The notes under the pieces are model-generated. The model was given only the letters and a program-made list of their open reading frames with translations, did not search any database and was not told the origin of the DNA. Positions 1-64,000 of a stretch of 64,000 bases of DNA are shown here, piece after piece. Both the position numbers and the translations under genes were made by a program. The DNA comes from Notamacropus eugenii. Its lineage: Eukaryota > Chordata > Mammalia > Diprotodontia > Macropodidae. The stretch spans positions 58,079,256 through 58,143,255 of the forward strand of contig NC_092876.1 in NCBI RefSeq assembly GCF_028372415.1. Reading direction: 5' to 3'. The first letter of the stretch is position 1, and the number at the start of each line of letters is the position of its first letter.

Positions 1-87
1 TCTCAGACCCCAAGTGCTGGCTGGGAGGATCTGGAGGCCAGGTGGGTGTGAAGAGGAAGCTCAGAAGTCAAGTCACTGGCTGGGAAA

Positions 88-1188
88 ATGCCCAGAAAAG
101 GGAAAAAAAATAAGACCATAGAAAATTACTTTCTTGGTGAACAGATATCTCCTCCCTTCCTTTCTGATGAGGAAGAACAATGCTTACCATCAGGGAAAGA
201 CGTAGAAATCAAGTCTTCTGTATCCCAAACATCCAAAACAAATATTCCATGGGCTCAGGCCATGAAAGAGCTCAAAAAGGATTTTGAAAATCAAGTTAGA
301 GAGGGGGAGGAAAAACTGGGAAGAGAAATGAGAAAGATGCAAGAAAAGCATGAAAAGCAGGTCAACACCTTGCTAAAGGAGACCCAAAAAAATGCTGAAG
401 AAAATAACACCTTGAAAAATAGGCTAACTCAATTAGCAAAAGAGGTTCAAAAAGCCAATGAGGAGAAGAATGCTTTCAAAAGCAGAATTAACCAAATGGA
501 AAAGGAGGTTCAAAAGCTCACTGAAGAAAATAGTTCTTTCAAAATTAGAATGGAACAGATGGAGGCTAATGACTTTATGAGAAACCAAGAAATCACAAAA
601 CAAAACCAAAAGAATGAAAAAATAGAAGATAATGTGAAATATCTCATTGGAAAAACAACTGACCTGGAAAATAGGTCCAGGAGAGACAATTCAAAAATTA
701 TGGGACTACCTGAAAGCCATGATCAAAAAAAGAGCCTAGACATCATCTTTCATGAAATTACCAAGGAAAACTGCCCTGATATTCTAGAACCAGAGGGCAA
801 AATAAGTATTCAAGGAATCCACTGAGCACCGCCTGAAAGAGATCCAAAAAGAGAAACTTCTAGGAACATTGTGGCCAAATTCCAGAGTTCCCTGGTCAAG
901 GAGAAAATATTGCAAGCAGCTAGAAAGAAACAATTCAAGCATTGTGGGAATACAATCAGGATAACACAAGATTGAGCAGCTTCTATATTAAGGTATCGAA
1001 GGGCATGGAATAGGATATTCCAGAAGTCAAAGGAACTAGAACTAAAACCAAGAATCACCTACCCAGCAAAACTGAGTATAATACTTCAAAGGCAAAAATG
1101 GTCTTTCAATGAAATAGGGGACTTTCAAGCATTCTTGATGAAAAGACCAGAGCTGAAAAGAAAATTTGACTTTCAAACACAAGAATGA
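88..1188 (+). pseudogene. L1-type ORF1 (RNA-binding protein), nearly intact, two in-frame stops
   Basis: L1 ORF1 protein is a trimeric nucleic-acid chaperone that coats L1 RNA. From the ATG at 88 one frame runs 366 codons to the TGA at 1186-1188, with in-frame TGA codons at 823-825 and 973-975 and no frameshift. Residues about 60-175 are a charged coiled coil with E/K/Q-rich heptads. LENRSRRDNSKIMGLPES near residue 200 matches the conserved start of the ORF1p RRM (LENRSRR.N..I.G.PES in human). The C-terminal domain carries ITYPAKLS and a KRPELK block like human ISYPAKLS and TRPALK. The first TGA falls where human has Arg, which fits CpG decay of CGA. Confidence 0.85.
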
Positions 1189-1325
1189 AGAGAAGCATGA
1201 AAAGGTAAACAGCAAAGAGAAGTCATATAAGGGACGTATAAAAGTTGAACTGTTTACATTCCTACATGGAAAGACAATATTTGTAACTCTTGAAACTATT
1301 CAGTATCTGGGTACTGGGTGGGATT

Positions 1326-1327
<2 letters not shown>

Positions 1328-1372
<45 letters not shown>
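1328..1372. repeat. (CA)n microsatellite inside the HAL1-like element
   Basis: About 22 uninterrupted CA units lie in the element's 3' region. Confidence 0.95.
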
Positions 1373-1376
<4 letters not shown>

Positions 1377-2219
1377 GACAGAGTGCACAGAGTGAATTGA
1401 AGAGGATGGGATCATATCTCAAAAAAATGAAATCAAGCAGTGAGAGAGAAATATATTGGGAGGAAAAAGGGAGAAATGGAATGGGGCAAATTATATCTCA
1501 TAAAAGAGGTAAGCATAAGACTTTTTAGTGGAGAGAAAAAGAGGGGAGGTGAGAGAAAAATATGAAGTTTACTCATCACATTCAACTAAAGGAAGGAATA
1601 AAATGCAAACTCATTTTGGTATGAAAACCTATCTTACAATACAGGAAAGTGGGGGAGAAGGGGTTAAGCAGGGAGGGGGGTATGATGGAAGGGAGGGCAA
1701 TGTGAGGAGGGAGCAATTTGAAGTCAACACTTGGGGAGGGACAGGATCCAAAGAAAGAATAGAAGCAATGGGGGGCAGGATAGAATGGAGGGAAATATAG
1801 TTAGTCTTACACAACACGACTATTATGGAAGTCATTTGCAAAACTGCACAGATATGGCCTATATTGAATTGCTTGCCTTCCAAAGGAAATGGGTGGGGAG
1901 GGAGGGATGAAGAGAAGTTGGAACTCAAAGTTTTAGGAACAACTGTTGAGTATTGTTCTTGCATACAACTAGGAAATAAGAAATACAGGCAATGGGGTAT
2001 AGAAAGTTACCTGGCCCTACAGGACAAAAGAGAAGATGGGGACAAGGGAAGGGAGGGATGATAGAAGAGAGGGCAGATTGGTGATAGGGGCAATTAGAAT
2101 GCTTGGTGTTCTGGGGTGGGGGGAGGGGACAAATGGGGAGAAAATTTGGAACCCAAAATTTTGTGAAAATGAATGTTAAAAGTTAATTAAATTAATTTTT
2201 AAAAAAAGAAAAGAAAAAG

Positions 2220-2754
2220 CTCTTACAGAGACAGGAGGATGGTTCAGATGATCTTTGGAAACACCTTCCAACCAACCTGTCCCAGAATCACAGATTTTCA
2301 GAGTCAGTGCAGCATTCACCCTCCCCGCCCAGGCCACCCCTGCCACACACACATCCTCCTACTGAAAAATATTTGACCAGAGGTTATTCAAGTTCCATTT
2401 TGTTTTCATCTTCCTAATAGATAGTACTGCCCACTCTCCATCCCCTGGCTATTTTAATGTAGAAGTCCATGGTTTCATAGCACTGTTGAATCCTACCTTT
2501 AGGAAGGCTGGCCTTCCCTAATCCCATCTTTCATACTTCAGAGGAAGACAGCCCAAGTAGGCAGGAGGTTCTGATGGACCATTGGGGAACTTGGGCTGCT
2601 AGGAGGGAATATAGGCACTGGAGAAGCCTTCAGAATCAACACTTCCAGGCTGAACACACAGTAGGCACGTTGGCCAATTAATGTCTCCTGGAGAAGGGTG
2701 TCCTTTGAGCTAGGAAGGCTGGTGGCAGGAACGATATCAATCTCAATGACAACA
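2220..2754. other. No recognised feature
   Basis: Unique-looking sequence with no supported ORF, RNA or repeat. Confidence 0.5.
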
Positions 2755-2993
2755 GGGACAATAACATATATAGTATTTTGCCAAGTGCTTCACACATGCT
2801 GTTTCATTTGATCCTTACAACAACCCTAGGAGATAGGCGATATTAGTATGCTCATTTTACAGTCAAAGAAACTGAGACTAGGAGAGGTTAAGCGATTTGC
2901 TGAGAGTCATGTACCTTGTATCAGAGGCAGAATTTAAATTCAGTTCCTCCTAACTTCAAATTTCATGCTGTATCCACTGTGCCAGCTACCTCT
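2755..2993 (-). mobile_element. MIR/THER-type SINE, reverse orientation
   Basis: Reads as the complement of a tRNA-derived CORE-type SINE: a 3' part with ACAACCCTAGGAGATAGG, then the AAACTGAGAC and GGTTAAGCGATTTGC blocks, and the tRNA-like head (CTGTATCCACTGTGCCAGC) at the right. Confidence 0.8.
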
Positions 2994-3047
2994 CCAGTTA
3001 CCATTCTAGTTGTGAGGTTGAAGATGTCCAGAGGGTCACAAACATTT

Positions 3048-3146
3048 TAGAATCATAGAACATCACAGCCTTAAAAGACCTTAGAACACAGAATGTCGGA
3101 GCTGGGAGGGCCCTTAGAACACAGTATATCAGAGTTAAAGGAGGCT
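3048..3146 (+). repeat. 33-bp minisatellite family, locus 1 (about 3 units)
   Basis: Units of the TTAGAACACAGAATGTCGGAG / CTGGGAGGGCCC type in direct array. It abuts MIR-type sequence on its right, in keeping with origin in a retroelement tail. Confidence 0.75.
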
Positions 3147-3154
3147 TAATGTAG

Positions 3155-3412
3155 AATTTTAAATTGTATAACTCTGGGTAAATCACTTAACCTCTCAGCT
3201 TCAGTTTCCTCATCTATAAAATGGGGGTGATAATGTCACTTGAGATAAAATACTTAAGGTAATTTGTATACCTTAAAGTTCTATGTAAGTGATATTTTTC
3301 AAAAGGGCAAAAAGAGAAATGATAAATTACTTGAGCTCATACAGGGAGTAAGCAGCAGAAGCAGAGCTTGGATATCCTGAGCTGGTGATCAAGTGTACTT
3401 TCTATCACGCCA
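3155..3412. mobile_element. MIR-type fragments, one + (3155-3300) and one - (3318-3412)
   Basis: The left piece reads CTTAACCTCTCAGCTTCAG then TTTCCTCATCTATAAAATG on the + strand. The right piece is the complement of a tRNA-like SINE head. Confidence 0.6.
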
Positions 3413-4449
3413 TATTTGTCCCTCTATGTTAGAGGCTGGAGGAAAAGGGGTAAACTTTCCCATCCAGTCCTTCCAGGACAGATCGGGCCCTTGGGTTCCC
3501 CAACCCACCATCCTCTGGCCCTAAGCCAGCCTATCTGCCTCCTTCCATTTTTAGTAATTATGCAAATCTCTCGTCCCAGGCTAAGCAAAGCAGGGGAGGA
3601 AGCCTGGGCCTCATTTGGCCTGCTCTCTCGGAGCTTGACAGGATAAGATAGGCAAACGACAGATTATACTGGCCCACTCTGGTAAACACAAGTTTAATTA
3701 CTTTTTGAGAGAGAGGCATGGAAAAAAGATGAAATAAATTCCCAATCGGCTCTGTCAAGGCAGGAAAGTTAAGCGCGTAGAAAGTAAAGAGTCAAGTGTA
3801 CTGGACTCTTAACTATAGCGAGTTGGGAGGAGGGCCTGAGGGAAGGGAACTGATGAGAATGGAAAGATGTTACGCTGGAGAAAAACACTGCTGGCTGAGA
3901 CATACCCATCTTCCAGCAAAGCAAGGAAATCAAAGCAGTAGAGCTTCAGGGACTGCAAGGCAACAGTTGTAGCCAAGAATCTGAAGTAGGGCACCAGCCC
4001 CGCTTCCAAACCAGGGCTCCCAAAAGCCAAGCATAAAAACTGAGGTTCTCTCTTGGTGCTTGAGATGAACACAACAGCACTTGGAGAAAACCTGGTGGAG
4101 GCTTAAAAAAAATATATCACATTGGATAGGAATTCAATGAAAAGAAGCAATGACAAATACAAGGAATTCAGAGAAGTTTAGGAAGATTTGTGTGAATTGA
4201 AACAGACCCAAAAAAACCAATATTCACAACTGCAATACAAATTTAAAGATCACTAAAAAGGAAGTTGAACTCTGCATAAGGGAAAAATTCAGTGAAGGGC
4301 TAACGATGATTAAAGTTAGCACTTCTCACCCCTTTCTCCCTCACTGAAAGAGAGGCTTAGGGGGCTGGCTTTTTGTTTGGTTGTTGTTTTGGTTTTTTAT
4401 TTTGTTTTTCGCTTAATTCTCCTTTGTTACAGGGAAGGATTCAATCAGG
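3413..4449. other. Repeat-poor intergenic sequence
   Basis: No convincing gene. Short ORFs here show no family motif. It contains the candidate regulatory block at 3540-3780. Confidence 0.5.
3540..3780. promoter_or_regulatory. Candidate conserved non-coding element (POU/homeodomain motifs)
   Basis: Repeat-free block with a composite TAATTATGCAAAT (homeodomain core plus octamer) at about 3555-3567, GATAAGATA near 3643 and TTTAATTAC near 3693. Such clusters are typical of developmental enhancers, but motif presence alone is weak evidence. Confidence 0.3.
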
Positions 4450-4770
4450 CAAGGTGTGTATGTTCATCCTTTGTTGCCAAAGAAGACCATGACATCAGAG
4501 AAATAATGACATGACTTACCCTTGACTTTGTTTTGAGTGAGGGAGGGCTGTGCAGGTCACCAGCCTCACTTCTCCTCCAGAGCCATCTGAATCCAGAGAC
4601 CAGATATTCATCAGGATGACTGGAGATGGCCCATGATGAAGCAATTGGGGTTAAGTGACTTGCCCAAGGTCACACAGCTAGTGAGTATCAAGTGTCTGAG
4701 GTGAGATTTGAACTCAGGTTCTTTTGATTCCTGCACTGGTGCTCTATCCACTGCACCACCTAGCTGCCTC
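4450..4770 (-). mobile_element. tRNA-derived SINE, long form, reverse orientation
   Basis: The tRNA-like head (complement of GCTCTATCCACTGCACCACC) is at the right end. The body carries ACCATGACATCAGAG and ATTCATCAGGATGACTGG, which recur at 24550-24722, so it is a dispersed family. Confidence 0.8.
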
Positions 4771-4904
4771 CATCAGGCAAAATAGTGAGAATACAAAGAC
4801 AAAAATCAACAATAAAATGTGTTTTTTAAACAGAAAAACCTCATGGCATTGAGGAAAGAGGAGATAAAAGGATTGTGTTCAGATCTGAGTGCTGTATTTT
4901 AGGA

Positions 4905-5152
4905 AGGACAGTGATAAGCTAGCACAGCATATAAAGCACCCACCCTGGAGTCTGGAAGACCTGAGTTCAAATCTGTCCTCATACCCTTACTGGCTCTATG
5001 ACCTTGGGCAAGTCACTTAACCCTGTTTGCCTTTATTTCCTCATCTGTAAAATGAGCTGGGGAAAGAAATGGTAAAACCACTGCAGGATCTTTGCCGAGA
5101 AAACACCAAATGCGGTCACGAAAAGTCAGACACAACTGAAACAAGTGAACAG
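4905..5152 (+). mobile_element. MAR1/MON1-type tRNA-derived SINE
   Basis: Complete order of SINE blocks on the + strand: tRNA-like head, GAGTTCAAATCTG (B box-like), GGGCAAGTCACTTAACCC, TTTCCTCATCTGTAAAATG, and the 3' tail with AAACACC..GGTCACGAAAAGTCAGACAC. Confidence 0.85.
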
Positions 5153-5269
5153 AAATGCAGAAGACAGCGATGAGATAGTAAAGGGGAGACAAGATTGGAC
5201 CATGTGAGGACTGGCTGAAGGAAGCATTTAGCTAAAGAAAAGACATCAGGGAAACTGAAGAGTTGACTT

Positions 5270-5590
5270 TAACTGCTCCAGACATTTTCTCTGACTGTCC
5301 CACCATGCCTGGAACGCTCTCCCTCCTCTGCTCCTACTATAGACCTTCCAATTAAACTGCCACCTTGGACAGGAAGCCTTCCCCACCTCTCTTAATTCCA
5401 ATGTCGTCCCCCTCTTAATTATTTCCTATTAATCCTCTAGATAGATTGCTTGCATATATTTGTTCACCTGTTGTCTTCCCCCATTAGATTGGAAGCTCCT
5501 TATGGGCAGAGACTATCTTTTGTCTCTTTTTGTATTCCCATAGTGCCTGGCACATAGTATGGGCTTAATAAATATTGATTGATTGATCAA
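5270..5590 (+). mobile_element. L2 LINE 3' end
   Basis: L2 3' hallmarks in order: CATGCCTGGAACGCTCTCCC, CAGGAAGCCTTCCC, GATTGGAAGCTCCTTATGGG, GTGCCTGGCACATAGTA, and terminal TTAATAAATATTGATTGATTG. Confidence 0.8.
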
Positions 5591-5776
5591 TTTGAAGGGT
5601 TATCACAGGAAAGATGGTGGAGGGAGAAGCGTTTGACTTTACTTTGCCTTGCTCCAGAAGTAGGAGCGATAAGTAGAAAAGACAGATTTAAGCTCGATGT
5701 CTGGAAAATATTTCCCACCAATTAGAGTGATCACTAAGTTCCTGGGATCCCCCCTCACTGGAGGTTTTCAAGCAGG
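5591..5776 (+). mobile_element. CR1/L3 LINE 3' fragment
   Basis: Resembles the CR1/L3 3' region: AGCTCGATGTCTGGAAAATA, CCAATTAGAG, then TCACTGGAGGTTTTCAAGCA. It is broken off by the SINE piece at its right. Confidence 0.65.
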
Positions 5777-5925
5777 CACTCACTGGCTGTGTGACCCTGG
5801 GCAAGTCACTTCGCCCTGTTTGCCTCAGTTTCCTCATCTATAAAATGATCTGGAGAAGGAAGTGGCAAACCACTCTAGAATCTCTGCCAAGAAAAATCTC
5901 AAACGGGGTCACAAAAAAAGGAACC
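5777..5925 (+). mobile_element. MAR1/MON1-type SINE, 3' part
   Basis: Starts within the CTGGCTGTGTGACC block and runs through the CCACTC..ATCTCTGCCAAGAAAA and GGGGTCACAAA tail. Confidence 0.8.
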
Positions 5926-6516
5926 TTACAATCTAATAGCCAATTCAAACCTGAGGAGAGGATGGGGACAAATTGTCGGAATCTTAACATAGGGAGTCCC
6001 TACTTCGGTAAGGCTTCACTCCATTGTCTCTGAGATCTTTTCCAAAGTCCTATGACATTTCTCCATCCCCATGAAAATCTGCAGAAAGGTTCTTCCTGCA
6101 GGTTTTCTGATCAGGGGTGTACCAGAGTGAGCTTAAAACCAGATCACTAGAACCAATTGTTAAAATTTCATTGCGAGCCTTTATACCTAAGAAATTAGCA
6201 GATACAAAAAATCAATTTATTGCTTTATTGATTGTCTAGACTTAAGAAAGTGGTGGATGAAATGCTTATGACGCAGATTAAGCTTAAAAGTATGTCTTGC
6301 ATATTTTTCCAGCTAGTTGAACTCGAACTCGAACTGAACTGCACATGTAACAACTGACCCCTTGAAAACTTTGAGAACTCTTCAATGTTCCTTGGTACTT
6401 CTCCCACGTTCAGTGGAGGTTGTTAGAGGACAAACAGTTAAGCACATTATCAGTCTAGCCCTTATCCAGCAAGGACAATTACCAGACCATGCTAGAAACA
6501 TCAATCCAGTAGCAAA
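5926..6516. other. No recognised gene; AT-rich unassigned sequence
   Basis: Contains a short GAACTC/GAACTG direct repeat near 6320-6345 and nothing else I can name. Confidence 0.45.
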
Positions 6517-6955
6517 AGCTGGAGAGGCCTTTAGAACATAGGATGTCAGAGCTGGGAGGGCCCTTAGAACACAGAAAATCAGAGCTGGGAGGGCCCTTAG
6601 AATGCAGGATGTCAGAGCTGGGAGAGTCCTTAGAATATAAAATGTCAGAGCTGGGAGGAGCTTTAGAATACAGGATGTCACAGCTGGGAGGGCCCTTAGA
6701 ATGCAGGATGTCAGAGCTGGGAGAGTCCTTAGAATATAAAATGTCAGAGCTGGGAGGGCCTTTAGAACACAGGATGTCAGAACTGGGAGGGCCCTTAAAA
6801 CAGAATGTCAGAATTGGGATAGCCTTAAAACACACAATATCAGAGCTGGGAAGGCTCCTAGAACACAGACTGTCAGAGGTGGGAGGAAATCTTAGAATAT
6901 AGAATGTCAGAGGTGGGAGAACCTTAGAACACGGAAAGTCGGAGCTGGGAGGGTG
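6517..6955 (+). repeat. 33-bp minisatellite family, locus 2 (about 13 units)
   Basis: Tandem GTCAGAGCTGGGAGGGCCC-type units. Units 2-3 (from 6576) recur as units 5-6 (from 6675) with a 99-bp shift, and most of that pair is base-identical. Units become more divergent towards 6955. Because 33 is a multiple of three, the array reads as 11-residue repeats (MSELGGPLEHR-like) in open frames; this is not evidence for a protein. Confidence 0.9.
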
Positions 6956-7721
6956 CTTGAGTTCCAGCTGGTGCCCCTGAACAAGTCCCTTCTCTAGAAG
7001 GGTTTTTCTGCTCAGAACAGGCGAGTGAACACAGTCAGGAAGTGACAGAGCAGGGGTTCCACTCTGATTACCCCTCCCCACCACCTCTCACTGTCTAGTA
7101 CTGACCCTGGGGCTCAACTCCTACAGTTTAAGGAGTCGCTGCTGAGATCCTGCTTCTGTTTGCCCAGGGCAAGGTTTGAAAATTGTTCCCCCTGTGCCTG
7201 TCCTTACCCACTGATGGCTTCCTACTTTCACTGTAACATATTGATTTAGGACAAAATAAATTCCTGTGGGCCATGAAGAGCTGGAGGAAGGCATGTAAGG
7301 GAGGGAAGCTTCCTCCTTCTCTGGGTTTTAATTTTCACAACTTCTCTCTCTCACTCTCGAGGTTTTTCAATGCTTTTCAAAGCACCCCCAGCTCTCCTGC
7401 GTGGAATGGACATCAGCCTCTCAGGACAAACCTCACCATACAAGGGAGGCAGCAGGAGGCAGGGCCATGAGCACCTGCAACAGGACCTGTCCTTACTCTC
7501 CCACTTACTTGGTGTGGGAACCCTTCAACACCATCGACCAAATGAGCTGCCTCTCATCGCTGACATGAATGGCAAAGGCTTCAAATGACACCTCTGAAAG
7601 GTAGTCAGTGCCCTGTCCTAAGGATCGGGTGATGGAGAAGACATGAGGGACAACACAGCTCCTGGTCCAGGAGAAAGCACTTACTGTACTGGCTGATTGA
7701 CTGTCTCTTAGATTTAAAGCT
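6956..7721. other. No recognised gene
   Basis: Unique-looking intergenic DNA. The short open frames at about 7270-7590 show no recognisable domain. Confidence 0.5.
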
Positions 7722-7858
7722 TAAAGGGACCTTAGAACCATTAAGCCCAACATCCCTCAACCCATCTTACAGACTTTGAAACTGAGACACAGGGATGCTA
7801 AGTGATTTGCCTAAGATCACATAGCCAATTTGTGTTGGAGGCAAGATTTGAACCCTAA
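7722..7858 (-). mobile_element. MIR-type SINE with CR1-like tail, reverse orientation
   Basis: Complement of tail, CTCAGTTTC block and CCTAAGATCACATAGCC region. Its own tail (AAAGGGACCTTAGAACC) is one partial copy of the minisatellite unit, in the opposite orientation to the array that follows. Confidence 0.7.
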
Positions 7859-8170
7859 GCTCCCCTCCCAGCTGACATTCTGTGCTCTAAGGAGCCTCTC
7901 AGTTCTGACATCCTGTATTCTAGGGACCCTCCCATCTCTGACACCCTGTGTCCTAAGGGCCCTCCTAGCTCTGACATCCTGTGTCCTAAGGACCCTCCCA
8001 TCTCTGACACCCTGTGTCCTAAGGGCCCTCCTAGCTCTGACATCCTGTGTTCTAAGGGCCCTCCCAGCTCTGACATCCTGGGTTCTAGGAGCCCTTCCAG
8101 ATCTGACATTCTATGTTATAAGGGCCCTCCTAGCTCTGACATCCTGTGTTCTAAGGTCCACTCTATGGTC
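7859..8170 (-). repeat. 33-bp minisatellite family, locus 3 (about 9 units), inverted
   Basis: Units read CTCTGACATCCTGTG..CTAAGGGCCC on the + strand, the complement of loci 1 and 2. Bases 7925-7984 recur at 7991-8050, a 66-bp (two-unit) higher-order period. Confidence 0.9.
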
Positions 8171-8494
8171 TAATATTTCCCGTTCTGAGGCCCCTCTCAG
8201 CTGCCACATTCTATATTGTCAAATTTCTTCAAGTTTTAACATTCCATGATTCTACCAAATATATTGTCAGCCTCAGCTGACACACTAGTCGGTTTTGTTC
8301 AACTGTTTGGTTTTTCTCTTTTATTACATTTTATTCTTTGTTGTAGGGGATAGCTCTCTGGGTAGGGTATAGGAGGAATGTATTTGGAAATGAAGGTAAC
8401 ATAAAAACAAAATAGACCTATAAAAACTAAAAAGATTTATAAAGATCTATAAAAACATGCCATGGTACGTTTCTATGATTCTCTATTGATAGAG
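8171..8494. other. No recognised feature
   Basis: AT-rich sequence with a short AAAGATTTATAAAGATCTAT-type direct repeat near 8430-8450. Confidence 0.45.
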
Positions 8495-8752
8495 AATTTT
8501 AGGTACGTGTTCAGTCATTTTTAATTCTGTCTGACTCTTCGCAAACCCTAGTTAGGGTTTTCTTGGCAGTAGTTTGCCATTTCCTTCTCCAGCTCATTTT
8601 ACAGATGAGGAAAATTGAGGCAAACAGGTTTAAGTGACTTACCCAGGGTCACACTGTTAGTAAATATGTGAGGCTGGATTTGAACTAAGGAAGAGGAATC
8701 TTTCTGACTTCAAGCCCTGCCCTCTATTTACTGCCCCACCTAGCTGACCCTG
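8495..8752 (-). mobile_element. MAR1/MON1-type SINE, reverse orientation
   Basis: Full block order in complement: GTTCAGTCATTTTTAATTC, GGGTTTTCTTGGCAG, CCATTTCCTTCTCCAGCTC, GGTCACACTGTTAG, and head CTGCCCCACCTAGCTGACCC. Confidence 0.85.
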
Positions 8753-8844
8753 AAATTAGAGGTCCACAGAATATCAAATTTGGAAGGGAGCTCAAAAACC
8801 AGGTAGTCCAATGCAGACCTCTCCAAGCTGTTTCTCCATCACTA

Positions 8845-8860
8845 CTCAACCAATGGTCAT
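8845..8860. repeat. Target-site duplication, left copy
   Basis: CTCAACCAATGGTCAT; matches 9925-9940 at 15 of 16 positions. Confidence 0.8.
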
Positions 8861-9272
8861 TCCTTTGGTTTTGTTTTATAATTTCTTGATTTTTCATAAA
8901 GTCATTAGCTTCCATCTGCTCTATTTTAATCTTTACGGAATTATTTTCTTCAGTGAGCTTTTGACCCTCCTTTTCTGTCTGGTCAATTTTGCTTTTTAGG
9001 GCATTCTCTTTTTGGATCTCTTTAGCCATTTGAGTTAGTTTATTTTTTAGTGTTATTTTCTTCAGCATTTTTTGGGTCTCCCTTAGCAAACAGTTGACTG
9101 GGTTTTCAGAATTTTTATGCATCCCTCTCATTTCTCTTCCCAATTTTTGTTCTACTTCTCTTACTTGATTTTCAAAATCCTTTTTGAGCTCTTCTATGGC
9201 TTGAGACCAATTCATATTTTTCTTGGAGGCTTTGGGTTGAGGAGCTTTGACTTTGTTGTCATCTGTCTGCAT
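8861..9272 (-). pseudogene. L1 ORF1, N-terminal part
   Basis: Encodes a coiled-coil segment with KELKKDFENQVRE-like and QMEANDFMKNQEI sequence closely matching the ORF1 at 88-1188 (NDFMRNQEI there). No RRM or C-terminal domain. The ORF1 start upstream appears shifted relative to the HAL1-like copy. Confidence 0.75.
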
Positions 9273-9924
9273 GTTTTTGTGTTCCTTCTCACCAAAGTAA
9301 GATTCTATAGTCTGATTCCTTTTTCAGTTTTTGTTCATTTCTCCAGCCATTTACTTGACTTTTGAGCTCTTTGTCGAGGTAAATCTCTGCTTCCAGTGGG
9401 AGTGGGGGGTGTACTGTCAACCACTCCATTCCCCCACAATCTGTGGGCCTAGAGCTCCAGAAACAGTGGCTGTCTCTGCCCCTGTGGCTGCTGTGGCTGC
9501 CATGGGTTCTTCCACCCCCTTCCCCCTCTGCCGCCCTGGGGCTGGAACCAGACCCCTCCACTCTCCCACACTGGTCCCACAGGCTTTTTATACTGACCAT
9601 CCAATTTGTCCTCGGTGTTTTGGGGTCCTGAAGTTTGGAAACTGCCACAGGTATGAGAGATTCAGTCTCCCCAAGGCCTGCTCAGGCCTGTCTGTGCCAG
9701 TGCAGCACACGTTGCACTGTGATCTGCTCCCAGTGGCAGTGTGATAGACACTTCCCAGTGACCTTCCAGGCTGTCTTGGGCTGCAGATTTGCTTCACTTC
9801 ATCATTTTGTGGGTTATGCAGTTCCAGAATTTCTTTAGAGCCATTGTTTACAGGTATGTGGCTGGGCTTGGGGGCAGTACTCTAGAAAGTGCATGCTGTT
9901 ACTCTGCCATCTTGGCTCCACCCC
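8861..9924 (-). mobile_element. L1 with its 5' end, truncated at its 3' end inside ORF1
   Basis: Read on the - strand, the element starts at 9924 with GGGGTGGAGCCAAGATGGC, the classic mammalian L1 5' start. It continues through a GC-rich 5' UTR and the first part of ORF1, then stops at 8861 after an A-rich stretch (ACAAAACAAAACC). Everything after the ORF1 coiled coil is absent, yet the copy sits in a 16-bp target-site duplication. Internal priming at, or early polyadenylation of, the A-rich ORF1 segment would explain this; L1 copies normally lose the 5' end instead. Confidence 0.8.
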
Positions 9925-9940
9925 CTCAACTAATGGTCAT
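9925..9940. repeat. Target-site duplication, right copy
   Basis: CTCAACTAATGGTCAT; one mismatch to 8845-8860. Confidence 0.8.
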
Positions 9941-10190
9941 GCTGCCTTTACATGAAGACTTTTCTTTGAAGGGGGAACCCTGTACCCACAAGGCCCATTC
10001 AGCTTCTGACTAGCTCTCATCATTAGGAGGGGTTTTTTCTTGGCATTATGCCTAAATCTGCCTTTTTGTAACTTTCACACTTTATTTTCAGTTGTACCCT
10101 TTGGGGCCAACCAGAGCAAATCTGATCCTTCTTTCCTATTACAGCTTTTCAGATACTTAAGGACAGAGACCAATTAAAAGTAAATAGATA

Positions 10191-10390
10191 GCTTCCTGCT
10201 CTGTCCAACATGGAAAATGAGCCAAGTGTTCTCTCAGGGATATCTTTGTCCAAATCACTGAATCTAGCCAGGGTTCCCATTCTTCCTGGCTGTCCAAGAA
10301 GGAGGTCTTATCATTTCCTCACCCTGAGTGGCTTACCTGGAGAATTCCCCCAAAGTCAGAGTCATCTCTCTGCCAAATGTTGTTCTATTG

Positions 10391-10441
<51 letters not shown>

Positions 10442-10869
10442 ACATACACACATACACACACACCATTGTCTTTTATTCTAACTTCAAAGACACATGAAAG
10501 TTCTTGGTTACTCATAGACCTGTCATACTCTTGGGCAGGGCACCTGTGATCTTTCCTAGAACATCACTGCTTGTTAACCCATGGAACTACTGAATACACA
10601 TCTAAGTGAATAATCTCTTAACCGCTAAACCCAATGACTTTTTCTTAATCCTCGTTGTCCTTAACGCTTTGCAGTTTTTGATTCTGATGACCACCTGCCT
10701 CCCCAAGATTTTCTCCTCCATTGACTTACAGAAGACTGCTACTTCATGTTTCTCCTCCTTCCTATTGGACCACCCTCATTCTCCTTTGCTCTTGCTCATC
10801 ACCCTTACTATACCCCCAGAAGCCTAGGTGTTGTCCTAATTTTCAAAAAAAAAAAAAGGAGGGGGAAGA
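10191..10869. other. No recognised gene; holds a microsatellite
   Basis: Apart from the CA tract at 10391-10463 I see only unique-looking sequence, with a short A run near 10844-10857. Confidence 0.5.
10391..10463. repeat. (CA)n/(TACACA)n microsatellite
   Basis: CA units interrupted by TA dinucleotides. Confidence 0.95.
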
Positions 10870-11384
10870 GAATAGTCTACCAACTCTAGACCAGTGAATT
10901 TGACTTTAATTGCTAGGGAAATTCTAGAATAATTTTTCCAAGAGATGTTTGATGAGTGAACATTCCCAAAGGGAAGCAGTGATAATGAAGAGTCAATAGG
11001 CTCTTTAGCTAGAACAGATCTTGCCAGACTAGACCCATTTAAAAATCTTTTTCAACTGGGGTATTAAGCTCATTGCTGAGAGGAAAGCTATGGTTATGGT
11101 TTACATGGATTTCAGCAGAACAACAGATAAAGCATATCACAATATTCTTGTGGAGAAGGCAGAGAGATGTGGACCAGATAATAATGCAGTTAGATGCATT
11201 CTGAGGTGGCTGGTTGGTTAGACTCAAAGAATAGTTACAAAAGGTTCATGGTCAATGTGACAGAGAGTCTCTAGTGGAGTATGCCAGGGATCTGTACTTG
11301 GCTATTTAACACTTTTATCCATGACTTTGATAACAGCATACATGGCATTCTCATCAGATTTGTAGATAATAATAAAGCTGGTGT
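10870..11384 (+). mobile_element. CR1/L3 LINE, reverse-transcriptase region
   Basis: The stretch near 11265-11390 reads like the CR1 RT motif SGVPQGSVLGP..F..F.ND in broken frames (GTATGCCAGGGATCTGTAC, then ATCCATGACTTTGATAAC). It is an old, decayed copy on the + strand. Confidence 0.7.
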
Positions 11385-11628
11385 AGCTGTGGGCAACTAG
11401 ATGTCACAATGGATAGAACAGAGTCAGGAGGACCAGAATTCAAATTCATCTTCAGGCACTTACTAGCTGGGTGACCTTGAGCAAGTCACTTAACTCCATT
11501 TCCTTCGGTATCTGTAAAATGAATCGAAGAAGGAAATGGCAAACCACTCCAGTATCCAAGAAAACTCCAAGTGGGGTCACAGAGAGTTGGATACAGTTAA
11601 AATGACGGCAGCAACAAAAACAAAGTTG
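11385..11628 (+). mobile_element. MAR1/MON1-type SINE
   Basis: Blocks in order: AACTAGATGTCACAATGG head, GCACTTACTAGCTGGGTGAC, GAGCAAGTCACTTAACTCC, GGCAAACCACTCCAGTATCC, and GGGGTCACAGAGAGTTGG. Confidence 0.85.
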
Positions 11629-13225
11629 GGTGGGAAGAGATGGCTAAAAGAGTAGGTAGTAGAGTCGCCCTCCTCCTCCTTCCACAGCAATCACCTCCTC
11701 CCTCTAACCTCTCTGATGAGGGCTTTTCTTCACATTTCAAGGAAAAATTGAGGTCATTTGCCTAGAGTACCCTCTCCTCCTCTTCTTCCTTCTCTTCCAT
11801 TCCTCTGACCTCATCTCTCACCATTTCCTCCTTCACTCTAGTCCCCAGTGACCAGGTAGATGGCCTTTCTCCTTGAAAAGTCCAAATCCTCTATGTATAC
11901 CTTTAGTCTCCTCCACTGCCATTTTCTCTACCATTTTGACATATCCACACCACAGCCCACTCTCTAATTTTCCATTTCTTCCCTACTGGTTTCTTCCCTG
12001 CTTTCTACAAAACATGCCCTTGTCTCCTCCATCCTGAAAAACAAACAAACAACCACCTCATTAGACCCTGCCATGCTGCCCCCAGTTATCATCTTCATCT
12101 CTCCTCTACTTCTCAGCTCAATTCCTTTAAAAAGTCATCAAAAATCAGTCCCTTCACTGCTTCTCCTCTCATTCATTTCTAAACTCTGTAATTTGGCTCC
12201 CAGTTTCATCGTTTGACTGAAAATGCTCTCTCTCAAGTTATCAAGGATCTCTTAATTGCCTATCAAGTATCTCTTAATTGCCTGCTTTCACCCTTCATCC
12301 TTCTTGATCCCTCTGTACTTTCTGATGCTATGGATCACCCTCTCCCACTAGCTACTCTTTCCTCTCTGGGCTTTTATTACTGCCCTCTCTTGGTTCTTCT
12401 GGGGCTCTGTTGATGGATCTCCTCCCACTGCTCTGGGGAGCCCCCAAGCTGGGATCTTTCTCTTTCCACCCCTCCATACCATCTCACTTGATGATCTCAT
12501 AAGTTCCTATGCACTCAATTAACTTCCCTATGCCAATTGCTCTTGGATCTGTTTGGTCCCTCCTGAGCTCCAGTCTCATATCACCAAGCACCAGATCAGA
12601 CATTTTGAACTGAATGTCTCTTAGGCAGCTTTAAATGGGAGTATAGGAGCCCAACATTATCTTTCCTGCCAAACCTTCAAAAGTACCACCATCCTTCCTA
12701 AGTTCACAATCTCAAAACCATCCTCCCTTTCATTCACCCCATATATCTAATTGGCTGTCAAATCTTGTCATTTCTGTCTCTCCTACCCTTGTGCATTTGC
12801 CCCCTTCTCTTCATTCACCCAGGCCCTCATCATCTCTTGCTCATATTATTGCTAATTAGACTCTTTGCCTAAAGTTTCTCCCCACTCCCAGCCATCCTTC
12901 CCACAGCTACTGAAGTAATTTCCCTAAAATGTAGGTCTGATCATGTCATACTCCTCCTCAATAAACTCCAATGGCTCCCTATTACCTCTAAGATAAAATA
13001 GAACAACCTTCATTTGGCATTTAAAACTCTCCACTACCTGGCCCCCTTCCCCCCTTTCCATTTTTTCTTACTTCTACTACTCTCCACATACTCTACATGG
13101 GCCTTATTGGCTTACTTGCTGTCCCTCACATCTCCTCTGTGTCTTGTTCTATGTGTCTGGAATGTTCTCCGTCCCAACTTTTGACTCTTAGGATCCCTGG
13201 CTTTCTTTAAGACCTAACTTTTTGT

Positions 13226-13437
13226 TGTTCAGTAGTTGTCAGTCATGCCTTACTCCCAGTGACCCTATTTGGGGTTTTCTTGGCAAAGATACTGGAGTAG
13301 TTTTGTCATTTCCTCCTCTAGCTCATTTTTGCAGAGGAGGAAACTGAGGCAAATAGGGTGAAGTGACTTGGCCAGGGTTAAACAGCCAGTAAGAGTCTGA
13401 GACCAGATTTGAACCCAGGATGATGAGTCTGGAGCTC
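13226..13437 (-). mobile_element. MAR1/MON1-type SINE, reverse orientation (left arm of a foldback)
   Basis: Starts TTGTTGTTCAGTAGTTG and runs through GGGTTTTCTTGGCAAAG, GAGGAAACTGAGGC and CAGATTTGAACCCAGG. Confidence 0.85.
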
Positions 13438-13545
13438 ACTGAGCTGGAGAAGGAAATGACAAACCACTTCAGTATCTTTGCCAAGAAAGCCTTAAGTGAC
13501 ATCACCAAGAGTTGGACACAACTAAAAAACCAACTAAACGATAAT
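13438..13545 (+). mobile_element. MAR1/MON1-type SINE tail (right arm of a foldback)
   Basis: GAGCTGGAGAAGGAAATG to AGTTGGACACAACTAAAAAA. It is the near-complement of 13226-13330, so the two arms can pair around a loop of about 110 bases. Confidence 0.85.
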
Positions 13546-13620
13546 TCCCTGACTTTATATCCAAATCTCTCCCTTCTCTCTTACTTTCTATATTGAATCA
13601 CCTGTTCATATCACTGGTTT

Positions 13621-14254
13621 TGTGTGTTACTGTTTAGGTCTGGAAGAAGATAATCAATTCTTTATTGACCTCAAGACCTTTTCCATTATAGGAGATCTTC
13701 AGTCTTAGATTGCTCTGTCACTCCAGACATCCATATAGGTCTCTTGAGAAGGGGAGGTACGTAAGTTGCTTGACTCTAACAATGTTGAATTTTTTACCTT
13801 TGTCCAATGCTGAGTCAACAGGTCCTGGGGTGGGAGAAGGAACAAAGGGAAATCAGAGGCCCAAGAGAGACCACCTATTGTCTCAATCGTTTGTGAATTG
13901 TGGGGTTTCTGTGGTGGGTTAAATAAAACTTGTCCAATCTGCAAGGCACTGTCAGCCTGAGTGCTTGCATGGAAGCTGATATCCTTTTCTGACATTTTTC
14001 ACATTCTCCAGAGGACACCATGACATTTGGGTATAGGATAATGAAGTAGACAAATAAACACAGTCAATCTAGACAAGTGAGGGGACTATGGGTAAGTGCA
14101 TCATCAGAAGGAATGGCAAAAGGGGGCTAAGTTGTAGAAGCTTCACATCCAAAGCCCCATACACAGCAACCATCGTGGAAGGAGGTGTGAATATCTCTGA
14201 ACCCCAAAAGAAGAACAGGATAAGGAGCCCATCTCTGTATACTCATTCAGACTT
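13621..14254. other. No recognised gene
   Basis: Overlapping short frames on both strands at 13705-13995 have no recognisable domain. Confidence 0.5.
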
Positions 14255-14640
14255 TGGTATGGTAGAAAGAGTGCTTAGTTTGGAATCAATGCCTCCAGTT
14301 TTATTTCTTCTACTTACTACCTGGGTAACTTTGGACAACCATTTTTCTAGTCTCAGATTCCTTATCTATATAATAAGAGGGACAGACAATTAGAGCTGTC
14401 AGACACTCGACTTGCATGTGACCCACAGTACTCCTGAGTCCAGGCTGAACCAAATTAATTAAAATGTAATTTGGAAATGTTTAACTAAATTAATTAGAAT
14501 CCAATAAAATATAGAAAATGTTCATTTGTGGTGTTCTAACTCAATCTGCAGGTTGCAGAGATCCATCTTTATTTAAGCTTGACACCACTGGACTAGATGT
14601 CTTCTAAGATCCCATCTATTTCTAAAATCCTGTGATCTCA
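14255..14640 (+). mobile_element. MIR-type SINE split by an AT-rich insertion
   Basis: The left part (14255-14395) has the tRNA-like head and CTCAGATTCCTTATCTATA block. The CR1-like tail (GGACTAGATGTCTTCTAAG) resumes at about 14590. Between them lies an unclassified AT-rich piece (14396-14589). Confidence 0.6.
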
Positions 14641-15844
14641 CAGAAAATATTCACCTCCCTCTTTTTCACTTGTCTAAGTTCTACCCATCTTTCTCTAGGA
14701 TCTTGGCCACCTTCTGCTTGCATGTAGATGAAGAAAATCTATCCTAGGGTCAAAAAACTATGTGTTTTTACATCCAATCAAAATCATAGCTGGGGAGGCC
14801 CAACCAGTACATTTAGTTTTGCTAGTCAGTCAGAGAACAAAGTAGTTCAAAGTAAAGGCATTTAATGAAATAACAAAATAAGAAAAGTAGAAATGAAATG
14901 TCCTTCCCCATACTCCAGAAACCTTGAATATATTCTCCCACAAATACATACACTGTCAGTAATTTTGCATGAGGGCACATATGTAAGGGGATAAATGTTG
15001 CTGGAGCACATGTGTGGAAAAACACCCAAATCTGAAAAACACCCAAAGTGATAGTGAACTGTTCTCTCTGGGTCTCTTCCCTACTGAGTGCTATTTTCTG
15101 CAGTTCCCCACGAAGCATCACGTCTTTACTACTACCCCACAGGATGCTTTGTTATTCTTCATTTCTCATTCTCTTGAGCTTCTCCACTCTTTACTGAATG
15201 TATCACTACTTTACTGATCTTTTTATTGATGGTAGACACTATTCCCTTCTACCAGCTTTGGAAATTCATCTCTTCAGGGCCACCTGTAACTATCTCAGTT
15301 CCAGTCTGCTAGAATATGGTGACTATAAAACTTCTCCTCGAAAAAAAGAGGTTAGATATCACATCAGAAGCTAGAGCCTCTAAACTGGTATCTACAAGAT
15401 TGTATTGTCTTTTCTTTTAATCCCTGTGTCTTGGAAGGAAATAAATCTTTTGTCACAGCCAGCTATCTGACTTAGAGTTAGAAATTTCCAATACATTCTC
15501 TGTCTTGGAGTGCAAATTATTTTAGACCAAGAAAATAGCTAAGCAACAGGATGCAAAGTAATTGTTATCCACCTACCTGGTCCACTTCCTGTTTTTATTA
15601 TGTGCATATCAGCAGTAAAATAAGACTTTAATTTGATGTTATATTTTAGCCAGAAACAATCAAAACACAAACAAAAAAAACAAAAAACCTGGCTACCTCC
15701 CTGTACTACAAGAACCAGAGAAAGTCTACCACTTTCTGCCAGGAAACCTTCCTGTACTGGTCCCAGTCTTTGGTGATTCTTCTGAATTCAAAAGTTGGAA
15801 GGAATATCCCTCAAATATCTGATGAGTTTCTTTCAGTTTCTAGA
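14641..15844. other. Unassigned AT-rich sequence
   Basis: No gene or diagnostic repeat end. A decayed interspersed repeat is possible. Short frames at 14822-15217 are not convincing. Confidence 0.4.
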
Positions 15845-16170
15845 GGCAGTTAGCTGGTGTAGTAGATAGAGTGCCAGAACTGGAATCAGGAAGACCTGAA
15901 TTCAAATCTGTGCTCAGATATTCCCTAGCGGTGTGACTTCGGGCAAGTCACTTCATTGCTATTTACCTCAGTTTCCTCACCTGTAAAATGACAATAGCAC
16001 CTACCTCCCAGGATTGTAGAGGAATGAGTGAAATAATAATTGTAAAGTGCATAGCACATTGGAAGCACGATATAAATGCTGGTTATTATTAGTTAGTATT
16101 ATCCCAGTTCTTCGCACAATGCAAGGCACATTTACAGATGCTTAATAAATACTTGTTGACTTGATTCACT
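15845..16170 (+). mobile_element. MAR1/MIR-type SINE followed by an L2-like 3' tail
   Basis: Head AGGCAGTTAGCTGGTGTAG, GGGCAAGTCACTTCATTGC, AGCACCTACCTCCCAGG and GGTTATTATTAGTTAG. An L2-like terminal stretch (ATGCTTAATAAATACTTG) follows at 16096-16170. Confidence 0.8.
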
Positions 16171-16179
16171 ATTAAAAGT

Positions 16180-16391
<212 letters not shown>

Positions 16392-16434
16392 ATCTGTCCA
16401 GAAAAAAAACGCTGTGTCTGCTAGGACTTGCTTG

Positions 16435-16550
16435 CTGGGTTGCATTAAGATGGTTGCTTCCCTTCTCTGGCTTTCAGTCCCCTCATCTGTACAATGTGGG
16501 GATTGGACCAGATGATCAGTAAGGTCCTTTTTGTCTCTGATCCTCTGAAC
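16435..16550 (+). mobile_element. MIR-type SINE 3' part with CR1-like tail
   Basis: CCCCTCATCTGTACAATG, then GGACCAGATGATCAGTAAGG. Confidence 0.65.
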
Positions 16551-17034
16551 TCATTTCTCTCCCCCTCGGCACACAGGATTTAAGGAGAAGCAACCTCTCA
16601 GTGCTCCAGGGGTTCATCTAAACATGATTAAACAGCCATTAGGGCTTCTCGTTCTGAAAATGGAGATTTACAGACTTCCCAAACCTCTATTTAAATGCAA
16701 ATGTGGCGTTTTTTCCGCCTGGAACCATGGAAATGAAGAGCATTGAAGACTGCAGCTTGTCTCACACTGGCCCCAGCTCTGCCTGGTTGGACAACCCCAG
16801 CACTGGCATTTAATCTCCCTGCCTGAGTAAAGCTTCAGGGGGTAAGCGCCCATCAGAGCCTGGCAAGAGCCAGATGATGGACCTGGGATAATGGATAAGG
16901 GCATGGGGTTTCCATTTCCTCTCTCAAACCATCCATCACTCCCTCCCTTTCCTGCCCAGAGGATAGGGTTTGAAGGCACAATTCCCTCTTCCCCAAACTG
17001 AGGAAGGAAAATTCCTGGGATTTTAGGATCAGAG
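16551..17034. other. Repeat-poor block, candidate regulatory sequence at 16590-16870
   Basis: No repeat signature. TATTTAAATGCAAAT (octamer) lies at 16688-16702 and CCTGGAACCATGG near 16719. No codon structure supports an exon. Confidence 0.35.
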
Positions 17035-17265
17035 GGGGAAAGGGCCTTAGAACATAGAACATTAGAGTTGGAAGCGACCTTAGAATGTAAAATGTTAGAG
17101 CTAGGAAGAGCTTTAGAATAGAAAAAAAGAGGAGGGAGGGTTTAGAACATAAAATATCAGGGCTGGAAGGGACCTTGGAACATAGAATGTTAGAGCCAGG
17201 AAGAGTTTTAGAATAGAGAATGTCAGAAAGCAAAGGGTCTTAGAACATACAATGTTAGAGCTAGA
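17035..17265 (+). repeat. 33-bp minisatellite family, locus 4 (about 7 divergent units)
   Basis: Repeated CCTTAGAACATAGAA..TTAGAGCTGGAAG units. Units are far more diverged than at 62.2 kb, so the array looks old. Confidence 0.8.
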
Positions 17266-17400
17266 AGAAGCCTAACAGATAGGAAACTAAAGCCCACACT
17301 GAGCCTTAGACTAAGTGACTTGAAGGAGAGTAAGTGGTAGGATAGGTACTTGGACCGCATCTCCCTTCTGTCTCCAAATTCAGTGCTCTTGTTATACAAA
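17266..17400 (-). mobile_element. MIR-type SINE, reverse orientation
   Basis: AACAGATAGGAAACTAAAG, AAGTGACTTGAAGG, then TCCAAATTCAGTGCTCTTG. Here the array runs straight into SINE sequence in the orientation expected if the tail was the seed. Confidence 0.65.
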
Positions 17401-17879
17401 CTTGTAATGAAGACAAGGGGCTTCCCTGTGATACCAGGTAAAATTAGTCAGTTTCCAGACCACTACATTTTTCTGGGATGCAGGAAAGGAAACCTGTATT
17501 TATAGGTATTTTCCCCTCCATTGTCCTAAGATCACAGGAGCCAAAACCCTAGCAAAGTCTGCCCAGTTGTTTGGCGCCAACCTGGCCCATTTTGGGAGAA
17601 AAGTTCCATCCTGCGTCCATGATCTGCTTGAAGGTACAATGCAGCATGTTGGAATTGACCCAGTTACACAGATACAACTACACTTAGAGAACAGAGTCCC
17701 TCCTTTAGGCTACACTTTTACCTGTGTTTTAAGGAAGCAATCATATCACCTATATCTTTCTCTTCTCCAACATGAATCATCCCCTCCTGGTTCTCAACCT
17801 ATCTTCACATGACATGATTTACTGCCGTCCTGGTTTTCGCCTCCTGCAGGAGCACTAATTTATCAAGAGTCTTTCCTTA
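17401..17879. other. No recognised feature
   Basis: Unique-looking intergenic DNA. Confidence 0.45.
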
Positions 17880-18012
17880 GACACTTCATCTAACTGGTCT
17901 TCATTTTTCTGGTCTGTAAAATGGGGATAATAATTCCTGTGCTGCCTATTTTACAGTGTTATTTTAAGGATCAGTTGACAAAATGGATGTGAAAGTGCTT
18001 CAAAAAATATAA
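17880..18012 (+). mobile_element. MIR-type SINE 3' part
   Basis: TCTGGTCTGTAAAATGGGG, then TTTAAGGATCAGTTGACA and AAAGTGCTTC. Confidence 0.6.
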
Positions 18013-18944
18013 TGCACTAAGAAATCACTTTATGTGTACATATGTCCATGGTTCAGAACTGAAACTCTGGAGGTACATAGCTTAATCTCAGGGACTTCTC
18101 CACAATAATTCTCTTTCTGATTTGTGCCTCAACCCAGGATTTCCCCTGGGGACATCAAGAATTGACTCAAATCTAAGAATATATGAAAGTTTAAAGGTCC
18201 TTCAGCTCCCATGCAAGTACCCAGACTAACAAGGCATTGAATATAAGATAGGCTTTACTTAATACCACCACCATCAGCTTTTAAATTTAAAAACTTAAAA
18301 GGAATTTTACCCAAACCTATAAACTATCAATTCAACTTTTCTTCCCTTTCTGATGAACCTTACCTTCCCATGAGCCTATATAATCCTCCAGACTGATAGA
18401 ACTACCATGGGGTTTCACTCCCCACCAAGGGAAAAGCACAAGGGTTTCCTCTAGTGATCTGTGCCTTTCCCAGGGACCTATACCTTCCTCCTGACTATTA
18501 GGACTCTCTTGGGATTGAGATCCATAAGATGAAAGCACCTGGGGTCACTAGGGGCCAACCTCTTTCTCCTCCTAGGACTTTTCACTCACAGAGCCAATGA
18601 AAAACATGGTCCAAGTTCCCCCTCTCCACACTGTGACTCTGTTCCCCCCAAATTCTTGACTCTGGCTTGGTCCAGAAACTTCTCTAGTAGATCCAGAAAC
18701 TTCTTTACTAGGAGCTGGTCCACAGGATGCATGAACGTGGCCTTGTCCAGGAATTTCTCCTCTGGATCTTGGAGACTTGGTCCCTGAAATGCTCCACTTT
18801 CTGGAGCTCTACTATTGACTCCTTTGGTGTTCATCGTGAGCCAGGAGTGCTTCACTGGTCACTCACATCCCTGGGGCCGTGGGGCTACCTGAGAAATAGA
18901 CCCAAAATTGGAAAGCAATATCAAGTTTATGGAATCTATTCCCT
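18013..18944. other. Unassigned sequence, possibly a decayed repeat
   Basis: No intact gene. There is a CCAGAAACTTCT direct repeat near 18673-18707. The frames on both strands at 18586-19140 carry no known motif. Confidence 0.4.
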
Positions 18945-19070
18945 TTGGCCTAGACAGGTCAACCAAGCCCAAAATCACACAGAGAGCAAAATGGTAGAAA
19001 CAAGATTTGAACTAAGTCCTGAGACTCTAAGTTCATTGCTTTTTTCATTGGGCCACAACATATGGCTGAT
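18945..19070 (-). mobile_element. MIR-type SINE fragment, reverse orientation
   Basis: AAAATCACACAGAGAGC, GATTTGAACTAAGTCC, then CATTGGGCCACAAC. Confidence 0.6.
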
Positions 19071-19379
19071 CAAGCCAAAGTCCATGAGGTTCCTTCTGTC
19101 CCTTTCTCCTTTCTACATACACTCTGTTCCACCCTTTTGAAGGTCAAGTTCAAGAGCATGTGAACTAGCCTACAATCCATAAATCATCCTTAAGATGGTG
19201 CCGAATGAGTTACAGGAGTTCCCAGGGTCAGAGGAGCTCACTCTTTATCAAAGAGCAAAGCTCATCAAGTGACTAACACCTCATTAAGGACACATTAAAG
19301 AGGGATTTCAGACCAGACTTCTCCTAAGCACACCCTTGACTCTCGGAAAATGGATCAACAAAGAAACCCGACTTCAAGT
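19071..19379. other. No recognised feature
   Basis: Unique-looking intergenic DNA. Confidence 0.4.
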
Positions 19380-20262
19380 CTTATCAATTCTACCCCCACA
19401 TCTCCCTAAACCAGTCTCTCTTCTTCTCTCCAAAACAACTCTGCCCCTCATCACTTCTAGGCTGGATGATTGCAACAACCTTCCTCGACTCCTGGCATTT
19501 TCTCTGAGTGCCCCCGTGCCTGGAATACTCTCCTCCCTTGAATCCAATTCACATGTAAGTCAAGACATACCCCTTGTGATGCTGAAGTGATTCCCTCTTT
19601 TCTTATCTTCATCTATTGTCTTCCCTGGCTTCCTTCAATTCCCAGCCAAAATTCTATCTTCTATAGGAAATATTTTTCAATCCCTCTTAATTCTAGCACT
19701 TTTTTTCTTTCAATTATTTCCTGTTTATTCTGTATATAACTTGTCTGTACATTTTTGTTTGCTCATTTTCTCCCCCAGTGGATTATAAGCTCCTTGAAGG
19801 CTGGAAGGAATTCTCCTTTGCCTTCCTTTACATCTCCAGGGCTTTACATCACCATAGCACCCAGCACATAGTAGGTGCTTAACAAATATTGGCTGATTGA
19901 TTGACTGACTGACAATCTCTTCATTGGTTTACTCACTTTACCCTCAACCAATGTAAGGTCCACCAACTTGACAAAACACTTTTCCTAAAACCCAATCTAT
20001 ATTAGCTTCTTGAGAGCAGGAAACTGCTTTGCCTTTCTTTGCATCCCCATCATTTAGCACAGTGCCTAGCACATAGTAAGTGATTTATTAATAAAAGACT
20101 TTTGACTGACCAAGTAAGCCATTCCTCTGGCTAAGAAGCTTCAATGGTTCTCAATCACTTGTAGCACAAAACGAAAATTTCTCAATCTGGAACATCAAAC
20201 CCTTTTTCCAGTCTATGTTTCCAGACTCATCGAGTATTATTCTCCTCCAGCCAAAGTGAGAC
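19380..20262 (+). mobile_element. L2 LINE 3' ends, two to three pieces in tandem
   Basis: 19380-19915 has GCTGGATGATTGCAACAACC, GTGCCTGGAATACTCTCC, GATTATAAGCTCCTTGAAGG and TAGTAGGTGCTTAACAAAT. A second 3' end lies at 19970-20110 (AGCACAGTGCCTAGCACATA). An internal L2 piece follows to 20262 (GCTTCAATGGTTCTCAATC). Confidence 0.75.
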
Positions 20263-21074
20263 ACTTACTGGTATTTATTAATAGTATAACCCAACAAACC
20301 CAGGTCACCTAAGGTGGAGGCATTCATATGGGATATATCAGGGATTTGCTTCTAGAAGAAGACACCCTTGGAGGATAAATCTTTCCACTGACCCTACAGT
20401 GCCACCTGAGAAACAGGCTTGAGGTTCTGGTCTGTTTCCTTTGTCCTTTTCGGTTCTAGACAAAGGAGATAGAGTCCCCAGACCCAACAGCAACCACAAT
20501 GACCTTGGAGTCAATGTCTTGGTAGAGTTTGGAGACTTGAGCCAATGGGACTTTACCCTTAGAATTTGGTGGGATTGGACTCTATAGGAACTGAGTTAAA
20601 TAGTGAATCTAATCCCCTCCCCAGAGATAGGAGAGATATAGGAGGATAATACCCCCAGATATTGGGAGTCCTGTTTTTATGTTTGTGTTATACCTGTGAA
20701 GCAAATATTCCTTTGTAAAAGCCAACCTGACTGTTAATGTTAAGTGGAACTAGGGAGTTGAGAACCTCTAAAACTGAAAGAATACAATCAGTGAGGGCTC
20801 AAGCCAAAAGTTAACACCAGACACCCTCAAACTTCTCCTAGAGGGAAGGGGGTGGATGAAATGTAACCTATCCATCTTCAGGAAATGGCAGGGCTAGGCA
20901 CAAGACTAAACACTGGCACATTGCCACCAAGCATACCTGGCCTTCAGACAGTGGAGGCCAGAGTAATTATACTGGTATTTGGCATTCCATCTCCAGACTG
21001 TATGTCCCATATACCTGGCAGAGTACTCCCTCCTCAGCCCAGATACTTAGATTCCCCTACTTCTTTAAACTGTT
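20263..21074. other. Unassigned sequence holding one copy of a local repeat
   Basis: No gene supported. 20673-20789 recurs inverted at 22529-22642. Confidence 0.4.
20673..20789 (+). repeat. Unnamed interspersed repeat, copy 1
   Basis: Shares TATACCTGTGAAG, AAAAGCCAACCTGACTGTTA and CCTCTAAAACTGAA with the complement of 22529-22642. Family not recognised. Confidence 0.65.
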
Positions 21075-21600
21075 AAATCAGTCAACATTTATTGAGCATC
21101 TACTATGTGCCAGGCACTGTACTAAGAGCTGGAAATAAAAAAAGAGCCAAAAGACAGTCCCTGCCCTCCAAAAGCTAACAAACTAATGGCGAAATCAACA
21201 TGTAAACAACTGTATTAAAAGTAAGCAATATATAGGATAAATAGGAAATAATTAACCAAAAGAAAGCCCTGAAATTAAGATGGGTTGGGGACAGAGGCTT
21301 CCTATAGAAGATAAGATTTTAGTTGGAACTTAAAGGAAGCCAGGCGGGTCAGTAGTCAGAGGGGAGGAGCATTCCAGACATGGGGGAGAAGCAGAGAGAA
21401 GACCTGGAGCTGAGATGGAACAGCCTGAAGGCTGATATCATTGTATCAGGCTGGTACATGGTGGGGAAAGGAGTAAGGTATAAAATAAGAATGTTGGAAA
21501 GGCAGGAGAGGGTGGGATTAGAAAGAGCTTTGAATGTCAAACAGAGCATTTTATATTTGCTCCTGAAGGCAAACAGGAACCACTTCAGGTACCATCAACA
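21075..21600 (-). mobile_element. L2 LINE 3' region, reverse orientation
   Basis: Complement of the L2 end: CAACATTTATTGAGCATC, TGCCAGGCACTGTACTAAG, CAGTCCCTGCCCTCC, GAGCATTCCAGACATGGG, then TTTTATATTTGCTCCTGAAG. Confidence 0.8.
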
Positions 21601-21798
21601 AGAGTCAGAAATATTCTCTCCCTTTTCAATTAATATTGTAATTATTTATCTGTTTAAATATGATCTGCCCTCCCCCAGAAAAATACAAACTCCTTGAGGA
21701 TAGGGCCTTGTTTTTCGTGGTGTTTTTGTATTTCTAGTAGTGAGTAAAATGCTTATACTTATTAAGAACTTGATAAATCCTTGTTGAGTTGAATTCTC
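21601..21798 (+). mobile_element. L2 LINE 3' end
   Basis: TACAAACTCCTTGAGGATAG, then GAACTTGATAAATCCTTG. Confidence 0.65.
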
Positions 21799-22150
21799 CA
21801 TCTACACAATAGGCATAATAATACCGGTCTATCTAATAACCCTATACAGGGCTATTAGGAGGATGAGACAAGACAAGTGCCTTAGGGAATGTAAGGATAC
21901 CCTTATGAACAAGGAAGAAAAAATACCTTTGAGAAGGAAGCAAAGCAGTCACTTAAAATAATAACTCATTTCTTTAGCTGTAAGGTTTACTTGGTGCTTT
22001 CCTCACTGGGAAGAAGGTAGTACCAGTATGATTAGTCCCATTTCACAGTTAAAGAAACTGAGGGTCAGAAAGTCCAAGTGACTTGCCTCAACAAGGTTGG
22101 GTCAGAGTTGAGATTTAAACTCACATCTTTTGGGGATTCTAGCTTGCCTC
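21799..22150. mobile_element. MIR-type fragments, + (21799-21895) and - (21955-22150)
   Basis: Left: GGCATAATAATACCGG and GGGCTATTAGGAGGATGAG. Right: ATTTCACAGTTAAAGAAACTG and AAGTGACTTGCC. Confidence 0.6.
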
Positions 22151-22224
22151 ATTAAAACTAGAAGAACTAGGGCTCAGAGGGGGAGAACAAAAGAAGTGTG
22201 ATCTAGTCTAAAGAATTCTAAATA

Positions 22225-22790
22225 GGGATAGCCAGATGGCACAATGGATAGAGTAGCTGCCCTGGAGTTCAAGAGGACCTGAGTTCAAAACCTATTTACA
22301 AGTCACTTAAACCCTTAAAAAAAAAAGGATACTAAATGTATTTGGAGCCCATGGACCTAGGTTTGAATCTCAGCTCTGCCTCTTACTGGCTATATAATTT
22401 TGGGCAAGTCACTTCTCTCTGAGTTAGTTTCCTAGAGTGAGGGCCTGGAGTCAGGAAGACCCATCGTCCTGAGTTCTGAGTTCAAATTCAGCCTCAGACA
22501 CTTACTTACTATTTGATCCTTGCTTCCCATTGTATTCCTTCAGTTTTAGAGGTGCCCTTGCTTCGCAGATCCCTCTAATCTTAACAGTCAGGTTGGCTTT
22601 TACGAAAGAATATTTACTTCACAGGTATAATACAAACAAAAATCATCTAACCCTGGCTCAGTTACCTCGCCTGTAAAATGAGCTGGAAAAGGAAATGGCA
22701 AACCACTGCAGCATCTCTGCCAACCAAACCCCAAATGGTCACCAAGAGCTGGACACAACTGAAAAACAACCAAACAACAAAAATTTATTC
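22225..22790 (+). mobile_element. SINE cluster: MAR1/MON1 head, MIR fragment, and a SINE split by a foreign piece
   Basis: 22225-22320 is a SINE 5' part. 22325-22430 is MIR-like (TTGAATCTCAGCTCTGCC). 22435-22525 and 22650-22790 are the two halves of another SINE, separated by the unnamed repeat at 22529-22642. Confidence 0.7.
22529..22642 (-). repeat. Unnamed interspersed repeat, copy 2 (inverted)
   Basis: Near-complement of 20673-20789. It lies between the GACACTTACTTACTATTTG half and the CTCAGTTACC half of a SINE, so its arrival post-dates that SINE. Confidence 0.65.
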
Positions 22791-22819
22791 ATTCAACAAA
22801 TTTTGTCAAGTTTCTGTTA

Positions 22820-23740
22820 GCAGTAAGTCAGTCAACTAGAATTTATTAAGCACCTACTATGTGCAGTCACCCATACTGAGCACTGGGATTATAAAGAAAG
22901 GCAAAAGATAGCCCCTGCCCTCAAGGAGCTCACAGACTAAATGACATGCAAGCAACTATGGACAAAGCAGAGCTAGGATGGATGAAGGGGAGACGATGGA
23001 TAGAGGAAAGGCACTGTGACTAAGTGGGATCAGGAAGGACTTATTTCCAAAAGTGGGATTTTAACTGAGACTTGAAGAAAGTCAGGGAAGTTAGAAGGCA
23101 GAAATGGAGAAAGAGAAGAAGAGGAGAGAGAGAGAGAAGGAGGGAAGGGGGGAGGGGAGAGACAGAGAGAAAGGAAAGAGGGGGAGAGAGAAAGAAAGAG
23201 GTAGAGAGAGAGAGGAAGAGAGAGGGAAGGAGAGAGAGAGAGAGAGGGAAGAAGGGAGAGAGAAAGAGAGTGAGGGAGAGATAAGATGAAAAGGAAGAAG
23301 GGAGGAAGGGGAGAGAGACAAAGAGAGAGAAAAGAGGGGGAGAGAGAAAGAAAGAGGGAGGGAGAGAGAGACGGTGAGGGAGAAGGGAGGGAGAGGAAGA
23401 GGGAGGGAGGGAGGGAGAAAGAGAGAGAGAGGAAAGGAGGGAGGGAGGGAGTTCTAGGTATGAGGGACAGCCAGGGAAATGTCCAAAGTTAGAAGATGCT
23501 TGCGGAACAGTAATAGAAGGTGGGTGTCACTAGATGGAAGAGTCCACGAAGGTGAGAAAAAAGAGGGGTAAAAGGGAAGCATAAGGTGACTGGAAAGGTA
23601 AGTACGGGCCAAGTTATGGAAGATTTTCTATTTTATTCTAGAGGTCATAGGGAGCCATTGGATTGGATTGAATGGGGGAGGACAGAGGATGGAATGAACA
23701 GATCTGTGGTTTAGTGGTTGAATGAAGGATGGAATTGGAC
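22820..23740 (-). mobile_element. L2 LINE 3' region, reverse orientation, with an expanded purine tract
   Basis: Complement of L2: TTTATTAAGCACCTACTATG, GCCCCTGCCCTCAAGGAGC, and GGCACTGTGACTAAGTGGGA. It resumes after the tract with GGGACAGCCAGGGAAATG and GAAGATTTTCTATTTTATTC. Confidence 0.8.
23085..23452. repeat. Purine-rich (GA)n/(GGGA)n tract, about 370 bp
   Basis: Almost pure A/G on the + strand. It sits exactly where other L2 copies have a short GAG-rich stretch (compare GGGGAGGAGCATTCCAG at 21361), so it expanded inside the element. Arg/Glu-rich frames over it are spurious. Confidence 0.9.
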
Positions 23741-24549
23741 TAGGGAGAGACTTGAGGCAGGCAGACCATCCCAGCATGAGGAGATGAGGGTCTGCACCAG
23801 GACGGAGGCAGTGTCAGAGGAGGGAAGGGGGCAGATTTGAGAGATGATTTAACATAGAAAGAACAAGACTTGGCAAGTGACTGAATTTGGAGGGCGAGAA
23901 GAAAGAGCTGAGAATTACACCTAGTTGTGAGCCCAGGTGACTGGGAGCACAGTAGTGCCTTTTGCCCTACGGTGTGCAGAGGACTGTACTGGGATAGAAA
24001 CAAAATTTAGAGAAGGCAAAGTTCCTTCCCTCCAGGCTAGCAGGGGAATAAGACACAAGCCCGGATACTTATTCTGTATTATATTATGTGATGAGGGCTT
24101 TTGAAAGCACCAAAGTGCTCTGGGAAATTGTAGGGAGAAGGCCCTAAGTGATCAGGGAAGATGCCCTGGAGGAGGTGACATTCTCTAGAATCCCACGATC
24201 TCAGAGTTGGAAGGGATCCAAAAGTCATCTAGTACCATAGCCCAACCTGCTGGGCTTAAAAGTCAGGCTCAGAATTCAGTAGGTAAGACAGAGATGGGGG
24301 CAAAGGTGTGGCTGGCTTTAGGAACAGGGTAGGTAAAGTCTGAGAGACAAGAAAGACACCGTCATTCTGCCTGTCCTGGGAACAGAGAGGCGTCAGGTGT
24401 CTAGGAGCACAGTGTCCAAGGAGGGCCTTTTTGACCTCTCTACAAAGATCCTCGGCTCAAAGAACTCCCCTCCCACTTCTGCCTGCCGCCCCATCTGGTC
24501 TATCTTCTCTCCAAGAGTGAGATAAAGGAGAAACACTATGAGACTTGTG
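23741..24549. other. No recognised gene; faint LINE-like remnants
   Basis: A single reverse-oriented MIR/CR1-type tail (CTCAGAGTTGGAAGGGATCC) lies near 24199. Nothing else is identifiable. Confidence 0.4.
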
Positions 24550-24722
24550 TTCATCCTTCCTGTTCAAACACCATGACATCAGAGAAATGATGACTTGCAC
24601 TTGACTTCGTTTTGAATGAGGGAAGGCTGTGCAAGGTCATCAGCCTCACTTTCTCCTCCTAAGCCATCTGGATCCAGTGACCAGATATTCATCAGGATGA
24701 CTGGAGATGCCCCAGACCACGA
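24550..24722 (-). mobile_element. tRNA-derived SINE, second copy of the 4450-4770 family, truncated
   Basis: Same CATGACATCAGAGAAATGATG and ATATTCATCAGGATGACTGG blocks in the same orientation. It lacks the tRNA-like head. Confidence 0.75.
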
Positions 24723-24837
24723 GACTATGGAGAGCCTTGACTGCCAGGAAGAAAGAGTTTAAACTTTACTCTGTGGGCAACAAAAACTTCTGAAGTTAGA
24801 GATAGAATGGTACGCTGGTGAGAGGTTGGGAAATAAG

Positions 24838-25085
24838 GAATAAGCATTTATAAAACTCCTAATATGTACCAGGCACTGTGGTAGGCATTTTACAAACATT
24901 ACCTCATTTGATCAACAACCCTGGGAGCTATATTATCCCCATTTTACAGATAGAGAAACTGAGGCAGGGAGAGATGAAGTGACTTGCCCAGGGTCACCCA
25001 GCTAGTAAGAGTCTGAAACTGGATTTGAACTTAGGTCTTTCTCACTCCAGGTCCAGCTCTCTAACCTCTGTGGCCCCTGGCTACT
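24838..25085 (-). mobile_element. MIR/THER-type SINE, nearly full length, reverse orientation
   Basis: TACCAGGCACTGTGGTAGG, CCCATTTTACAGATAGAG, CTTGCCCAGGGTCACCCAGC, and CCAGCTCTCTAACC head. Confidence 0.8.
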
Positions 25086-25089
25086 TCAC

Positions 25090-25570
25090 TGGAAAGTTAG
25101 CTAAATTTGGATCTAGGGGACTTACGTCTGCATTCTGGTTCTGCTAGTCACTCACTTCTCTCTACTGAGCCTCATTTTCCCTCATCTGTAAATCAGTAGG
25201 AATCTAGGACAATAACTAGGGACCTGAAATCTGGGGCCTTTAGCTCTAAATCCTAAGTGGGACTAGACTGGACCACTTGGGTTCCTTCCATCGCTGAAAT
25301 TCTCTGATCTTCCGTAGGCAGTCAGATGGCACAATGGACAGAGCCCTGGGCCTAGCATCAGGAAAACCTGAGTTCAAATCCAACTTTAGACATGTATTAG
25401 CTATGTAACCCCAGGCAGGCTACTGTCTGCCTCAGATTCTTCAGCTGTCAAATGGGGATTATAATAGCACCTACCTCTCAGGCTTGTTGTAAGCATAAAA
25501 TGAGATGACATTGGTAAAGTTCTTAGCACAGTGCTTGGCACATAGCAGATACCTAATAAATCTTTCCTTC
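25090..25570 (+). mobile_element. MIR fragments followed by a full MAR1-type SINE
   Basis: 25090-25310 has MIR pieces ending in a CR1-like tail (CTAGACTGGACCACTTGGG). 25315-25570 is a full SINE: AGGCAGTCAGATGGCACAAT, GAGTTCAAATCCAACTTTAG, AGCACCTACCTCTCAGGC, AGTGCTTGGCACATAGC. Confidence 0.8.
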
Positions 25571-26344
25571 CTACTCTCACACATCTGAACCGGAAACAGG
25601 AGGCTAGAGGGAGGCCCGGGGTGAGTGCCAGAGGGGAGCCAGGTGCGGGACCATCCATCAGTGTTCCTACAGCCCTTTGCCCACCTCCTGGCTCCCTCTC
25701 TCCGGTTCCGGGGAATAATTACAAAGGACACCAATTAAGAGGGCTGAGTGTGGCCCTTTTCTGGATTCTTTGTTTGAAGACCTGGTGGTGAATTATGCAG
25801 GAGGCTGCCTGGAGGAGAAGCTGCTTGGATGGATTCATTATTGATGAGAGATGGCAGGTCCTGGGCTGACAGTCTGCCTGAGAGATATGATTAGCTTGTA
25901 AAAAATTAATCACAGTTCTCAGGGAGGACACAGATTAAAACCCCGAGGAGCTGGTGTTATCCATGTTCCCTAATTTCAGGGGACTTTGAAAAGGTTTTAG
26001 CAAAACTCAGAAGAGACAATTAAATTCAATTAGAGTCACAAGTGCTGAAATGTCACTCCTGGCTTGAAGACAGGCCAGGTGGGGCAGCAGGCAGCACGGG
26101 GAGAGGGGTTCCCTGAGCACCCTTGAGGACAGAGTGTGGGCCAGGCTAGAGGCTCCTTCTGTCTAGGGAGGTCAAAGGACCTTCCCTGGGCTGGTCACAA
26201 GTTGATCAGGAAAGGCCCAGAGGACTGAGGCCACGAAGATAAATCTCTGCCTTTGGCTTGGGTTCCATCCCCCTGAAGTAGGAATGAAAGTAGGGAGTTG
26301 TGGTCAGGAATAACAGGCTCAGTCTTGAATAGACAAGTTGATCC
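25571..26344. other. Repeat-free block
   Basis: No SINE or LINE signature for about 770 bases, the cleanest island in the first 57 kb. It holds the motif-dense stretch at 25690-26080. Confidence 0.5.
25690..26080. promoter_or_regulatory. Candidate developmental enhancer (clustered ATTA/TAAT cores)
   Basis: About eight homeodomain cores in roughly 320 bp: AATAATTAC (25714), CCAATTAAG (25731), ATTCATTATTGATG (25833), GATTAGC (25889), AATTAATCAC (25904), AGATTAAAA (about 25933) and CAATTAAATTCAATTAG (26018, two cores). The bases between are GC-moderate, not simply AT-rich. No coding frame is convincing. Conservation to other mammals is the needed test. Confidence 0.4.
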
Positions 26345-26544
26345 AGAGATGTCAGAGCTGGGAGGGCCCTTAGAACATAGAATGTCAGAGCTGGGAGGGC
26401 CCTTAGAACATGGGATGTCCAAACTGGGAAGGCCCTTAGAACCCAGGATGTGAGAGCTGGGAGGGACCTTAGAACTCAAGATGTCAGAGCTGGGAAGGCC
26501 CTTAGAACACGGAATATCAGAGCTGGGAGGGCCCTCAGAGCACA

Positions 26545-26545
<1 letters not shown>
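26345..26545 (+). repeat. 33-bp minisatellite family, locus 5 (about 6 units)
   Basis: Units of GTCAGAGCTGGGAGGGCCC type with moderate divergence. It ends directly against a (GT)n tract. Confidence 0.9.

Positions 26546-26547
<2 letters not shown>

Positions 26548-26574
<27 letters not shown>
26548..26574. repeat. (GT)n microsatellite
   Basis: About 13 GT units directly after the minisatellite. Confidence 0.9.
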
Positions 26575-26577
<3 letters not shown>

Positions 26578-26889
26578 TGTAATCTGGGATTCAGCCCCCA
26601 TTTGAATAAAACTGTCCTTCTAAAAGAGTCCTTCTACCTGCCCTTTCTAACTGAGAGAAGAGATAGGTTCTATTCAGAGTTAAGTCCAGGAGGGAGGGAG
26701 AGAAGGACTCAGGAAGAAGCCAGCTCCTCTGTATATAGGATTCTTCTTGAGAAAGCCAGAAGGACAAGAATCTCTCCTTTCCCAAGTTCTCACCAACTCT
26801 ACCCCTCACAGAGGTGTGAAACATCCACTAACCATTCTCTATCAATGAGGATGGTCTAACGCAAATGAGCTTAAGCCTTGAGCCACACA
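26575..26889. other. No recognised feature
   Basis: Overlapping frames on both strands, with no domain. Confidence 0.45.
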
Positions 26890-27115
26890 CAATTCAACTG
26901 CTTCAGTTGTGTCCTACTCTTCATGATCCCATTTGGGGTTTTCGTGGCAGAGATACTGCAATGGTTTGCCATTTCCTTCTCCAAGACATTTTGCAGATGA
27001 GGAAACTGAGGCAAACAGGGTGAAGTGACTTGTCCAGGGTCACACAGCAAGTGTCTAAGGACACTGTGAACTCAAGTACCCTATCCACTGAGCCACCTAG
27101 CTGCCCCTGAGTTAC
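26890..27115 (-). mobile_element. MAR1/MON1-type SINE, reverse orientation
   Basis: TCAGTTGTGTCCTACTCTTC, CCATTTGGGGTTTTCGTGG, GGTTTGCCATTTCCTTCTCC, GCAAACAGGGTGAAGTGAC, and CCACCTAGCTGCCCC head. Confidence 0.85.
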
Positions 27116-27479
27116 ATGTATGAGTAAATATACAACAAATATAGGACCAATACAAGGAAATATTTGGGTGAGACAGCTGGAGGCGGGGAGGAATCAGGAA
27201 CGGTTTCCTGCAGAAGGTGACAACTGAGCTAGTCTTTGAATTTCTTATCTTTGTGAAATTCAGTGGGGACATAAGAAAAGTCTTACAGAAAAAAAGTCAG
27301 CTTCGTAAGTAGAAGTCAGGGGAGGCATGGCTAGACAGCAGATGTTCTGAAAAAGATCTGGGGGTGTCAGAGGACTGTAAGCTCAGCATGAGTCAGGAGT
27401 GGGATGGGGTAGCCAAAAAAAGCTAATGCAGAGGTAGCAGCATTAGGAGAAGCACAGCTTCCCAGAGTCGGGAGGTGAT
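27116..27479 (-). mobile_element. L2 LINE remnant (27116-27250) and unassigned sequence
   Basis: ATACAAGGAAATATTTGGG and AGGAATCAGGAACGGTTTCC fit a reverse L2 3' region. The rest is not assignable. Confidence 0.45.
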
Positions 27480-27990
27480 GGTCCCACTGTTCTCTGCCCT
27501 CATCAGACCTCATCTGTGACATTGAGTTTGGTTCTGGACACTGCAGGTTAAGAAGGGTATTGACAAGGCAGAAAGTGTCCAGAAAGGGAAACTAGAAGGG
27601 CATAGAGCCTTACAATCCAGGTGACAGGAGGAGCGTTTGAAGGACTTGGGGATGTTTATCCTGAAGAAGGGAAGATGATGGGGGTACATGTGAGCTGCCT
27701 CCAAGTTGAAGGGCTATTATATAGAAAAAGAATTAGAATTAGAGCAATGGATAGAAGTGGGAAAGAACCCAATTTAATTTTGTGTTCAGGAAAGACTTTG
27801 TACCACTTGAAGGAATCCCAAATAGAAGGCTGACTGGAGAGGTGGTGGGCTTCCCCTCAGTAGTGTTCTTCCAGCGCAGGCTAAATGACCACTTGTTGGG
27901 TATATCAGAGTAGGGGGTGGAGAGGGTTGCTTGATGGGTGGCTTGGACTAGTCAGAAGCTCTGAAACTGTGTAATTCTGTGAAACTAGGA
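27480..27990 (+). mobile_element. CR1/L3 LINE 3' end
   Basis: GAAAGTGTCCAGAAAGGG, GGGGATGTTTATCCTGAAG, CAGGCTAAATGACCACTTG, and terminal GTGTAATTCTGTG. This is the family whose tail most resembles the 33-bp unit. Confidence 0.75.
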
Positions 27991-28395
27991 GTCTTAGTAG
28001 ATGGAGATGGGAGGAGGTGCATTCCAGGCAAGGGAAACAACCACCAGGGCAAGATCAAGCCCAACAAATGCCAATGACCAAGCTTCAGACTGGGCACTAG
28101 AGGTCAGTATGACTTCTAGAAGCTGTCACTTTTGGCAGGCTGGGGAGAAGGGTCTGGAAAGACAAGGAGGGTCTGAATCGGCAAAGACAAAGGGGAAAAT
28201 GTCATTCTAGGCCTCAGCAACGGTAAATGGGGTACCGTCCTTTGAATAGCGAGACCTATCCAGAACTTGGCACATTGTGGGTCTTTAACATATGCTTCTT
28301 GACTTGTCAACTGGAAGAGTAGGAAAGGGACAGGTTGAGAAGAGTGTTAAATGCCAAACATTAAGACTTTAGAACTAATCCTGGAGGCAATAGGG
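27991..28395 (-). mobile_element. L2 LINE internal fragment, reverse orientation
   Basis: GTGCATTCCAGGCAAGGG, GGTTGAGAAGAGTGTTAAAT, and AATCCTGGAGGCAATAGGG. Confidence 0.6.
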
Positions 28396-28560
28396 AGATT
28401 CTCCGTCATATATACTTTCCTCACAGCAACTCTGGGAGGTCATTATTGTTATCCACATTTTATAGATGAGAAAACTGAGGCAGAGAGAAGTAAAGTGCCT
28501 TACCCAGAATCACACAATTGGCAGAGTTTGTTCCTGTATCCAACCCCTTTTTGATTCAGG
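28396..28560 (-). mobile_element. MIR-type SINE, reverse orientation
   Basis: GTTATCCACATTTTATAG, AAACTGAGGCAGAG and AGAATCACACAATTGGC. Confidence 0.7.
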
Positions 28561-28649
28561 ATACCCCTAAGTTAAGAGTTCATGCCTTTTGTATTTCTTG
28601 CCTTCTCAAAAGGCAGGTGAGAAGGAAGAGAATTTGGAACTAAAAAAAA
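28561..28649. other. No recognised feature
   Basis: Short AT-rich stretch between the MIR and the L1. Confidence 0.4.
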
Positions 28650-29705
28650 ATTTTAACATTTTTTAAAGTTTATATATCCTCATACAAGTCATTCCCCAAT
28701 TGATAGGTGATCAAAGAATATGAACAGAAAGTTTTCACATGAAGAAATTAAAGCTATTTATAAACACATAAAATTGTTTAAATCATTATTGATTAGAGAA
28801 ATACAAATTAAACAATTCTGAGGTGCCACATCATGCCTATCAGATTGGTTAATATGAGAGAAAAAGAAAATGATAAATGTTGGAGAAGTTGTAGAAAAAT
28901 CAGAACACTAATGCATTGTTGGTTGAGTTGTGAACGGATCCAACCATTCTGGAGATTTGTCTTGCCCAAAGGGCAACCAAACTGTATATACTCTTTTATC
29001 TAGCAATATCACTACTAGGTCTGTAGTGGTATTTTTTAGAGATCATAAAAAAAGAGGAAAGGACCCCACGTGTACAAAGATATTGATAGCAGCTCTTTTT
29101 GTGGTGGCAGAGAAGTGGAAATTGAGGGGATGTCCATCAACTGCGGAATGACTGAACAAGTTGTGGTATATAAATAAAAAATAATAAGTAGGTGGATTTC
29201 AGAAAAACCTGAAAAGACTTACACAAACTGATAACTGAGTGAAGCGAGCAGAAAGAACCACGAGAACATTGTACATGGTAACAGCAACACTGTGTAATGA
29301 GCAACTATGACAGACTTAGCTCTTCTCAGGAATACAATGATCGAAGACAATTCCAAAAGACCAATGATGGAAAGTTCTATCCACATCCAGACCAAAAACC
29401 ATGGAATCTGAATGCAGATCGAAGCATACTATTTTCACTTTTTTTTTTTTGCTTTTCTTTCTCCTGGTTTTTCCTTTTTGTTCTGATTCTTCTTTCACAA
29501 CATGACTATTGTGGAAATATGTTTAACATGATTGTACATGTATAACCTACATCCGATTGCTTGCTGCCATGGGGAGTGGGGGAGAGAAGAGAGAGAGGGA
29601 GAAAAATTTGGAACTCAAAATCTTACAAAAATGAATGTTGAAAATTTTCTTTACATGTCAATGAAAAAAATAAACACTATTAAATGATGTTTTTTAAAAA
29701 GAGTT
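28650..29705 (+). mobile_element. L1 LINE 3' end (5'-truncated copy with tail)
   Basis: Carries the conserved end of L1 ORF2: GAATATGAACAGAAAGTTTT, ATTAGAGAAATACAAATTAAA, AATGTTGGAGAAGTTGTAG and GGATGTCCATCAACTGCGG all correspond to human L1 positions just before the ORF2 stop. The 3' UTR follows, with a poly(T)-rich stretch and AACTCAAAATCTTACAAAAA, then AATAAA and an A tail near 29695. The reading frame is broken. Confidence 0.85.
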
Positions 29706-30295
29706 GGAGCTAAAACGGACCCCAGACGACATGTGGGAAGTCCCTCCCATCTCGGAGGCCAAAAATGCTTCTCTTGCTTTTCTCAACCACATGACTGGTC
29801 AAAGATAATTTTCAAATATGTCCATAATCTCTGAGTTTTGTTCCAGAAAGCTATGGGGACACTTAGAAAGGGGAGGAAGGGGAGAGAGGAGGGCAGTTGG
29901 ATGCCCCTGAGGGCACCCCTGGCATCCAAAAATGGCCACTGGGAACAGAACCCTCAGAACCTTGAGAATAATCCCAGAATCAGCCCCCTGACTGATGTTA
30001 GATTTTAAAGAACAAACATAGAAGACTTGCTCATTAACTGGAATTAGAGTGAAGTCATCCACCCACTTGAAGTGCTAATAATGGCTGGTCTTTAATGGTG
30101 TTAATTTAACAGTAACAATGTTGCAGGTTTCTTGGTTCTTACAAAATGGAACATTAGCCTAAGCCTGGCTGAGAGGAGGGAAGCAGGGGTGGGAGAGAGG
30201 AAAGAGGGAGCGAGGGAGAAAGGAATCATGGGGACTGCCACCTCCACCCTCTGTGGCCCAGGCGTTTGCTCTGATCTAACCAAGGAAGTTCTATG
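29706..30295. other. Repeat-poor block with some homeodomain cores
   Basis: GCTAATAATGG, TTTAATGGTGTTAATTTAAC and GCTCATTAACTGG occur at 30029-30110. No gene supported. Confidence 0.35.
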
Positions 30296-30490
30296 AATCA
30301 CGGGATTTCAGGATGATAGGGAACTTGGATATTACTGAGACCACTTCCCTCATTTTACAGCTAAGGAAACTGATACTGAGGAAGCTTAAGTGACTTGTCT
30401 AGAAACACACAGTTAAATATATCAGAACTTTATTTAAAATTTAAAAGGGGCTTTTTTCTGACTCCCCAGACTTGTAACATTTTCACTACA
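30296..30490 (-). mobile_element. MIR-type SINE, reverse orientation
   Basis: CCCTCATTTTACAGCTAAGG, GTGACTTGTCTAGAAACAC, then TTCACTACACCACACTGCC head. Confidence 0.7.
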
Positions 30491-30599
30491 CCACACTGCC
30501 AATGAATGAATGACTATGAGTGAAGCAATGAATGAATGAATAAAGTGGTTCTCATTGTATTCAGCGAAACAAATTCACCACCTGCTCAATATGGCATAG

Positions 30600-30770
30600 A
30601 AATTAGTTCTGACTTTGGAATCAAGAATCCCATGGTTTAAATCCTGCCCATGACACTTTCTAGCTGCATGACCCTGAGTATTCACTTACCTCCATTTCTT
30701 CATCTGTTAAGAGAGTTGGACAAAATGATCTCTGAGGTCCCTTCTACCTCTGCTGCTTTGCTACTATGGC
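30600..30770 (+). mobile_element. MIR-type SINE with CR1-like tail
   Basis: GTTTAAATCCTGCCCATG, CATGACCCTGAG, TTCTTCATCTGTTAAGAG, and tail ATGATCTCTGAGGTCCC. Confidence 0.75.
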
Positions 30771-30800
30771 CATCAGTCTAGAGATGGCTGACATTTGAAA

Positions 30801-30844
30801 TGACCAAATCTAGATCATCTCTAGAGATGATCTAGATTTGGTCA
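30801..30844. repeat. Perfect 44-bp palindrome, no spacer
   Basis: The left arm (30801-30822, TGACCAAATC...ATCTCT) is the exact reverse complement of the right arm (30823-30844). The centre is TCTCTAGAGA. The inner half resembles the GATGATCT tail block of the adjacent MIR. It lies between a + MIR and a - MIR. Confidence 0.95.
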
Positions 30845-31000
30845 CAGATTAGGAGTTGAAGGTATTTTGTCAAATCCCGTTTCCTGATGTGAAAACCAGA
30901 GAAGTTCTAGGACCCATTTAAGGTCCTAAAGTTAATGGTGAAGCTGGAATTCAAACCTAGGCCTTTTCCCTCCAAATTCAGTGTCTTTAACGCTGCTGAC
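30845..31000 (-). mobile_element. MIR-type SINE, reverse orientation
   Basis: CAAATCCCGTTTCCTGATG, GAATTCAAACCTAGGCC, TCCAAATTCAGTGTC head. Confidence 0.6.
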
Positions 31001-31439
31001 CTTCACAGGTTTCCCCAAGTCAAAACAAGTTGCCTTCCTTGGGGCCAGCCAGGATCTCCAGGATTGAGTCTGCTCTCCAGAGCAGCTGCCAGTCGGAGGA
31101 CGTGGAACCACGTATCAATGGGCCCCTTGTTCTTGGAGCTAGCTCACTTGGCATCTCAGCCCAAATCCGACGTTGGCAGCCGGTTTTCCTTTGTCCTTTG
31201 TCTGATGCACCCCCGCAGCCTGGCTGCTCCAGGCTGGCTGTGTCTGCTCATCAGGGACAAAAAGCTCCAGCCAGGAGGATCCTTCCGCTTCCCTCCCCCA
31301 CCTCACCCCCAATGACTCTCAGCTGTGCTTGTGGTCACTCTCACCCATCATTCTACCAAGGAGAGGATGCAGTGTGAAGCCATCTACCTGTAGGGTACCT
31401 ACTGGAGGGCTACAGAGTAGAGCAAAAAGGTTCCAATGG
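31001..31439. promoter_or_regulatory. Repeat-free block, candidate regulatory element
   Basis: No repeat signature. Adjacent CCTTTGTCCTTTGTC (SOX-type) motifs near 31189-31203 and CCTTGTTC near 31126, plus ACGTGGAACCACGT near 31099. Open frames on the + strand (30935-31377) have no recognised domain. Confidence 0.3.
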
Positions 31440-31617
31440 AGGAGTAGAACAGAAAATATCTGAGCTAGAAGATGCTTTAGAACAGAGAGTGTGAGAGCTA
31501 GGGAAGGGGCCTGAGAACCCAGGATGTCAGAGCTGGGAGAAGCTTTAGAAACCAGGATGTCAGAGCTGAGAGGAGCTTTAGAATACAGGATGTCAGAGCT
31601 GGGAGGGCCTTACACTA
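31440..31617 (+). repeat. 33-bp minisatellite family, locus 6 (about 5 units)
   Basis: GAGCTAGAAGATGCTTTAG, then GTCAGAGCTGGGAGAAGC and GTCAGAGCTGAGAGGAGC units. Ends against a reverse MIR. Confidence 0.85.
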
Positions 31618-31711
31618 TAGAATAATAATACTAATTGACATTTAAATAGCACTTCAAATTTACAACATGCTTTCCCTGCACTCTCATTTGATTATCATTT
31701 CGATGTTGTTA
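31618..31711 (-). mobile_element. MIR-type fragment, reverse orientation
   Basis: AGAATAATAATACTAATTG, then GCACTTCAAATTTACAACA. Confidence 0.6.
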
Positions 31712-32213
31712 TTACTGTGTACACTGTTCTGGTTCTTGCCCACTTCATTTTGTGTCAGTTTGTATCAGTCTTTCTAGGTTTCTCTGAGACCACCCCCTTC
31801 ATCATTTCTTATAGAACAGTAGTATTCCATCACATTCATATGCCATAACTTGTTCAGCCATCTCCCAGTTGGTGGGCAATCTTCTCAATTTCCATTTTGT
31901 TGCCTCCACAGAAAGAACTGCTCTAACTGCTATAAATATATTTGCATAGGTTCTTTTCCTTTTGCTTTGATCTCTTTGGGGTATAGACCTAGTGGTGATA
32001 TTTCTGGGTCAAGGGGAATGTACATTTTTATAGCCCTTTGGGCATAATTCCAGATTGCTCTCCAAAATGCTTGGACTAGTTCCCAACTCCACCAGCTATG
32101 CATTAGCATCCCTTTCCACATCCTACATGTCCTTTTACTCTTCTGTCAACTTGGCCCATCTGACTGATGTGAGGCAGAATTGTTTTAATTTGTTTTCTTC
32201 TAATCAGGATCAA
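31712..32213 (-). mobile_element. L1 LINE 3' region, reverse orientation
   Basis: Complement of the same L1 region as 28650-29150: AGTATTCCATCACATTCATA, TTGTTCAGCCATCTCCCAG, TCTTTGGGGTATAGACCTAG, ATTGCTCTCCAAAATGCTTG. Confidence 0.85.
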
Positions 32214-32645
32214 ATAAAAAATTCTGTGTTTGGCATTCAAACCCTTCATAACCTGTCTCCTCTCTCCAGTCTTTCTCACCTCTTCCTCATCCTAGACTTT
32301 CTACAGTCTGTCACAAACAAGACATCTCTTAGCTCTGAACATTTTCCCTAGCTACCCCACCTCACCTCTGCCTCCCAGCTTCCTCGGTTTCCTTCAAGCC
32401 CCAGCTAAAATCCCACCTTCTCCAGGAAGCCTTCCCTGATTCCTCTTAATTCCAGAGCCTTCCTTCCCTTAGTTACTTATAATTCATGCCATACATACCT
32501 TGCTGTATGTAGTCGTTTTCATGTTGTCCCCTCCATTAGTCTGTGAGATACTAGAAGGCAGGGCCTATCTTTGGCCTTTCTTTGCATCTCCACTCTTAGC
32601 ACACAGTAGATGCTAAATAAATGCTTATTAACTGACTTGACTGTC
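32214..32645 (+). mobile_element. L2 LINE 3' end
   Basis: TGGCATTCAAACCCTTCAT, CTCCAGGAAGCCTTCCCTGA, CACACAGTAGATGCTAAAT, AAATGCTTATTAACTGAC. Confidence 0.8.
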
Positions 32646-32679
32646 CCTTGAGGAATAGGAAAGACATTACTGAGCAGGA

Positions 32680-32880
32680 ACTTGGCTTCGTGGGTAGCAT
32701 GACAGAGCTGCAGTCAGGAAAGGAAGATATAGATTGAGATCAGGCCTCCTATATTAATTAATCAGCTAAGGGACTCCAGCAAGTCACTTAATTTTCTTAG
32801 GCATTACTTTTCTTTGTCTATAAAATAGGGATAAAAACAATAACATTTATCTCATCCCCCCACCTCACCCCCAGGGGTCT
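32680..32880 (+). mobile_element. MIR-type SINE
   Basis: CTCCAGCAAGTCACTTAAT and TCTATAAAATAGGGATAA blocks. Confidence 0.65.
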
Positions 32881-32889
32881 GGGTGATGT

Positions 32890-33215
32890 ATGTAAAGCAA
32901 GGGGGCAGCTAGGCAGTGCCATAGTGCATAGACCACCAGGCCTAGAGTCATTTTAAATCAGCCTCAGACACTAAGCTATGTGACCTTGGGCAAGTCACTC
33001 AACCCTGTTTGCCTCAGTTTCCTCATCTGTAAAATAAGCTGGAGAAGGATCATCATCAATTCCCAAGGATTCAATTATCCTCTCCATGCTGATGATTCTC
33101 AAGTCTATTTATCTAGGAGAAGGAAAGGGTAAACCACTGCAGTGCCTTTGCCGAGAAAACCCCAAATGGGGTCACAAAGAGTCAGACTCAACCGAGAACA
33201 ACTCAGCAACAAATG
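32890..33215 (+). mobile_element. MAR1/MON1-type SINE, interrupted by a 66-bp L2 piece
   Basis: Head GGGGGCAGCTAGGCAGTGCC, GGGCAAGTCACTCAACCC and CAGTTTCCTCATCTGTAAAA run to GGAGAAGGA (33041-33049). After the insert the same GGAGAAGGA (33116-33124) leads into the normal SINE tail. Confidence 0.85.
33050..33115 (+). mobile_element. 66-bp L2 reverse-transcriptase fragment inserted in the SINE
   Basis: In one frame it reads GFNYPLHADDSQVYLS, the (Y)ADD catalytic block of an L2-like RT. The exact 9-bp repeat GGAGAAGGA on both sides looks like a target-site duplication. The sequence aligns with the older L2 copy at about 12500-12575. Confidence 0.75.
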
Positions 33216-33869
33216 TAAAGCATTGCAGGAGGCTCACAGGCCTCCCTACACCACACAGTGCTAACAACTCGGTGATTCTGAGGAAATCAGCGAAGAGCAC
33301 AGAAAGAACCCGGCAGTCTGAAGTCTCTGTGGCTGGCCAAGAGCAGGCTGGGAAGTGGGCAGAGGGCTCAGGCTGCTTCCCGACCCTGGCCAGGTCATCC
33401 TGCGCCTCTGAGCCTCCTTTCTCCAGTCACAGAACACATCGTTCCCACTCCACGCCCAGGAGAGCTCTGCTTACAGGTGCTGCTTGAGTACAAACACTTC
33501 TGTTCTCTTAGAGCACACCAGATGAACATTTCCCATTTCATTCCAGCCCCACCCAGCCTCCAAGGGTGGAGTTACCTGCTCAGGAGGATAGACAGGGCCT
33601 CCATAGAGCATTCCAGCAGGCAATGTCAGGGCTGGGCACTGCTGAGCAGGAGGGGCTCATGGGCCTCTCTGGTAACTGAGAGATGCCCATGGACCCCTCC
33701 TCAGAAGAATGCTTTTTGCCTACATTCTCAGTTGGAGGAAATATTTCATTTAAGTTAGAGATGAGTGAAAATAAAGATGTAACTTTTTCTCATCCAAGTG
33801 AATGGACCCCCTTAAGTCTACTCACAGACCCCTTGAAGGGTGGGAAGGGTTCATAGACTGCAGGTTAAG
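33216..33869. other. No recognised gene
   Basis: Repeat-poor sequence. The + frames at 33086-33487 and 33477-33758 overlap the SINE or lack a domain. Confidence 0.45.
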
Positions 33870-34206
33870 AATTCCTGCCTTATTCCACATCCAGAGAAAG
33901 AACTATGGAATTCAATCGCAGAATGTAGCAGATAATGTGTGTGTGTGCGTGTGTGTGTGTGTGTGTGTATGCATTGTGTTTCGGTTTGTTAAATGATTTC
34001 TCTCACTCATTTTAATTCTTCAACACAGCATGACTATAGTGAAAATGTATTTAATAGGAATGTACGTGTAGAACCTATACAAAATTGTATGCCATCTCGG
34101 GGAGGGAGCAGGGAAGTAGGGGGGAGGGAGGGAAAAATAAGTTATATCGTAGTGATTGTAGAACACTGAAAATAACTAAAATTAATTTTTTAAAAAAAGA
34201 AGAAGA
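33870..34206 (+). mobile_element. L1-type 3' UTR and A-rich tail
   Basis: CACATCCAGAGAAAGAACTA, (GT)n at 33937-33969, ATGACTATAGTGAAAATG, GGGGAGGGAGCAGGG, and a terminal A-rich stretch. Diverged from the copy ending at 29705. Confidence 0.7.
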
Positions 34207-34214
34207 ATTCCTGC

Positions 34215-34300
34215 CTTAGGGAAGGACCAAGTATTTATGAACCATCTACTGTGTGCCAGGCATTGTGCTAGACCTTGATAAATATTATCTCAGGTCTTCC
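34215..34300 (-). mobile_element. L2 LINE 3' end fragment, reverse orientation
   Basis: AACCATCTACTGTGTGCCAG, then GCATTGTGCTAGACC. Confidence 0.6.
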
Positions 34301-34407
34301 AATGCTTTAATATTAAGGTTCCAGAAGAAAGAGTTATATTCAGAGGAAGGAAAAATCCCTGTTAATCCAGTCAGACCAGTCTGATACCTATAGCCCCCAT
34401 CTTGTAA

Positions 34408-34455
34408 GTACATACACACACACATACACACACACGCACACGCACACACACACAG
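34408..34455. repeat. (CA)n microsatellite
   Basis: CA units with TA and CG interruptions. Confidence 0.9.
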
Positions 34456-34465
34456 CATTCTTGCT

Positions 34466-34575
34466 TCTTTGTCTGGAGAAGGAAATGGCAAACCACTCCA
34501 GTATCTTTGCCAAGAAAACTCCAAATGAGGTCGCTGAAGAGTCAGACAGGACAGAAATGACTGAACAACAACCCT
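34466..34575 (+). mobile_element. MAR1/MON1-type SINE tail
   Basis: GGAGAAGGAAATGGCAAACC, then CAAGAAAACTCCAAATGAGG. Confidence 0.8.
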
Positions 34576-34675
34576 TTATACACTCAGTACCCTCTTCGTC
34601 CTCCCATCTTTATTGCTGCCTATGCTCTCTGCTTCCCTCCTGACTATATCCTCAGTTCTCTTTTGTGCCAGTGGT

Positions 34676-34830
34676 TCATAGCCAGAGCTGGGAGAAATCT
34701 CAGAGACCATCTAATCCAGATCTCTCATTTTACCAATGAAGAGACTGAGGTCCAAAGTGGTCCTGATTTACCCATGGTCAGTAAGAGGCAGAGTTGGGCA
34801 CTGAACCCAGGTCCTTGGTGGAGGGGCACA
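34676..34830 (-). mobile_element. MIR-type SINE with single tail unit, reverse orientation
   Basis: AGCCAGAGCTGGGAGAAATC is one copy of the minisatellite core in its native place as a SINE tail. ACCATCTAATCC and AGAGACTGAGGTCC follow. Confidence 0.75.
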
Positions 34831-35321
34831 CATGTAGAAAACAAATGCCACCACGCCATGTTGCTTACTGTCTTACCCCTATATAGTAAACATAAGCAAC
34901 CACCATCAGCCCCCACTAACAGCAGGTGAATGTCCTAGGGACTCTGGACTTCCGGTTGAAGTAAACAAACTCCCTGTGCTCAGCAGAGAGTACACCCACC
35001 ATATAATCACTGGCAAAGGGGCCAGCTGTCACCAAGAAGAGATCGAGGTAACAAAAGCAGGTGGAGAGGGAGTATACAGATGGCACCTTGGAGGCAATTT
35101 ACCTGGGCCTCTCTGTGCCAGCATCAAGGATTTCTCTAATGCTGCTGATCTGATGAGCTGCCATTCTGGATCTTGCTGAGAGGGCTTACTGTAGAGCAGG
35201 ATTTTTTTGTTCTTTGTTTGGACACTTGGAGACAACAGAGTGAACCAGGAGAATTCCCCTCCTGCCTGTTGAATGGGCTTGTGTATGGTCCTCTGGCTCA
35301 GCCCATTAATAACTGTACTAT
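34831..35321. other. No recognised gene
   Basis: Unique-looking sequence. Confidence 0.45.
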
Positions 35322-35505
35322 CCTGCTAGGTGGATGTGTGCAAGCTGTAAGACCCTGGGCAAGTCACTTAATCCTGTCTGCCTCAGTTTCCTCATCTGCA
35401 AAATGAGCTGGAGAAGGAAATAGCAAACCACTCCATGATCTCACCCAAGAAAATCCCACATGGTGTCATGAAGAGTTGGACACAACTGGACAACAACAAG
35501 TAAAG
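35322..35505 (+). mobile_element. MAR1/MON1-type SINE, 5'-shortened
   Basis: AAGACCCTGGGCAAGTCAC, AAATGAGCTGGAGAAGG, GAAGAGTTGGACACAACTGG. Confidence 0.85.
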
Positions 35506-35735
35506 AAAATCTGGCCTCACACAGATGTGCAGTTGGAAAAAGAAAGATTTTAATAAGTAAATCATACCTTAGCATTGCTATAAAAATAGTTTTGATTTCA
35601 TGGATCCCCTGGAAAGATCTGCGGAACCCTCAGTATGAGAAAGGATGCTTTCAAGAATGGGATAAGATAAGATGAGAACTACTCTCAGACTAGTTGAGCT
35701 TGGAGGTGGCTGAGGATTCCCCCTGTATAAAGAAA

Positions 35736-36450
35736 GAGGCATTATAGCCTAGTAGTTAGTATGCTGGAGTTGGAGTCAAGAAGGTCTGGGTTCAAATCCC
35801 CCCTGGGATGCTTACTAGCTGGGTGTCCCTGATTAGATCACTTACTTAAACTCTCTGAGTCTCAGTTTCCTCATCTGCAAAATGTTCAAGTTGGATGTGA
35901 TAGTTTCTAAAGGCCCTCTAGCAATAAATCTAGGATCCCAAGAGCTGCAAAATCTATATTGTCATGCCTACTTCCCAAGACTTCTGGGGAAATGATGTGT
36001 ATTAAGTGGAGGAATGTCTGAGCAAATTCAGGGGTCTTGAGGTAATATGGCACAATAACAATGATAATATTAAATAAAATTAAAAATAATATTAAAATAA
36101 TAAAAATCTGAAGTTTGTGAAGAGCTTTACATATTCTCTTCTATGATTCTCACAACCACCCTGAGGTAGGTGCTATTATGATTCCCACTAAACAGATGAA
36201 GAAACTGAGACTGAAAACACCCAAGTGACTTACTCTGAGTCCCAGGGCTTGTAAGTGTCTGAGTCAGGATTCATACTCAAGTCTTCCAGCAGTCAGATTC
36301 AAATCCTGCCCAGAAGACTTACTAGCTGTGTGACTTTGCGCAAGTCACTTAACCTCTCTGGGACTAGTTCCCTCCTAGGGAAAAAAATGGAGATTGAACA
36401 AGATAACCTGTTAAGCTCCCCTCTAGCCCTAATCTTCTGGCTTTCCTGTT
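35736..36450. mobile_element. Three MIR-type SINEs: + (35736-35940), - (36050-36284), + (36285-36450)
   Basis: First: AGCCTAGTAGTTAGTATGC head and CR1-like tail (TTTCTAAAGGCCCTC). Second: complement with GAGGTAGGTGCTATTATG. Third: ACTAGCTGTGTGACTTTGCG. Confidence 0.75.
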
Positions 36451-36884
36451 TATTCCTTTGCACTGCCACTGAGGGGGCAACCAGAAAAAATGGGTTTTGA
36501 TACAGAATATTTGCTTCATTCTCAAGCACAGAACCCCCTCCCGCTCCTGGAGCTGAGAAATCAGCGGTGATTAAAGTTTGCCTGTCTCCCTCCCTAGCCC
36601 AAGTTTCCTTTTCCGGAGCCGTCATCTCCACTTTCCTGACAATCAGACTCTTCTGCAAAGTTCCCCAGCATTGCCACACCTGGGGCTTCATCAAAGGTGC
36701 TCTGATTTCCCTCCAGCAGCCCTAAGCTGTCAGAAATCCTCCCCACTGACTATGGGGCCAGCATCTTAATGGGCTTGGGCCCACTCCCACCCTGCCTGCC
36801 TACTTCCCCCATCCTGGTGCCCCTCACAGTCATCGGCACTAGCCTCCTCCTCCACCACCAGCAAAAACAACAAATGCTAAACCC
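36451..36884. promoter_or_regulatory. Repeat-free block, candidate regulatory element
   Basis: AGCGGTGATTAAAG, CTTCATCAAAGG (TCF/LEF-like, near 36688) and a CCACACCTGGGG E-box. No supported exon. Confidence 0.3.
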
Positions 36885-37330
36885 CCTTCTGATGCCAAGA
36901 AGGTACAAGGCAACCAAGGCTAGCCTGAGAAGACTGTAGTGGGAACAGATAGAGGGGAGGGAGCAGAATTCAGCCCAATGTAAGGAAAAACTTCCAAACA
37001 ATGAGATATGTGACTGTGTCCAGTGGTGAACTCCCCATCATTCTATCAGAGGCTAGCTGGACACTGGAGGAGGAAGGAGGTTACAACCAGTGACTTCCCT
37101 TCTCCAGATGTAAGCCCCTCTATTTAGCGTTGAGGACCTCTCAGAGTCTAGCTCCAGCCTGACTTTCCTAGGTTTATTTCATATTCTCAAACCCTTTATC
37201 TAGCACCAACACCTCTTTGAATGTTTTGCCTCCTCCCTTTTGAATATAAGTTCCTTGGGGAGCACAGATCAACTCTGTTTTCTTGTATTTTATACCTCTA
37301 GGTCTTAGTAAAACTCTTGATAAACAAATA
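36885..37330 (+). mobile_element. CR1/L3 fragment (36885-37135) then L2 3' end (37136-37330)
   Basis: CR1/L3-like: CCCAATGTAAGGAAAAACTT, AGAGGCTAGCTGGACAC. L2-like: ATATAAGTTCCTTGGGGAGC, then AACTCTTGATAAAC. Confidence 0.55.
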
Positions 37331-37444
37331 CTAAATGTTGTTTTTTCATGCATTCACTCACTCAGTCACATCACGCCTTCACAATGCTACCTTCCAACCA
37401 AATTAGGCCATTTGCCTTTCATTGAATTTAATATACCCTCTGTT

Positions 37445-37845
37445 TACATGTGGGCAACTAAGGTGGATAAAGTGCTGGGTGCAGAGACAGGAAGATCTGC
37501 ATTCGAATCCTTCCTCAGGTACTTTCTAATTGGGTAACCCTGGGCAAGTCACTTAACCACCGTTTGCCTCAGTTTCCTGATCTGTAAAGTGGGAATAATG
37601 ATAGCCCCTGCCTTCCAGGGTTGTTGTGAGGATGAAATAAGATCCCATTTGTAAAGCACTTCAAACAGTGCCTGGCACACAGTAGTCACTTAAAAAATCC
37701 TTCTTCCCTTTCTGCTCCCCCGCTGTAAAACGTCGTTGTCTAAAGACAGAAGCTATTTTTGGTTCTTTTTGGTTTTGTATCCCCGGAGGACCTTCATGCA
37801 GTTTCTTACACAGTAACATGCACTTAATAAATGTGTCTTGGACAG
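37445..37845 (+). mobile_element. MAR1-type SINE (37445-37700) then L2 3' tail (37725-37845)
   Basis: SINE: GGCAACTAAGGTGGATAAAG, CCTGGGCAAGTCACTTAACC, CTTCCAGGGTTGTTGTGAGG. L2 tail: TAACATGCACTTAATAAATG. Confidence 0.8.
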
Positions 37846-38819
37846 GGATGGCCCAGACACTCAGGATCACACATCAAGTGAGTGGCACAGCCAATATTTG
37901 AGCCCCGGGCCTTGGGAGTGCACATGGAGGGCTCTCCAGCACCTTGGGACTTCCTCTCAAGCAGAAAGCCACCTTCCACAACAGAAACAGGAGAGACACC
38001 GAGGCTGCCTCCTGCCCAGCTTAATATTCATTCCAGTCAGTCATTCACCAAATATTCAGGAAGTACCTACTGAATGGGCACCGAACATGGCAGGCTTTGG
38101 GGTGGACAGCTTCAGGGGACAAGGGAGAGAAGAGGCCAGATGAGGTAGCTGTGGAAGCACATGGACACCTGCGGAGGGGAGGCTGAAGACGGCTCCTGGT
38201 CCCTGTTTGTCCTCGTGGAGATGCTGATTCTGACAGAAACCATCAGAGAGTCAGCTCAGTATTTATTTATAGGCTTGGGGTAGTGAGGGACCGAGCCAAG
38301 CAGCCCAAGTTTTCAAAGTCTAAGCAGCTTTGGGGAAATCAACTCTTTCTGCTGAATGAGAGGGAGTTTGAGGAAGAACAGGAGAGAGGAAGTGATTACA
38401 GGAGCTGGATACAGGGGTCAGGCTCTGTTTCCTGAGGAAAATGAGGCTGCAAAAGAGAAGAGAGGTAGAGATGGAGGAAACAGCAGCAAATGGTTCATTG
38501 TTCCTTCAGCCCAGCATTTACTACCCTAAGATGAACCGCATCTCTGCTCCGTCTCTATGCCAAGCCCACAAGGGTGAGCATCCCTGAGGATCTGCCCAAC
38601 TGACCCTTCCTATGGCAGGAGAAGGAGCATAGGGGCCTGAGCCCCAAGAATGGGGCCAATCTTGTTTCATACTTATCTCTTGGTGAGAGAATCCACTCCC
38701 ACCTTTTCCCAAGATGCTGGGTAACTGGGATGCCCTCCCACCTCTAGCCAACTGAAATACCCTCCCTTCCATCAATTAAATGCCCCACAGAAGCAAGTCA
38801 AAGCTCAAATGGCTTATAG
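37846..38819. other. No recognised gene; mostly unique
   Basis: The frames at 37838-38143 (+) and 38521-38775 (-) carry no family motif. Confidence 0.45.
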
Positions 38820-38995
38820 GTCATAGAATATCAGGGCTGGAAAGACCCTTAGAACAGGGGATGTCAGAGCTGGGAGGGCCCTTAGAGCACAGAAAGTCAG
38901 GGCTGGGGGACCCTTAGAACACAGGATGTCAGAGCTGGGAGGACCCTTAAAACCCAAGATATCAGAGCTGGAAAGGGCTTTAGAATAGAGATTAG
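38820..38995 (+). repeat. 33-bp minisatellite family, locus 7 (about 5 units)
   Basis: GTCAGAGCTGGGAGGGCCC and GTCAGAGCTGGGAGGACCC units. Confidence 0.85.
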
Positions 38996-39125
38996 CTAGA
39001 ACCTTAGAGGTCATCCCCTAAAATCCCATCCTCATTTCATCAGGGGAGGTGACTGAGGCCCAAAGACACAAGGTCATTTGCTCTCCATCACACCATCAGT
39101 AACAGATGTGGGGCTAGAATTTTTT
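38996..39125 (-). mobile_element. MIR-type SINE, reverse orientation
   Basis: Continues directly from the minisatellite: CTTAGAGGTCATCCCC, GAGGTGACTGAGGCCC. This is the native order SINE tail then body, so the array is an expanded tail. Confidence 0.7.
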
Positions 39126-39980
39126 TAAGCTCTCTTTTTATTTAAAATTTTCTGTTTTGTCAGGAACTTAATGATCAACAGAGACATTTTAAGATCCAAG
39201 AAACATGAAAGAGGGTTACGTAAGATACTGTGAACTTCTGTCACATACTGTTGGGTTATTTTAAGAACTACATATTAAGTTCAGCAAAGTAGTAGCAAGA
39301 TGCTTGGGGATTTTTGTGTCCTCTACCTTTTGACTTTCCTCTGCGCATTTTTTAAAGCTTAAGTTTTTTCAATGTTTTATGATGGTCTTTTCCTCTCCTC
39401 TCATGTCTATCCTAACACTCTTCCCTAGGCACCATGGGTGAGCTTTTGTGAACTGAGGTTTCTATCACCATAAGCCCCTCACAGGATCCTTTTCCCTCAC
39501 CCTCCAAACTCCTTCCCTTTTGTTGTGCCTTTAGTGAACAAGGAATCCCATCCATGTCTGCCTTTGCTCTGGTCCTCATCTATACTCTTGTGTTTTGGGT
39601 CCTGTGGCTGAGGTCCCTGAGGAAGACCATGAACTCTACTGCTAGAGTTAAGGTCCCACCTGGTTACTACCCACAGGTGGGAATTGGCCATACTCAGTTC
39701 CTGCGTGGGACTCAGGGATTCTGGGCCCTTGCAGCCAGGACTCACCAAACTGAGCCATGCCAGGCTTAATAAGAGCAGGAAAAACAGGTTTTAGGATGCA
39801 GCCACCCAGACTGACCTCCCACCCAGTGCTACTTCATGTCCAGAGTTTTAACTCTGAGGGAAGATTGGTGACCGAGTCTGTATAGCCAGTGTGGACGTTG
39901 TTAAAGGCCCCTTTGTGGCTGAGCCTGGCCTGGCTTGGCCTGGAAAGTGCATAAGTTTATGAGGTAGTCTATGGGTAAGA
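39126..39980. other. No recognised gene
   Basis: The overlapping + and - frames at 39497-39769 show no family similarity I can name. Confidence 0.45.
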
Positions 39981-40026
<46 letters not shown>

Positions 40027-40318
40027 AAGACAGAGAGAGAGAGAAAAGAGAAAGATAGAGGAGGGAAGGGACAGAAAGAGGGAGGAGAAAGAAACAGGGA
40101 GAGGAAGAAAAGGAGAGACAGAGAGAAAGGCAGAGAGAAAGAGGAGAGGAGACAGAGAGGAAGAAAAGGAGAGAAAGGAGGGAAGAGAGGGAAAGAAAGG
40201 GAAGGAGAAGTGGAAAGGAGGAAGAATTAAAGGAAAGAATAAGGAGAGGAAATGAGAGAAGGAAAGAAGGGAGAGAGAGAAAGAAAGCAAGAGAGAGAGA
40301 GAAAGAGAGAGAGAGATC
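39981..40318. repeat. (GT)n then (GA)n-rich compound microsatellite
   Basis: About 21 GT units (39981-40022) followed by roughly 295 bases of nearly pure purine. Confidence 0.95.
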
Positions 40319-40500
40319 ACTGTTTGCTAAGCACCAAAGACACCAATGAAAGCTAGGAAGTCAGCTCCAGCCCACAAGGAACTGATGTTCCAATGGAGGG
40401 AGATAAAACATAAAGGAAAACTGGAAAGGGGAGAGGAAGACACAAACCACAGAGGCTGGGGGATGTCAAGGAAATGCTGTGGAACAGAATCAGATTAAAC
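40319..40500 (-). mobile_element. L2 LINE 3' fragment, reverse orientation
   Basis: GTTTGCTAAGCACCAAAGAC, CCCACAAGGAACTGATG, GGGAGATAAAACATAAAGG. Confidence 0.5.
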
Positions 40501-41094
40501 CAATGTGGGCCCATTCAAGTCAAGGACAGTTCTAGGAGCAGACTACAGGCATCCACCGGGGAGGAAATGTCCCCAGTGGAAATAAGTATAGAAAGCAGAT
40601 GTGTGGGAAAATGGAGTGGCTTAGAAGGGTCCAAATTCTGACAGGTACTTACTAGCAATGGAACTCTGGGTAAGTCGCTTGACTTTTGTGCCTCAATTTT
40701 CTTATCCATAAAATAATTTTAAACCCCAATGTACTATGGAAATGGGAGTTACATTTGATCTTGTTATTGATGGGATAGAGACATATGGCTCAATGAGTGG
40801 GGTACTCACCCTAAGTACTTACTTGCTGAGTTGAGAGCTACCATCTAAGGATTGCCTTGTCCCACTGGACCCCAGCTCCAACTTTGTTGTTCCCTGACAT
40901 TGACCCTGAATCCTTACTTTCCTGCTCCTGCCTTTGGGTCTTTTCAGGGTGGCAGCATAGAATTAGAGCAGTTGGGTGGGAAGGCAACAGCCCTGGATTC
41001 TAGCCCCAGCTCAGTCACTCACATGCTAGGTGACTGTGCAAATCACTTTCCCCCTTTGGATAAACCACTTTCCACAGCTATAGTTTGAGGGCAA
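40501..41094. other. Mostly unassigned, with faint MIR pieces
   Basis: CTGGGTAAGTCGCTTGAC at 40667 and AGTCACTCACATGCTAGG at 41012 look like decayed MIR. Confidence 0.4.
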
Positions 41095-41395
41095 TAGAAT
41101 ATTCTATTCAACAAGCATTTAGTAAGCAACCAGCTATATACCAGCCATGGTACAAGTACCAGCACCTGTGATAAGTGCTGGTGATACAAAGACAAAAATA
41201 ACACAGGTATACTGGGTAGAATATTGGACTTGGAGTCAGGAGGACCTGGATTTGAATGCTGTCCTAGACTAAGTGGGTGACTGGACAAATCTCTTAACCT
41301 CTCAGGTCTCAGTTTCCTCATCTATAAACTGAAGAAAATCAGCTGCAATCATCTCTAAGGTCCCCTCTAGCTCTAAAGCTATGATGCCCTGGTCC
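41095..41395. mobile_element. L2 3' fragment (-, 41095-41195) and MIR-type SINE (+, 41205-41395)
   Basis: L2: ATACCAGCCATGGTACAAG, GTGCTGGTGATACAAAGAC. MIR: GACTTGGAGTCAGGAGGACC, tail ATCTCTAAGGTCCCCTCTAG. Confidence 0.75.
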
Positions 41396-41404
41396 TTTAC
41401 ATTC

Positions 41405-41605
41405 CATTAACCTACATATATGTGTTTGGATATATGTATATGTACACATACATGTATATAACATACATATGTAATATAGAATAAATATGTGTGTGTTTGT
41501 GTGTGTATATGCATACATATACGTACATATGTATGTATATGTGTGTATAAATGTATGTGTGTGTGTGTGTATATATATGTGTGTGTGTGTATGTATATAT
41601 ATATC
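41405..41605. repeat. (TATG)n/(TG)n/(TA)n microsatellite
   Basis: Alternating purine-pyrimidine throughout; frames over it are spurious. Confidence 0.9.
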
Positions 41606-43224
41606 CCCCTCCCCTTTAAATTTCTCTTGGCCCTGTCATGTGCCATTCTCTTCCCTTCAGCTATTGAGCCAGACACCCCTGCCCAAAAGCCTTCCCTGAT
41701 TCATCTCAGACAACTCTGATTATATCATTAGTACAAATTCCTCAGTATTAAAATACCAATTGTGCACTTCATTCCAATGAGACTTGTACCTGTGATGCTG
41801 TTTAAGTGATTCCAAATCCCTTTTCTGCATCTGTCACCTCTTCTCAGACTCAGACGGAGAGAGCTTAGAAACCACTCCCCCAGACTACCCTTCCTGCCAG
41901 CTCACACTATGAGCTTCCTGAGGGTAGGTCCTGTGTGTCTCTCCTTTCAGACTGGGTGGTGCCTGAGGACAAGAACTGTGCCTCTTCTCCCAAGGCAGGA
42001 AGTTAGGGAAGGGGGGGAATCTTTGCCTATGAGGACAGGCACAATAAATCCCCTCTCAGACTGAAAACTCTCCCAAGGCAGGGGCTGGGATTTCCCCCCT
42101 CAGCCTGAATAATTAATAAGTAATCATTGAACCTTCTTTCCCCTTCAGACTCGGGGATGAGGGAAGCGTCAGAGGCCGGGGACTGCACTTCAGTATCCTG
42201 GAAACAGTATCTGGAAACAATATCTCCCTCCTGAGACTGGGGTTTCCCCAAGGATGGGGATCAAATCTTCCTTTATTTAGTCTCCCCAGGGCCTCTACAA
42301 ACAAAAGGTGCTCAATAAATGCTGGTTATTGTGGAATCTTCAGGAAATTGCTTCACATCTCAACTCTCTTCTTCTTTAAGACAGAGCAGGAGAAGCTTGA
42401 ATGAACAAATGTACTTGATCTCTCTCTGCAGGTTCCCTGGTTACTGGAAGCCAACATCTCCAAAGATCCAGTTAACTCAAGGCAGCATTCACTCACCCTG
42501 CTGCCAACTGCCCGCATAAATCCACCTACCAATCAATCCAAAAACTGAAAAGCTGGCACTGAGAGGAGAGCCTTGGCCCCCAGAAGAAGTCTCTGGGGTG
42601 TGGGTTAGAGGAAAGGGGACACACCAACAAAGGAGTTGGAGATTTCTGGTTTGGAAGACTCTGCGGGACACCAGGTCATCCCCTTGCCTTGGAGCTGGTG
42701 TCCTCCAGTCATCTGGGACAGACAGAGTCCGTTTTAGATTTAAGAGAACTCTCTTTGTCATATACTGCCTGTGGGGGCTGAGCCCCCACCTCTCATCTGT
42801 AAAACAAAATACTAGCATTTGCATTGTCTGCTTCTCTGGTTGTGGTAGGAGTCTAACCTTCATGCTCCAAAGGTATGTGTATCAGGCACATCTCTGGGTG
42901 TGGGAGAAGGAATGACAAGACCTGTGATTTTACAGGGAAATGGATCAAACTCACTCTTCCAAAAGAGATGGGCAAACTAGTCTATGACTTAGCAGCTTAG
43001 GAAGTGTCCTGGGGCACTTTGAGGGCAAGGGACATGTCCAAGGTCACAGTCAGTTCCTCTCCAGGTTCAGCTCTCTATCTAAGCCAATTGCCTAGGGTGT
43101 AGTAGATATTTCATAAGTGTTTGTTGATTTGAACTGAACTGAACTTAATTGACTGAACTGGACTGGATTTTAGATTGGATTGGATTGGACAGAATGAACT
43201 GACCTAGGACAGTGAAAAAAATAT
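41606..43224. other. No recognised gene; L2-like tails and unique sequence
   Basis: 41620-41770 has L2-like AAAAGCCTTCCCTGATTC. Around 41920-42330 are several degenerate CTCCCAAGGCAGGGGCTGGG-like segments ending in GGTGCTCAATAAATGC. 43125-43200 is a degenerate (GAACT/GGATT)n repeat. Frames at 42489-42915 on both strands overlap and lack domains. Confidence 0.4.
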
Positions 43225-43380
43225 TGACTCTGGAATTAGGAGATATCTCCATTTATTGCCTGTGTGAACATGGGCTAGTCACTTAATATCCTGGTCCTCA
43301 GTTTCCTCATCTGTAAAAATGGAGACAGTGGACTAACTGACCTCTCCAGTCTTTTCCATCTCCAGATCTATTATATGTAA
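43225..43380 (+). mobile_element. MIR-type SINE
   Basis: ATGGGCTAGTCACTTAATAT, CAGTTTCCTCATCTGTAAA. Confidence 0.7.
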
Positions 43381-43625
43381 TAGATTATTATATTAAGTAT
43401 GTTGTGCTATATTACATTACACTGTATTGCATTGTATTATATTACATTCTATTCTAATCTGTCTTTAGCATCTATATATTATATAATATATAGATATAAT
43501 ATATACCTAATAAAGAAATATTAATAAATTGAATAAATAAATAATTTTGAATTTTTAATATGAATAAATAATGAATATGCTATATAACATATAATATAGT
43601 TATATTATACATAATCTGTCTTTCA
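43381..43625. repeat. AT-rich low-complexity sequence
   Basis: Includes a TATATTATATAATATATAG palindromic stretch near 43473-43503. Confidence 0.8.
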
Positions 43626-44279
43626 GGATCAGGAATGCTGAGAGGAAAAAACTATGATCTATGAATTCTTCCATGTGCCCATGACCTCCACTAAGGTAGA
43701 TTGCAACTCCCAACCAGGATTTAATAGATGGTCTTTGTCAACTGTTGTGGACCAAAAAAATGACATGCATCACCTGGTAGCCAGCCTGGTGAGGTGCCTC
43801 TCTGCATTAGGGTAAGCTGGTCCTCAGCCATCAAGGACAGTTGAATGCAGAGAAGGGAATGATCTGCATCTGCAAAGGTATTTTCCTCTTCTGGGAGTTC
43901 CCTAGACCCCTATTCCCAGCTTGCATGGCTAACCCTGACAGAACTGGAATAGTCTAGGTAGGGTCACCTCCACACTGGGATAAAGAGGTAAACGGAGGAG
44001 GAGGAGCTGACATAAGGAATTCACAATGGAAAGCATTAACAGAGCCCTCTTGAAATAGGAGTAGTCATCCTCAAGGTGGCCTCCCAGGAAAGAAACAACC
44101 ACACCCTGCCTTTAAGTTTCTTGAACACTTCATTTCTCTGAGTCTCTGTCTTAAAGTCACTAACCTTTTGGTGCCCAGGGTCACAAAAATGTGTCAGTCT
44201 CAGGAGGCAGTACTCGCACCAGGCCTTCCCTATTCTGAGGGGTGCTGTCTGTTTACTTCTGAATAGCAATGCTGCCTTT
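43626..44279. other. No recognised feature
   Basis: Unassigned; no supported gene. Confidence 0.4.
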
Positions 44280-44760
44280 CTATCACTATGTTATAATTGA
44301 GGAAAGTGAGGCACAGAAAAATGATGCAAGGGATTCTCAGTCAAGGAAATTCCCTCTACTAATGGAGGTAAATGGTTCCTCTGTGACTTAAAGATTAAGA
44401 GAGACGCCTAGAACCCTGAGAAGTTCAGTGACTTGCCCAGAGTCCCATATAACCAATATGTGTCAGAGAGGAGACTTGAACCCAGGTCTTCTTGTCTCCA
44501 TTTATAGATGAGAACTGATTATAAGTATGAGCACTACTTTTATCCGTTTCCAAATAGGAAGGAGAAAGCATCAGTGCAGTCTAGTCTCAGAAGACCAAGA
44601 TCAAATCCCAGCTCTGCCACTTGGTACCTAGGTGACCTTGATCTAATCATGTGTCCTCTCTGGGCCTTAATTTACCTGTTTGTACAATGAAGGGATTGTA
44701 CTAGATGATTCACGTCTAAGGTCCACTCCTACTCTAAATCTGTGATTCTATGAGATGAGT
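44280..44760. mobile_element. MIR-type SINEs: - (44280-44510) and + (44560-44760)
   Basis: First: AAGTTCAGTGACTTGCCC, ACTTGAACCCAGGTC. Second: CAAATCCCAGCTCTGCC and tail ACTAGATGATTCACGTCTAA, a single-copy version of the minisatellite seed region. Confidence 0.7.
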
Positions 44761-45064
44761 TAATGTCAGAGCTAGAACTGCAAATCAGTAGTCCCAGTGC
44801 CTTCATTAAGTCTAATCTGAATCCCTCCTGTTGCAAGACTTCAAGTCTCCTCACAGTCCTTTTCCCAATAGTCAACTGGTTCCCACTTTACCATATTAGA
44901 CCCCCACGACCTGGGTTCCAGTCTAACCCTCTCCAATTTACACACATGTCAGTACATCACCCTCGTGTTGCCTTTGGTCCTTCCTGAAAACGGACAAACC
45001 ACAATCAGTCCCCCATGCCAACCCTGGCTCTGTTTCTAATGTACAGCTCAGTAAAGGGTGCATG
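44761..45064. other. No recognised feature
   Basis: Unassigned; no supported gene. Confidence 0.4.
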
Positions 45065-45425
45065 GTATCGAGCCGGACGAAACCTCAGGGATCATGTAGT
45101 CCAACTCCCTTGATTTACAGATGAGAAAACGAGGGAAATGACACACCCAGGGTCACACAGCTCATTGGCAGAGCAGAGAAATGAACCCAGGTCCTAATGT
45201 CATAGGTTCAGAGCTGTCAGAGCCTTTGAGGTCACCCACTTTGACCCTCTCCTTTGTCAGAGGAGGAACCCACACTCCAGATGCATTGCATGATTTATTT
45301 GCCCACAGAACACAGGGCAGAGGTGGAATTTGCACCCAGAGTCTCTGATTCCAATTTCTTCTGCTGCAGGCCAGTCCTCTGACTCCAAATCCAGGCTCTT
45401 TCCAGTATAGCTCAGATGTCATCTA
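45065..45425 (-). mobile_element. Two MIR-type SINEs in tandem, reverse orientation
   Basis: 45065-45200: CATGTAGTCCAACTCCC, GGGTCACACAGCTCATTGG. 45201-45425: CAGAGCTGTCAGAGCC, CTCTCCTTTGTCAGAGG, GTCTCTGATTCC. Confidence 0.75.
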
Positions 45426-45434
45426 GAAGAAACA

Positions 45435-45665
45435 TCAGTCTCGTGCTGCTTGGCCCAGAGGGCAGAACAAAGTCTCAACATGCTCTAGTTGCAGAGAGAC
45501 AGATTTCAGCTCAATACAAGGACAAGTTTCATAACAGTTAAAGATTTCCAAAGTGTGATCAATAACCTCGGGATAGAGTGAGTTCTTCATCACGGAAGGT
45601 CTTCAAGAAAAGGCTGGATGGTCCCCTATCAGGGATCCTGCTCAGAAATAAATGGCTTTGTCCTG
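45435..45665 (+). mobile_element. CR1/L3 LINE 3' fragment
   Basis: TTGGCCCAGAGGGCAGAAC, TACAAGGACAAGTTTCATAA, GGTCTTCAAGAAAAGGCTGG, CTATCAGGGATCCTGCTC. Confidence 0.75.
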
Positions 45666-45679
45666 AGGCCCCTTGGTAC

Positions 45680-46010
45680 TCTTTTGGATCAGAGGCTGTG
45701 GTTTTAGCCTGGCCTTGGTTGCAGATGCTGCTGCACCTGGCCAGCTGTGGGGTTTTTCAGTGCATTGATTAGGAATCAGCCGCGTGTTACCATAATGGGA
45801 CCACAGGGGCTTAGGGACTGAGCTGAAGTGAGCGACAGTCAGCACTTCTCAGGATTGTGGATGATGAGCCTTCACCGGCCCCTCAGGAGCCATAAAGCTG
45901 GGTCTATTGTTTCTAAGGACAAAGAGGAAGACAAAGGAGCCCAGAGTTGCATCTGCCTCCCCCACAGGCCAGGCTGTTCCTCCCCACTTTGGTGCTGGAA
46001 CATTGTAGGT
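45680..46010. promoter_or_regulatory. Repeat-free block, candidate regulatory element
   Basis: CTATTGTTTC, AAGGACAAAGAGG and AGACAAAGG (SOX-like) lie within 35 bp at 45903-45937. E-boxes GCACCTGGCCAGCTGTGG near 45734. No exon evidence. Confidence 0.3.
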
Positions 46011-46029
46011 TTCCTAAGATTTACAGGTA

Positions 46030-46585
46030 AGAGGGATCTCAGATAGCTATCATCTAGTCTATTTTACAAAGAAGGAAACTGAGGCCCAAAAAGAGAAAGT
46101 GAACTGCCCAGGGATTTCAGGGAAGATGATGCCTGGTAAATCTGCTCCAAACCCCAACCCATGACAACATCCCTCCTCCTCACGCCTGTGCCTGACTGCA
46201 GCTCCCAAAACTAACCAGAAAGGAAAGATAACAATATGAAGACTTCAGGCTGGGAGCCCGGAGATGATTTCCAGTTCTAGCTTTGACTCATCTCACAGAA
46301 TCACAGATTTAGAACAGAAATGGACCTTAGATATAAATCATCTAATACAAATCCTTCATTGTACAAACAGGTAAACTGAGAGGAGACAAGACTAGATCAA
46401 GGTCACCTAGGTACCAAGTGGCAGAGCTGGGATTCAACCTAGGTCTTCTAAGAATAGATCCCAAGCTCTTTCCAGAGAAATATGCTGTCTCGGACTTTGT
46501 CACTTAGTCTCTGGGCCTCAGGGTCCTAATGTGTAAAATGTGGGGATTGGGTTAGGGGATCACTGAGGTCCTAGAGTATCTTATG
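46030..46585. mobile_element. MIR-type fragments: - (46030-46140), - (46295-46490), + (46491-46585)
   Basis: GGAAACTGAGGCCCAAAAAG; ACAGAATCACAGATTTAG with GAGGTAC-type blocks; CTCTGGGCCTCAGGGTCC. Confidence 0.65.
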
Positions 46586-46589
46586 TGCC

Positions 46590-46858
46590 AAGAATTCACC
46601 TAACTCTAACATCTTATGTTTTAAGATCTTTCCTTTTCTAATATTCCATGTTCTAAGGCCCCTTCCATCTCATACATGCTAGGTTCTAAAATCCTATATT
46701 CTTAGCTCCATTCTAGCTCTGTCATTTTTTTTGCTCTAAGATCCTTCCCAGCTCTGACATTCTAGGTTCTAAGGGTCCTCCCAGTTCCGACATTCTAGGT
46801 TCTAAGGCCCCTCTCAGCTCTGACATTCTGGGATCTGGCATTCTATTTTCTAACATTC
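46590..46858 (-). repeat. 33-bp minisatellite family, locus 8 (about 8 divergent units), inverted
   Basis: CTAACTCTAACATCTTATG, then CTCCCAGTTCCGACATTCTA and CTCTCAGCTCTGACATTCTG. It follows a + MIR whose tail is in the same sense. Confidence 0.8.
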
Positions 46859-46929
46859 TGTGTAATTTACAAACCTTAAAGTATAATAGAAATGTGTACG
46901 TTGGGCTAAATCATTACTCTCTCTTCTCT

Positions 46930-47065
46930 CCTTTTTTTGTCATAAGCCCCAGGAAAGGCAGAGCATTTGCAGAAGCTTATCCAGCTAGTAAGGGTCAGAG
47001 CAGAGATTGGAACCCAGGATCCTCTGAATTTAAGCCCATAGGTCTTTCTGTCACATCATGCTGTT
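46930..47065 (-). mobile_element. MIR-type SINE fragment, reverse orientation
   Basis: CCAGCTAGTAAGGGTCAGAG, ATTGGAACCCAGGATCC. Confidence 0.65.
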
Positions 47066-47389
47066 TGCCTGAATTCTTGGTCTTTTCAGTTCTGAAGGCA
47101 TCCAGAATGGGGGTGGGGATGGGAGGGTGAAAGTCGAAGGAGATCATTCCTCTCTCCCATGCTTACCCTGTAATCCTTCCATTTTTCCCACCCTCTCTGT
47201 CCACAAACCTCACCATCTGCTGTGTAGACACTCATGCCACCTCCCCCCAACCCCCCAGTCCAGCCCCTTCCTCTTAAACCCAGGCCCAGAAGTCCCGTCT
47301 GTCCCTTTCCCAGAAGCCAGGGAGCTTTCTGGAGGCACATGTCAGAATATGCTACTCTTAATATAGAAGGCAAAACTAATCCTCTTTAA
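47066..47389. other. No recognised feature
   Basis: C-rich unique sequence; opposing frames have no domain. Confidence 0.45.
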
Positions 47390-47700
47390 GATCGGTCTGT
47401 TTATTTGCATCACAGGCGCCTACGTTAGATTGTTTTATTCTCCCCCCTGAGCAAACTGAAGAGTTCTCAATTTGTCCTCACGGCACAGAGAGACACCAGA
47501 TTGTCAGCACCCAGGCACACACACAGCAGCCCAATATAGCCTTCCAATTATCTTTTAATTTCGTTCCTGTCTTCATTTGTTTATTCTGTTTTTTCCAAGA
47601 AGAAAAAAAGCTCTGATTTATAGAGTTCAAAGCAGCCAGCAGGAGCCAGGCTTTCGTGTTCACCTGCTCCATGGTTTGCAGAGGGAGAGTCGCCCCCATC
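47390..47700. promoter_or_regulatory. Repeat-free block, candidate enhancer
   Basis: TGTTTATTTGCAT (FOX/POU-like) at 47398-47410, CCAATTATCTTTTAATTTCG near 47543, TTGTTTATTCTG near 47577 and CACCTGCTCC near 47661. No repeat or exon signature. Confidence 0.35.
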
Positions 47701-47829
47701 TTCCACTTACAGAGACCCCCCTCAATGGAAGCCAGCCCTAGTAATGCTTATCCTAGGACCCAGGGTTCCTGCTAGTGTGTCCTGGAAAAACCATTGGGGC
47801 CCCTAAGGAGCAAAATGGAGTAGGAAGTG

Positions 47830-47830
<1 letters not shown>

Positions 47831-47918
<88 letters not shown>
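47831..47918. repeat. (CA)n microsatellite, about 44 units
   Basis: One TA interruption; the longest CA tract in the window. Confidence 0.95.
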
Positions 47919-47919
<1 letters not shown>

Positions 47920-48029
47920 CAAAGAGCTAGCCCAGGCTCCAAGGGGAAGAGGAAGTGACTGGGAAATAACCCATAGGCCTCTGGGAAGGGGGGTGGGGTG
48001 GGAGAAGGGGAAGAAGGTCAGAGAGGACG

Positions 48030-48160
48030 AAGGTGCCTGCCCTAAAGGATTTACTTTCCAATGGGAGAGAGTGCAAATAAACAAACTATTGGATATGTAC
48101 AAGATACATACAGAGTAGATGGGAAGTAATCAGAAATAACAAGTCACTGGAGGAGGTGGA
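48030..48160 (-). mobile_element. L2 LINE 3' fragment, reverse orientation
   Basis: GGTGCCTGCCCTAAAGG, TGGATATGTACAAGATACAT. Confidence 0.65.
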
Positions 48161-48544
48161 TGGAACAGGTAGGAATCTGATATCTCAGATCCTTTCCTGC
48201 TTTAGAGAGTGATAATTCAATAATGCTACCTTCAAATCTAGTTTTTGTGTCTGTTACCAAACAGAGGCAGCAGGGGTGAACAGGACACCCCCTGCTCAAC
48301 TGGGTCTGACCCTCCAGGTCTACTGACTTTAGTCATAAGGGAACACCTCTATGGATGGACATAGGCCATGACATACCCAGATGGATTTGGAGGGCCTGTC
48401 TAACAGCCCAGCTCTTTGAATAAATGTTGGTGAAATGCCTATTTCCACCAAGATTTAAGCCTGACCTGGGTTCCTGAGAACACTAGTCCAGTGTTCTCTG
48501 AAAACACCTTCCTACTCTAAATTCAACTCCATGACCCTTTCACA
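48161..48544. other. No recognised feature
   Basis: Unique-looking intergenic DNA. Confidence 0.45.
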
Positions 48545-48960
48545 GACTCATGGAAAAGGAAAGGATGTTAGAGGCTAGCTAACCCAACCTGCTCATTCTA
48601 GAAAGGGTAAACCAAGTCTCAGAATGGTTAAGGGTCTTTGCTCAGGATTATACAGTTAGCAGGTGTCTGAGATTTGAATTTCTCTCTTCTGAATTCCAAG
48701 ACTGTCTACTACACCACACTATCTGATAGGCTCAAGGTAAAGTATTAAATACTAACGTATGAAGACACCTCCCTCAAAAATATTTATTGCCCTCAAGGAG
48801 CTTATAGTCTACTGAAGAATTACAATAAGGAAAGAGGCAATTGGAGAAAAGAATAACTAATAACAGCTAAAGGGATGTGGGAAAGTCCTGTGGGAGGTAG
48901 CAGCAAGACTGGGAATTCTGACAGGGAGGGTAATCCAAGCACGTAGGAGGCAGGCTGGGC
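48545..48960 (-). mobile_element. MIR-type SINE (48545-48725) and L2 fragment (48770-48960), both reverse
   Basis: MIR: AACCCAACCTGCTCATTC, TCTACTACACCACACTATC head. L2: TTATTGCCCTCAAGGAGC. Confidence 0.7.
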
Positions 48961-49559
48961 TGAGGTGCGGAGTCAGGGGGGGCCAGCCCATCTAACTCAT
49001 TCCCTCTTCTTGGTTCTTCCTGGTCCCTAAAATACCTTTCCTCTTCACTTCTGATCTGTATTTCCTCGTTCTCTTTCTGGAAGAGTTTTCTCACCCCTGG
49101 CTCAGAGGACTCCTTAATTCTACGCTCCCTAGGTAACCACATGTTTTAATGTCCTCGATTGGTTTTGTGAAAACATGTCAGTCAAAATAATATTATGGGG
49201 TGGGGGGAAGGGGGAGCTGTCAGTTCTGAAGGAGGTAGATGTCATTGGTAGAAGTCAGGACTGGGAGGCAGAAGGCATGTCCATTAACCTCTTGGAACCC
49301 TCACTTTTCTAATCCACGAAACAAGGATGACAAAGCTTTCCCTCCCTACTTCAGAACGTTTTCCCTGCCACAGTATTTAAAGCCAAAGAGATGCAGCACT
49401 GAGTAGTGAATACCTCTGATCCATATTGGCTGAGTGTCCCTGGGCAAGTCACTTCTCAGGGAGAGAAGTGATACATGACTTTGCTGAAGTCGAACCAGTA
49501 GCAACAACAGCAACATAGTCAGGATCTGGAACCCGGGCCCTCTGACTCCAAATCCAGGT
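48961..49559. other. No recognised gene; short MIR pieces
   Basis: CTGGGCAAGTCACTTCTCAG at 49440 is MIR-like. The rest is unassigned. Confidence 0.4.
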
Positions 49560-49865
49560 CACTATTCTCCATGAATCTTGCTCCTCACACAGACCCTCTC
49601 CTTTACAGATCCCCCCTAGTAACTTGTGTTCTCCCTCCCAAATATCTTGTATTTATTTGCATTTATCCTTTTTATATTTTATATATTTTATTACTATCTA
49701 TATTATATTTTATAATATAATATACTGTCTCCTTTTCATATTATACTGTCTCCTCAAACAAAATATAAGCTCCCTGAGGGTAAGAACTATTTGGTTGTTT
49801 TCTTTTGTGTCCCCAGTGCCTGGCCCCTAATAGGCACTTAATAAATGCTTACTGATTGATTGACC
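49560..49865 (+). mobile_element. L2 LINE 3' end
   Basis: TATAAGCTCCCTGAGGGTAA, CCCCAGTGCCTGGCCCC, TAATAAATGCTTACTGATTG. Contains an internal AT-rich expansion at 49665-49735. Confidence 0.75.
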
Positions 49866-50324
49866 CACACTGCCTCCAAATAGTGGGGCCCAGGTGTACG
49901 TAAAATGCTTTGTAAACCTTAAAAAGTCATGTCACTGTCACCTTTCATTATCCTCATTATAATGCTAACAATAGGTGATTGGTCCACAGTTTCCCTGAAG
50001 GGTTTGGCGATAAAGTATTAAGGAAGTCATAGGAAACCAGTGTTGGTCTGGTTACCTTCATGAGGACTTGCCTATACTAATCTATGCCTGCCTATTTGTC
50101 ATGACATGGTAAATAAATGCATTCATTATTTCTTCTACAGGTTCTGCCCATATCCAAACACTCTAAAGGGAGAGGACCATAATAGGTTGTCCATATTTAT
50201 TGACCCAACTGGAAACCGGACCCCCCACATGGCTATCTGACCTGGAGCAGAGATGCTCTAAACTACATCACAAACTAATGGCCATCCAGCCTCCATCTGA
50301 ACTTTTCCAGTCGTAGTGAATTCT
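49866..50324. other. No recognised feature
   Basis: Unique-looking sequence. Confidence 0.45.
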
Positions 50325-50510
50325 CTGGCCAGCTAGATGGAGAGAGCACAAGGCCTTGAATCTGGATCGGAGTTCAAATCCATCCTCAGACACTTACTAG
50401 CTGTGTAATGCTGGGCAAGTTGCTTCACCTCTGTCTGCCTCGGTTTCCACTACTGTAAAATAGAGATCATGATACTACCTGCCTCTCGGGCCTGTTATGA
50501 TTTTCCAGCC
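50325..50510 (+). mobile_element. MAR1/MIR-type SINE
   Basis: GCCAGCTAGATGGAGAGAGC, CACTTACTAGCTGTGTAATG, CTACCTGCCTCTCGGGCC. Confidence 0.75.
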
Positions 50511-50599
50511 AGCTGCACTCACTCTGGACAGCGGTGGCACTCGTTCTAATCAACTTCTCCAGGTGAATTCATTTTGGATTTTTTTGATGGGGGATTTCT

Positions 50600-50895
50600 G
50601 GGGATGAGAAAGGGAAAGGGAAGAAGTATTTATTAAGCACCTACTATGTGCCATGCTAAACTGTGCTAAACACTTTACAAATATTTTCTAATTAAAAACA
50701 TTTTTAAAACCCCTAATGTGTGCCATGGGCAGCCGGGTGGTGCATTAGAGTACCCCTGTGGCCTCATACTGCACACCTTCCCTCACCCCTTTCCAACTTT
50801 ATTTTGCGTGTTGTCTTTCCTCATTAGGTTGTAAAGAGGGCAGGGACTGTCTTTTTCTGATTTCTATTCCCAGCGCTTCGCACATTGACACATGT
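50600..50895. mobile_element. L2 fragments: - (50600-50700) and + (50755-50895)
   Basis: Left: TTATTAAGCACCTACTATG. Right: TTAGGTTGTAAAGAGGGCAG. A SINE head (GGGCAGCCGGGTGGTGC) lies between them. Confidence 0.65.
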
Positions 50896-50904
50896 GGTTG
50901 TTGT

Positions 50905-51125
50905 CATTTTTTCTATTGTGTCCAACTCTCTTTGACCCTATTTGGAATTTCCTTGGCAGAGACACTAGAGTGGTTTGCCATCTCCTTCTCCAGCTCATTT
51001 TACAGATGGGGAAACTGAGGCAAACAGCTTGCCCCAGTGTCTCTCAGCTAATAAGTGTCTAAGGTCAGATTTGAACTCAGGTCCTCCTGACTACAATCCT
51101 GGCACTCTAATTCACCACCCAGCTG
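50905..51125 (-). mobile_element. MAR1/MON1-type SINE, reverse orientation
   Basis: CTTGGCAGAGACACTAGAG, CATCTCCTTCTCCAGCTC, GAACTCAGGTCCTCCTGAC. Confidence 0.85.
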
Positions 51126-51395
51126 AAGGGCTTTTAAGAATGTTTATTGGCTAGACAATATTTGTAAAGTGTTTATCACAGTTTAGCAAGACACATAGGA
51201 AGTGTTTGATAAATGCTTATTTCCTTCCCATTTCCCATTCCCAGTCTTTGATTTTTCCCTTCTCCATAACATCCAATTAGTCATCCAGTCATTTGGACTC
51301 TAACCTCTGCAGTGTATTTCTCACTCCTTCCCTTCCAGCCTCTCTCGCCACTGTCACCACCCTAATCCAGGTCCCAGTCACCTCTCACCGGAGGA
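51126..51395 (+). mobile_element. MAR1-type tail and L2 fragment
   Basis: TTTGATAAATGCTTATTTCC, then L2-like CATCCAATTAGTCATCC and CTCTCGCCACTGTCACC. Confidence 0.55.
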
Positions 51396-52195
51396 ATCCG
51401 GTAGCCTCATAGTATTATGGTACCATACAATGTCAGAGCTGGAAGGTACTTTATTTTGTAGATACTAATGGTAGGTTTGCTTTTACATGGTGCTGAAACC
51501 AAAGGCCTAGCCTTCGAATATCAACCTTCTTTATGTGCAGTTGCATGACTGTGAAAATCTCAGAGTTCGTGGGATGGCACCTCTGAGGCCAGATCCATCC
51601 CATCCTTGAATCAGAATTCCCACCATAACATCTAGTACAAGTGACCGTCTGAGCTGACTTTGAAGACCTCCGACGATGAACAATCCACTATCTCATCAGT
51701 TTGAGAACCAGCCCATTTCCCTTTGGGAAACCCAGATTAACTGAAAGTTGTTCCTTATCACCAAACCCAAACCTCTGCCCACCAATCTTAATTCTACCCT
51801 CAGGGGGCCAAACAGTTCCAATCCAATCACTTTTTGAGGTGATTTCCTTTTCACCTTCTTCTTATAGTTAGATTTGGTTCAGTGTTCCAGCCTGCCCACA
51901 ACTTTGGGAATCTTCACCACATCATCCATCTCCTCCAAGATCTGGGTGGTCTGTAAAGTCAATGAGGAAGTCAACTATGCCTTTAACCAAACAAGAATTA
52001 AAAAAAAAAAAAAAGTAACAGCACAGAGCCAATCACTGATCCCTGGGGAACTCCACTGGATACATCCCTTCAAGTTGACATCAAACCATTAAGGGCTACT
52101 CTTTTGGACCAGTCTTTGAATGAGTTCTGAATGCACCTCATCGCACTTTTGGTTCAATGGGTCCTCAAACTTCTTGGGCTTAGAACCTCCTTAGG

Positions 52196-52610
52196 GAGTC
52201 AGCTGGATGGCACAGGAGAGAGAAGAAATAGGAATTCTTGTTCAGTCATTTCAGTCATGTCTGACTCTTTGTGACTCCATTGAGGGTTTTCTTGGCAAAG
52301 ATACTAGAATAATTTTGCCATTTCCTTCTCCAGCTCATTTTACAGATGAGGAAACTGAGGCAAATAAGGTTAAGTTATTTGTCTAGGATCACACAGAACT
52401 CAGGAAGATGACTGTTTCTGACTTCAGGCACAGCTGCTCTATTGACTGCACCATCTGGCTGAAATTAGGAAGACCTGAGTTCCAATCCTGCCTCAGACAC
52501 TCCAGTACTGTGTGACTCTGGGCAAGTCACTTTACCTCTGTTTGCTTCAGTTTCCTCAACTGTAAAAGATGGGAGAGGGGTGAATAACAAATAAATACTA
52601 TACAAATGCT
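52196..52610. mobile_element. MON1-type SINE (-) nested in a MAR1/MON1-type SINE (+)
   Basis: The + SINE starts AGTCAGCTGGATGGCACAGG and resumes at 52470 with AGACCTGAGTTCCAATCCTG. The - SINE (about 52234-52460) sits between near-identical GAAATAGGA (from 52225) and GAAATTAGGA (52461-52470), a probable target-site duplication. Confidence 0.8.
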
Positions 52611-53029
52611 TATTCCTTCCTTTTCCCCTTCCCTTTTATACCCTTAAAATTATTGATGCCCCCCCCCAAGAGCTTTTGTATATGTGGGTTATAGCTATCA
52701 ATGCTAGTAATATTAGAAATTGAAGGATCTTAATGGTACCATAAAAAAATTTTAAACTCACAGACCACAGCACCCCCCCACCCCCACCCCGGGTCTCAGG
52801 AACCCTCAGGGCTATTAAGTCCACACTTTAAGAACTACTTTTCTAGCTTTTATCTTTTCATCTTTTCCAAACTGCTTTGCTAAAATCTAGCTAAATTCTA
52901 TCCATGGCACCCCCTTGATCTACCAGTCTACTAACCCATCAAAAAAATGAAATTACATCAGTCTAGTTTGACCTGTTCTTAATGAAATCATGCGAGTCCT
53001 TTGAGATCACTGCTTCCTTTAATAAATGT

Positions 53030-53255
53030 TTGCTAACCATCCCTCCTTGAAGCTGGCACCTTTCCTCTAAGATTACCTCCAACTTACTCTATATCGTTTT
53101 TGCACATAATTATTTCCATGGTGTTTCCCTCATTAGATTATAAGTTGCTTGAAGGCAGGGGCTGCGGTTTGCTTTTCTCCTTATCCTCAGTGATTAGTAC
53201 AGTGTCTGGCATACAATAGGTGCTGAATAAATGCTTCTTGAATTGGCTTGACATT
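53030..53255 (+). mobile_element. L2 LINE 3' end inserted in the CR1/L3 copy
   Basis: TTATAAGTTGCTTGAAGGC, GTGTCTGGCATACAATAGG, CTGAATAAATGCTTC. Confidence 0.75.
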
Positions 53256-53410
53256 CTAGAATTTTACCAAGAATCAAAGCCACGCTCACTGTACTTTAGG
53301 TTTCTGGATTCATTTTCTTCCTTAAAAAAAAGTAGGATATTTGCCTCCCTCCCATAGTTTCTAGTTCTCTTGTTTTCCAGCTATTCAAAGTGGCTCAGTC
53401 ATTATATATA

Positions 53411-53799
53411 TACACCACCACCTCTGAAGATTTAAAGTCGGAAGTCATTCAAAAACATTGGAGAGGCACATGGCAGATAGGATGGCCATCTTCCATCCTC
53501 AAGAATGAGCTGCACAAGAGACAGGCTGTAAAGGATACCATTTCCATGACTGGAAAGGGAAACAAGAGTTTCCTTCATTTAGCAAGAATGAGAGCTGCCC
53601 TATCAGTGGACAGCCTACGCGTTCCATTGGGAGCTATTCAGTGTCCCTGAGACACTGAATTTTTCCCTGGGAAAAGATCTGAATTTGGTGGTCCCCAGCA
53701 TAACAGGTTGGAGGCTTCATGGAGGATTTATGGGAAGATGTGTTAGACATTTACTGAATGAGAAAGAGTATACGTGCTGCTATTCTCCCTACTGGAGGG
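53411..53799. other. No recognised gene
   Basis: An 86-codon + frame (53390-53650) overlaps the CR1/L3 end and has no recognisable domain. Confidence 0.4.
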
Positions 53800-54199
53800 A
53801 GAAACCACTTGGGTGAGATAACAGAATCATCTTAGCATTCAAGTTCCTCCTAACTGTCCTGTGAGGCAGGGAGTGCAGCTATATCATTCCCATTTTACAG
53901 ATGAGGAAAGGGAATCACTGAAAGGGGATTCTGCATCTCCAAGTTAAAACAAGTAGGAAGTAGCTCAGTCAGAATTCAAAGTCAATGGGCCTCAATGTCA
54001 CTACAAGCCCTCTTATCTATGAACCTACCTCTGGTGCTCTCTCCCAACCCCAGTTCATCCATCCATCCATCCTGCACCAAAGGTGAAATTAATCAATCTT
54101 ATGTCATGAACTGTAGGATTTGGAGCAGAAAAGGATCTTAGACATCACCAATTTAAACCCCACAAACACTTTTATATATGAGGAACCTGAGAATTAGGT
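53800..54199 (-). mobile_element. MIR-type SINEs, reverse orientation
   Basis: 53820-54030: CCATTTTACAGATGAGG. 54100-54199: GATTTGGAGCAGAAAAGG, AGGAACCTGAG. Confidence 0.65.
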
Positions 54200-54391
54200 T
54201 AAGGAAGGAAGAGAGGAAGGAAGGAAGGAAGGAAGGAAGGAAGGAAGGAAGGAAGGAAGGAAGGAAGGAAGGAAGGAAGGAAGGAAGAAGGGAGTAAGAA
54301 AGGAAGGACAGAGGGAGGGAGGGGAAGGAAGGAAAGGAGAAGGGAGGGAGAAAGAAATGGGGAGGGAGAGAGGAAGAGAAAGGGAGGAAAG
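54200..54391. repeat. (GGAA)n tetranucleotide and purine-rich tract
   Basis: About 20 AAGG units (54203-54286) then mixed purine. It begins exactly at the GAGGTTAAG-like block of a reverse MIR. Confidence 0.95.
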
Positions 54392-54394
54392 AAA

Positions 54395-54500
54395 CTCATT
54401 AAGAGATTAGTGTACACTATGCTTCAAGCTTGGGATGCAAATACAAAAGTAAAAGGTTACCTGCCATCAAGCGCCCTACATTCTAATGGAAAAGACCAAG
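54395..54500 (-). mobile_element. L2 LINE 3' fragment, reverse orientation
   Basis: ACTATGCTTCAAGCTTGGG, GTTACCTGCCATCAAGCGCC. Confidence 0.55.
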
Positions 54501-55574
54501 AATTAGTGAGATCAGTAGCCATGGGCGAGAGTTTGGGTCTGGAAAGTCTCAATAGAAGTTGAAAGTGAAAGCCACACTCAGGTAGCCCAAGGATGCACAC
54601 TTTCCTAGAGTAACACAGCGTTCACTTGTTTACAATTCTCAAAACTAGAAGTGAAAAGGGGGTGGAAATATGGAATTTAGAGGAGAGGGGTAGTCAGGAA
54701 AGAGTGGCTTAGCTCCTCCCAGTCTCTGATAAACAGAAGAGTCATTATTCAAATCCAGATCCTCTGTCTACACATTCAGTTCAAACTCACAACTCTAACT
54801 ACTTCATTCCCTTCCTGGTATAAATTTGTTAACTACAGATAAAGGTTAGATTTTTTAACCTAACCAACTAGGTCCTCCACCATCTGTCTCAGTCTACTGG
54901 AGCCAGAAGGGGTCTTGTAGATTACCTAGACCAGCCCTGATTTGCCAAAGGTCACCCAGTGAGGTACTGGTAAGGGTGGGATTAGAACCATGGTTTCTCC
55001 CAGCACTCAAGTCCATGCTTTGTTTCATTTTGTTATTTTTTTCTTGAGTCCAGCTAATTCTCCCCAATCACACCCCAATTGCTCCTCTTAACTGCAATTC
55101 CCTCTACTATAATAAAAGTTGTTTTGCTAACAGTTTACTACATTCACTCCCTGTCCTGAGCTTCTCGGTAATAATAACAAAAACCCACATTTACACATCA
55201 TTTTACCCTTTACATTTCAAAGAATTGTCTCTATCTCAAATACTATCTCAACATAGAATACTATAGCCTAGGGGTAGCCCACGTGTATATTGTCATTCCT
55301 GTCGTAAAGACAAAAGACTGAAAGCTAGATGGTTGGAACCTGGACTACATTGCTTTCCCACCATCTCTCCAGAGTGCAAGCCCCTTGAGAGGAGGAATTG
55401 CTTCACTTTTATCTGTATCACCCCTAACTCAGAGTCTTGGCAGGACTAGGTTCTTAATAAGTGCATTTTGAATTCAAATCTGGCTAATAGCTTTAGAACT
55501 GGAAGCAGCCACTTAATCTAACCTCCTCATTTTGAAAAAGAGGAAACTGTCATTTTTATTATATTGGCCCTGCC
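54501..55574. other. No recognised gene; one reverse MIR at 54895-55020
   Basis: The MIR shows GGGGTCTTGTAGATTACCTA and AAAGGTCACCCAGTGAGG. An L2-like tail lies near 55372-55480. The rest is unassigned. Confidence 0.5.
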
Positions 55575-56065
55575 TACCCATGAACAGTTAATATTTCTCC
55601 AATTATTTAAATCTGATTTTAAGGATTTTTAGAAATAATTTTGTTCATATAGTTTTGGGGATTGTTTTGGCAGGTGCGTTCCCATGAATTTTATACTGTT
55701 TAGAGTTGTTTTACTGTTATACTGTTTTATACAATATTATATAATATACAATTATACATAATACAATATGCAGTTATTATACTGTTTAGAATTACTTACT
55801 ATTTCTTCTTGCAGGGTTTTGTTTGTGATATATCATAATATTGATTATTTGTGTGGATTTATTTTAAATTCTGCTACTTTGCAAAAATTATTGTTTCAAC
55901 TAACTTTTTAGTTGAGTCTTTGGAATTTTCCAAGTATATCATCATATCATCTGCAAAAGCAGATAGTTTTATTACCTCATTCCCTATTCTGAGTCCTTCT
56001 TTTTCTTTTTCTTCTCTTACTGCTATTGCTAAGATTTCCAATGCAATATTGAATAATATTGGTAC
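55575..56065 (-). mobile_element. L1 ORF2 reverse-transcriptase fragment
   Basis: The - strand frame reads PILFNIALEILAIAVREEKE, then RIGNEVIKLSAFADDMMIYLE, the direct counterpart of human L1 [20 protein letters not shown] and LFADDMIVYLE with the catalytic FADD intact. The fragment is too short and isolated to be functional. An AT-rich expansion lies at 55680-55800. Confidence 0.9.
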
Positions 56066-56425
56066 ATCTTTGAGCAAATAAGTCTGAATATTATAAATAC
56101 CCAAATTAACTACACTGGACATATGAAGGAAGACACTCCATGTATCTAGAGAAAAAATTAATAAGGAGAAGTATGAGCAGAATGGTTTTACATATGCATA
56201 TACATTTGTATCTAAATAGTAAAGGGAGGGGAGGAGAAAAAATTTTTTAAAATAAATTTATATGATAACCTTATTATATATTTTAAAAGAATGGCAAGCT
56301 TCACATAATAGATTTGCAGTTTCATGTGCAATCATCTTTTTTATTACACTGTGTTATGGAAATGCTTGTTTTAGTCCATAAATTAAAAATTAAATCAATA
56401 AAACTTTTAAAAAAGTAAAAGAGGA
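56066..56425 (+). mobile_element. A-rich LINE 3'-end-like sequences, family unresolved
   Basis: Two successive ends: one to about 56262 (GGGAGGGGAGGAGAAAAAAT), one to about 56415 (TGTGTTATGGAAATGCTTG, then TCAATAAAACTTTTAAAAAA). Confidence 0.45.
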
Positions 56426-56429
56426 AACA

Positions 56430-56640
56430 GAAGCCTAGAAAGAACAAATAACTCAGGATTGTGACATCCTATCTATCTAGGTCATCCAGGGCAAATCCTT
56501 CATTTTTATAATTGAGAAAATTGAAGTTTAGGTAGGTTAGGGTTAAAAGTGATCTATCCAAGGTCATACAGGCAGGAAATAGTCAAGGAGGAATTCAAAC
56601 CCCTGACATTGACTTCTGAATCTGTCAAGAGATTTTTCTC
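56430..56640 (-). mobile_element. MIR-type SINE, reverse orientation
   Basis: AAGGTCATACAGGCAGGAAA, GGAGGAATTCAAACCCCTG. Confidence 0.65.
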
Positions 56641-57557
56641 TAGAATTTGCTGCCCCGTGAAGGGCTCCACACATTTCCAGAGACCCCGTGACAAGACTTT
56701 GAGAGCTGTAAGGGACCTTGGTGACCAACTAACCCAGGGAGTACCTGAACAAGACCCTGCAAGTGATCACTCAACATTTGCTCAGAAGGCTCTCCTCCCC
56801 TAACCTGGAGACAAACAGACTACATAGATGGGTGCCGAGGTTCTTTTTAATAAACCAGTTTGGAGAAGAAAGAAGGCAAGGAAGGGGTGTAGAACCAGAA
56901 AAGGGAGGGGGAGGGGTGTCAGATCAGGTGGTTTGGATTTAGTTCTTGGCTCAAGCCCTCAGCTGCTCTGTGTTCCCGGAGGCCCGCTGTGTGACTGCTC
57001 CCCTGCCCCTTCCCTCCCTCTGGAACAATAGTCCCAACCCCCACGACCGGACCCAACTGGGCAGGCGGGAAGAGAAGTATCCCCAGTGAGGATCCATTGA
57101 CCCTCCCTCTACCCCCACCCTGCCCCATATGAGGGAAAGCACCAGGTCAGAGTCCTCCCCTGCCAGGAAGATTTGCAAAGGCTGAAAATGAAAATAGCCA
57201 AAATCAGACTGTGTTTCCAGGCATCAGGTGACTCTTGCAAAGGATTCTACCTCTCCAGCGTCCTGGGTCTCTATTTACCTGGATGACAATAAACTTGTCT
57301 GCCGCTGCCTGAACCCTCCCCTCAATCCTCCCCATGCAAAGCACCTATGGCAAGAAGGCGTTGTCCTCCAGGCCTGCTCTCTGCCAGCTGCTGCCCTGGA
57401 GGTGCCCGCTGCCAGCCAGCTCAAAGTCACCTCTGCTTCTGCTTTGGGGACAGTGCCAAGAAGGAACCCCTCAAAGCAGCAAGAACCAGTTTTGGTTGGG
57501 CAATAATTAATCAGATTCCTTACATTCCTTGGCCTCTGTGGGGCCTGTTACCCTACG
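56641..57557 (+). promoter_or_regulatory. 5' flank and probable promoter/5' UTR region of KLHDC7A
   Basis: Repeat-poor 0.9 kb before the start codon. There is no CpG island and no clear TATA box near the ATG. I cannot place the transcription start or exclude an upstream non-coding exon. Frames here overlap on both strands and lack domains. Confidence 0.4.
57499..57511 (-). promoter_or_regulatory. HNF1-like site upstream of KLHDC7A
   Basis: The complement reads ATTAATTATTGCC, agreeing with GTTAATNATTAAC at 9 of 12 defined positions. It lies 46 bp before the ATG. One chance match is quite possible. Confidence 0.25.
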
Positions 57558-60017
57558 ATGAGCGACAGCAGCTCTGAGCCCTGGGACTGGCATTTGGAAA
57601 TGCAGTTTACTGGAAAGCTCGTGTTCTCTGCTGCTGCCCTGCTGCTGGGGACTCTCATATACAGACTGTACAAGTACTGGCCGGCCCGGGACCCACCTAG
57701 GGGTGGCACAGCAAAAGCTGATGTCACTGCCACTGAGGAGCCCGAGGTAGCAGGCCAGGTAGATTCTGCTAGCACCTCACCCAGAGCTCAGCTGCCAGGC
57801 CTCAGTCGGCGGCGACAGGTCATCAGGGAGGAGGGAGTACAAGGTAACCCAGCTTTGTGGAATGGCCAGCCAGGAAGTGCTGGTGGGGCCTCTGACACCA
57901 AAGCCAGAGGCAGCCTGGACCTTGGAGATAGGCATCCCGAAGAGAACAGAGGGGCACACTTCAAGACTGAAGAGCAACACCCTGGAAAACTCCTGGTCTG
58001 GGACTGTCTGGGAGAAAAAGGAATCGGACAGGGTAAGAACTGTGACTATGAACTTGAAAGCCCCCAGCCTGGACTTGCTCAAGATGATAATGAAACAGAC
58101 TGCCCCAGTGACTCATGGCAGGAGCCTGGGCTCCTCCTAGACTGTATCAGGGGGCAGAGGAAGGAGGAGATCTCTGATTCTGGCAGTAAGAAGGTTGCCT
58201 GTGCCGCAGGTTTGGGGGACATGAATAGGAGCTGGGTCTTCACTCAAACTGCTGGGGTCAGCCAGGAGGGTGTGGGGCTTATCAGGGCCACCTCAGACAT
58301 GGGCCTGGCTGTCAGCCAGCATGCCAGGGAAGCAGATACCTCTTATGTCTTCTCTTCCCTGGCCAGGGCCCAGGTAGAGGAGAACTTTCTTGGGGAGCAG
58401 ATGCTGAAAGGAAGAGTTGGGGGGCCAGGGGAGGCACCTGCCAGTCCTGGCCTAAAAGGGAAAATCTATGACTACTATGTGGAGTCTACCTCCCAATCCA
58501 TCTCCAGAGACATGCTGGCCCCAGGAGCCAGCACCCCTGGGATCCTTGGAGGGATAACTGTGCCTCAGGGCTCACCCTTGCTCCCCAGTTTTGGGAGGCT
58601 TTCAGCTCCACCTCAGAGCAGGTTCTCTGATACCAGTTCCTTGACTTCACCAAGCTGTGCCCATCCTGAGGACAATGTTAAGGATAGATGTGAGAGCGTC
58701 CTTTCCGTTCAGAGTCCCTCTTTGCCACCTGGGTCTGGCATCAGCCGGAAGAACAGTTTTCTTCAAATCGCAGAGAACCCAGAGTTCCAGCTGCAGCTAC
58801 ACAACACGGGGACCTCATCCTCCAGTGACATCCAGACAGCCTTCCACTCATCTGCAGAGTCTCCAGATCTCAACCCAGCTGCAGCCAGTCTGGAACCTAA
58901 GGTGGAGCTGGTAGCTGGGACCAACTTCTTTCAGCTCCCCCTGGTCCCTGGGGCTGCTCAAAACACCCACCTGGACCTAGGCAACTGTTACGAAGTGTTG
59001 AGTCTGGCCAAAAAGGAAAAGCTGGATGCCCTGAAAGAGGCAGCCTACAAGGTAATGAGTGATAACTATCTCCAGGTCCTTCAAAGCCCCGACATCTATA
59101 GTCGTCTGAGCGGGGCTGAACGGGAGCTGATCCTCCAGAGGCGGCTCCAGGGGCAGAAGTACCTGGTGGTGGCAGATGTCTGCCCCCAGGAGAGCACTGG
59201 CCGCCTCTGTGCCTACAATAACGAGCAAGATACCTGGTGGCCCCTTGCCAGCCTACCCCCAGAGGCCACATCCCGGGGTTGTGCCATCTGTAGTCTCTTC
59301 AATTATCTCTTTGTAGTGACTGGGTGCCAGAGAGTTGGGGGGCAAGCCTCCAACAGGATGTTCTGCTACAACCCTCTGACAGGCATCTGGAAGGAGATGT
59401 GCCCTCTGAACCAGGCACGGCCCCACTGCAAACTTGTGGTCTTGGATGGGTACATGTATGCCATCGGAGGTGAATGCCTGTACACAGTGGAACGCTACGA
59501 CCCTCGCCAGAACCGCTGGACCTTCATGGCGCCCCTGCCCAATGACACCTTCGCCTTGGCCCACACAGCTACGGCTTGCGATGGTGAGATCTACGTCACA
59601 GGGGGCACCCTGCGTTACCTGCTGCTTCGCTATTCCAGGCAGGAAGACCGCTGGCGCGCCAGCCCCACGGCGGGTGGCAAGGACCGGACAGCTGAGATGG
59701 CGGCCGTCAATGGCTTCCTCTACCGCTTTGACCTCAACCGCAGTCTGGGCATTGGGGTCTATCGCTGTAGTGCCCGGACTCGCCTCTGGTACGAGTGCGC
59801 CACTTACCGCGTGCACTACCCAGCTGCTTTCCAGTGTGCAGTGGTGGACAACCTCATCCACTGTGTGGGCCGCCAGTTCCACCTCCGCTTCCTGGCCGAC
59901 TACGTTTCCCCCCACTTCCTTTCCAATGAGCTCCAAGGCTTCCCATCTCCACAGGGCACCCTCATACCCACGGTCCTGGTACTACCTGCCCCCAATATGG
60001 CACAGACTAGGGTGTAG
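57558..60017 (+). CDS. KLHDC7A: Kelch domain-containing protein 7A
   Basis: An uninterrupted 819-codon single-exon gene; human KLHDC7A is also encoded by one exon and is about 777 residues. The start is chosen because MSDSSSEPWDWHLEM lines up residue for residue with human MFPRGAEAQDWHLDM, and A at -3 favours initiation. Residues about 20-36 (KLVFSAAALLLGTLIYRLY) form a predicted single membrane anchor. Residues 40-460 are Ser/Pro/Gly-rich and probably disordered, with conserved islands (MNRSWVFTQTAGVS, GKIYDYYVESTSQ, NSFLQIAENPE). About 472-530 is a BACK-like helical block (LDLGNCYEVLSLAKKEKLDA). About 535-800 hold degenerate kelch repeats (YMYAIGGE, IYVTGG, ERYDPRQNRW). There is no BTB domain. 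The molecular function is poorly known; a protein-binding role for the propeller is inferred from the fold. The tail QGTLIPTVLVLPAPNMAQTRV is very close to human. Confidence 0.97.
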   Translation: MSDSSSEPWDWHLEMQFTGKLVFSAAALLLGTLIYRLYKYWPARDPPRGGTAKADVTATEEPEVAGQVDSASTSPRAQLPGLSRRRQVIREEGVQGNPALWNGQPGSAGGASDTKARGSLDLGDRHPEENRGAHFKTEEQHPGKLLVWDCLGEKGIGQGKNCDYELESPQPGLAQDDNETDCPSDSWQEPGLLLDCIRGQRKEEISDSGSKKVACAAGLGDMNRSWVFTQTAGVSQEGVGLIRATSDMGLAVSQHAREADTSYVFSSLARAQVEENFLGEQMLKGRVGGPGEAPASPGLKGKIYDYYVESTSQSISRDMLAPGASTPGILGGITVPQGSPLLPSFGRLSAPPQSRFSDTSSLTSPSCAHPEDNVKDRCESVLSVQSPSLPPGSGISRKNSFLQIAENPEFQLQLHNTGTSSSSDIQTAFHSSAESPDLNPAAASLEPKVELVAGTNFFQLPLVPGAAQNTHLDLGNCYEVLSLAKKEKLDALKEAAYKVMSDNYLQVLQSPDIYSRLSGAERELILQRRLQGQKYLVVADVCPQESTGRLCAYNNEQDTWWPLASLPPEATSRGCAICSLFNYLFVVTGCQRVGGQASNRMFCYNPLTGIWKEMCPLNQARPHCKLVVLDGYMYAIGGECLYTVERYDPRQNRWTFMAPLPNDTFALAHTATACDGEIYVTGGTLRYLLLRYSRQEDRWRASPTAGGKDRTAEMAAVNGFLYRFDLNRSLGIGVYRCSARTRLWYECATYRVHYPAAFQCAVVDNLIHCVGRQFHLRFLADYVSPHFLSNELQGFPSPQGTLIPTVLVLPAPNMAQTRV

Positions 60018-60069
60018 AGATCCCCTTATTATTTCGGAGGGACTCCCTCTTAGCCATGGAACAGTGGAA

Positions 60070-60260
60070 AGAGTATGTACTCCAGATTCAAAAGACCTGG
60101 GTTTGAATCTTGCGTCTGGCATGTGCCAGCCTGTGATCTTGGGGGAGTCCTTGCCCTTTTTCCAGCCTCAGTTCTCTCATCTGTAAATACAATGAACAAT
60201 AATAATCCTGGAGTTACCTACTGTCCAGGGGGGTTGTGGAGCATGGACCTTGTAACCCTG
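60070..60260 (+). mobile_element. MIR-type SINE in the KLHDC7A 3' UTR
   Basis: GGGTTTGAATCTTGCGTC, CTCAGTTCTCTCATCTGTAA. Confidence 0.65.
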
Positions 60261-60889
60261 AAAGCCCTGTAGAATGTGAGTTTGTTTAATACTTAGAGCA
60301 TCTGTAATTTCTTTGATGGTGGTACTCCTTTCCCTGGTGCACATCCCAGATTTTTTCTATGGCTTAGCAAATGATCTCTAGGCTTTGTTATGGCTAAGGG
60401 CATTCCTGTTTTTCCACTACCCTGGGCTTGAGCGTCTCCAAACAGAACTGAACTGGTTCTCAGTAACAGAGGTAAGGTTTGAAACTGATTCTGCAGTAGA
60501 AGCCCTTCTGGCTCCATAGAACACCAGGCAGGTAAATCTCCCTTTCGGAGTTAGAAGAACCACGTTCAAGTCCTACCTCCCAAAGTAACTTTGGGCAAGT
60601 CAGTTCCGTCAGCTGTAGAATGAGGGTGGTTGGTCTCTTCGATCTCTGAGGTCCCTCCTCTGTGGGTCTTGACAGATTTTCGGCTACTAGCATTGGTAAT
60701 CTTCAAGAATCTAGGGCCACCCCCACCCCAGCCCAGGCCTTGACAAGGCATCTTGTGAGGTTGGAGTCTTCTCCCTGCCACTAACTCTGTGGTCCCTTTT
60801 ACCCCTCAGAGCTTCAGGTACACTAATCTTCCAAATGGGTATGATGTTCATTCCCCACAAGATGGTGCTCTGAGAGTCCCCAAACCTGA

Positions 60890-60895
60890 AATAAA
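60890..60895 (+). terminator. Polyadenylation signal AATAAA for KLHDC7A
   Basis: A canonical hexamer, with TTTGTGTTGTGTG (GU-rich downstream element) 33-46 bases on. First good signal after the stop codon. Confidence 0.65.
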
Positions 60896-60910
60896 CTTTC
60901 ACTGAACATA

Positions 60911-61489
60911 GAATTAGGAAGCCCCTATTTGTGTTGTGTGCAGAGACTGCCTGGAGTCCTGAGGACAACTGGGTTGTTTTAGAAAAAGCCTTGAACCTGT
61001 TCAAATTGGGTTCTGCCATTTACTCTTCCCATGAGACATTGGGCAAGTGACTTGACCTTTCGGGATCTCAGTTTCTTCATTTGTAAAATGAAGTCTTTTA
61101 AGGTCCTTTCCAGGTTTAGGACTATGATTCTATGACTGAGTTTAGTGTGAAGAAGACCAACCTGGGTGTAAATTCTGCCTTGTTCACCAGATGTATGATT
61201 TTGGTCAAGTAATTTAACCTCCACATGCCTCTGGCAATTCCCTGGGTCTTAGCTACTAAGTCATGGATTGGCTGCCATCTTAATAGGTTGGCAGAGATAG
61301 TTTCCATACTGGGAGTTTCCAGCAGGAAATACCAGATCATTTGTATATTCTCATGTGCAAACCAAATGCTGCGTAGGTAGCTGGAGGACATTTTAAGTTT
61401 AGATAGGGGACTAATCTCTGTCCTAATGAACTTTACAGTCCAATAGGTGGATCCAACCCACATCTTTGGCTGTGATGTCATGAAATAGA
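60911..61489 (+). mobile_element. MIR-type SINE (60985-61135), second MIR-like piece (61140-61235), and unassigned sequence
   Basis: CATTGGGCAAGTGACTTGAC, CAGTTTCTTCATTTGTAAAA, tail GTCTTTTAAGGTCC; then TTGGTCAAGTAATTTAACC. Confidence 0.65.
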
Positions 61490-61725
61490 ACAGAATCTTG
61501 GACTTGGAGTTAGGAAGATCTGACTTCAAGTTCTTCTTTACATACTTATAAGCTGTGTGAGACTGGGAGGGTCACTTAAAATCACAGCCTCAGTTGCCTC
61601 ATTGGTAAGTTGGGGATAATAACACCTACATTTCAGGCTTGTTATGAGGCTCAAAGGAGGTAATATTTGTAAAGAACTTGACCAAACTTAAAGCACAATG
61701 TGAATGTTAGCCATTACTATTTTCT
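61490..61725 (+). mobile_element. MIR/MAR1-type SINE
   Basis: TTGGACTTGGAGTTAGGAAG, CACTTAAAATCACAGCCTC, ACACCTACATTTCAGGC. Confidence 0.7.
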
Positions 61726-62218
61726 CAGGTTTTAACTGGTTTTCTGGTATAAACTGACATGAGAACTGGGGCCACAATTTGCTTCTCTGCCCTGTCATAA
61801 CTGGAAGTATCTTATTTGTATAACTACCAGAAACATAGGTGACCAGTTTGGGGATTGAAGAATGTTGAGGAAGTGGCCAACAGCCTAGCCACCAGTGAAT
61901 CCAGCTGATAGACCAGTAATAGAGTGTGGTCCCCAGGACTGCCCACACTCATGGACACACACAGGTGGGAAGGTAGCAAATGTTCTGGGTCGAGGTGGCA
62001 TGAGAGAGGACCAGAGCTCCAAGGAAGCCAATTTATAGGAAAATCCACCTAGAGGGAGTGTAAGGTGAAGAAATCTCCCACTGTATTGGGTGTTTCCCTT
62101 GGGAAATTCCCCCAGATTCAAATATAGCAAAATCCTGAAATGACTAAGCCTCAACTCCATTATCTTCCACTAAAACTATCATGTTAATAAGTAATCAAGT
62201 GTACATCAAAGGAGCATC
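61726..62218. other. No recognised gene
   Basis: Overlapping - frames here have no domain. Confidence 0.45.
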
Positions 62219-62989
62219 AAATGTCAGAGCTGGGAAGACCCTTAGAACAAAGAATGACAGAGCTGGGAGGGCCCTTAGAACACAGAATGTCAGAGCTGGG
62301 AGGGCCCTAGAACACTGAATGTCAGAGCTGGGAGGGCCCTTAGAACACAGAATGTCAGAGCTGGGAGGGCCCTTAGAACACAGAATGTCAGAGCTGGGAG
62401 GGCCCTTAGAGCACAGGATGTCAGAGCTGGGAGGGCCCTTAGAACACAGGATGTCAGAGCTGGGAGGGCCCTCAGAACACAGAATATCAGAGCTGGGAGG
62501 GCCCTTAGAACACAGGATGTCAGAGCTGGGAGGGCCCTTAGAACACAGGATGTCAGAGCTGGGAGGGCCCTTAGAACACAGAATGTCAGAGCTGGGAGGG
62601 CCCTCAGAGCACAGGATGTCAGAGCTGGGAGGGCCCTTAGAACACAGAATGTCAGAGCTGGGAGGGCCCTTAGAACACAGAATGTCAGAGCTGGGAGGGC
62701 CCTTAGAGCACAGAATGTCAGAGCTGGGAGGGCCCTCAGAGCACAGGATGTCAGAGCTGGGAGGGCCCTTAGAACACAGAATGTCAGAGCTGGGAGGGCC
62801 CTTAGAACACAGAATGTCAGAGCTGGGAGGGCCCTTAGAACACAGAATGTCAGAGCTGGGAGGGCCCTCAGAGCACAGGATGTCAGAGCTGGGAGGGCCC
62901 TTAGAACACAGAATGTCAGAGCTGGGAGGGCCCTTAGAGCACAGGATGTCAGAGCTGGGAAGGACATTAGAACACAGGGTGTCAGGGTG
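62219..62989 (+). repeat. 33-bp minisatellite family, main array (about 23 units)
   Basis: The most homogeneous member of the family. One unit near 62306 is 32 bp. The variant CCCTCAG replaces CCCTTAG in every fourth unit (third C at 62471, 62603, 62735 and 62867), giving a 132-bp higher-order repeat. Open frames of 224-277 codons run through it in three frames, all 11-residue repeats, because the unit is 33 bp. No retroelement body remains on either side. Confidence 0.97.
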
Positions 62990-63899
62990 GTAATGAACAC
63001 ATGATGTCACAGCATGAAGAGATAACATAAACTAATGAGCCCAGAAGAGAGGACGGGAAGAGGAGAGGATTTCATACATATCTTCCACTTCCCGCTCTCA
63101 GAAAGCCTCTGAAGGGAGAAGTAAGGCCCACACCTTAAGAGGACTATTCTGAGATGACTCCAAAGTCAGAAAAAACCTCTAAGAACACCAGATGTCCAAA
63201 GGTGGCAGGAGCTGCTGTGAGAGGTGCAAACTCCCCTCTGCAGGAGGCGGGGTCTTCCAGTCTGCTTGTCAGCTATGTTAACGTGGAGATTCCTTTCAGG
63301 CCTGAGCTGCTCTCCATAGTGGCTAAAGTTCCTTTCAATTCTGGTATCTGTAGTGATGAAAGGGAAAACATAGCCCCTCCCTGGCCTAACAGGCATACAT
63401 ACAGAACACACGCAGATCTAATCAAATAATAGCTCATTTTGGTCTCTCTGGGATATGAATGTTTGTTTGCACAAGGCATGCACCTGTGTAAATACAAACA
63501 TTCTTCCAACCAATGCTCCTGGTCTGAGCTCTGTGGGAACCGGGCAGCTGAGCTAAGACCCCAGCTGAAGACTAACTGATTCGATGAGCAGAAATGGGAA
63601 AAAGACAAATGTGGGCTGGGGAGGGGGTAGAGAGATGCTCTGTTGAGGGCGTATAGGAGACCAGATCCACAGAATGAGTGGTCCCAACATAGAAGACCAC
63701 TCTGGGCTTCAGTGTCCTCTAGAAAACAAAGAGAATAATCCAAATTTTCCTCTACTTCCTAGGAATTCTGGGAGGAGAAAAGGCAATATCTCGAGGGAAA
63801 CCTTTGAAGTAAAAGTGCTTCAGCAATGGGAGAAGGTTTTCTGTAAAGGAACCCCCCGCCCCAGACATTCCTCTGCTCTTGACCCATTAGTGGTTTCTG
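62990..63899. other. No recognised gene
   Basis: Unique-looking sequence. Frames at 63154-63429 (+) and 63273-63743 (-) overlap and lack domains. Confidence 0.45.
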
Positions 63900-64000
63900 A
63901 AACTGTGTTGATAAAGTTCAAACTCTTCAGCCTGGTATCCATGGTCCTCCCTCCCTTTCCTGTCTCATGATCTTCCCTTTTACATAAGCTGTACTTCTGT
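63900..64000 (+). mobile_element. L2 LINE fragment running off the window
   Basis: GATAAAGTTCAAACTCTTC, then AGCCTGGTATCCATGGTCC, matching the L2 3' region. Confidence 0.6.

Follow-up and report, generated by a model that had tools for sequence, protein, structure and literature searches.

A 33-bp minisatellite family matching the 3' tail of a probable CORE-SINE is clustered in chromosome segments of the Notamacropus eugenii genome

The analysed window comprises 64,000 nucleotides of the Notamacropus eugenii genome (GCF_028372415.1, contig NC_092876.1, positions 58,079,256 to 58,143,255 of the forward strand) and contains a kelch gene, presumably KLHDC7A, together with copies of a SINE and nine clusters of one 33-bp unit. 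The core of this unit has been found 52 times with at most three mismatches, compared to 0.02 occurrences expected from shuffled sequences, and the clusters are on both strands (minus at 7.9 and 46.6 kb), in agreement with the first-pass annotation. Seven of the nine array sites proposed there are called by TRF with a 33-bp period, the region 31445-31606 as three overlapping rows. The clusters at 3.05 and 17.0 kb have no TRF call and were recognised by alignment to the unit, from which they diverge by 1.9% and 22.1%, respectively (shuffled arrays, 36%); the latter is a degenerate array, and the former hardly qualifies as one. The features are listed below, with divergence given from the common unit unless stated otherwise.

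3072..3124, plus strand: approximately 1.6 units of the 33-bp repeat, hardly an array; 1.9% divergence; core match at 3095
6517..6953, plus strand: array of approximately 13 units (TRF); 11.4% divergence
7863..8209, minus strand: array of approximately 10 units (TRF 7863-8156), adjoined by an inverted SINE copy; 11.8% divergence
7872-7747, minus strand: SINE body beside the 7.9-kb array, E 2e-21
17027..17275, plus strand: degenerate array of approximately 7.5 units of the AT-rich, tail-like type; 14.9% to the AT type, 22.1% to the common unit
17275..17390, minus strand: SINE body (body model 13-129, E 1.7e-8) continuing into the 17.0-kb array on the SINE 3' side
26348..26550, plus strand: array of 6 units (TRF), adjoining a (TG)n tract; 7.4% divergence
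31445..31606, plus strand: array of approximately 5 diverged units (TRF); 18.5% divergence
34684..34815, minus strand: SINE copy with unexpanded tail (full SINE model, E 5.7e-23)
38828..38985, plus strand: array of approximately 5 units (TRF to 38975), joined to a SINE body; 10.8% divergence
39026..39121, minus strand: SINE body joined to the 38.8-kb array (body model 44-142, E 4.2e-9)
44579..44739, plus strand: SINE copy with unexpanded tail (full SINE model, E 6.4e-27), followed by octamer-like CTGTGATTCTATGA
46499..46555, plus strand: 3' part of a SINE body joined to the 46.6-kb array (body model 92-150, E 3.1e-8)
46600..46836, minus strand: array of approximately 7 units, AT and GC types mixed (TRF 46735-46836); 18.5% to the common unit, 17.3% to the AT type
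62220..62985, plus strand: array of 23 units, the largest and most homogeneous (TRF, 94% matches); 3.3% divergence

Arrays had been described as flowing into SINE bodies at 17.27 and 39.0 kb, and both junctions are recovered (17390-17275, E 1.7e-8; 39121-39026, E 4.2e-9), with a third one observed at 46.6 kb. Among the proposed single tails, those at 44700 and 34680 belong to body-bearing SINE copies (E 5.8e-22 and 3.8e-17), while 24199 and 51430 show a weak match confined to the tail part (E 0.035 and 0.14). The strand of the unit needs correction: as first written it is antisense to the SINE, because the array is at the 3' tail on the SINE's own strand.

Unit matches fall on approximately positions 152-184, that is, the tail, of the SINE model built from the window and the loci, and 55 of the 77 unit matches in the window also align to the tail end of this model. 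Judging from these alignments, the unit corresponds to the 3' tail of a SINE, probably a CORE-SINE with a LINE3/CR1-type end, which upholds the earlier assignment to an element tail. The 160-nt SINE consensus carries GGGTTCAAATCC and CCTCAGTTTCCTCATCTGTAAAATG, putative marks of the tRNA-related head and the CORE segment of MIR3/THER-2, and, in line with the literature, we take the SINE bearing the unit to be probably MIR3/THER-2. The SINE tails finish in octamer-like ATGATTCTATG, as judged by eye. An L3 tail is given for MIR3/Ther-2 in table 1 of PMC3747384, and a passage of PMC2910653 describes MIR3 as mobilised by LINE3. A search of Rfam at the gathering threshold yielded no match.

Arrays are attached to SINE bodies. 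A same-orientation body is present at most 100 bp upstream in 12 of the 35 arrays, compared to 2.5 ± 1.5 under random placement (maximum 9 in 5000 runs), and 11 of these 12 bodies extend to position 129 or beyond of the 154-position body model; attachment on the wrong side or in the wrong orientation, considered as controls, gave 3, 1, and 1. For this test, three window arrays were extended by hand to the limits given by TRF or by eye; with unextended edges, the two attached arrays among these three remain at most 100 bp from bodies. As arrays are found behind SINE bodies beyond chance and the unit is the tail, neither of the outcomes named at the outset as refuting, chance-level adjacency or a unit without alignment to the tail, was observed. 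No SINE body was detected on the expected side of 23/35 arrays; the targets at these bare arrays may have been short tail fragments. The canonical terminal octamer is found beyond the array at the 3' side in 9/35 cases and at the 5' side in 6/35, with 5% expected in shuffles, and this difference between sides is weak as proof of an RNA-born end. Octamer and attachment counts are based on 35 arrays obtained with a refined unit model, clusters of fewer than three units being excluded; this set differs in few members from the 35 arrays of the first unit model. With head-to-tail units within 10–100 bp (TRF), homology to a transposable element (TE), and continuity with the element in 12/35 arrays though not in 23/35, the family is a TE-derived minisatellite.

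The arrays are clustered in chromosome segments, called islands below. Twenty-five of the 28 loci of one exact pattern are within 1.3% of the genome, and C14:51-75 and C15:50-70 Mb, borders set after the array positions had been seen, contain 25/28 and 24/64 array loci, compared to 1/18 unexpanded tails and 2/32 bodies. For these counts, comprising all 46-mer matches, exact tails, 40-mers with at most two mismatches, and C1 tails with at most one mismatch, neighbouring matches were merged and positions were transcribed by hand from the match listings. Exact unexpanded tails are present on C1, C2, C4, C14, C15, and C23 (all large contigs listed); therefore, presence of the seed is not sufficient to explain array location. 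The exact 39-base tail pattern has one copy, the exact 33-base body pattern, two, and the AT two-unit 30-mer, one match.

Masked GC content is 0.456 at array loci (n = 20) and 0.388 at outside tail loci (n = 28; p 1e-6). Random stretches inside the C14/C15 segments (n = 9, the tenth, L036, being omitted as mostly N) are just slightly GC-richer than those outside (n = 10), 0.419 vs. 0.394, p 0.11, and a simple GC explanation of the islands has been set aside. The C14 island contains an ABCA7-like gene, and one array adjoins an ABCA7-like exon; the remaining ABCA-like matches are outside the C14/C15 segments. The idea that the islands are former microchromosomes, which refers to this gene and the kelch gene of the window, was considered too thin. 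Unexpanded tails on C1 are mildly clustered in their own right, with 31/68 less than 2 Mb from another tail compared to 20 ± 4.8 under uniformity.

The divergence of SINE bodies and that of array units are mismatched. Bodies followed by a unit (score of at least 16, n = 11) are 21.7% diverged, compared to 21.8% for the other 131 bodies from the window and array loci and 20.9% for 61 bodies from genome-wide tail loci; the pairwise distance is 35.0% among the 11 unit-joined bodies and 34.0 ± 2.4% among free bodies, and neither measure gives a sign of a young array-bearing SINE subfamily in these 11. Bodies with fewer than 50 aligned bases were left out of both comparisons, and bodies with a following-unit score of 10 to 15 were counted as free in the former and excluded from the groups in the latter. 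On the contrary, consensuses of 22 out of 34 arrays are identical to the common unit, with the mean pairwise distance of 3.8%, in a sample where 20 of the 21 sequences were selected by similarity to the query and averaging across many units makes array consensuses look alike. The seven window arrays, not selected by similarity, have consensuses 3.6% from the common unit. Single units are 2–16% from the consensus of their own array (array means), and window arrays, 2–22% from the common unit compared to 21.7% for bodies, a comparison in which within-array turnover could mask equal age. The joined bodies are old and show no visible subfamily, yet the array consensuses are near-identical, pointing to spread or renewal of the repeat at a time when the SINE had already landed. 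Neighbouring arrays (less than 5 kb apart, with at least four units each) resemble each other no more than distant ones do (permutation p 0.83); thus, distance-dependent conversion is not seen, and local gene conversion between adjacent arrays was rejected for want of a signal.

One period-33 junction is common to the islands. Its 40-mer has 454 matches, and a 31-mer for the 34-bp junction, just eight, both with at most three mismatches, the latter probe being shorter and so, if anything, easier to match. As the 33-bp junction is shared between islands and period 34 is almost absent, a separate origin of each array from its own tail is not supported. This speaks against the first-pass view that each SINE or CR1/L3 tail repeatedly seeds a tandem expansion of its own, which would fit arrays joined to tails in the correct orientation, and for which internal similarity of the tail could favour one slippage step. 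Units from different loci differ far less from one another than the supposed seeding SINEs do (array consensuses 3.8% apart on average vs. 35% among SINE bodies joined to units), and no body among the 63 of the 30 genome-wide tail loci is followed by a second unit with the score of at least 12, units under the nhmmer cut being excluded; two of these bodies (L061 and L077) score 10, the 99% shuffle score being 9. In the window and array loci, this score exceeds 9 in 20/149 bodies and is at least 12 in 16/149. Moreover, the unit ends in GACATTCTGTG, unlike the AAATCTATG-like end that fits 18/30 unexpanded tails better (the ACATTCTATG form fits 8/30 better, with ties in 4/30). We regard separate seeding at each tail as improbable.

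The explanation that we prefer, tentatively and with somewhat less than even confidence, is a single minisatellite family from the LINE3/CR1-type tail of a MIR3/THER-2-like CORE-SINE, its junction formed essentially once and its later spread occurring at the DNA level. The junction of the tandem units, at which ATTCTRTG meets TTCTAAGG, would have arisen essentially once, probably by slippage of the terminal octamer ATTCTATG with the tail start TCTCTAAGG. Sharing approximately 30 bp with the tails already present in old SINE and LINE3 copies, units could then have inserted into these tails or taken their place, either by ectopic gene conversion or when excised circles reintegrated, with local expansion and turnover of units thereafter; this presumably took place, or continued, mainly in a restricted number of chromosome segments. 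That the repeat is an infectious-like minisatellite, with the 33-bp unit invading ancient SINE tails by homology after their insertion, mainly in certain chromosome segments, is possible, if on the unlikely side.

We favour homology-directed exchange into resident tails, with array-tailed retroposition accompanied by consensus-preserving turnover being a close rival, to which we assign a somewhat lower probability. In that case the source RNA of a MIR3/LINE3 lineage would have ended in several 33-bp units, due to slippage in target-primed reverse transcription, and its old insertions, often 5'-truncated to a bare array, would survive mainly in recombining segments, with later turnover keeping the ancestral consensus since exchange favours matching units. 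A single junction, body-less arrays fitting 5' truncation, and the star-like unit consensus without local structure agree with such a lineage, as does a subfamily-like succession in which AT and mixed window arrays are 15–17% from the AT type and GC-type arrays, 2–12% (one 18.5%) from the common unit; PMC3747384 cites the Gecko SINE, which sets a precedent for slippage at a tail. However, the unit-joined bodies form no subfamily and are diverged equally to all others, the arrays are clustered though unexpanded tails are widespread, and under plain neutral turnover the array consensuses should have diverged to about the same extent as the bodies. Spread by retrotransposition, as initially suggested, does not emerge from the data, the arrays being far more clustered than tails and the joined bodies neither young nor a distinct subfamily. 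Selection could keep the unit, e.g., as a binding site in gene-rich segments, however it spread; the consensus is near-identical across unrelated loci and one array adjoins the ABCA7-like exon, but units average 2–16% from their own array consensus, degenerate arrays persist, and array copy number and orientation vary, making this quite improbable. Finally, regional clustering would be expected if the arrays were multiplied by segmental duplication or by an assembly artefact, but the masked 600-bp flanks of 35 arrays have nothing in common between loci beyond 30–43 bp, and the joined SINE bodies are 35% apart on average; the flank comparison rules out segmental duplication, and this explanation as a whole is barely credible.

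Dispersed euchromatic satellites of Drosophila spread through circles and gene conversion and, like the family preferred here, share one unit among numerous euchromatic loci whose flanks are unrelated, but, unlike the 33-bp unit, theirs is not a TE tail. The tail repeats of the Gecko SINE are reportedly generated during retrotransposition. This SINE of Aedes aegypti, the subject of Tu et al. (2004) on slippage retrotransposition, also carries tandem repeats at its 3' end, whereas here the arrays are regional, and body and array divergence are unequal as measured. In the chicken HinfI repeat (Li and Leung 2006), CR1-clade sequence is likewise part of a tandem repeat, but comprises the CR1 3' UTR and a part of ORF2, while our unit is the 33-bp tail only and is dispersed. 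The (GGCAGA)n family (1998; mentioned in passages of PMC6947457 and PMC9659126) is also a tandem repeat grown from a part of a SINE, its unit coming from within the element and not, as here, from a LINE3-type 3' tail. Transposon sequence turned into minisatellites is the subject of PMC3389668 as well; according to its abstract, such repeats are likelier to come from younger TEs and expand through local duplication, while in the present family the SINEs joined to units are old and a single unit is common to the loci.

Potential seeds of arrays are abundant: a passage of PMC3403934 gives 678,295 and 715,973 MIR3/THER-2 copies in two genomes, taken as Tasmanian devil and wallaby. With an identical seed, regions differ and outcomes differ, and the family thus offers a natural experiment on how minisatellites are born and maintained. 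If units do move from one locus to another, the tails of old SINEs act as landing pads for tandem repeats, and high recombination or close nuclear contact would be predicted for the islands. An invading repeat of this kind, if the reading is true, would mark, from sequence alone, the parts of the genome with ongoing ectopic exchange among dispersed repeats.

The 33-bp unit is present at all nine places in the window where the first-pass annotation had named arrays, as judged by TRF or by alignment to the unit. Seven of them are called by TRF, and the 3.05-kb and 17.0-kb places, which TRF misses because of their shortness or divergence, align to the unit; the unit core at up to three mismatches has 52 matches in the window against 0.02 expected. 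Whole-array divergence from the common (GC-type) unit, computed without a detection threshold (shuffled arrays, 36%), is given below together with the open frames of the window.

Features of the window (divergence is from the common unit)
3.07 kb: short run of the unit, 1.9%
6.5 kb: array, 11.4%
7.9 kb: array, 11.8%
17.0 kb: array, 22.1%; closer to the AT-rich, tail-like unit (14.9%)
26.3 kb: array, 7.4%
31.4 kb: array, 18.5%
38.8 kb: array, 10.8%
46.6 kb: array, 18.5%
62.2 kb: array, 3.3%
52–822 (+), 8727–9323 (–), 55877–56257 (–): open frames, ORF1-like (coiled coil) or ORF2-piece-like, which we take to be LINE-1
57558–60014 (+): Kelch open frame, single frame of 819 codons (Pfam Kelch_1, E 9e-20), presumably the gene KLHDC7A; about 2.2 kb ahead of the largest array

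An iterated profile, seeded with a SINE copy adjoining an array (locus L014) and searched in the window and 20 array loci, yielded 210 matches and a 160-nt consensus ending in ...CCTCAGTTTCCTCATCTGTAAAATGAGGAGGATGGACTAGATGACCTCTAAGGTCCCT. Unit hits correspond to model positions ~152–184, that is, to the SINE 3' tail, and 55 of the 77 unit hits in the window match the tail end of the model, in line with the earlier proposal of a retroelement tail. Read on the strand of the SINE, the unit is TTCTAAGGGCCCTCCCAGCTCTGACATTCTGTG. We take the SINE to be MIR3/THER-2, a provisional assignment made by published description rather than by a reference consensus. In passages of three papers, MIR3/THER-2 is presented as a CORE-SINE that carries a LINE3 tail or as an element mobilised by LINE3 (PMC3747384; PMC2910653; PMC3403934), and the ATGATTCTATG-like endings observed here fit the conserved octamer microsatellite motif that a passage of PMC4316615 describes as retained in the CR1 3' UTR.

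That arrays adjoin such tails, as also claimed at first pass, holds beyond the window. Among 35 arrays with at least three units (window and 20 loci), 12 are attached to a SINE body, i.e., the part upstream of the tail, in the same orientation (E < 0.01), at most 100 bp away and on the expected side, against 2.5 ± 1.5 under random placement (maximum 9 in 5000 runs); three control configurations of side and orientation gave 3, 1 and 1 of 35. Eleven of the 12 attached bodies extend to at least position 129 of the 154-position body model, and the window contributes three attached arrays out of eight. The expected flank of the other 23 arrays lacks a body of matching orientation within 100 bp. An inverted SINE neighbour is found at three of the 35 arrays; the 7.9-kb array is directly bordered on its 5' side by SINE copy 7713–7873 in opposite orientation. 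At C14:61.468 Mb (L026:2704–2860) an array starts about 40 bp past an ABCA7-like exon and GTGAGT, at the very start of the intron, with no SINE body detected between exon and array.

The assembly searched comprises 3.445 Gb in 254 contigs (longest seen, 762 Mb), and the window corresponds to C15:58079256–58143255. Genome-wide there are 48 exact matches to the two-unit 46-mer, 34 of them in C15:54.2–68.7 Mb, ten in C14:53.1–71.1 Mb and four elsewhere, so that 25 of 28 loci fall into C14:51–75 plus C15:50–70 Mb (1.3% of the genome; islands drawn after the first genome searches). The AT-richer two-unit 40-mer (at most two mismatches) has 24 of 64 loci in the islands, with other groups on C1, C4, C15:124–133 Mb, C23 and C25, compared to one of 18 unexpanded tails (single tails without an array) and two of 32 bodies (Fisher p 5.6e-5 for 24/64 vs 3/50; p 5e-14 for 25/28). 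Most array loci have another locus within 2 Mb (23/28 and 47/64), but none of the 18 tails or 32 bodies does, the sets differing in size. GC content after masking is 0.456 at array loci versus 0.388 at tail loci outside the islands (p 1e-6); random stretches are slightly higher in GC inside the islands (0.419 vs 0.394, p 0.11).

Unexpanded tails are widespread. The exact tail 31-mer has 18 matches on C1, C2, C4, C14, C15 and C23, and 1265 at up to two mismatches, with zero genome matches for its reversed control; on C1, tails at up to one mismatch are uniform by the KS test (p 0.71) with mild short-range clustering (31/68 vs 20 ± 4.8). A pattern leaving open what follows the tail start found 32 copies, of which 30 were examined, two of these in the C14 segment. 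No second unit (score at least 12) follows any of the 63 tail-reaching bodies in the 30 tail loci or any of the 25 found in 20 random stretches; in the window and array loci, the latter selected for having arrays, 16 of 149 bodies have one. In 114,756 bases outside the islands each of the 16 unit hits represents the tail of the very SINE by which the locus was located, and TRF detects no family array there; the 34,262 bases sampled inside without selection for arrays contain two small ones, L033:715–807 and L034:919–984 (two-copy).

Plain duplication of the tail with ATGATTC is expected to produce a 34-bp junction, which as a 31-mer with up to three mismatches has eight matches, some unlike true 34-bp junctions. 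The 33-bp junction has 454 matches as a 40-mer (at most three mismatches) and 1401 as a shorter 31-mer (at most one). As the former is near absent and the latter common, the tandem form either arose essentially once or reflects a very strong preference for a single slippage step.

Bodies followed by a unit (11, score at least 16) diverge from the body consensus by 21.7%, the 131 other bodies by 21.8%, and 61 bodies in genome-wide tail loci by 20.9%. Pairwise distances (35.0% among the 11, 34.0 ± 2.4% in equal-size samples of free bodies) show no sign of a SINE subfamily among joined bodies. Of 34 arrays, 22 have a majority consensus that equals the common unit. The consensuses are on average 3.8% apart, and those of the seven window arrays scored, not picked by similarity, average 3.6% from the common unit, while independent neutral turnover since SINE insertion would give roughly 14% (body minus within-array divergence). 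This contrast is somewhat inflated, since mutations private to one unit disappear from a majority consensus and similarity guided the choice of most loci, yet it is present in the window arrays too. The 17.0-kb array, which remained AT type, is the exception to the shared consensus.

Large duplications are ruled out as the source of arrays, as masked 600-bp flanks have nothing in common between loci beyond 30–43 bp. Neighbouring arrays are no more alike than distant ones (same locus, p 0.83; within 2 Mb, p 0.84), which speaks against short-range conversion; the family is star-like. Unlike this sample, variants recurring within single arrays hint at local homogenisation: among the matches listed, CATTCTCTG recurs at C15:128.15 Mb and C23:5.80 Mb, and CATTCACTG at C14:91.39 Mb, CATTCTCTG being also single elsewhere, e.g., at C15:81.9 and C1:739.1 Mb.

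Units may come from elsewhere into resident SINE/LINE3 tails through homology, a reading that accounts for the ordinary divergence of joined bodies. The reading that survives beside it, ancient array-tailed copies holding the consensus since exchange favours matching units, accounts for the absence of local structure and for so many arrays lacking a body. The AT-rich unit, based on the 17-kb array and genome matches of the AT-richer 40-mer, differs from the common unit at four positions, all A/T to G/C; if the AT-rich form is the SINE tail, as we assume, these differences would fit GC-biased gene conversion in the source.

Searches of an open-access library showed no paper on a MIR3-tail minisatellite. 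SINE-derived minisatellites are a known kind, as passages of the reviews PMC6947457 and PMC9659126 and of PMC3389668 describe; unusual here is the combination, in that the seed is old and found widely, a single unit is common to the loci, arrays cluster by region, and the SINE bodies have diverged further than the arrays attached to them.
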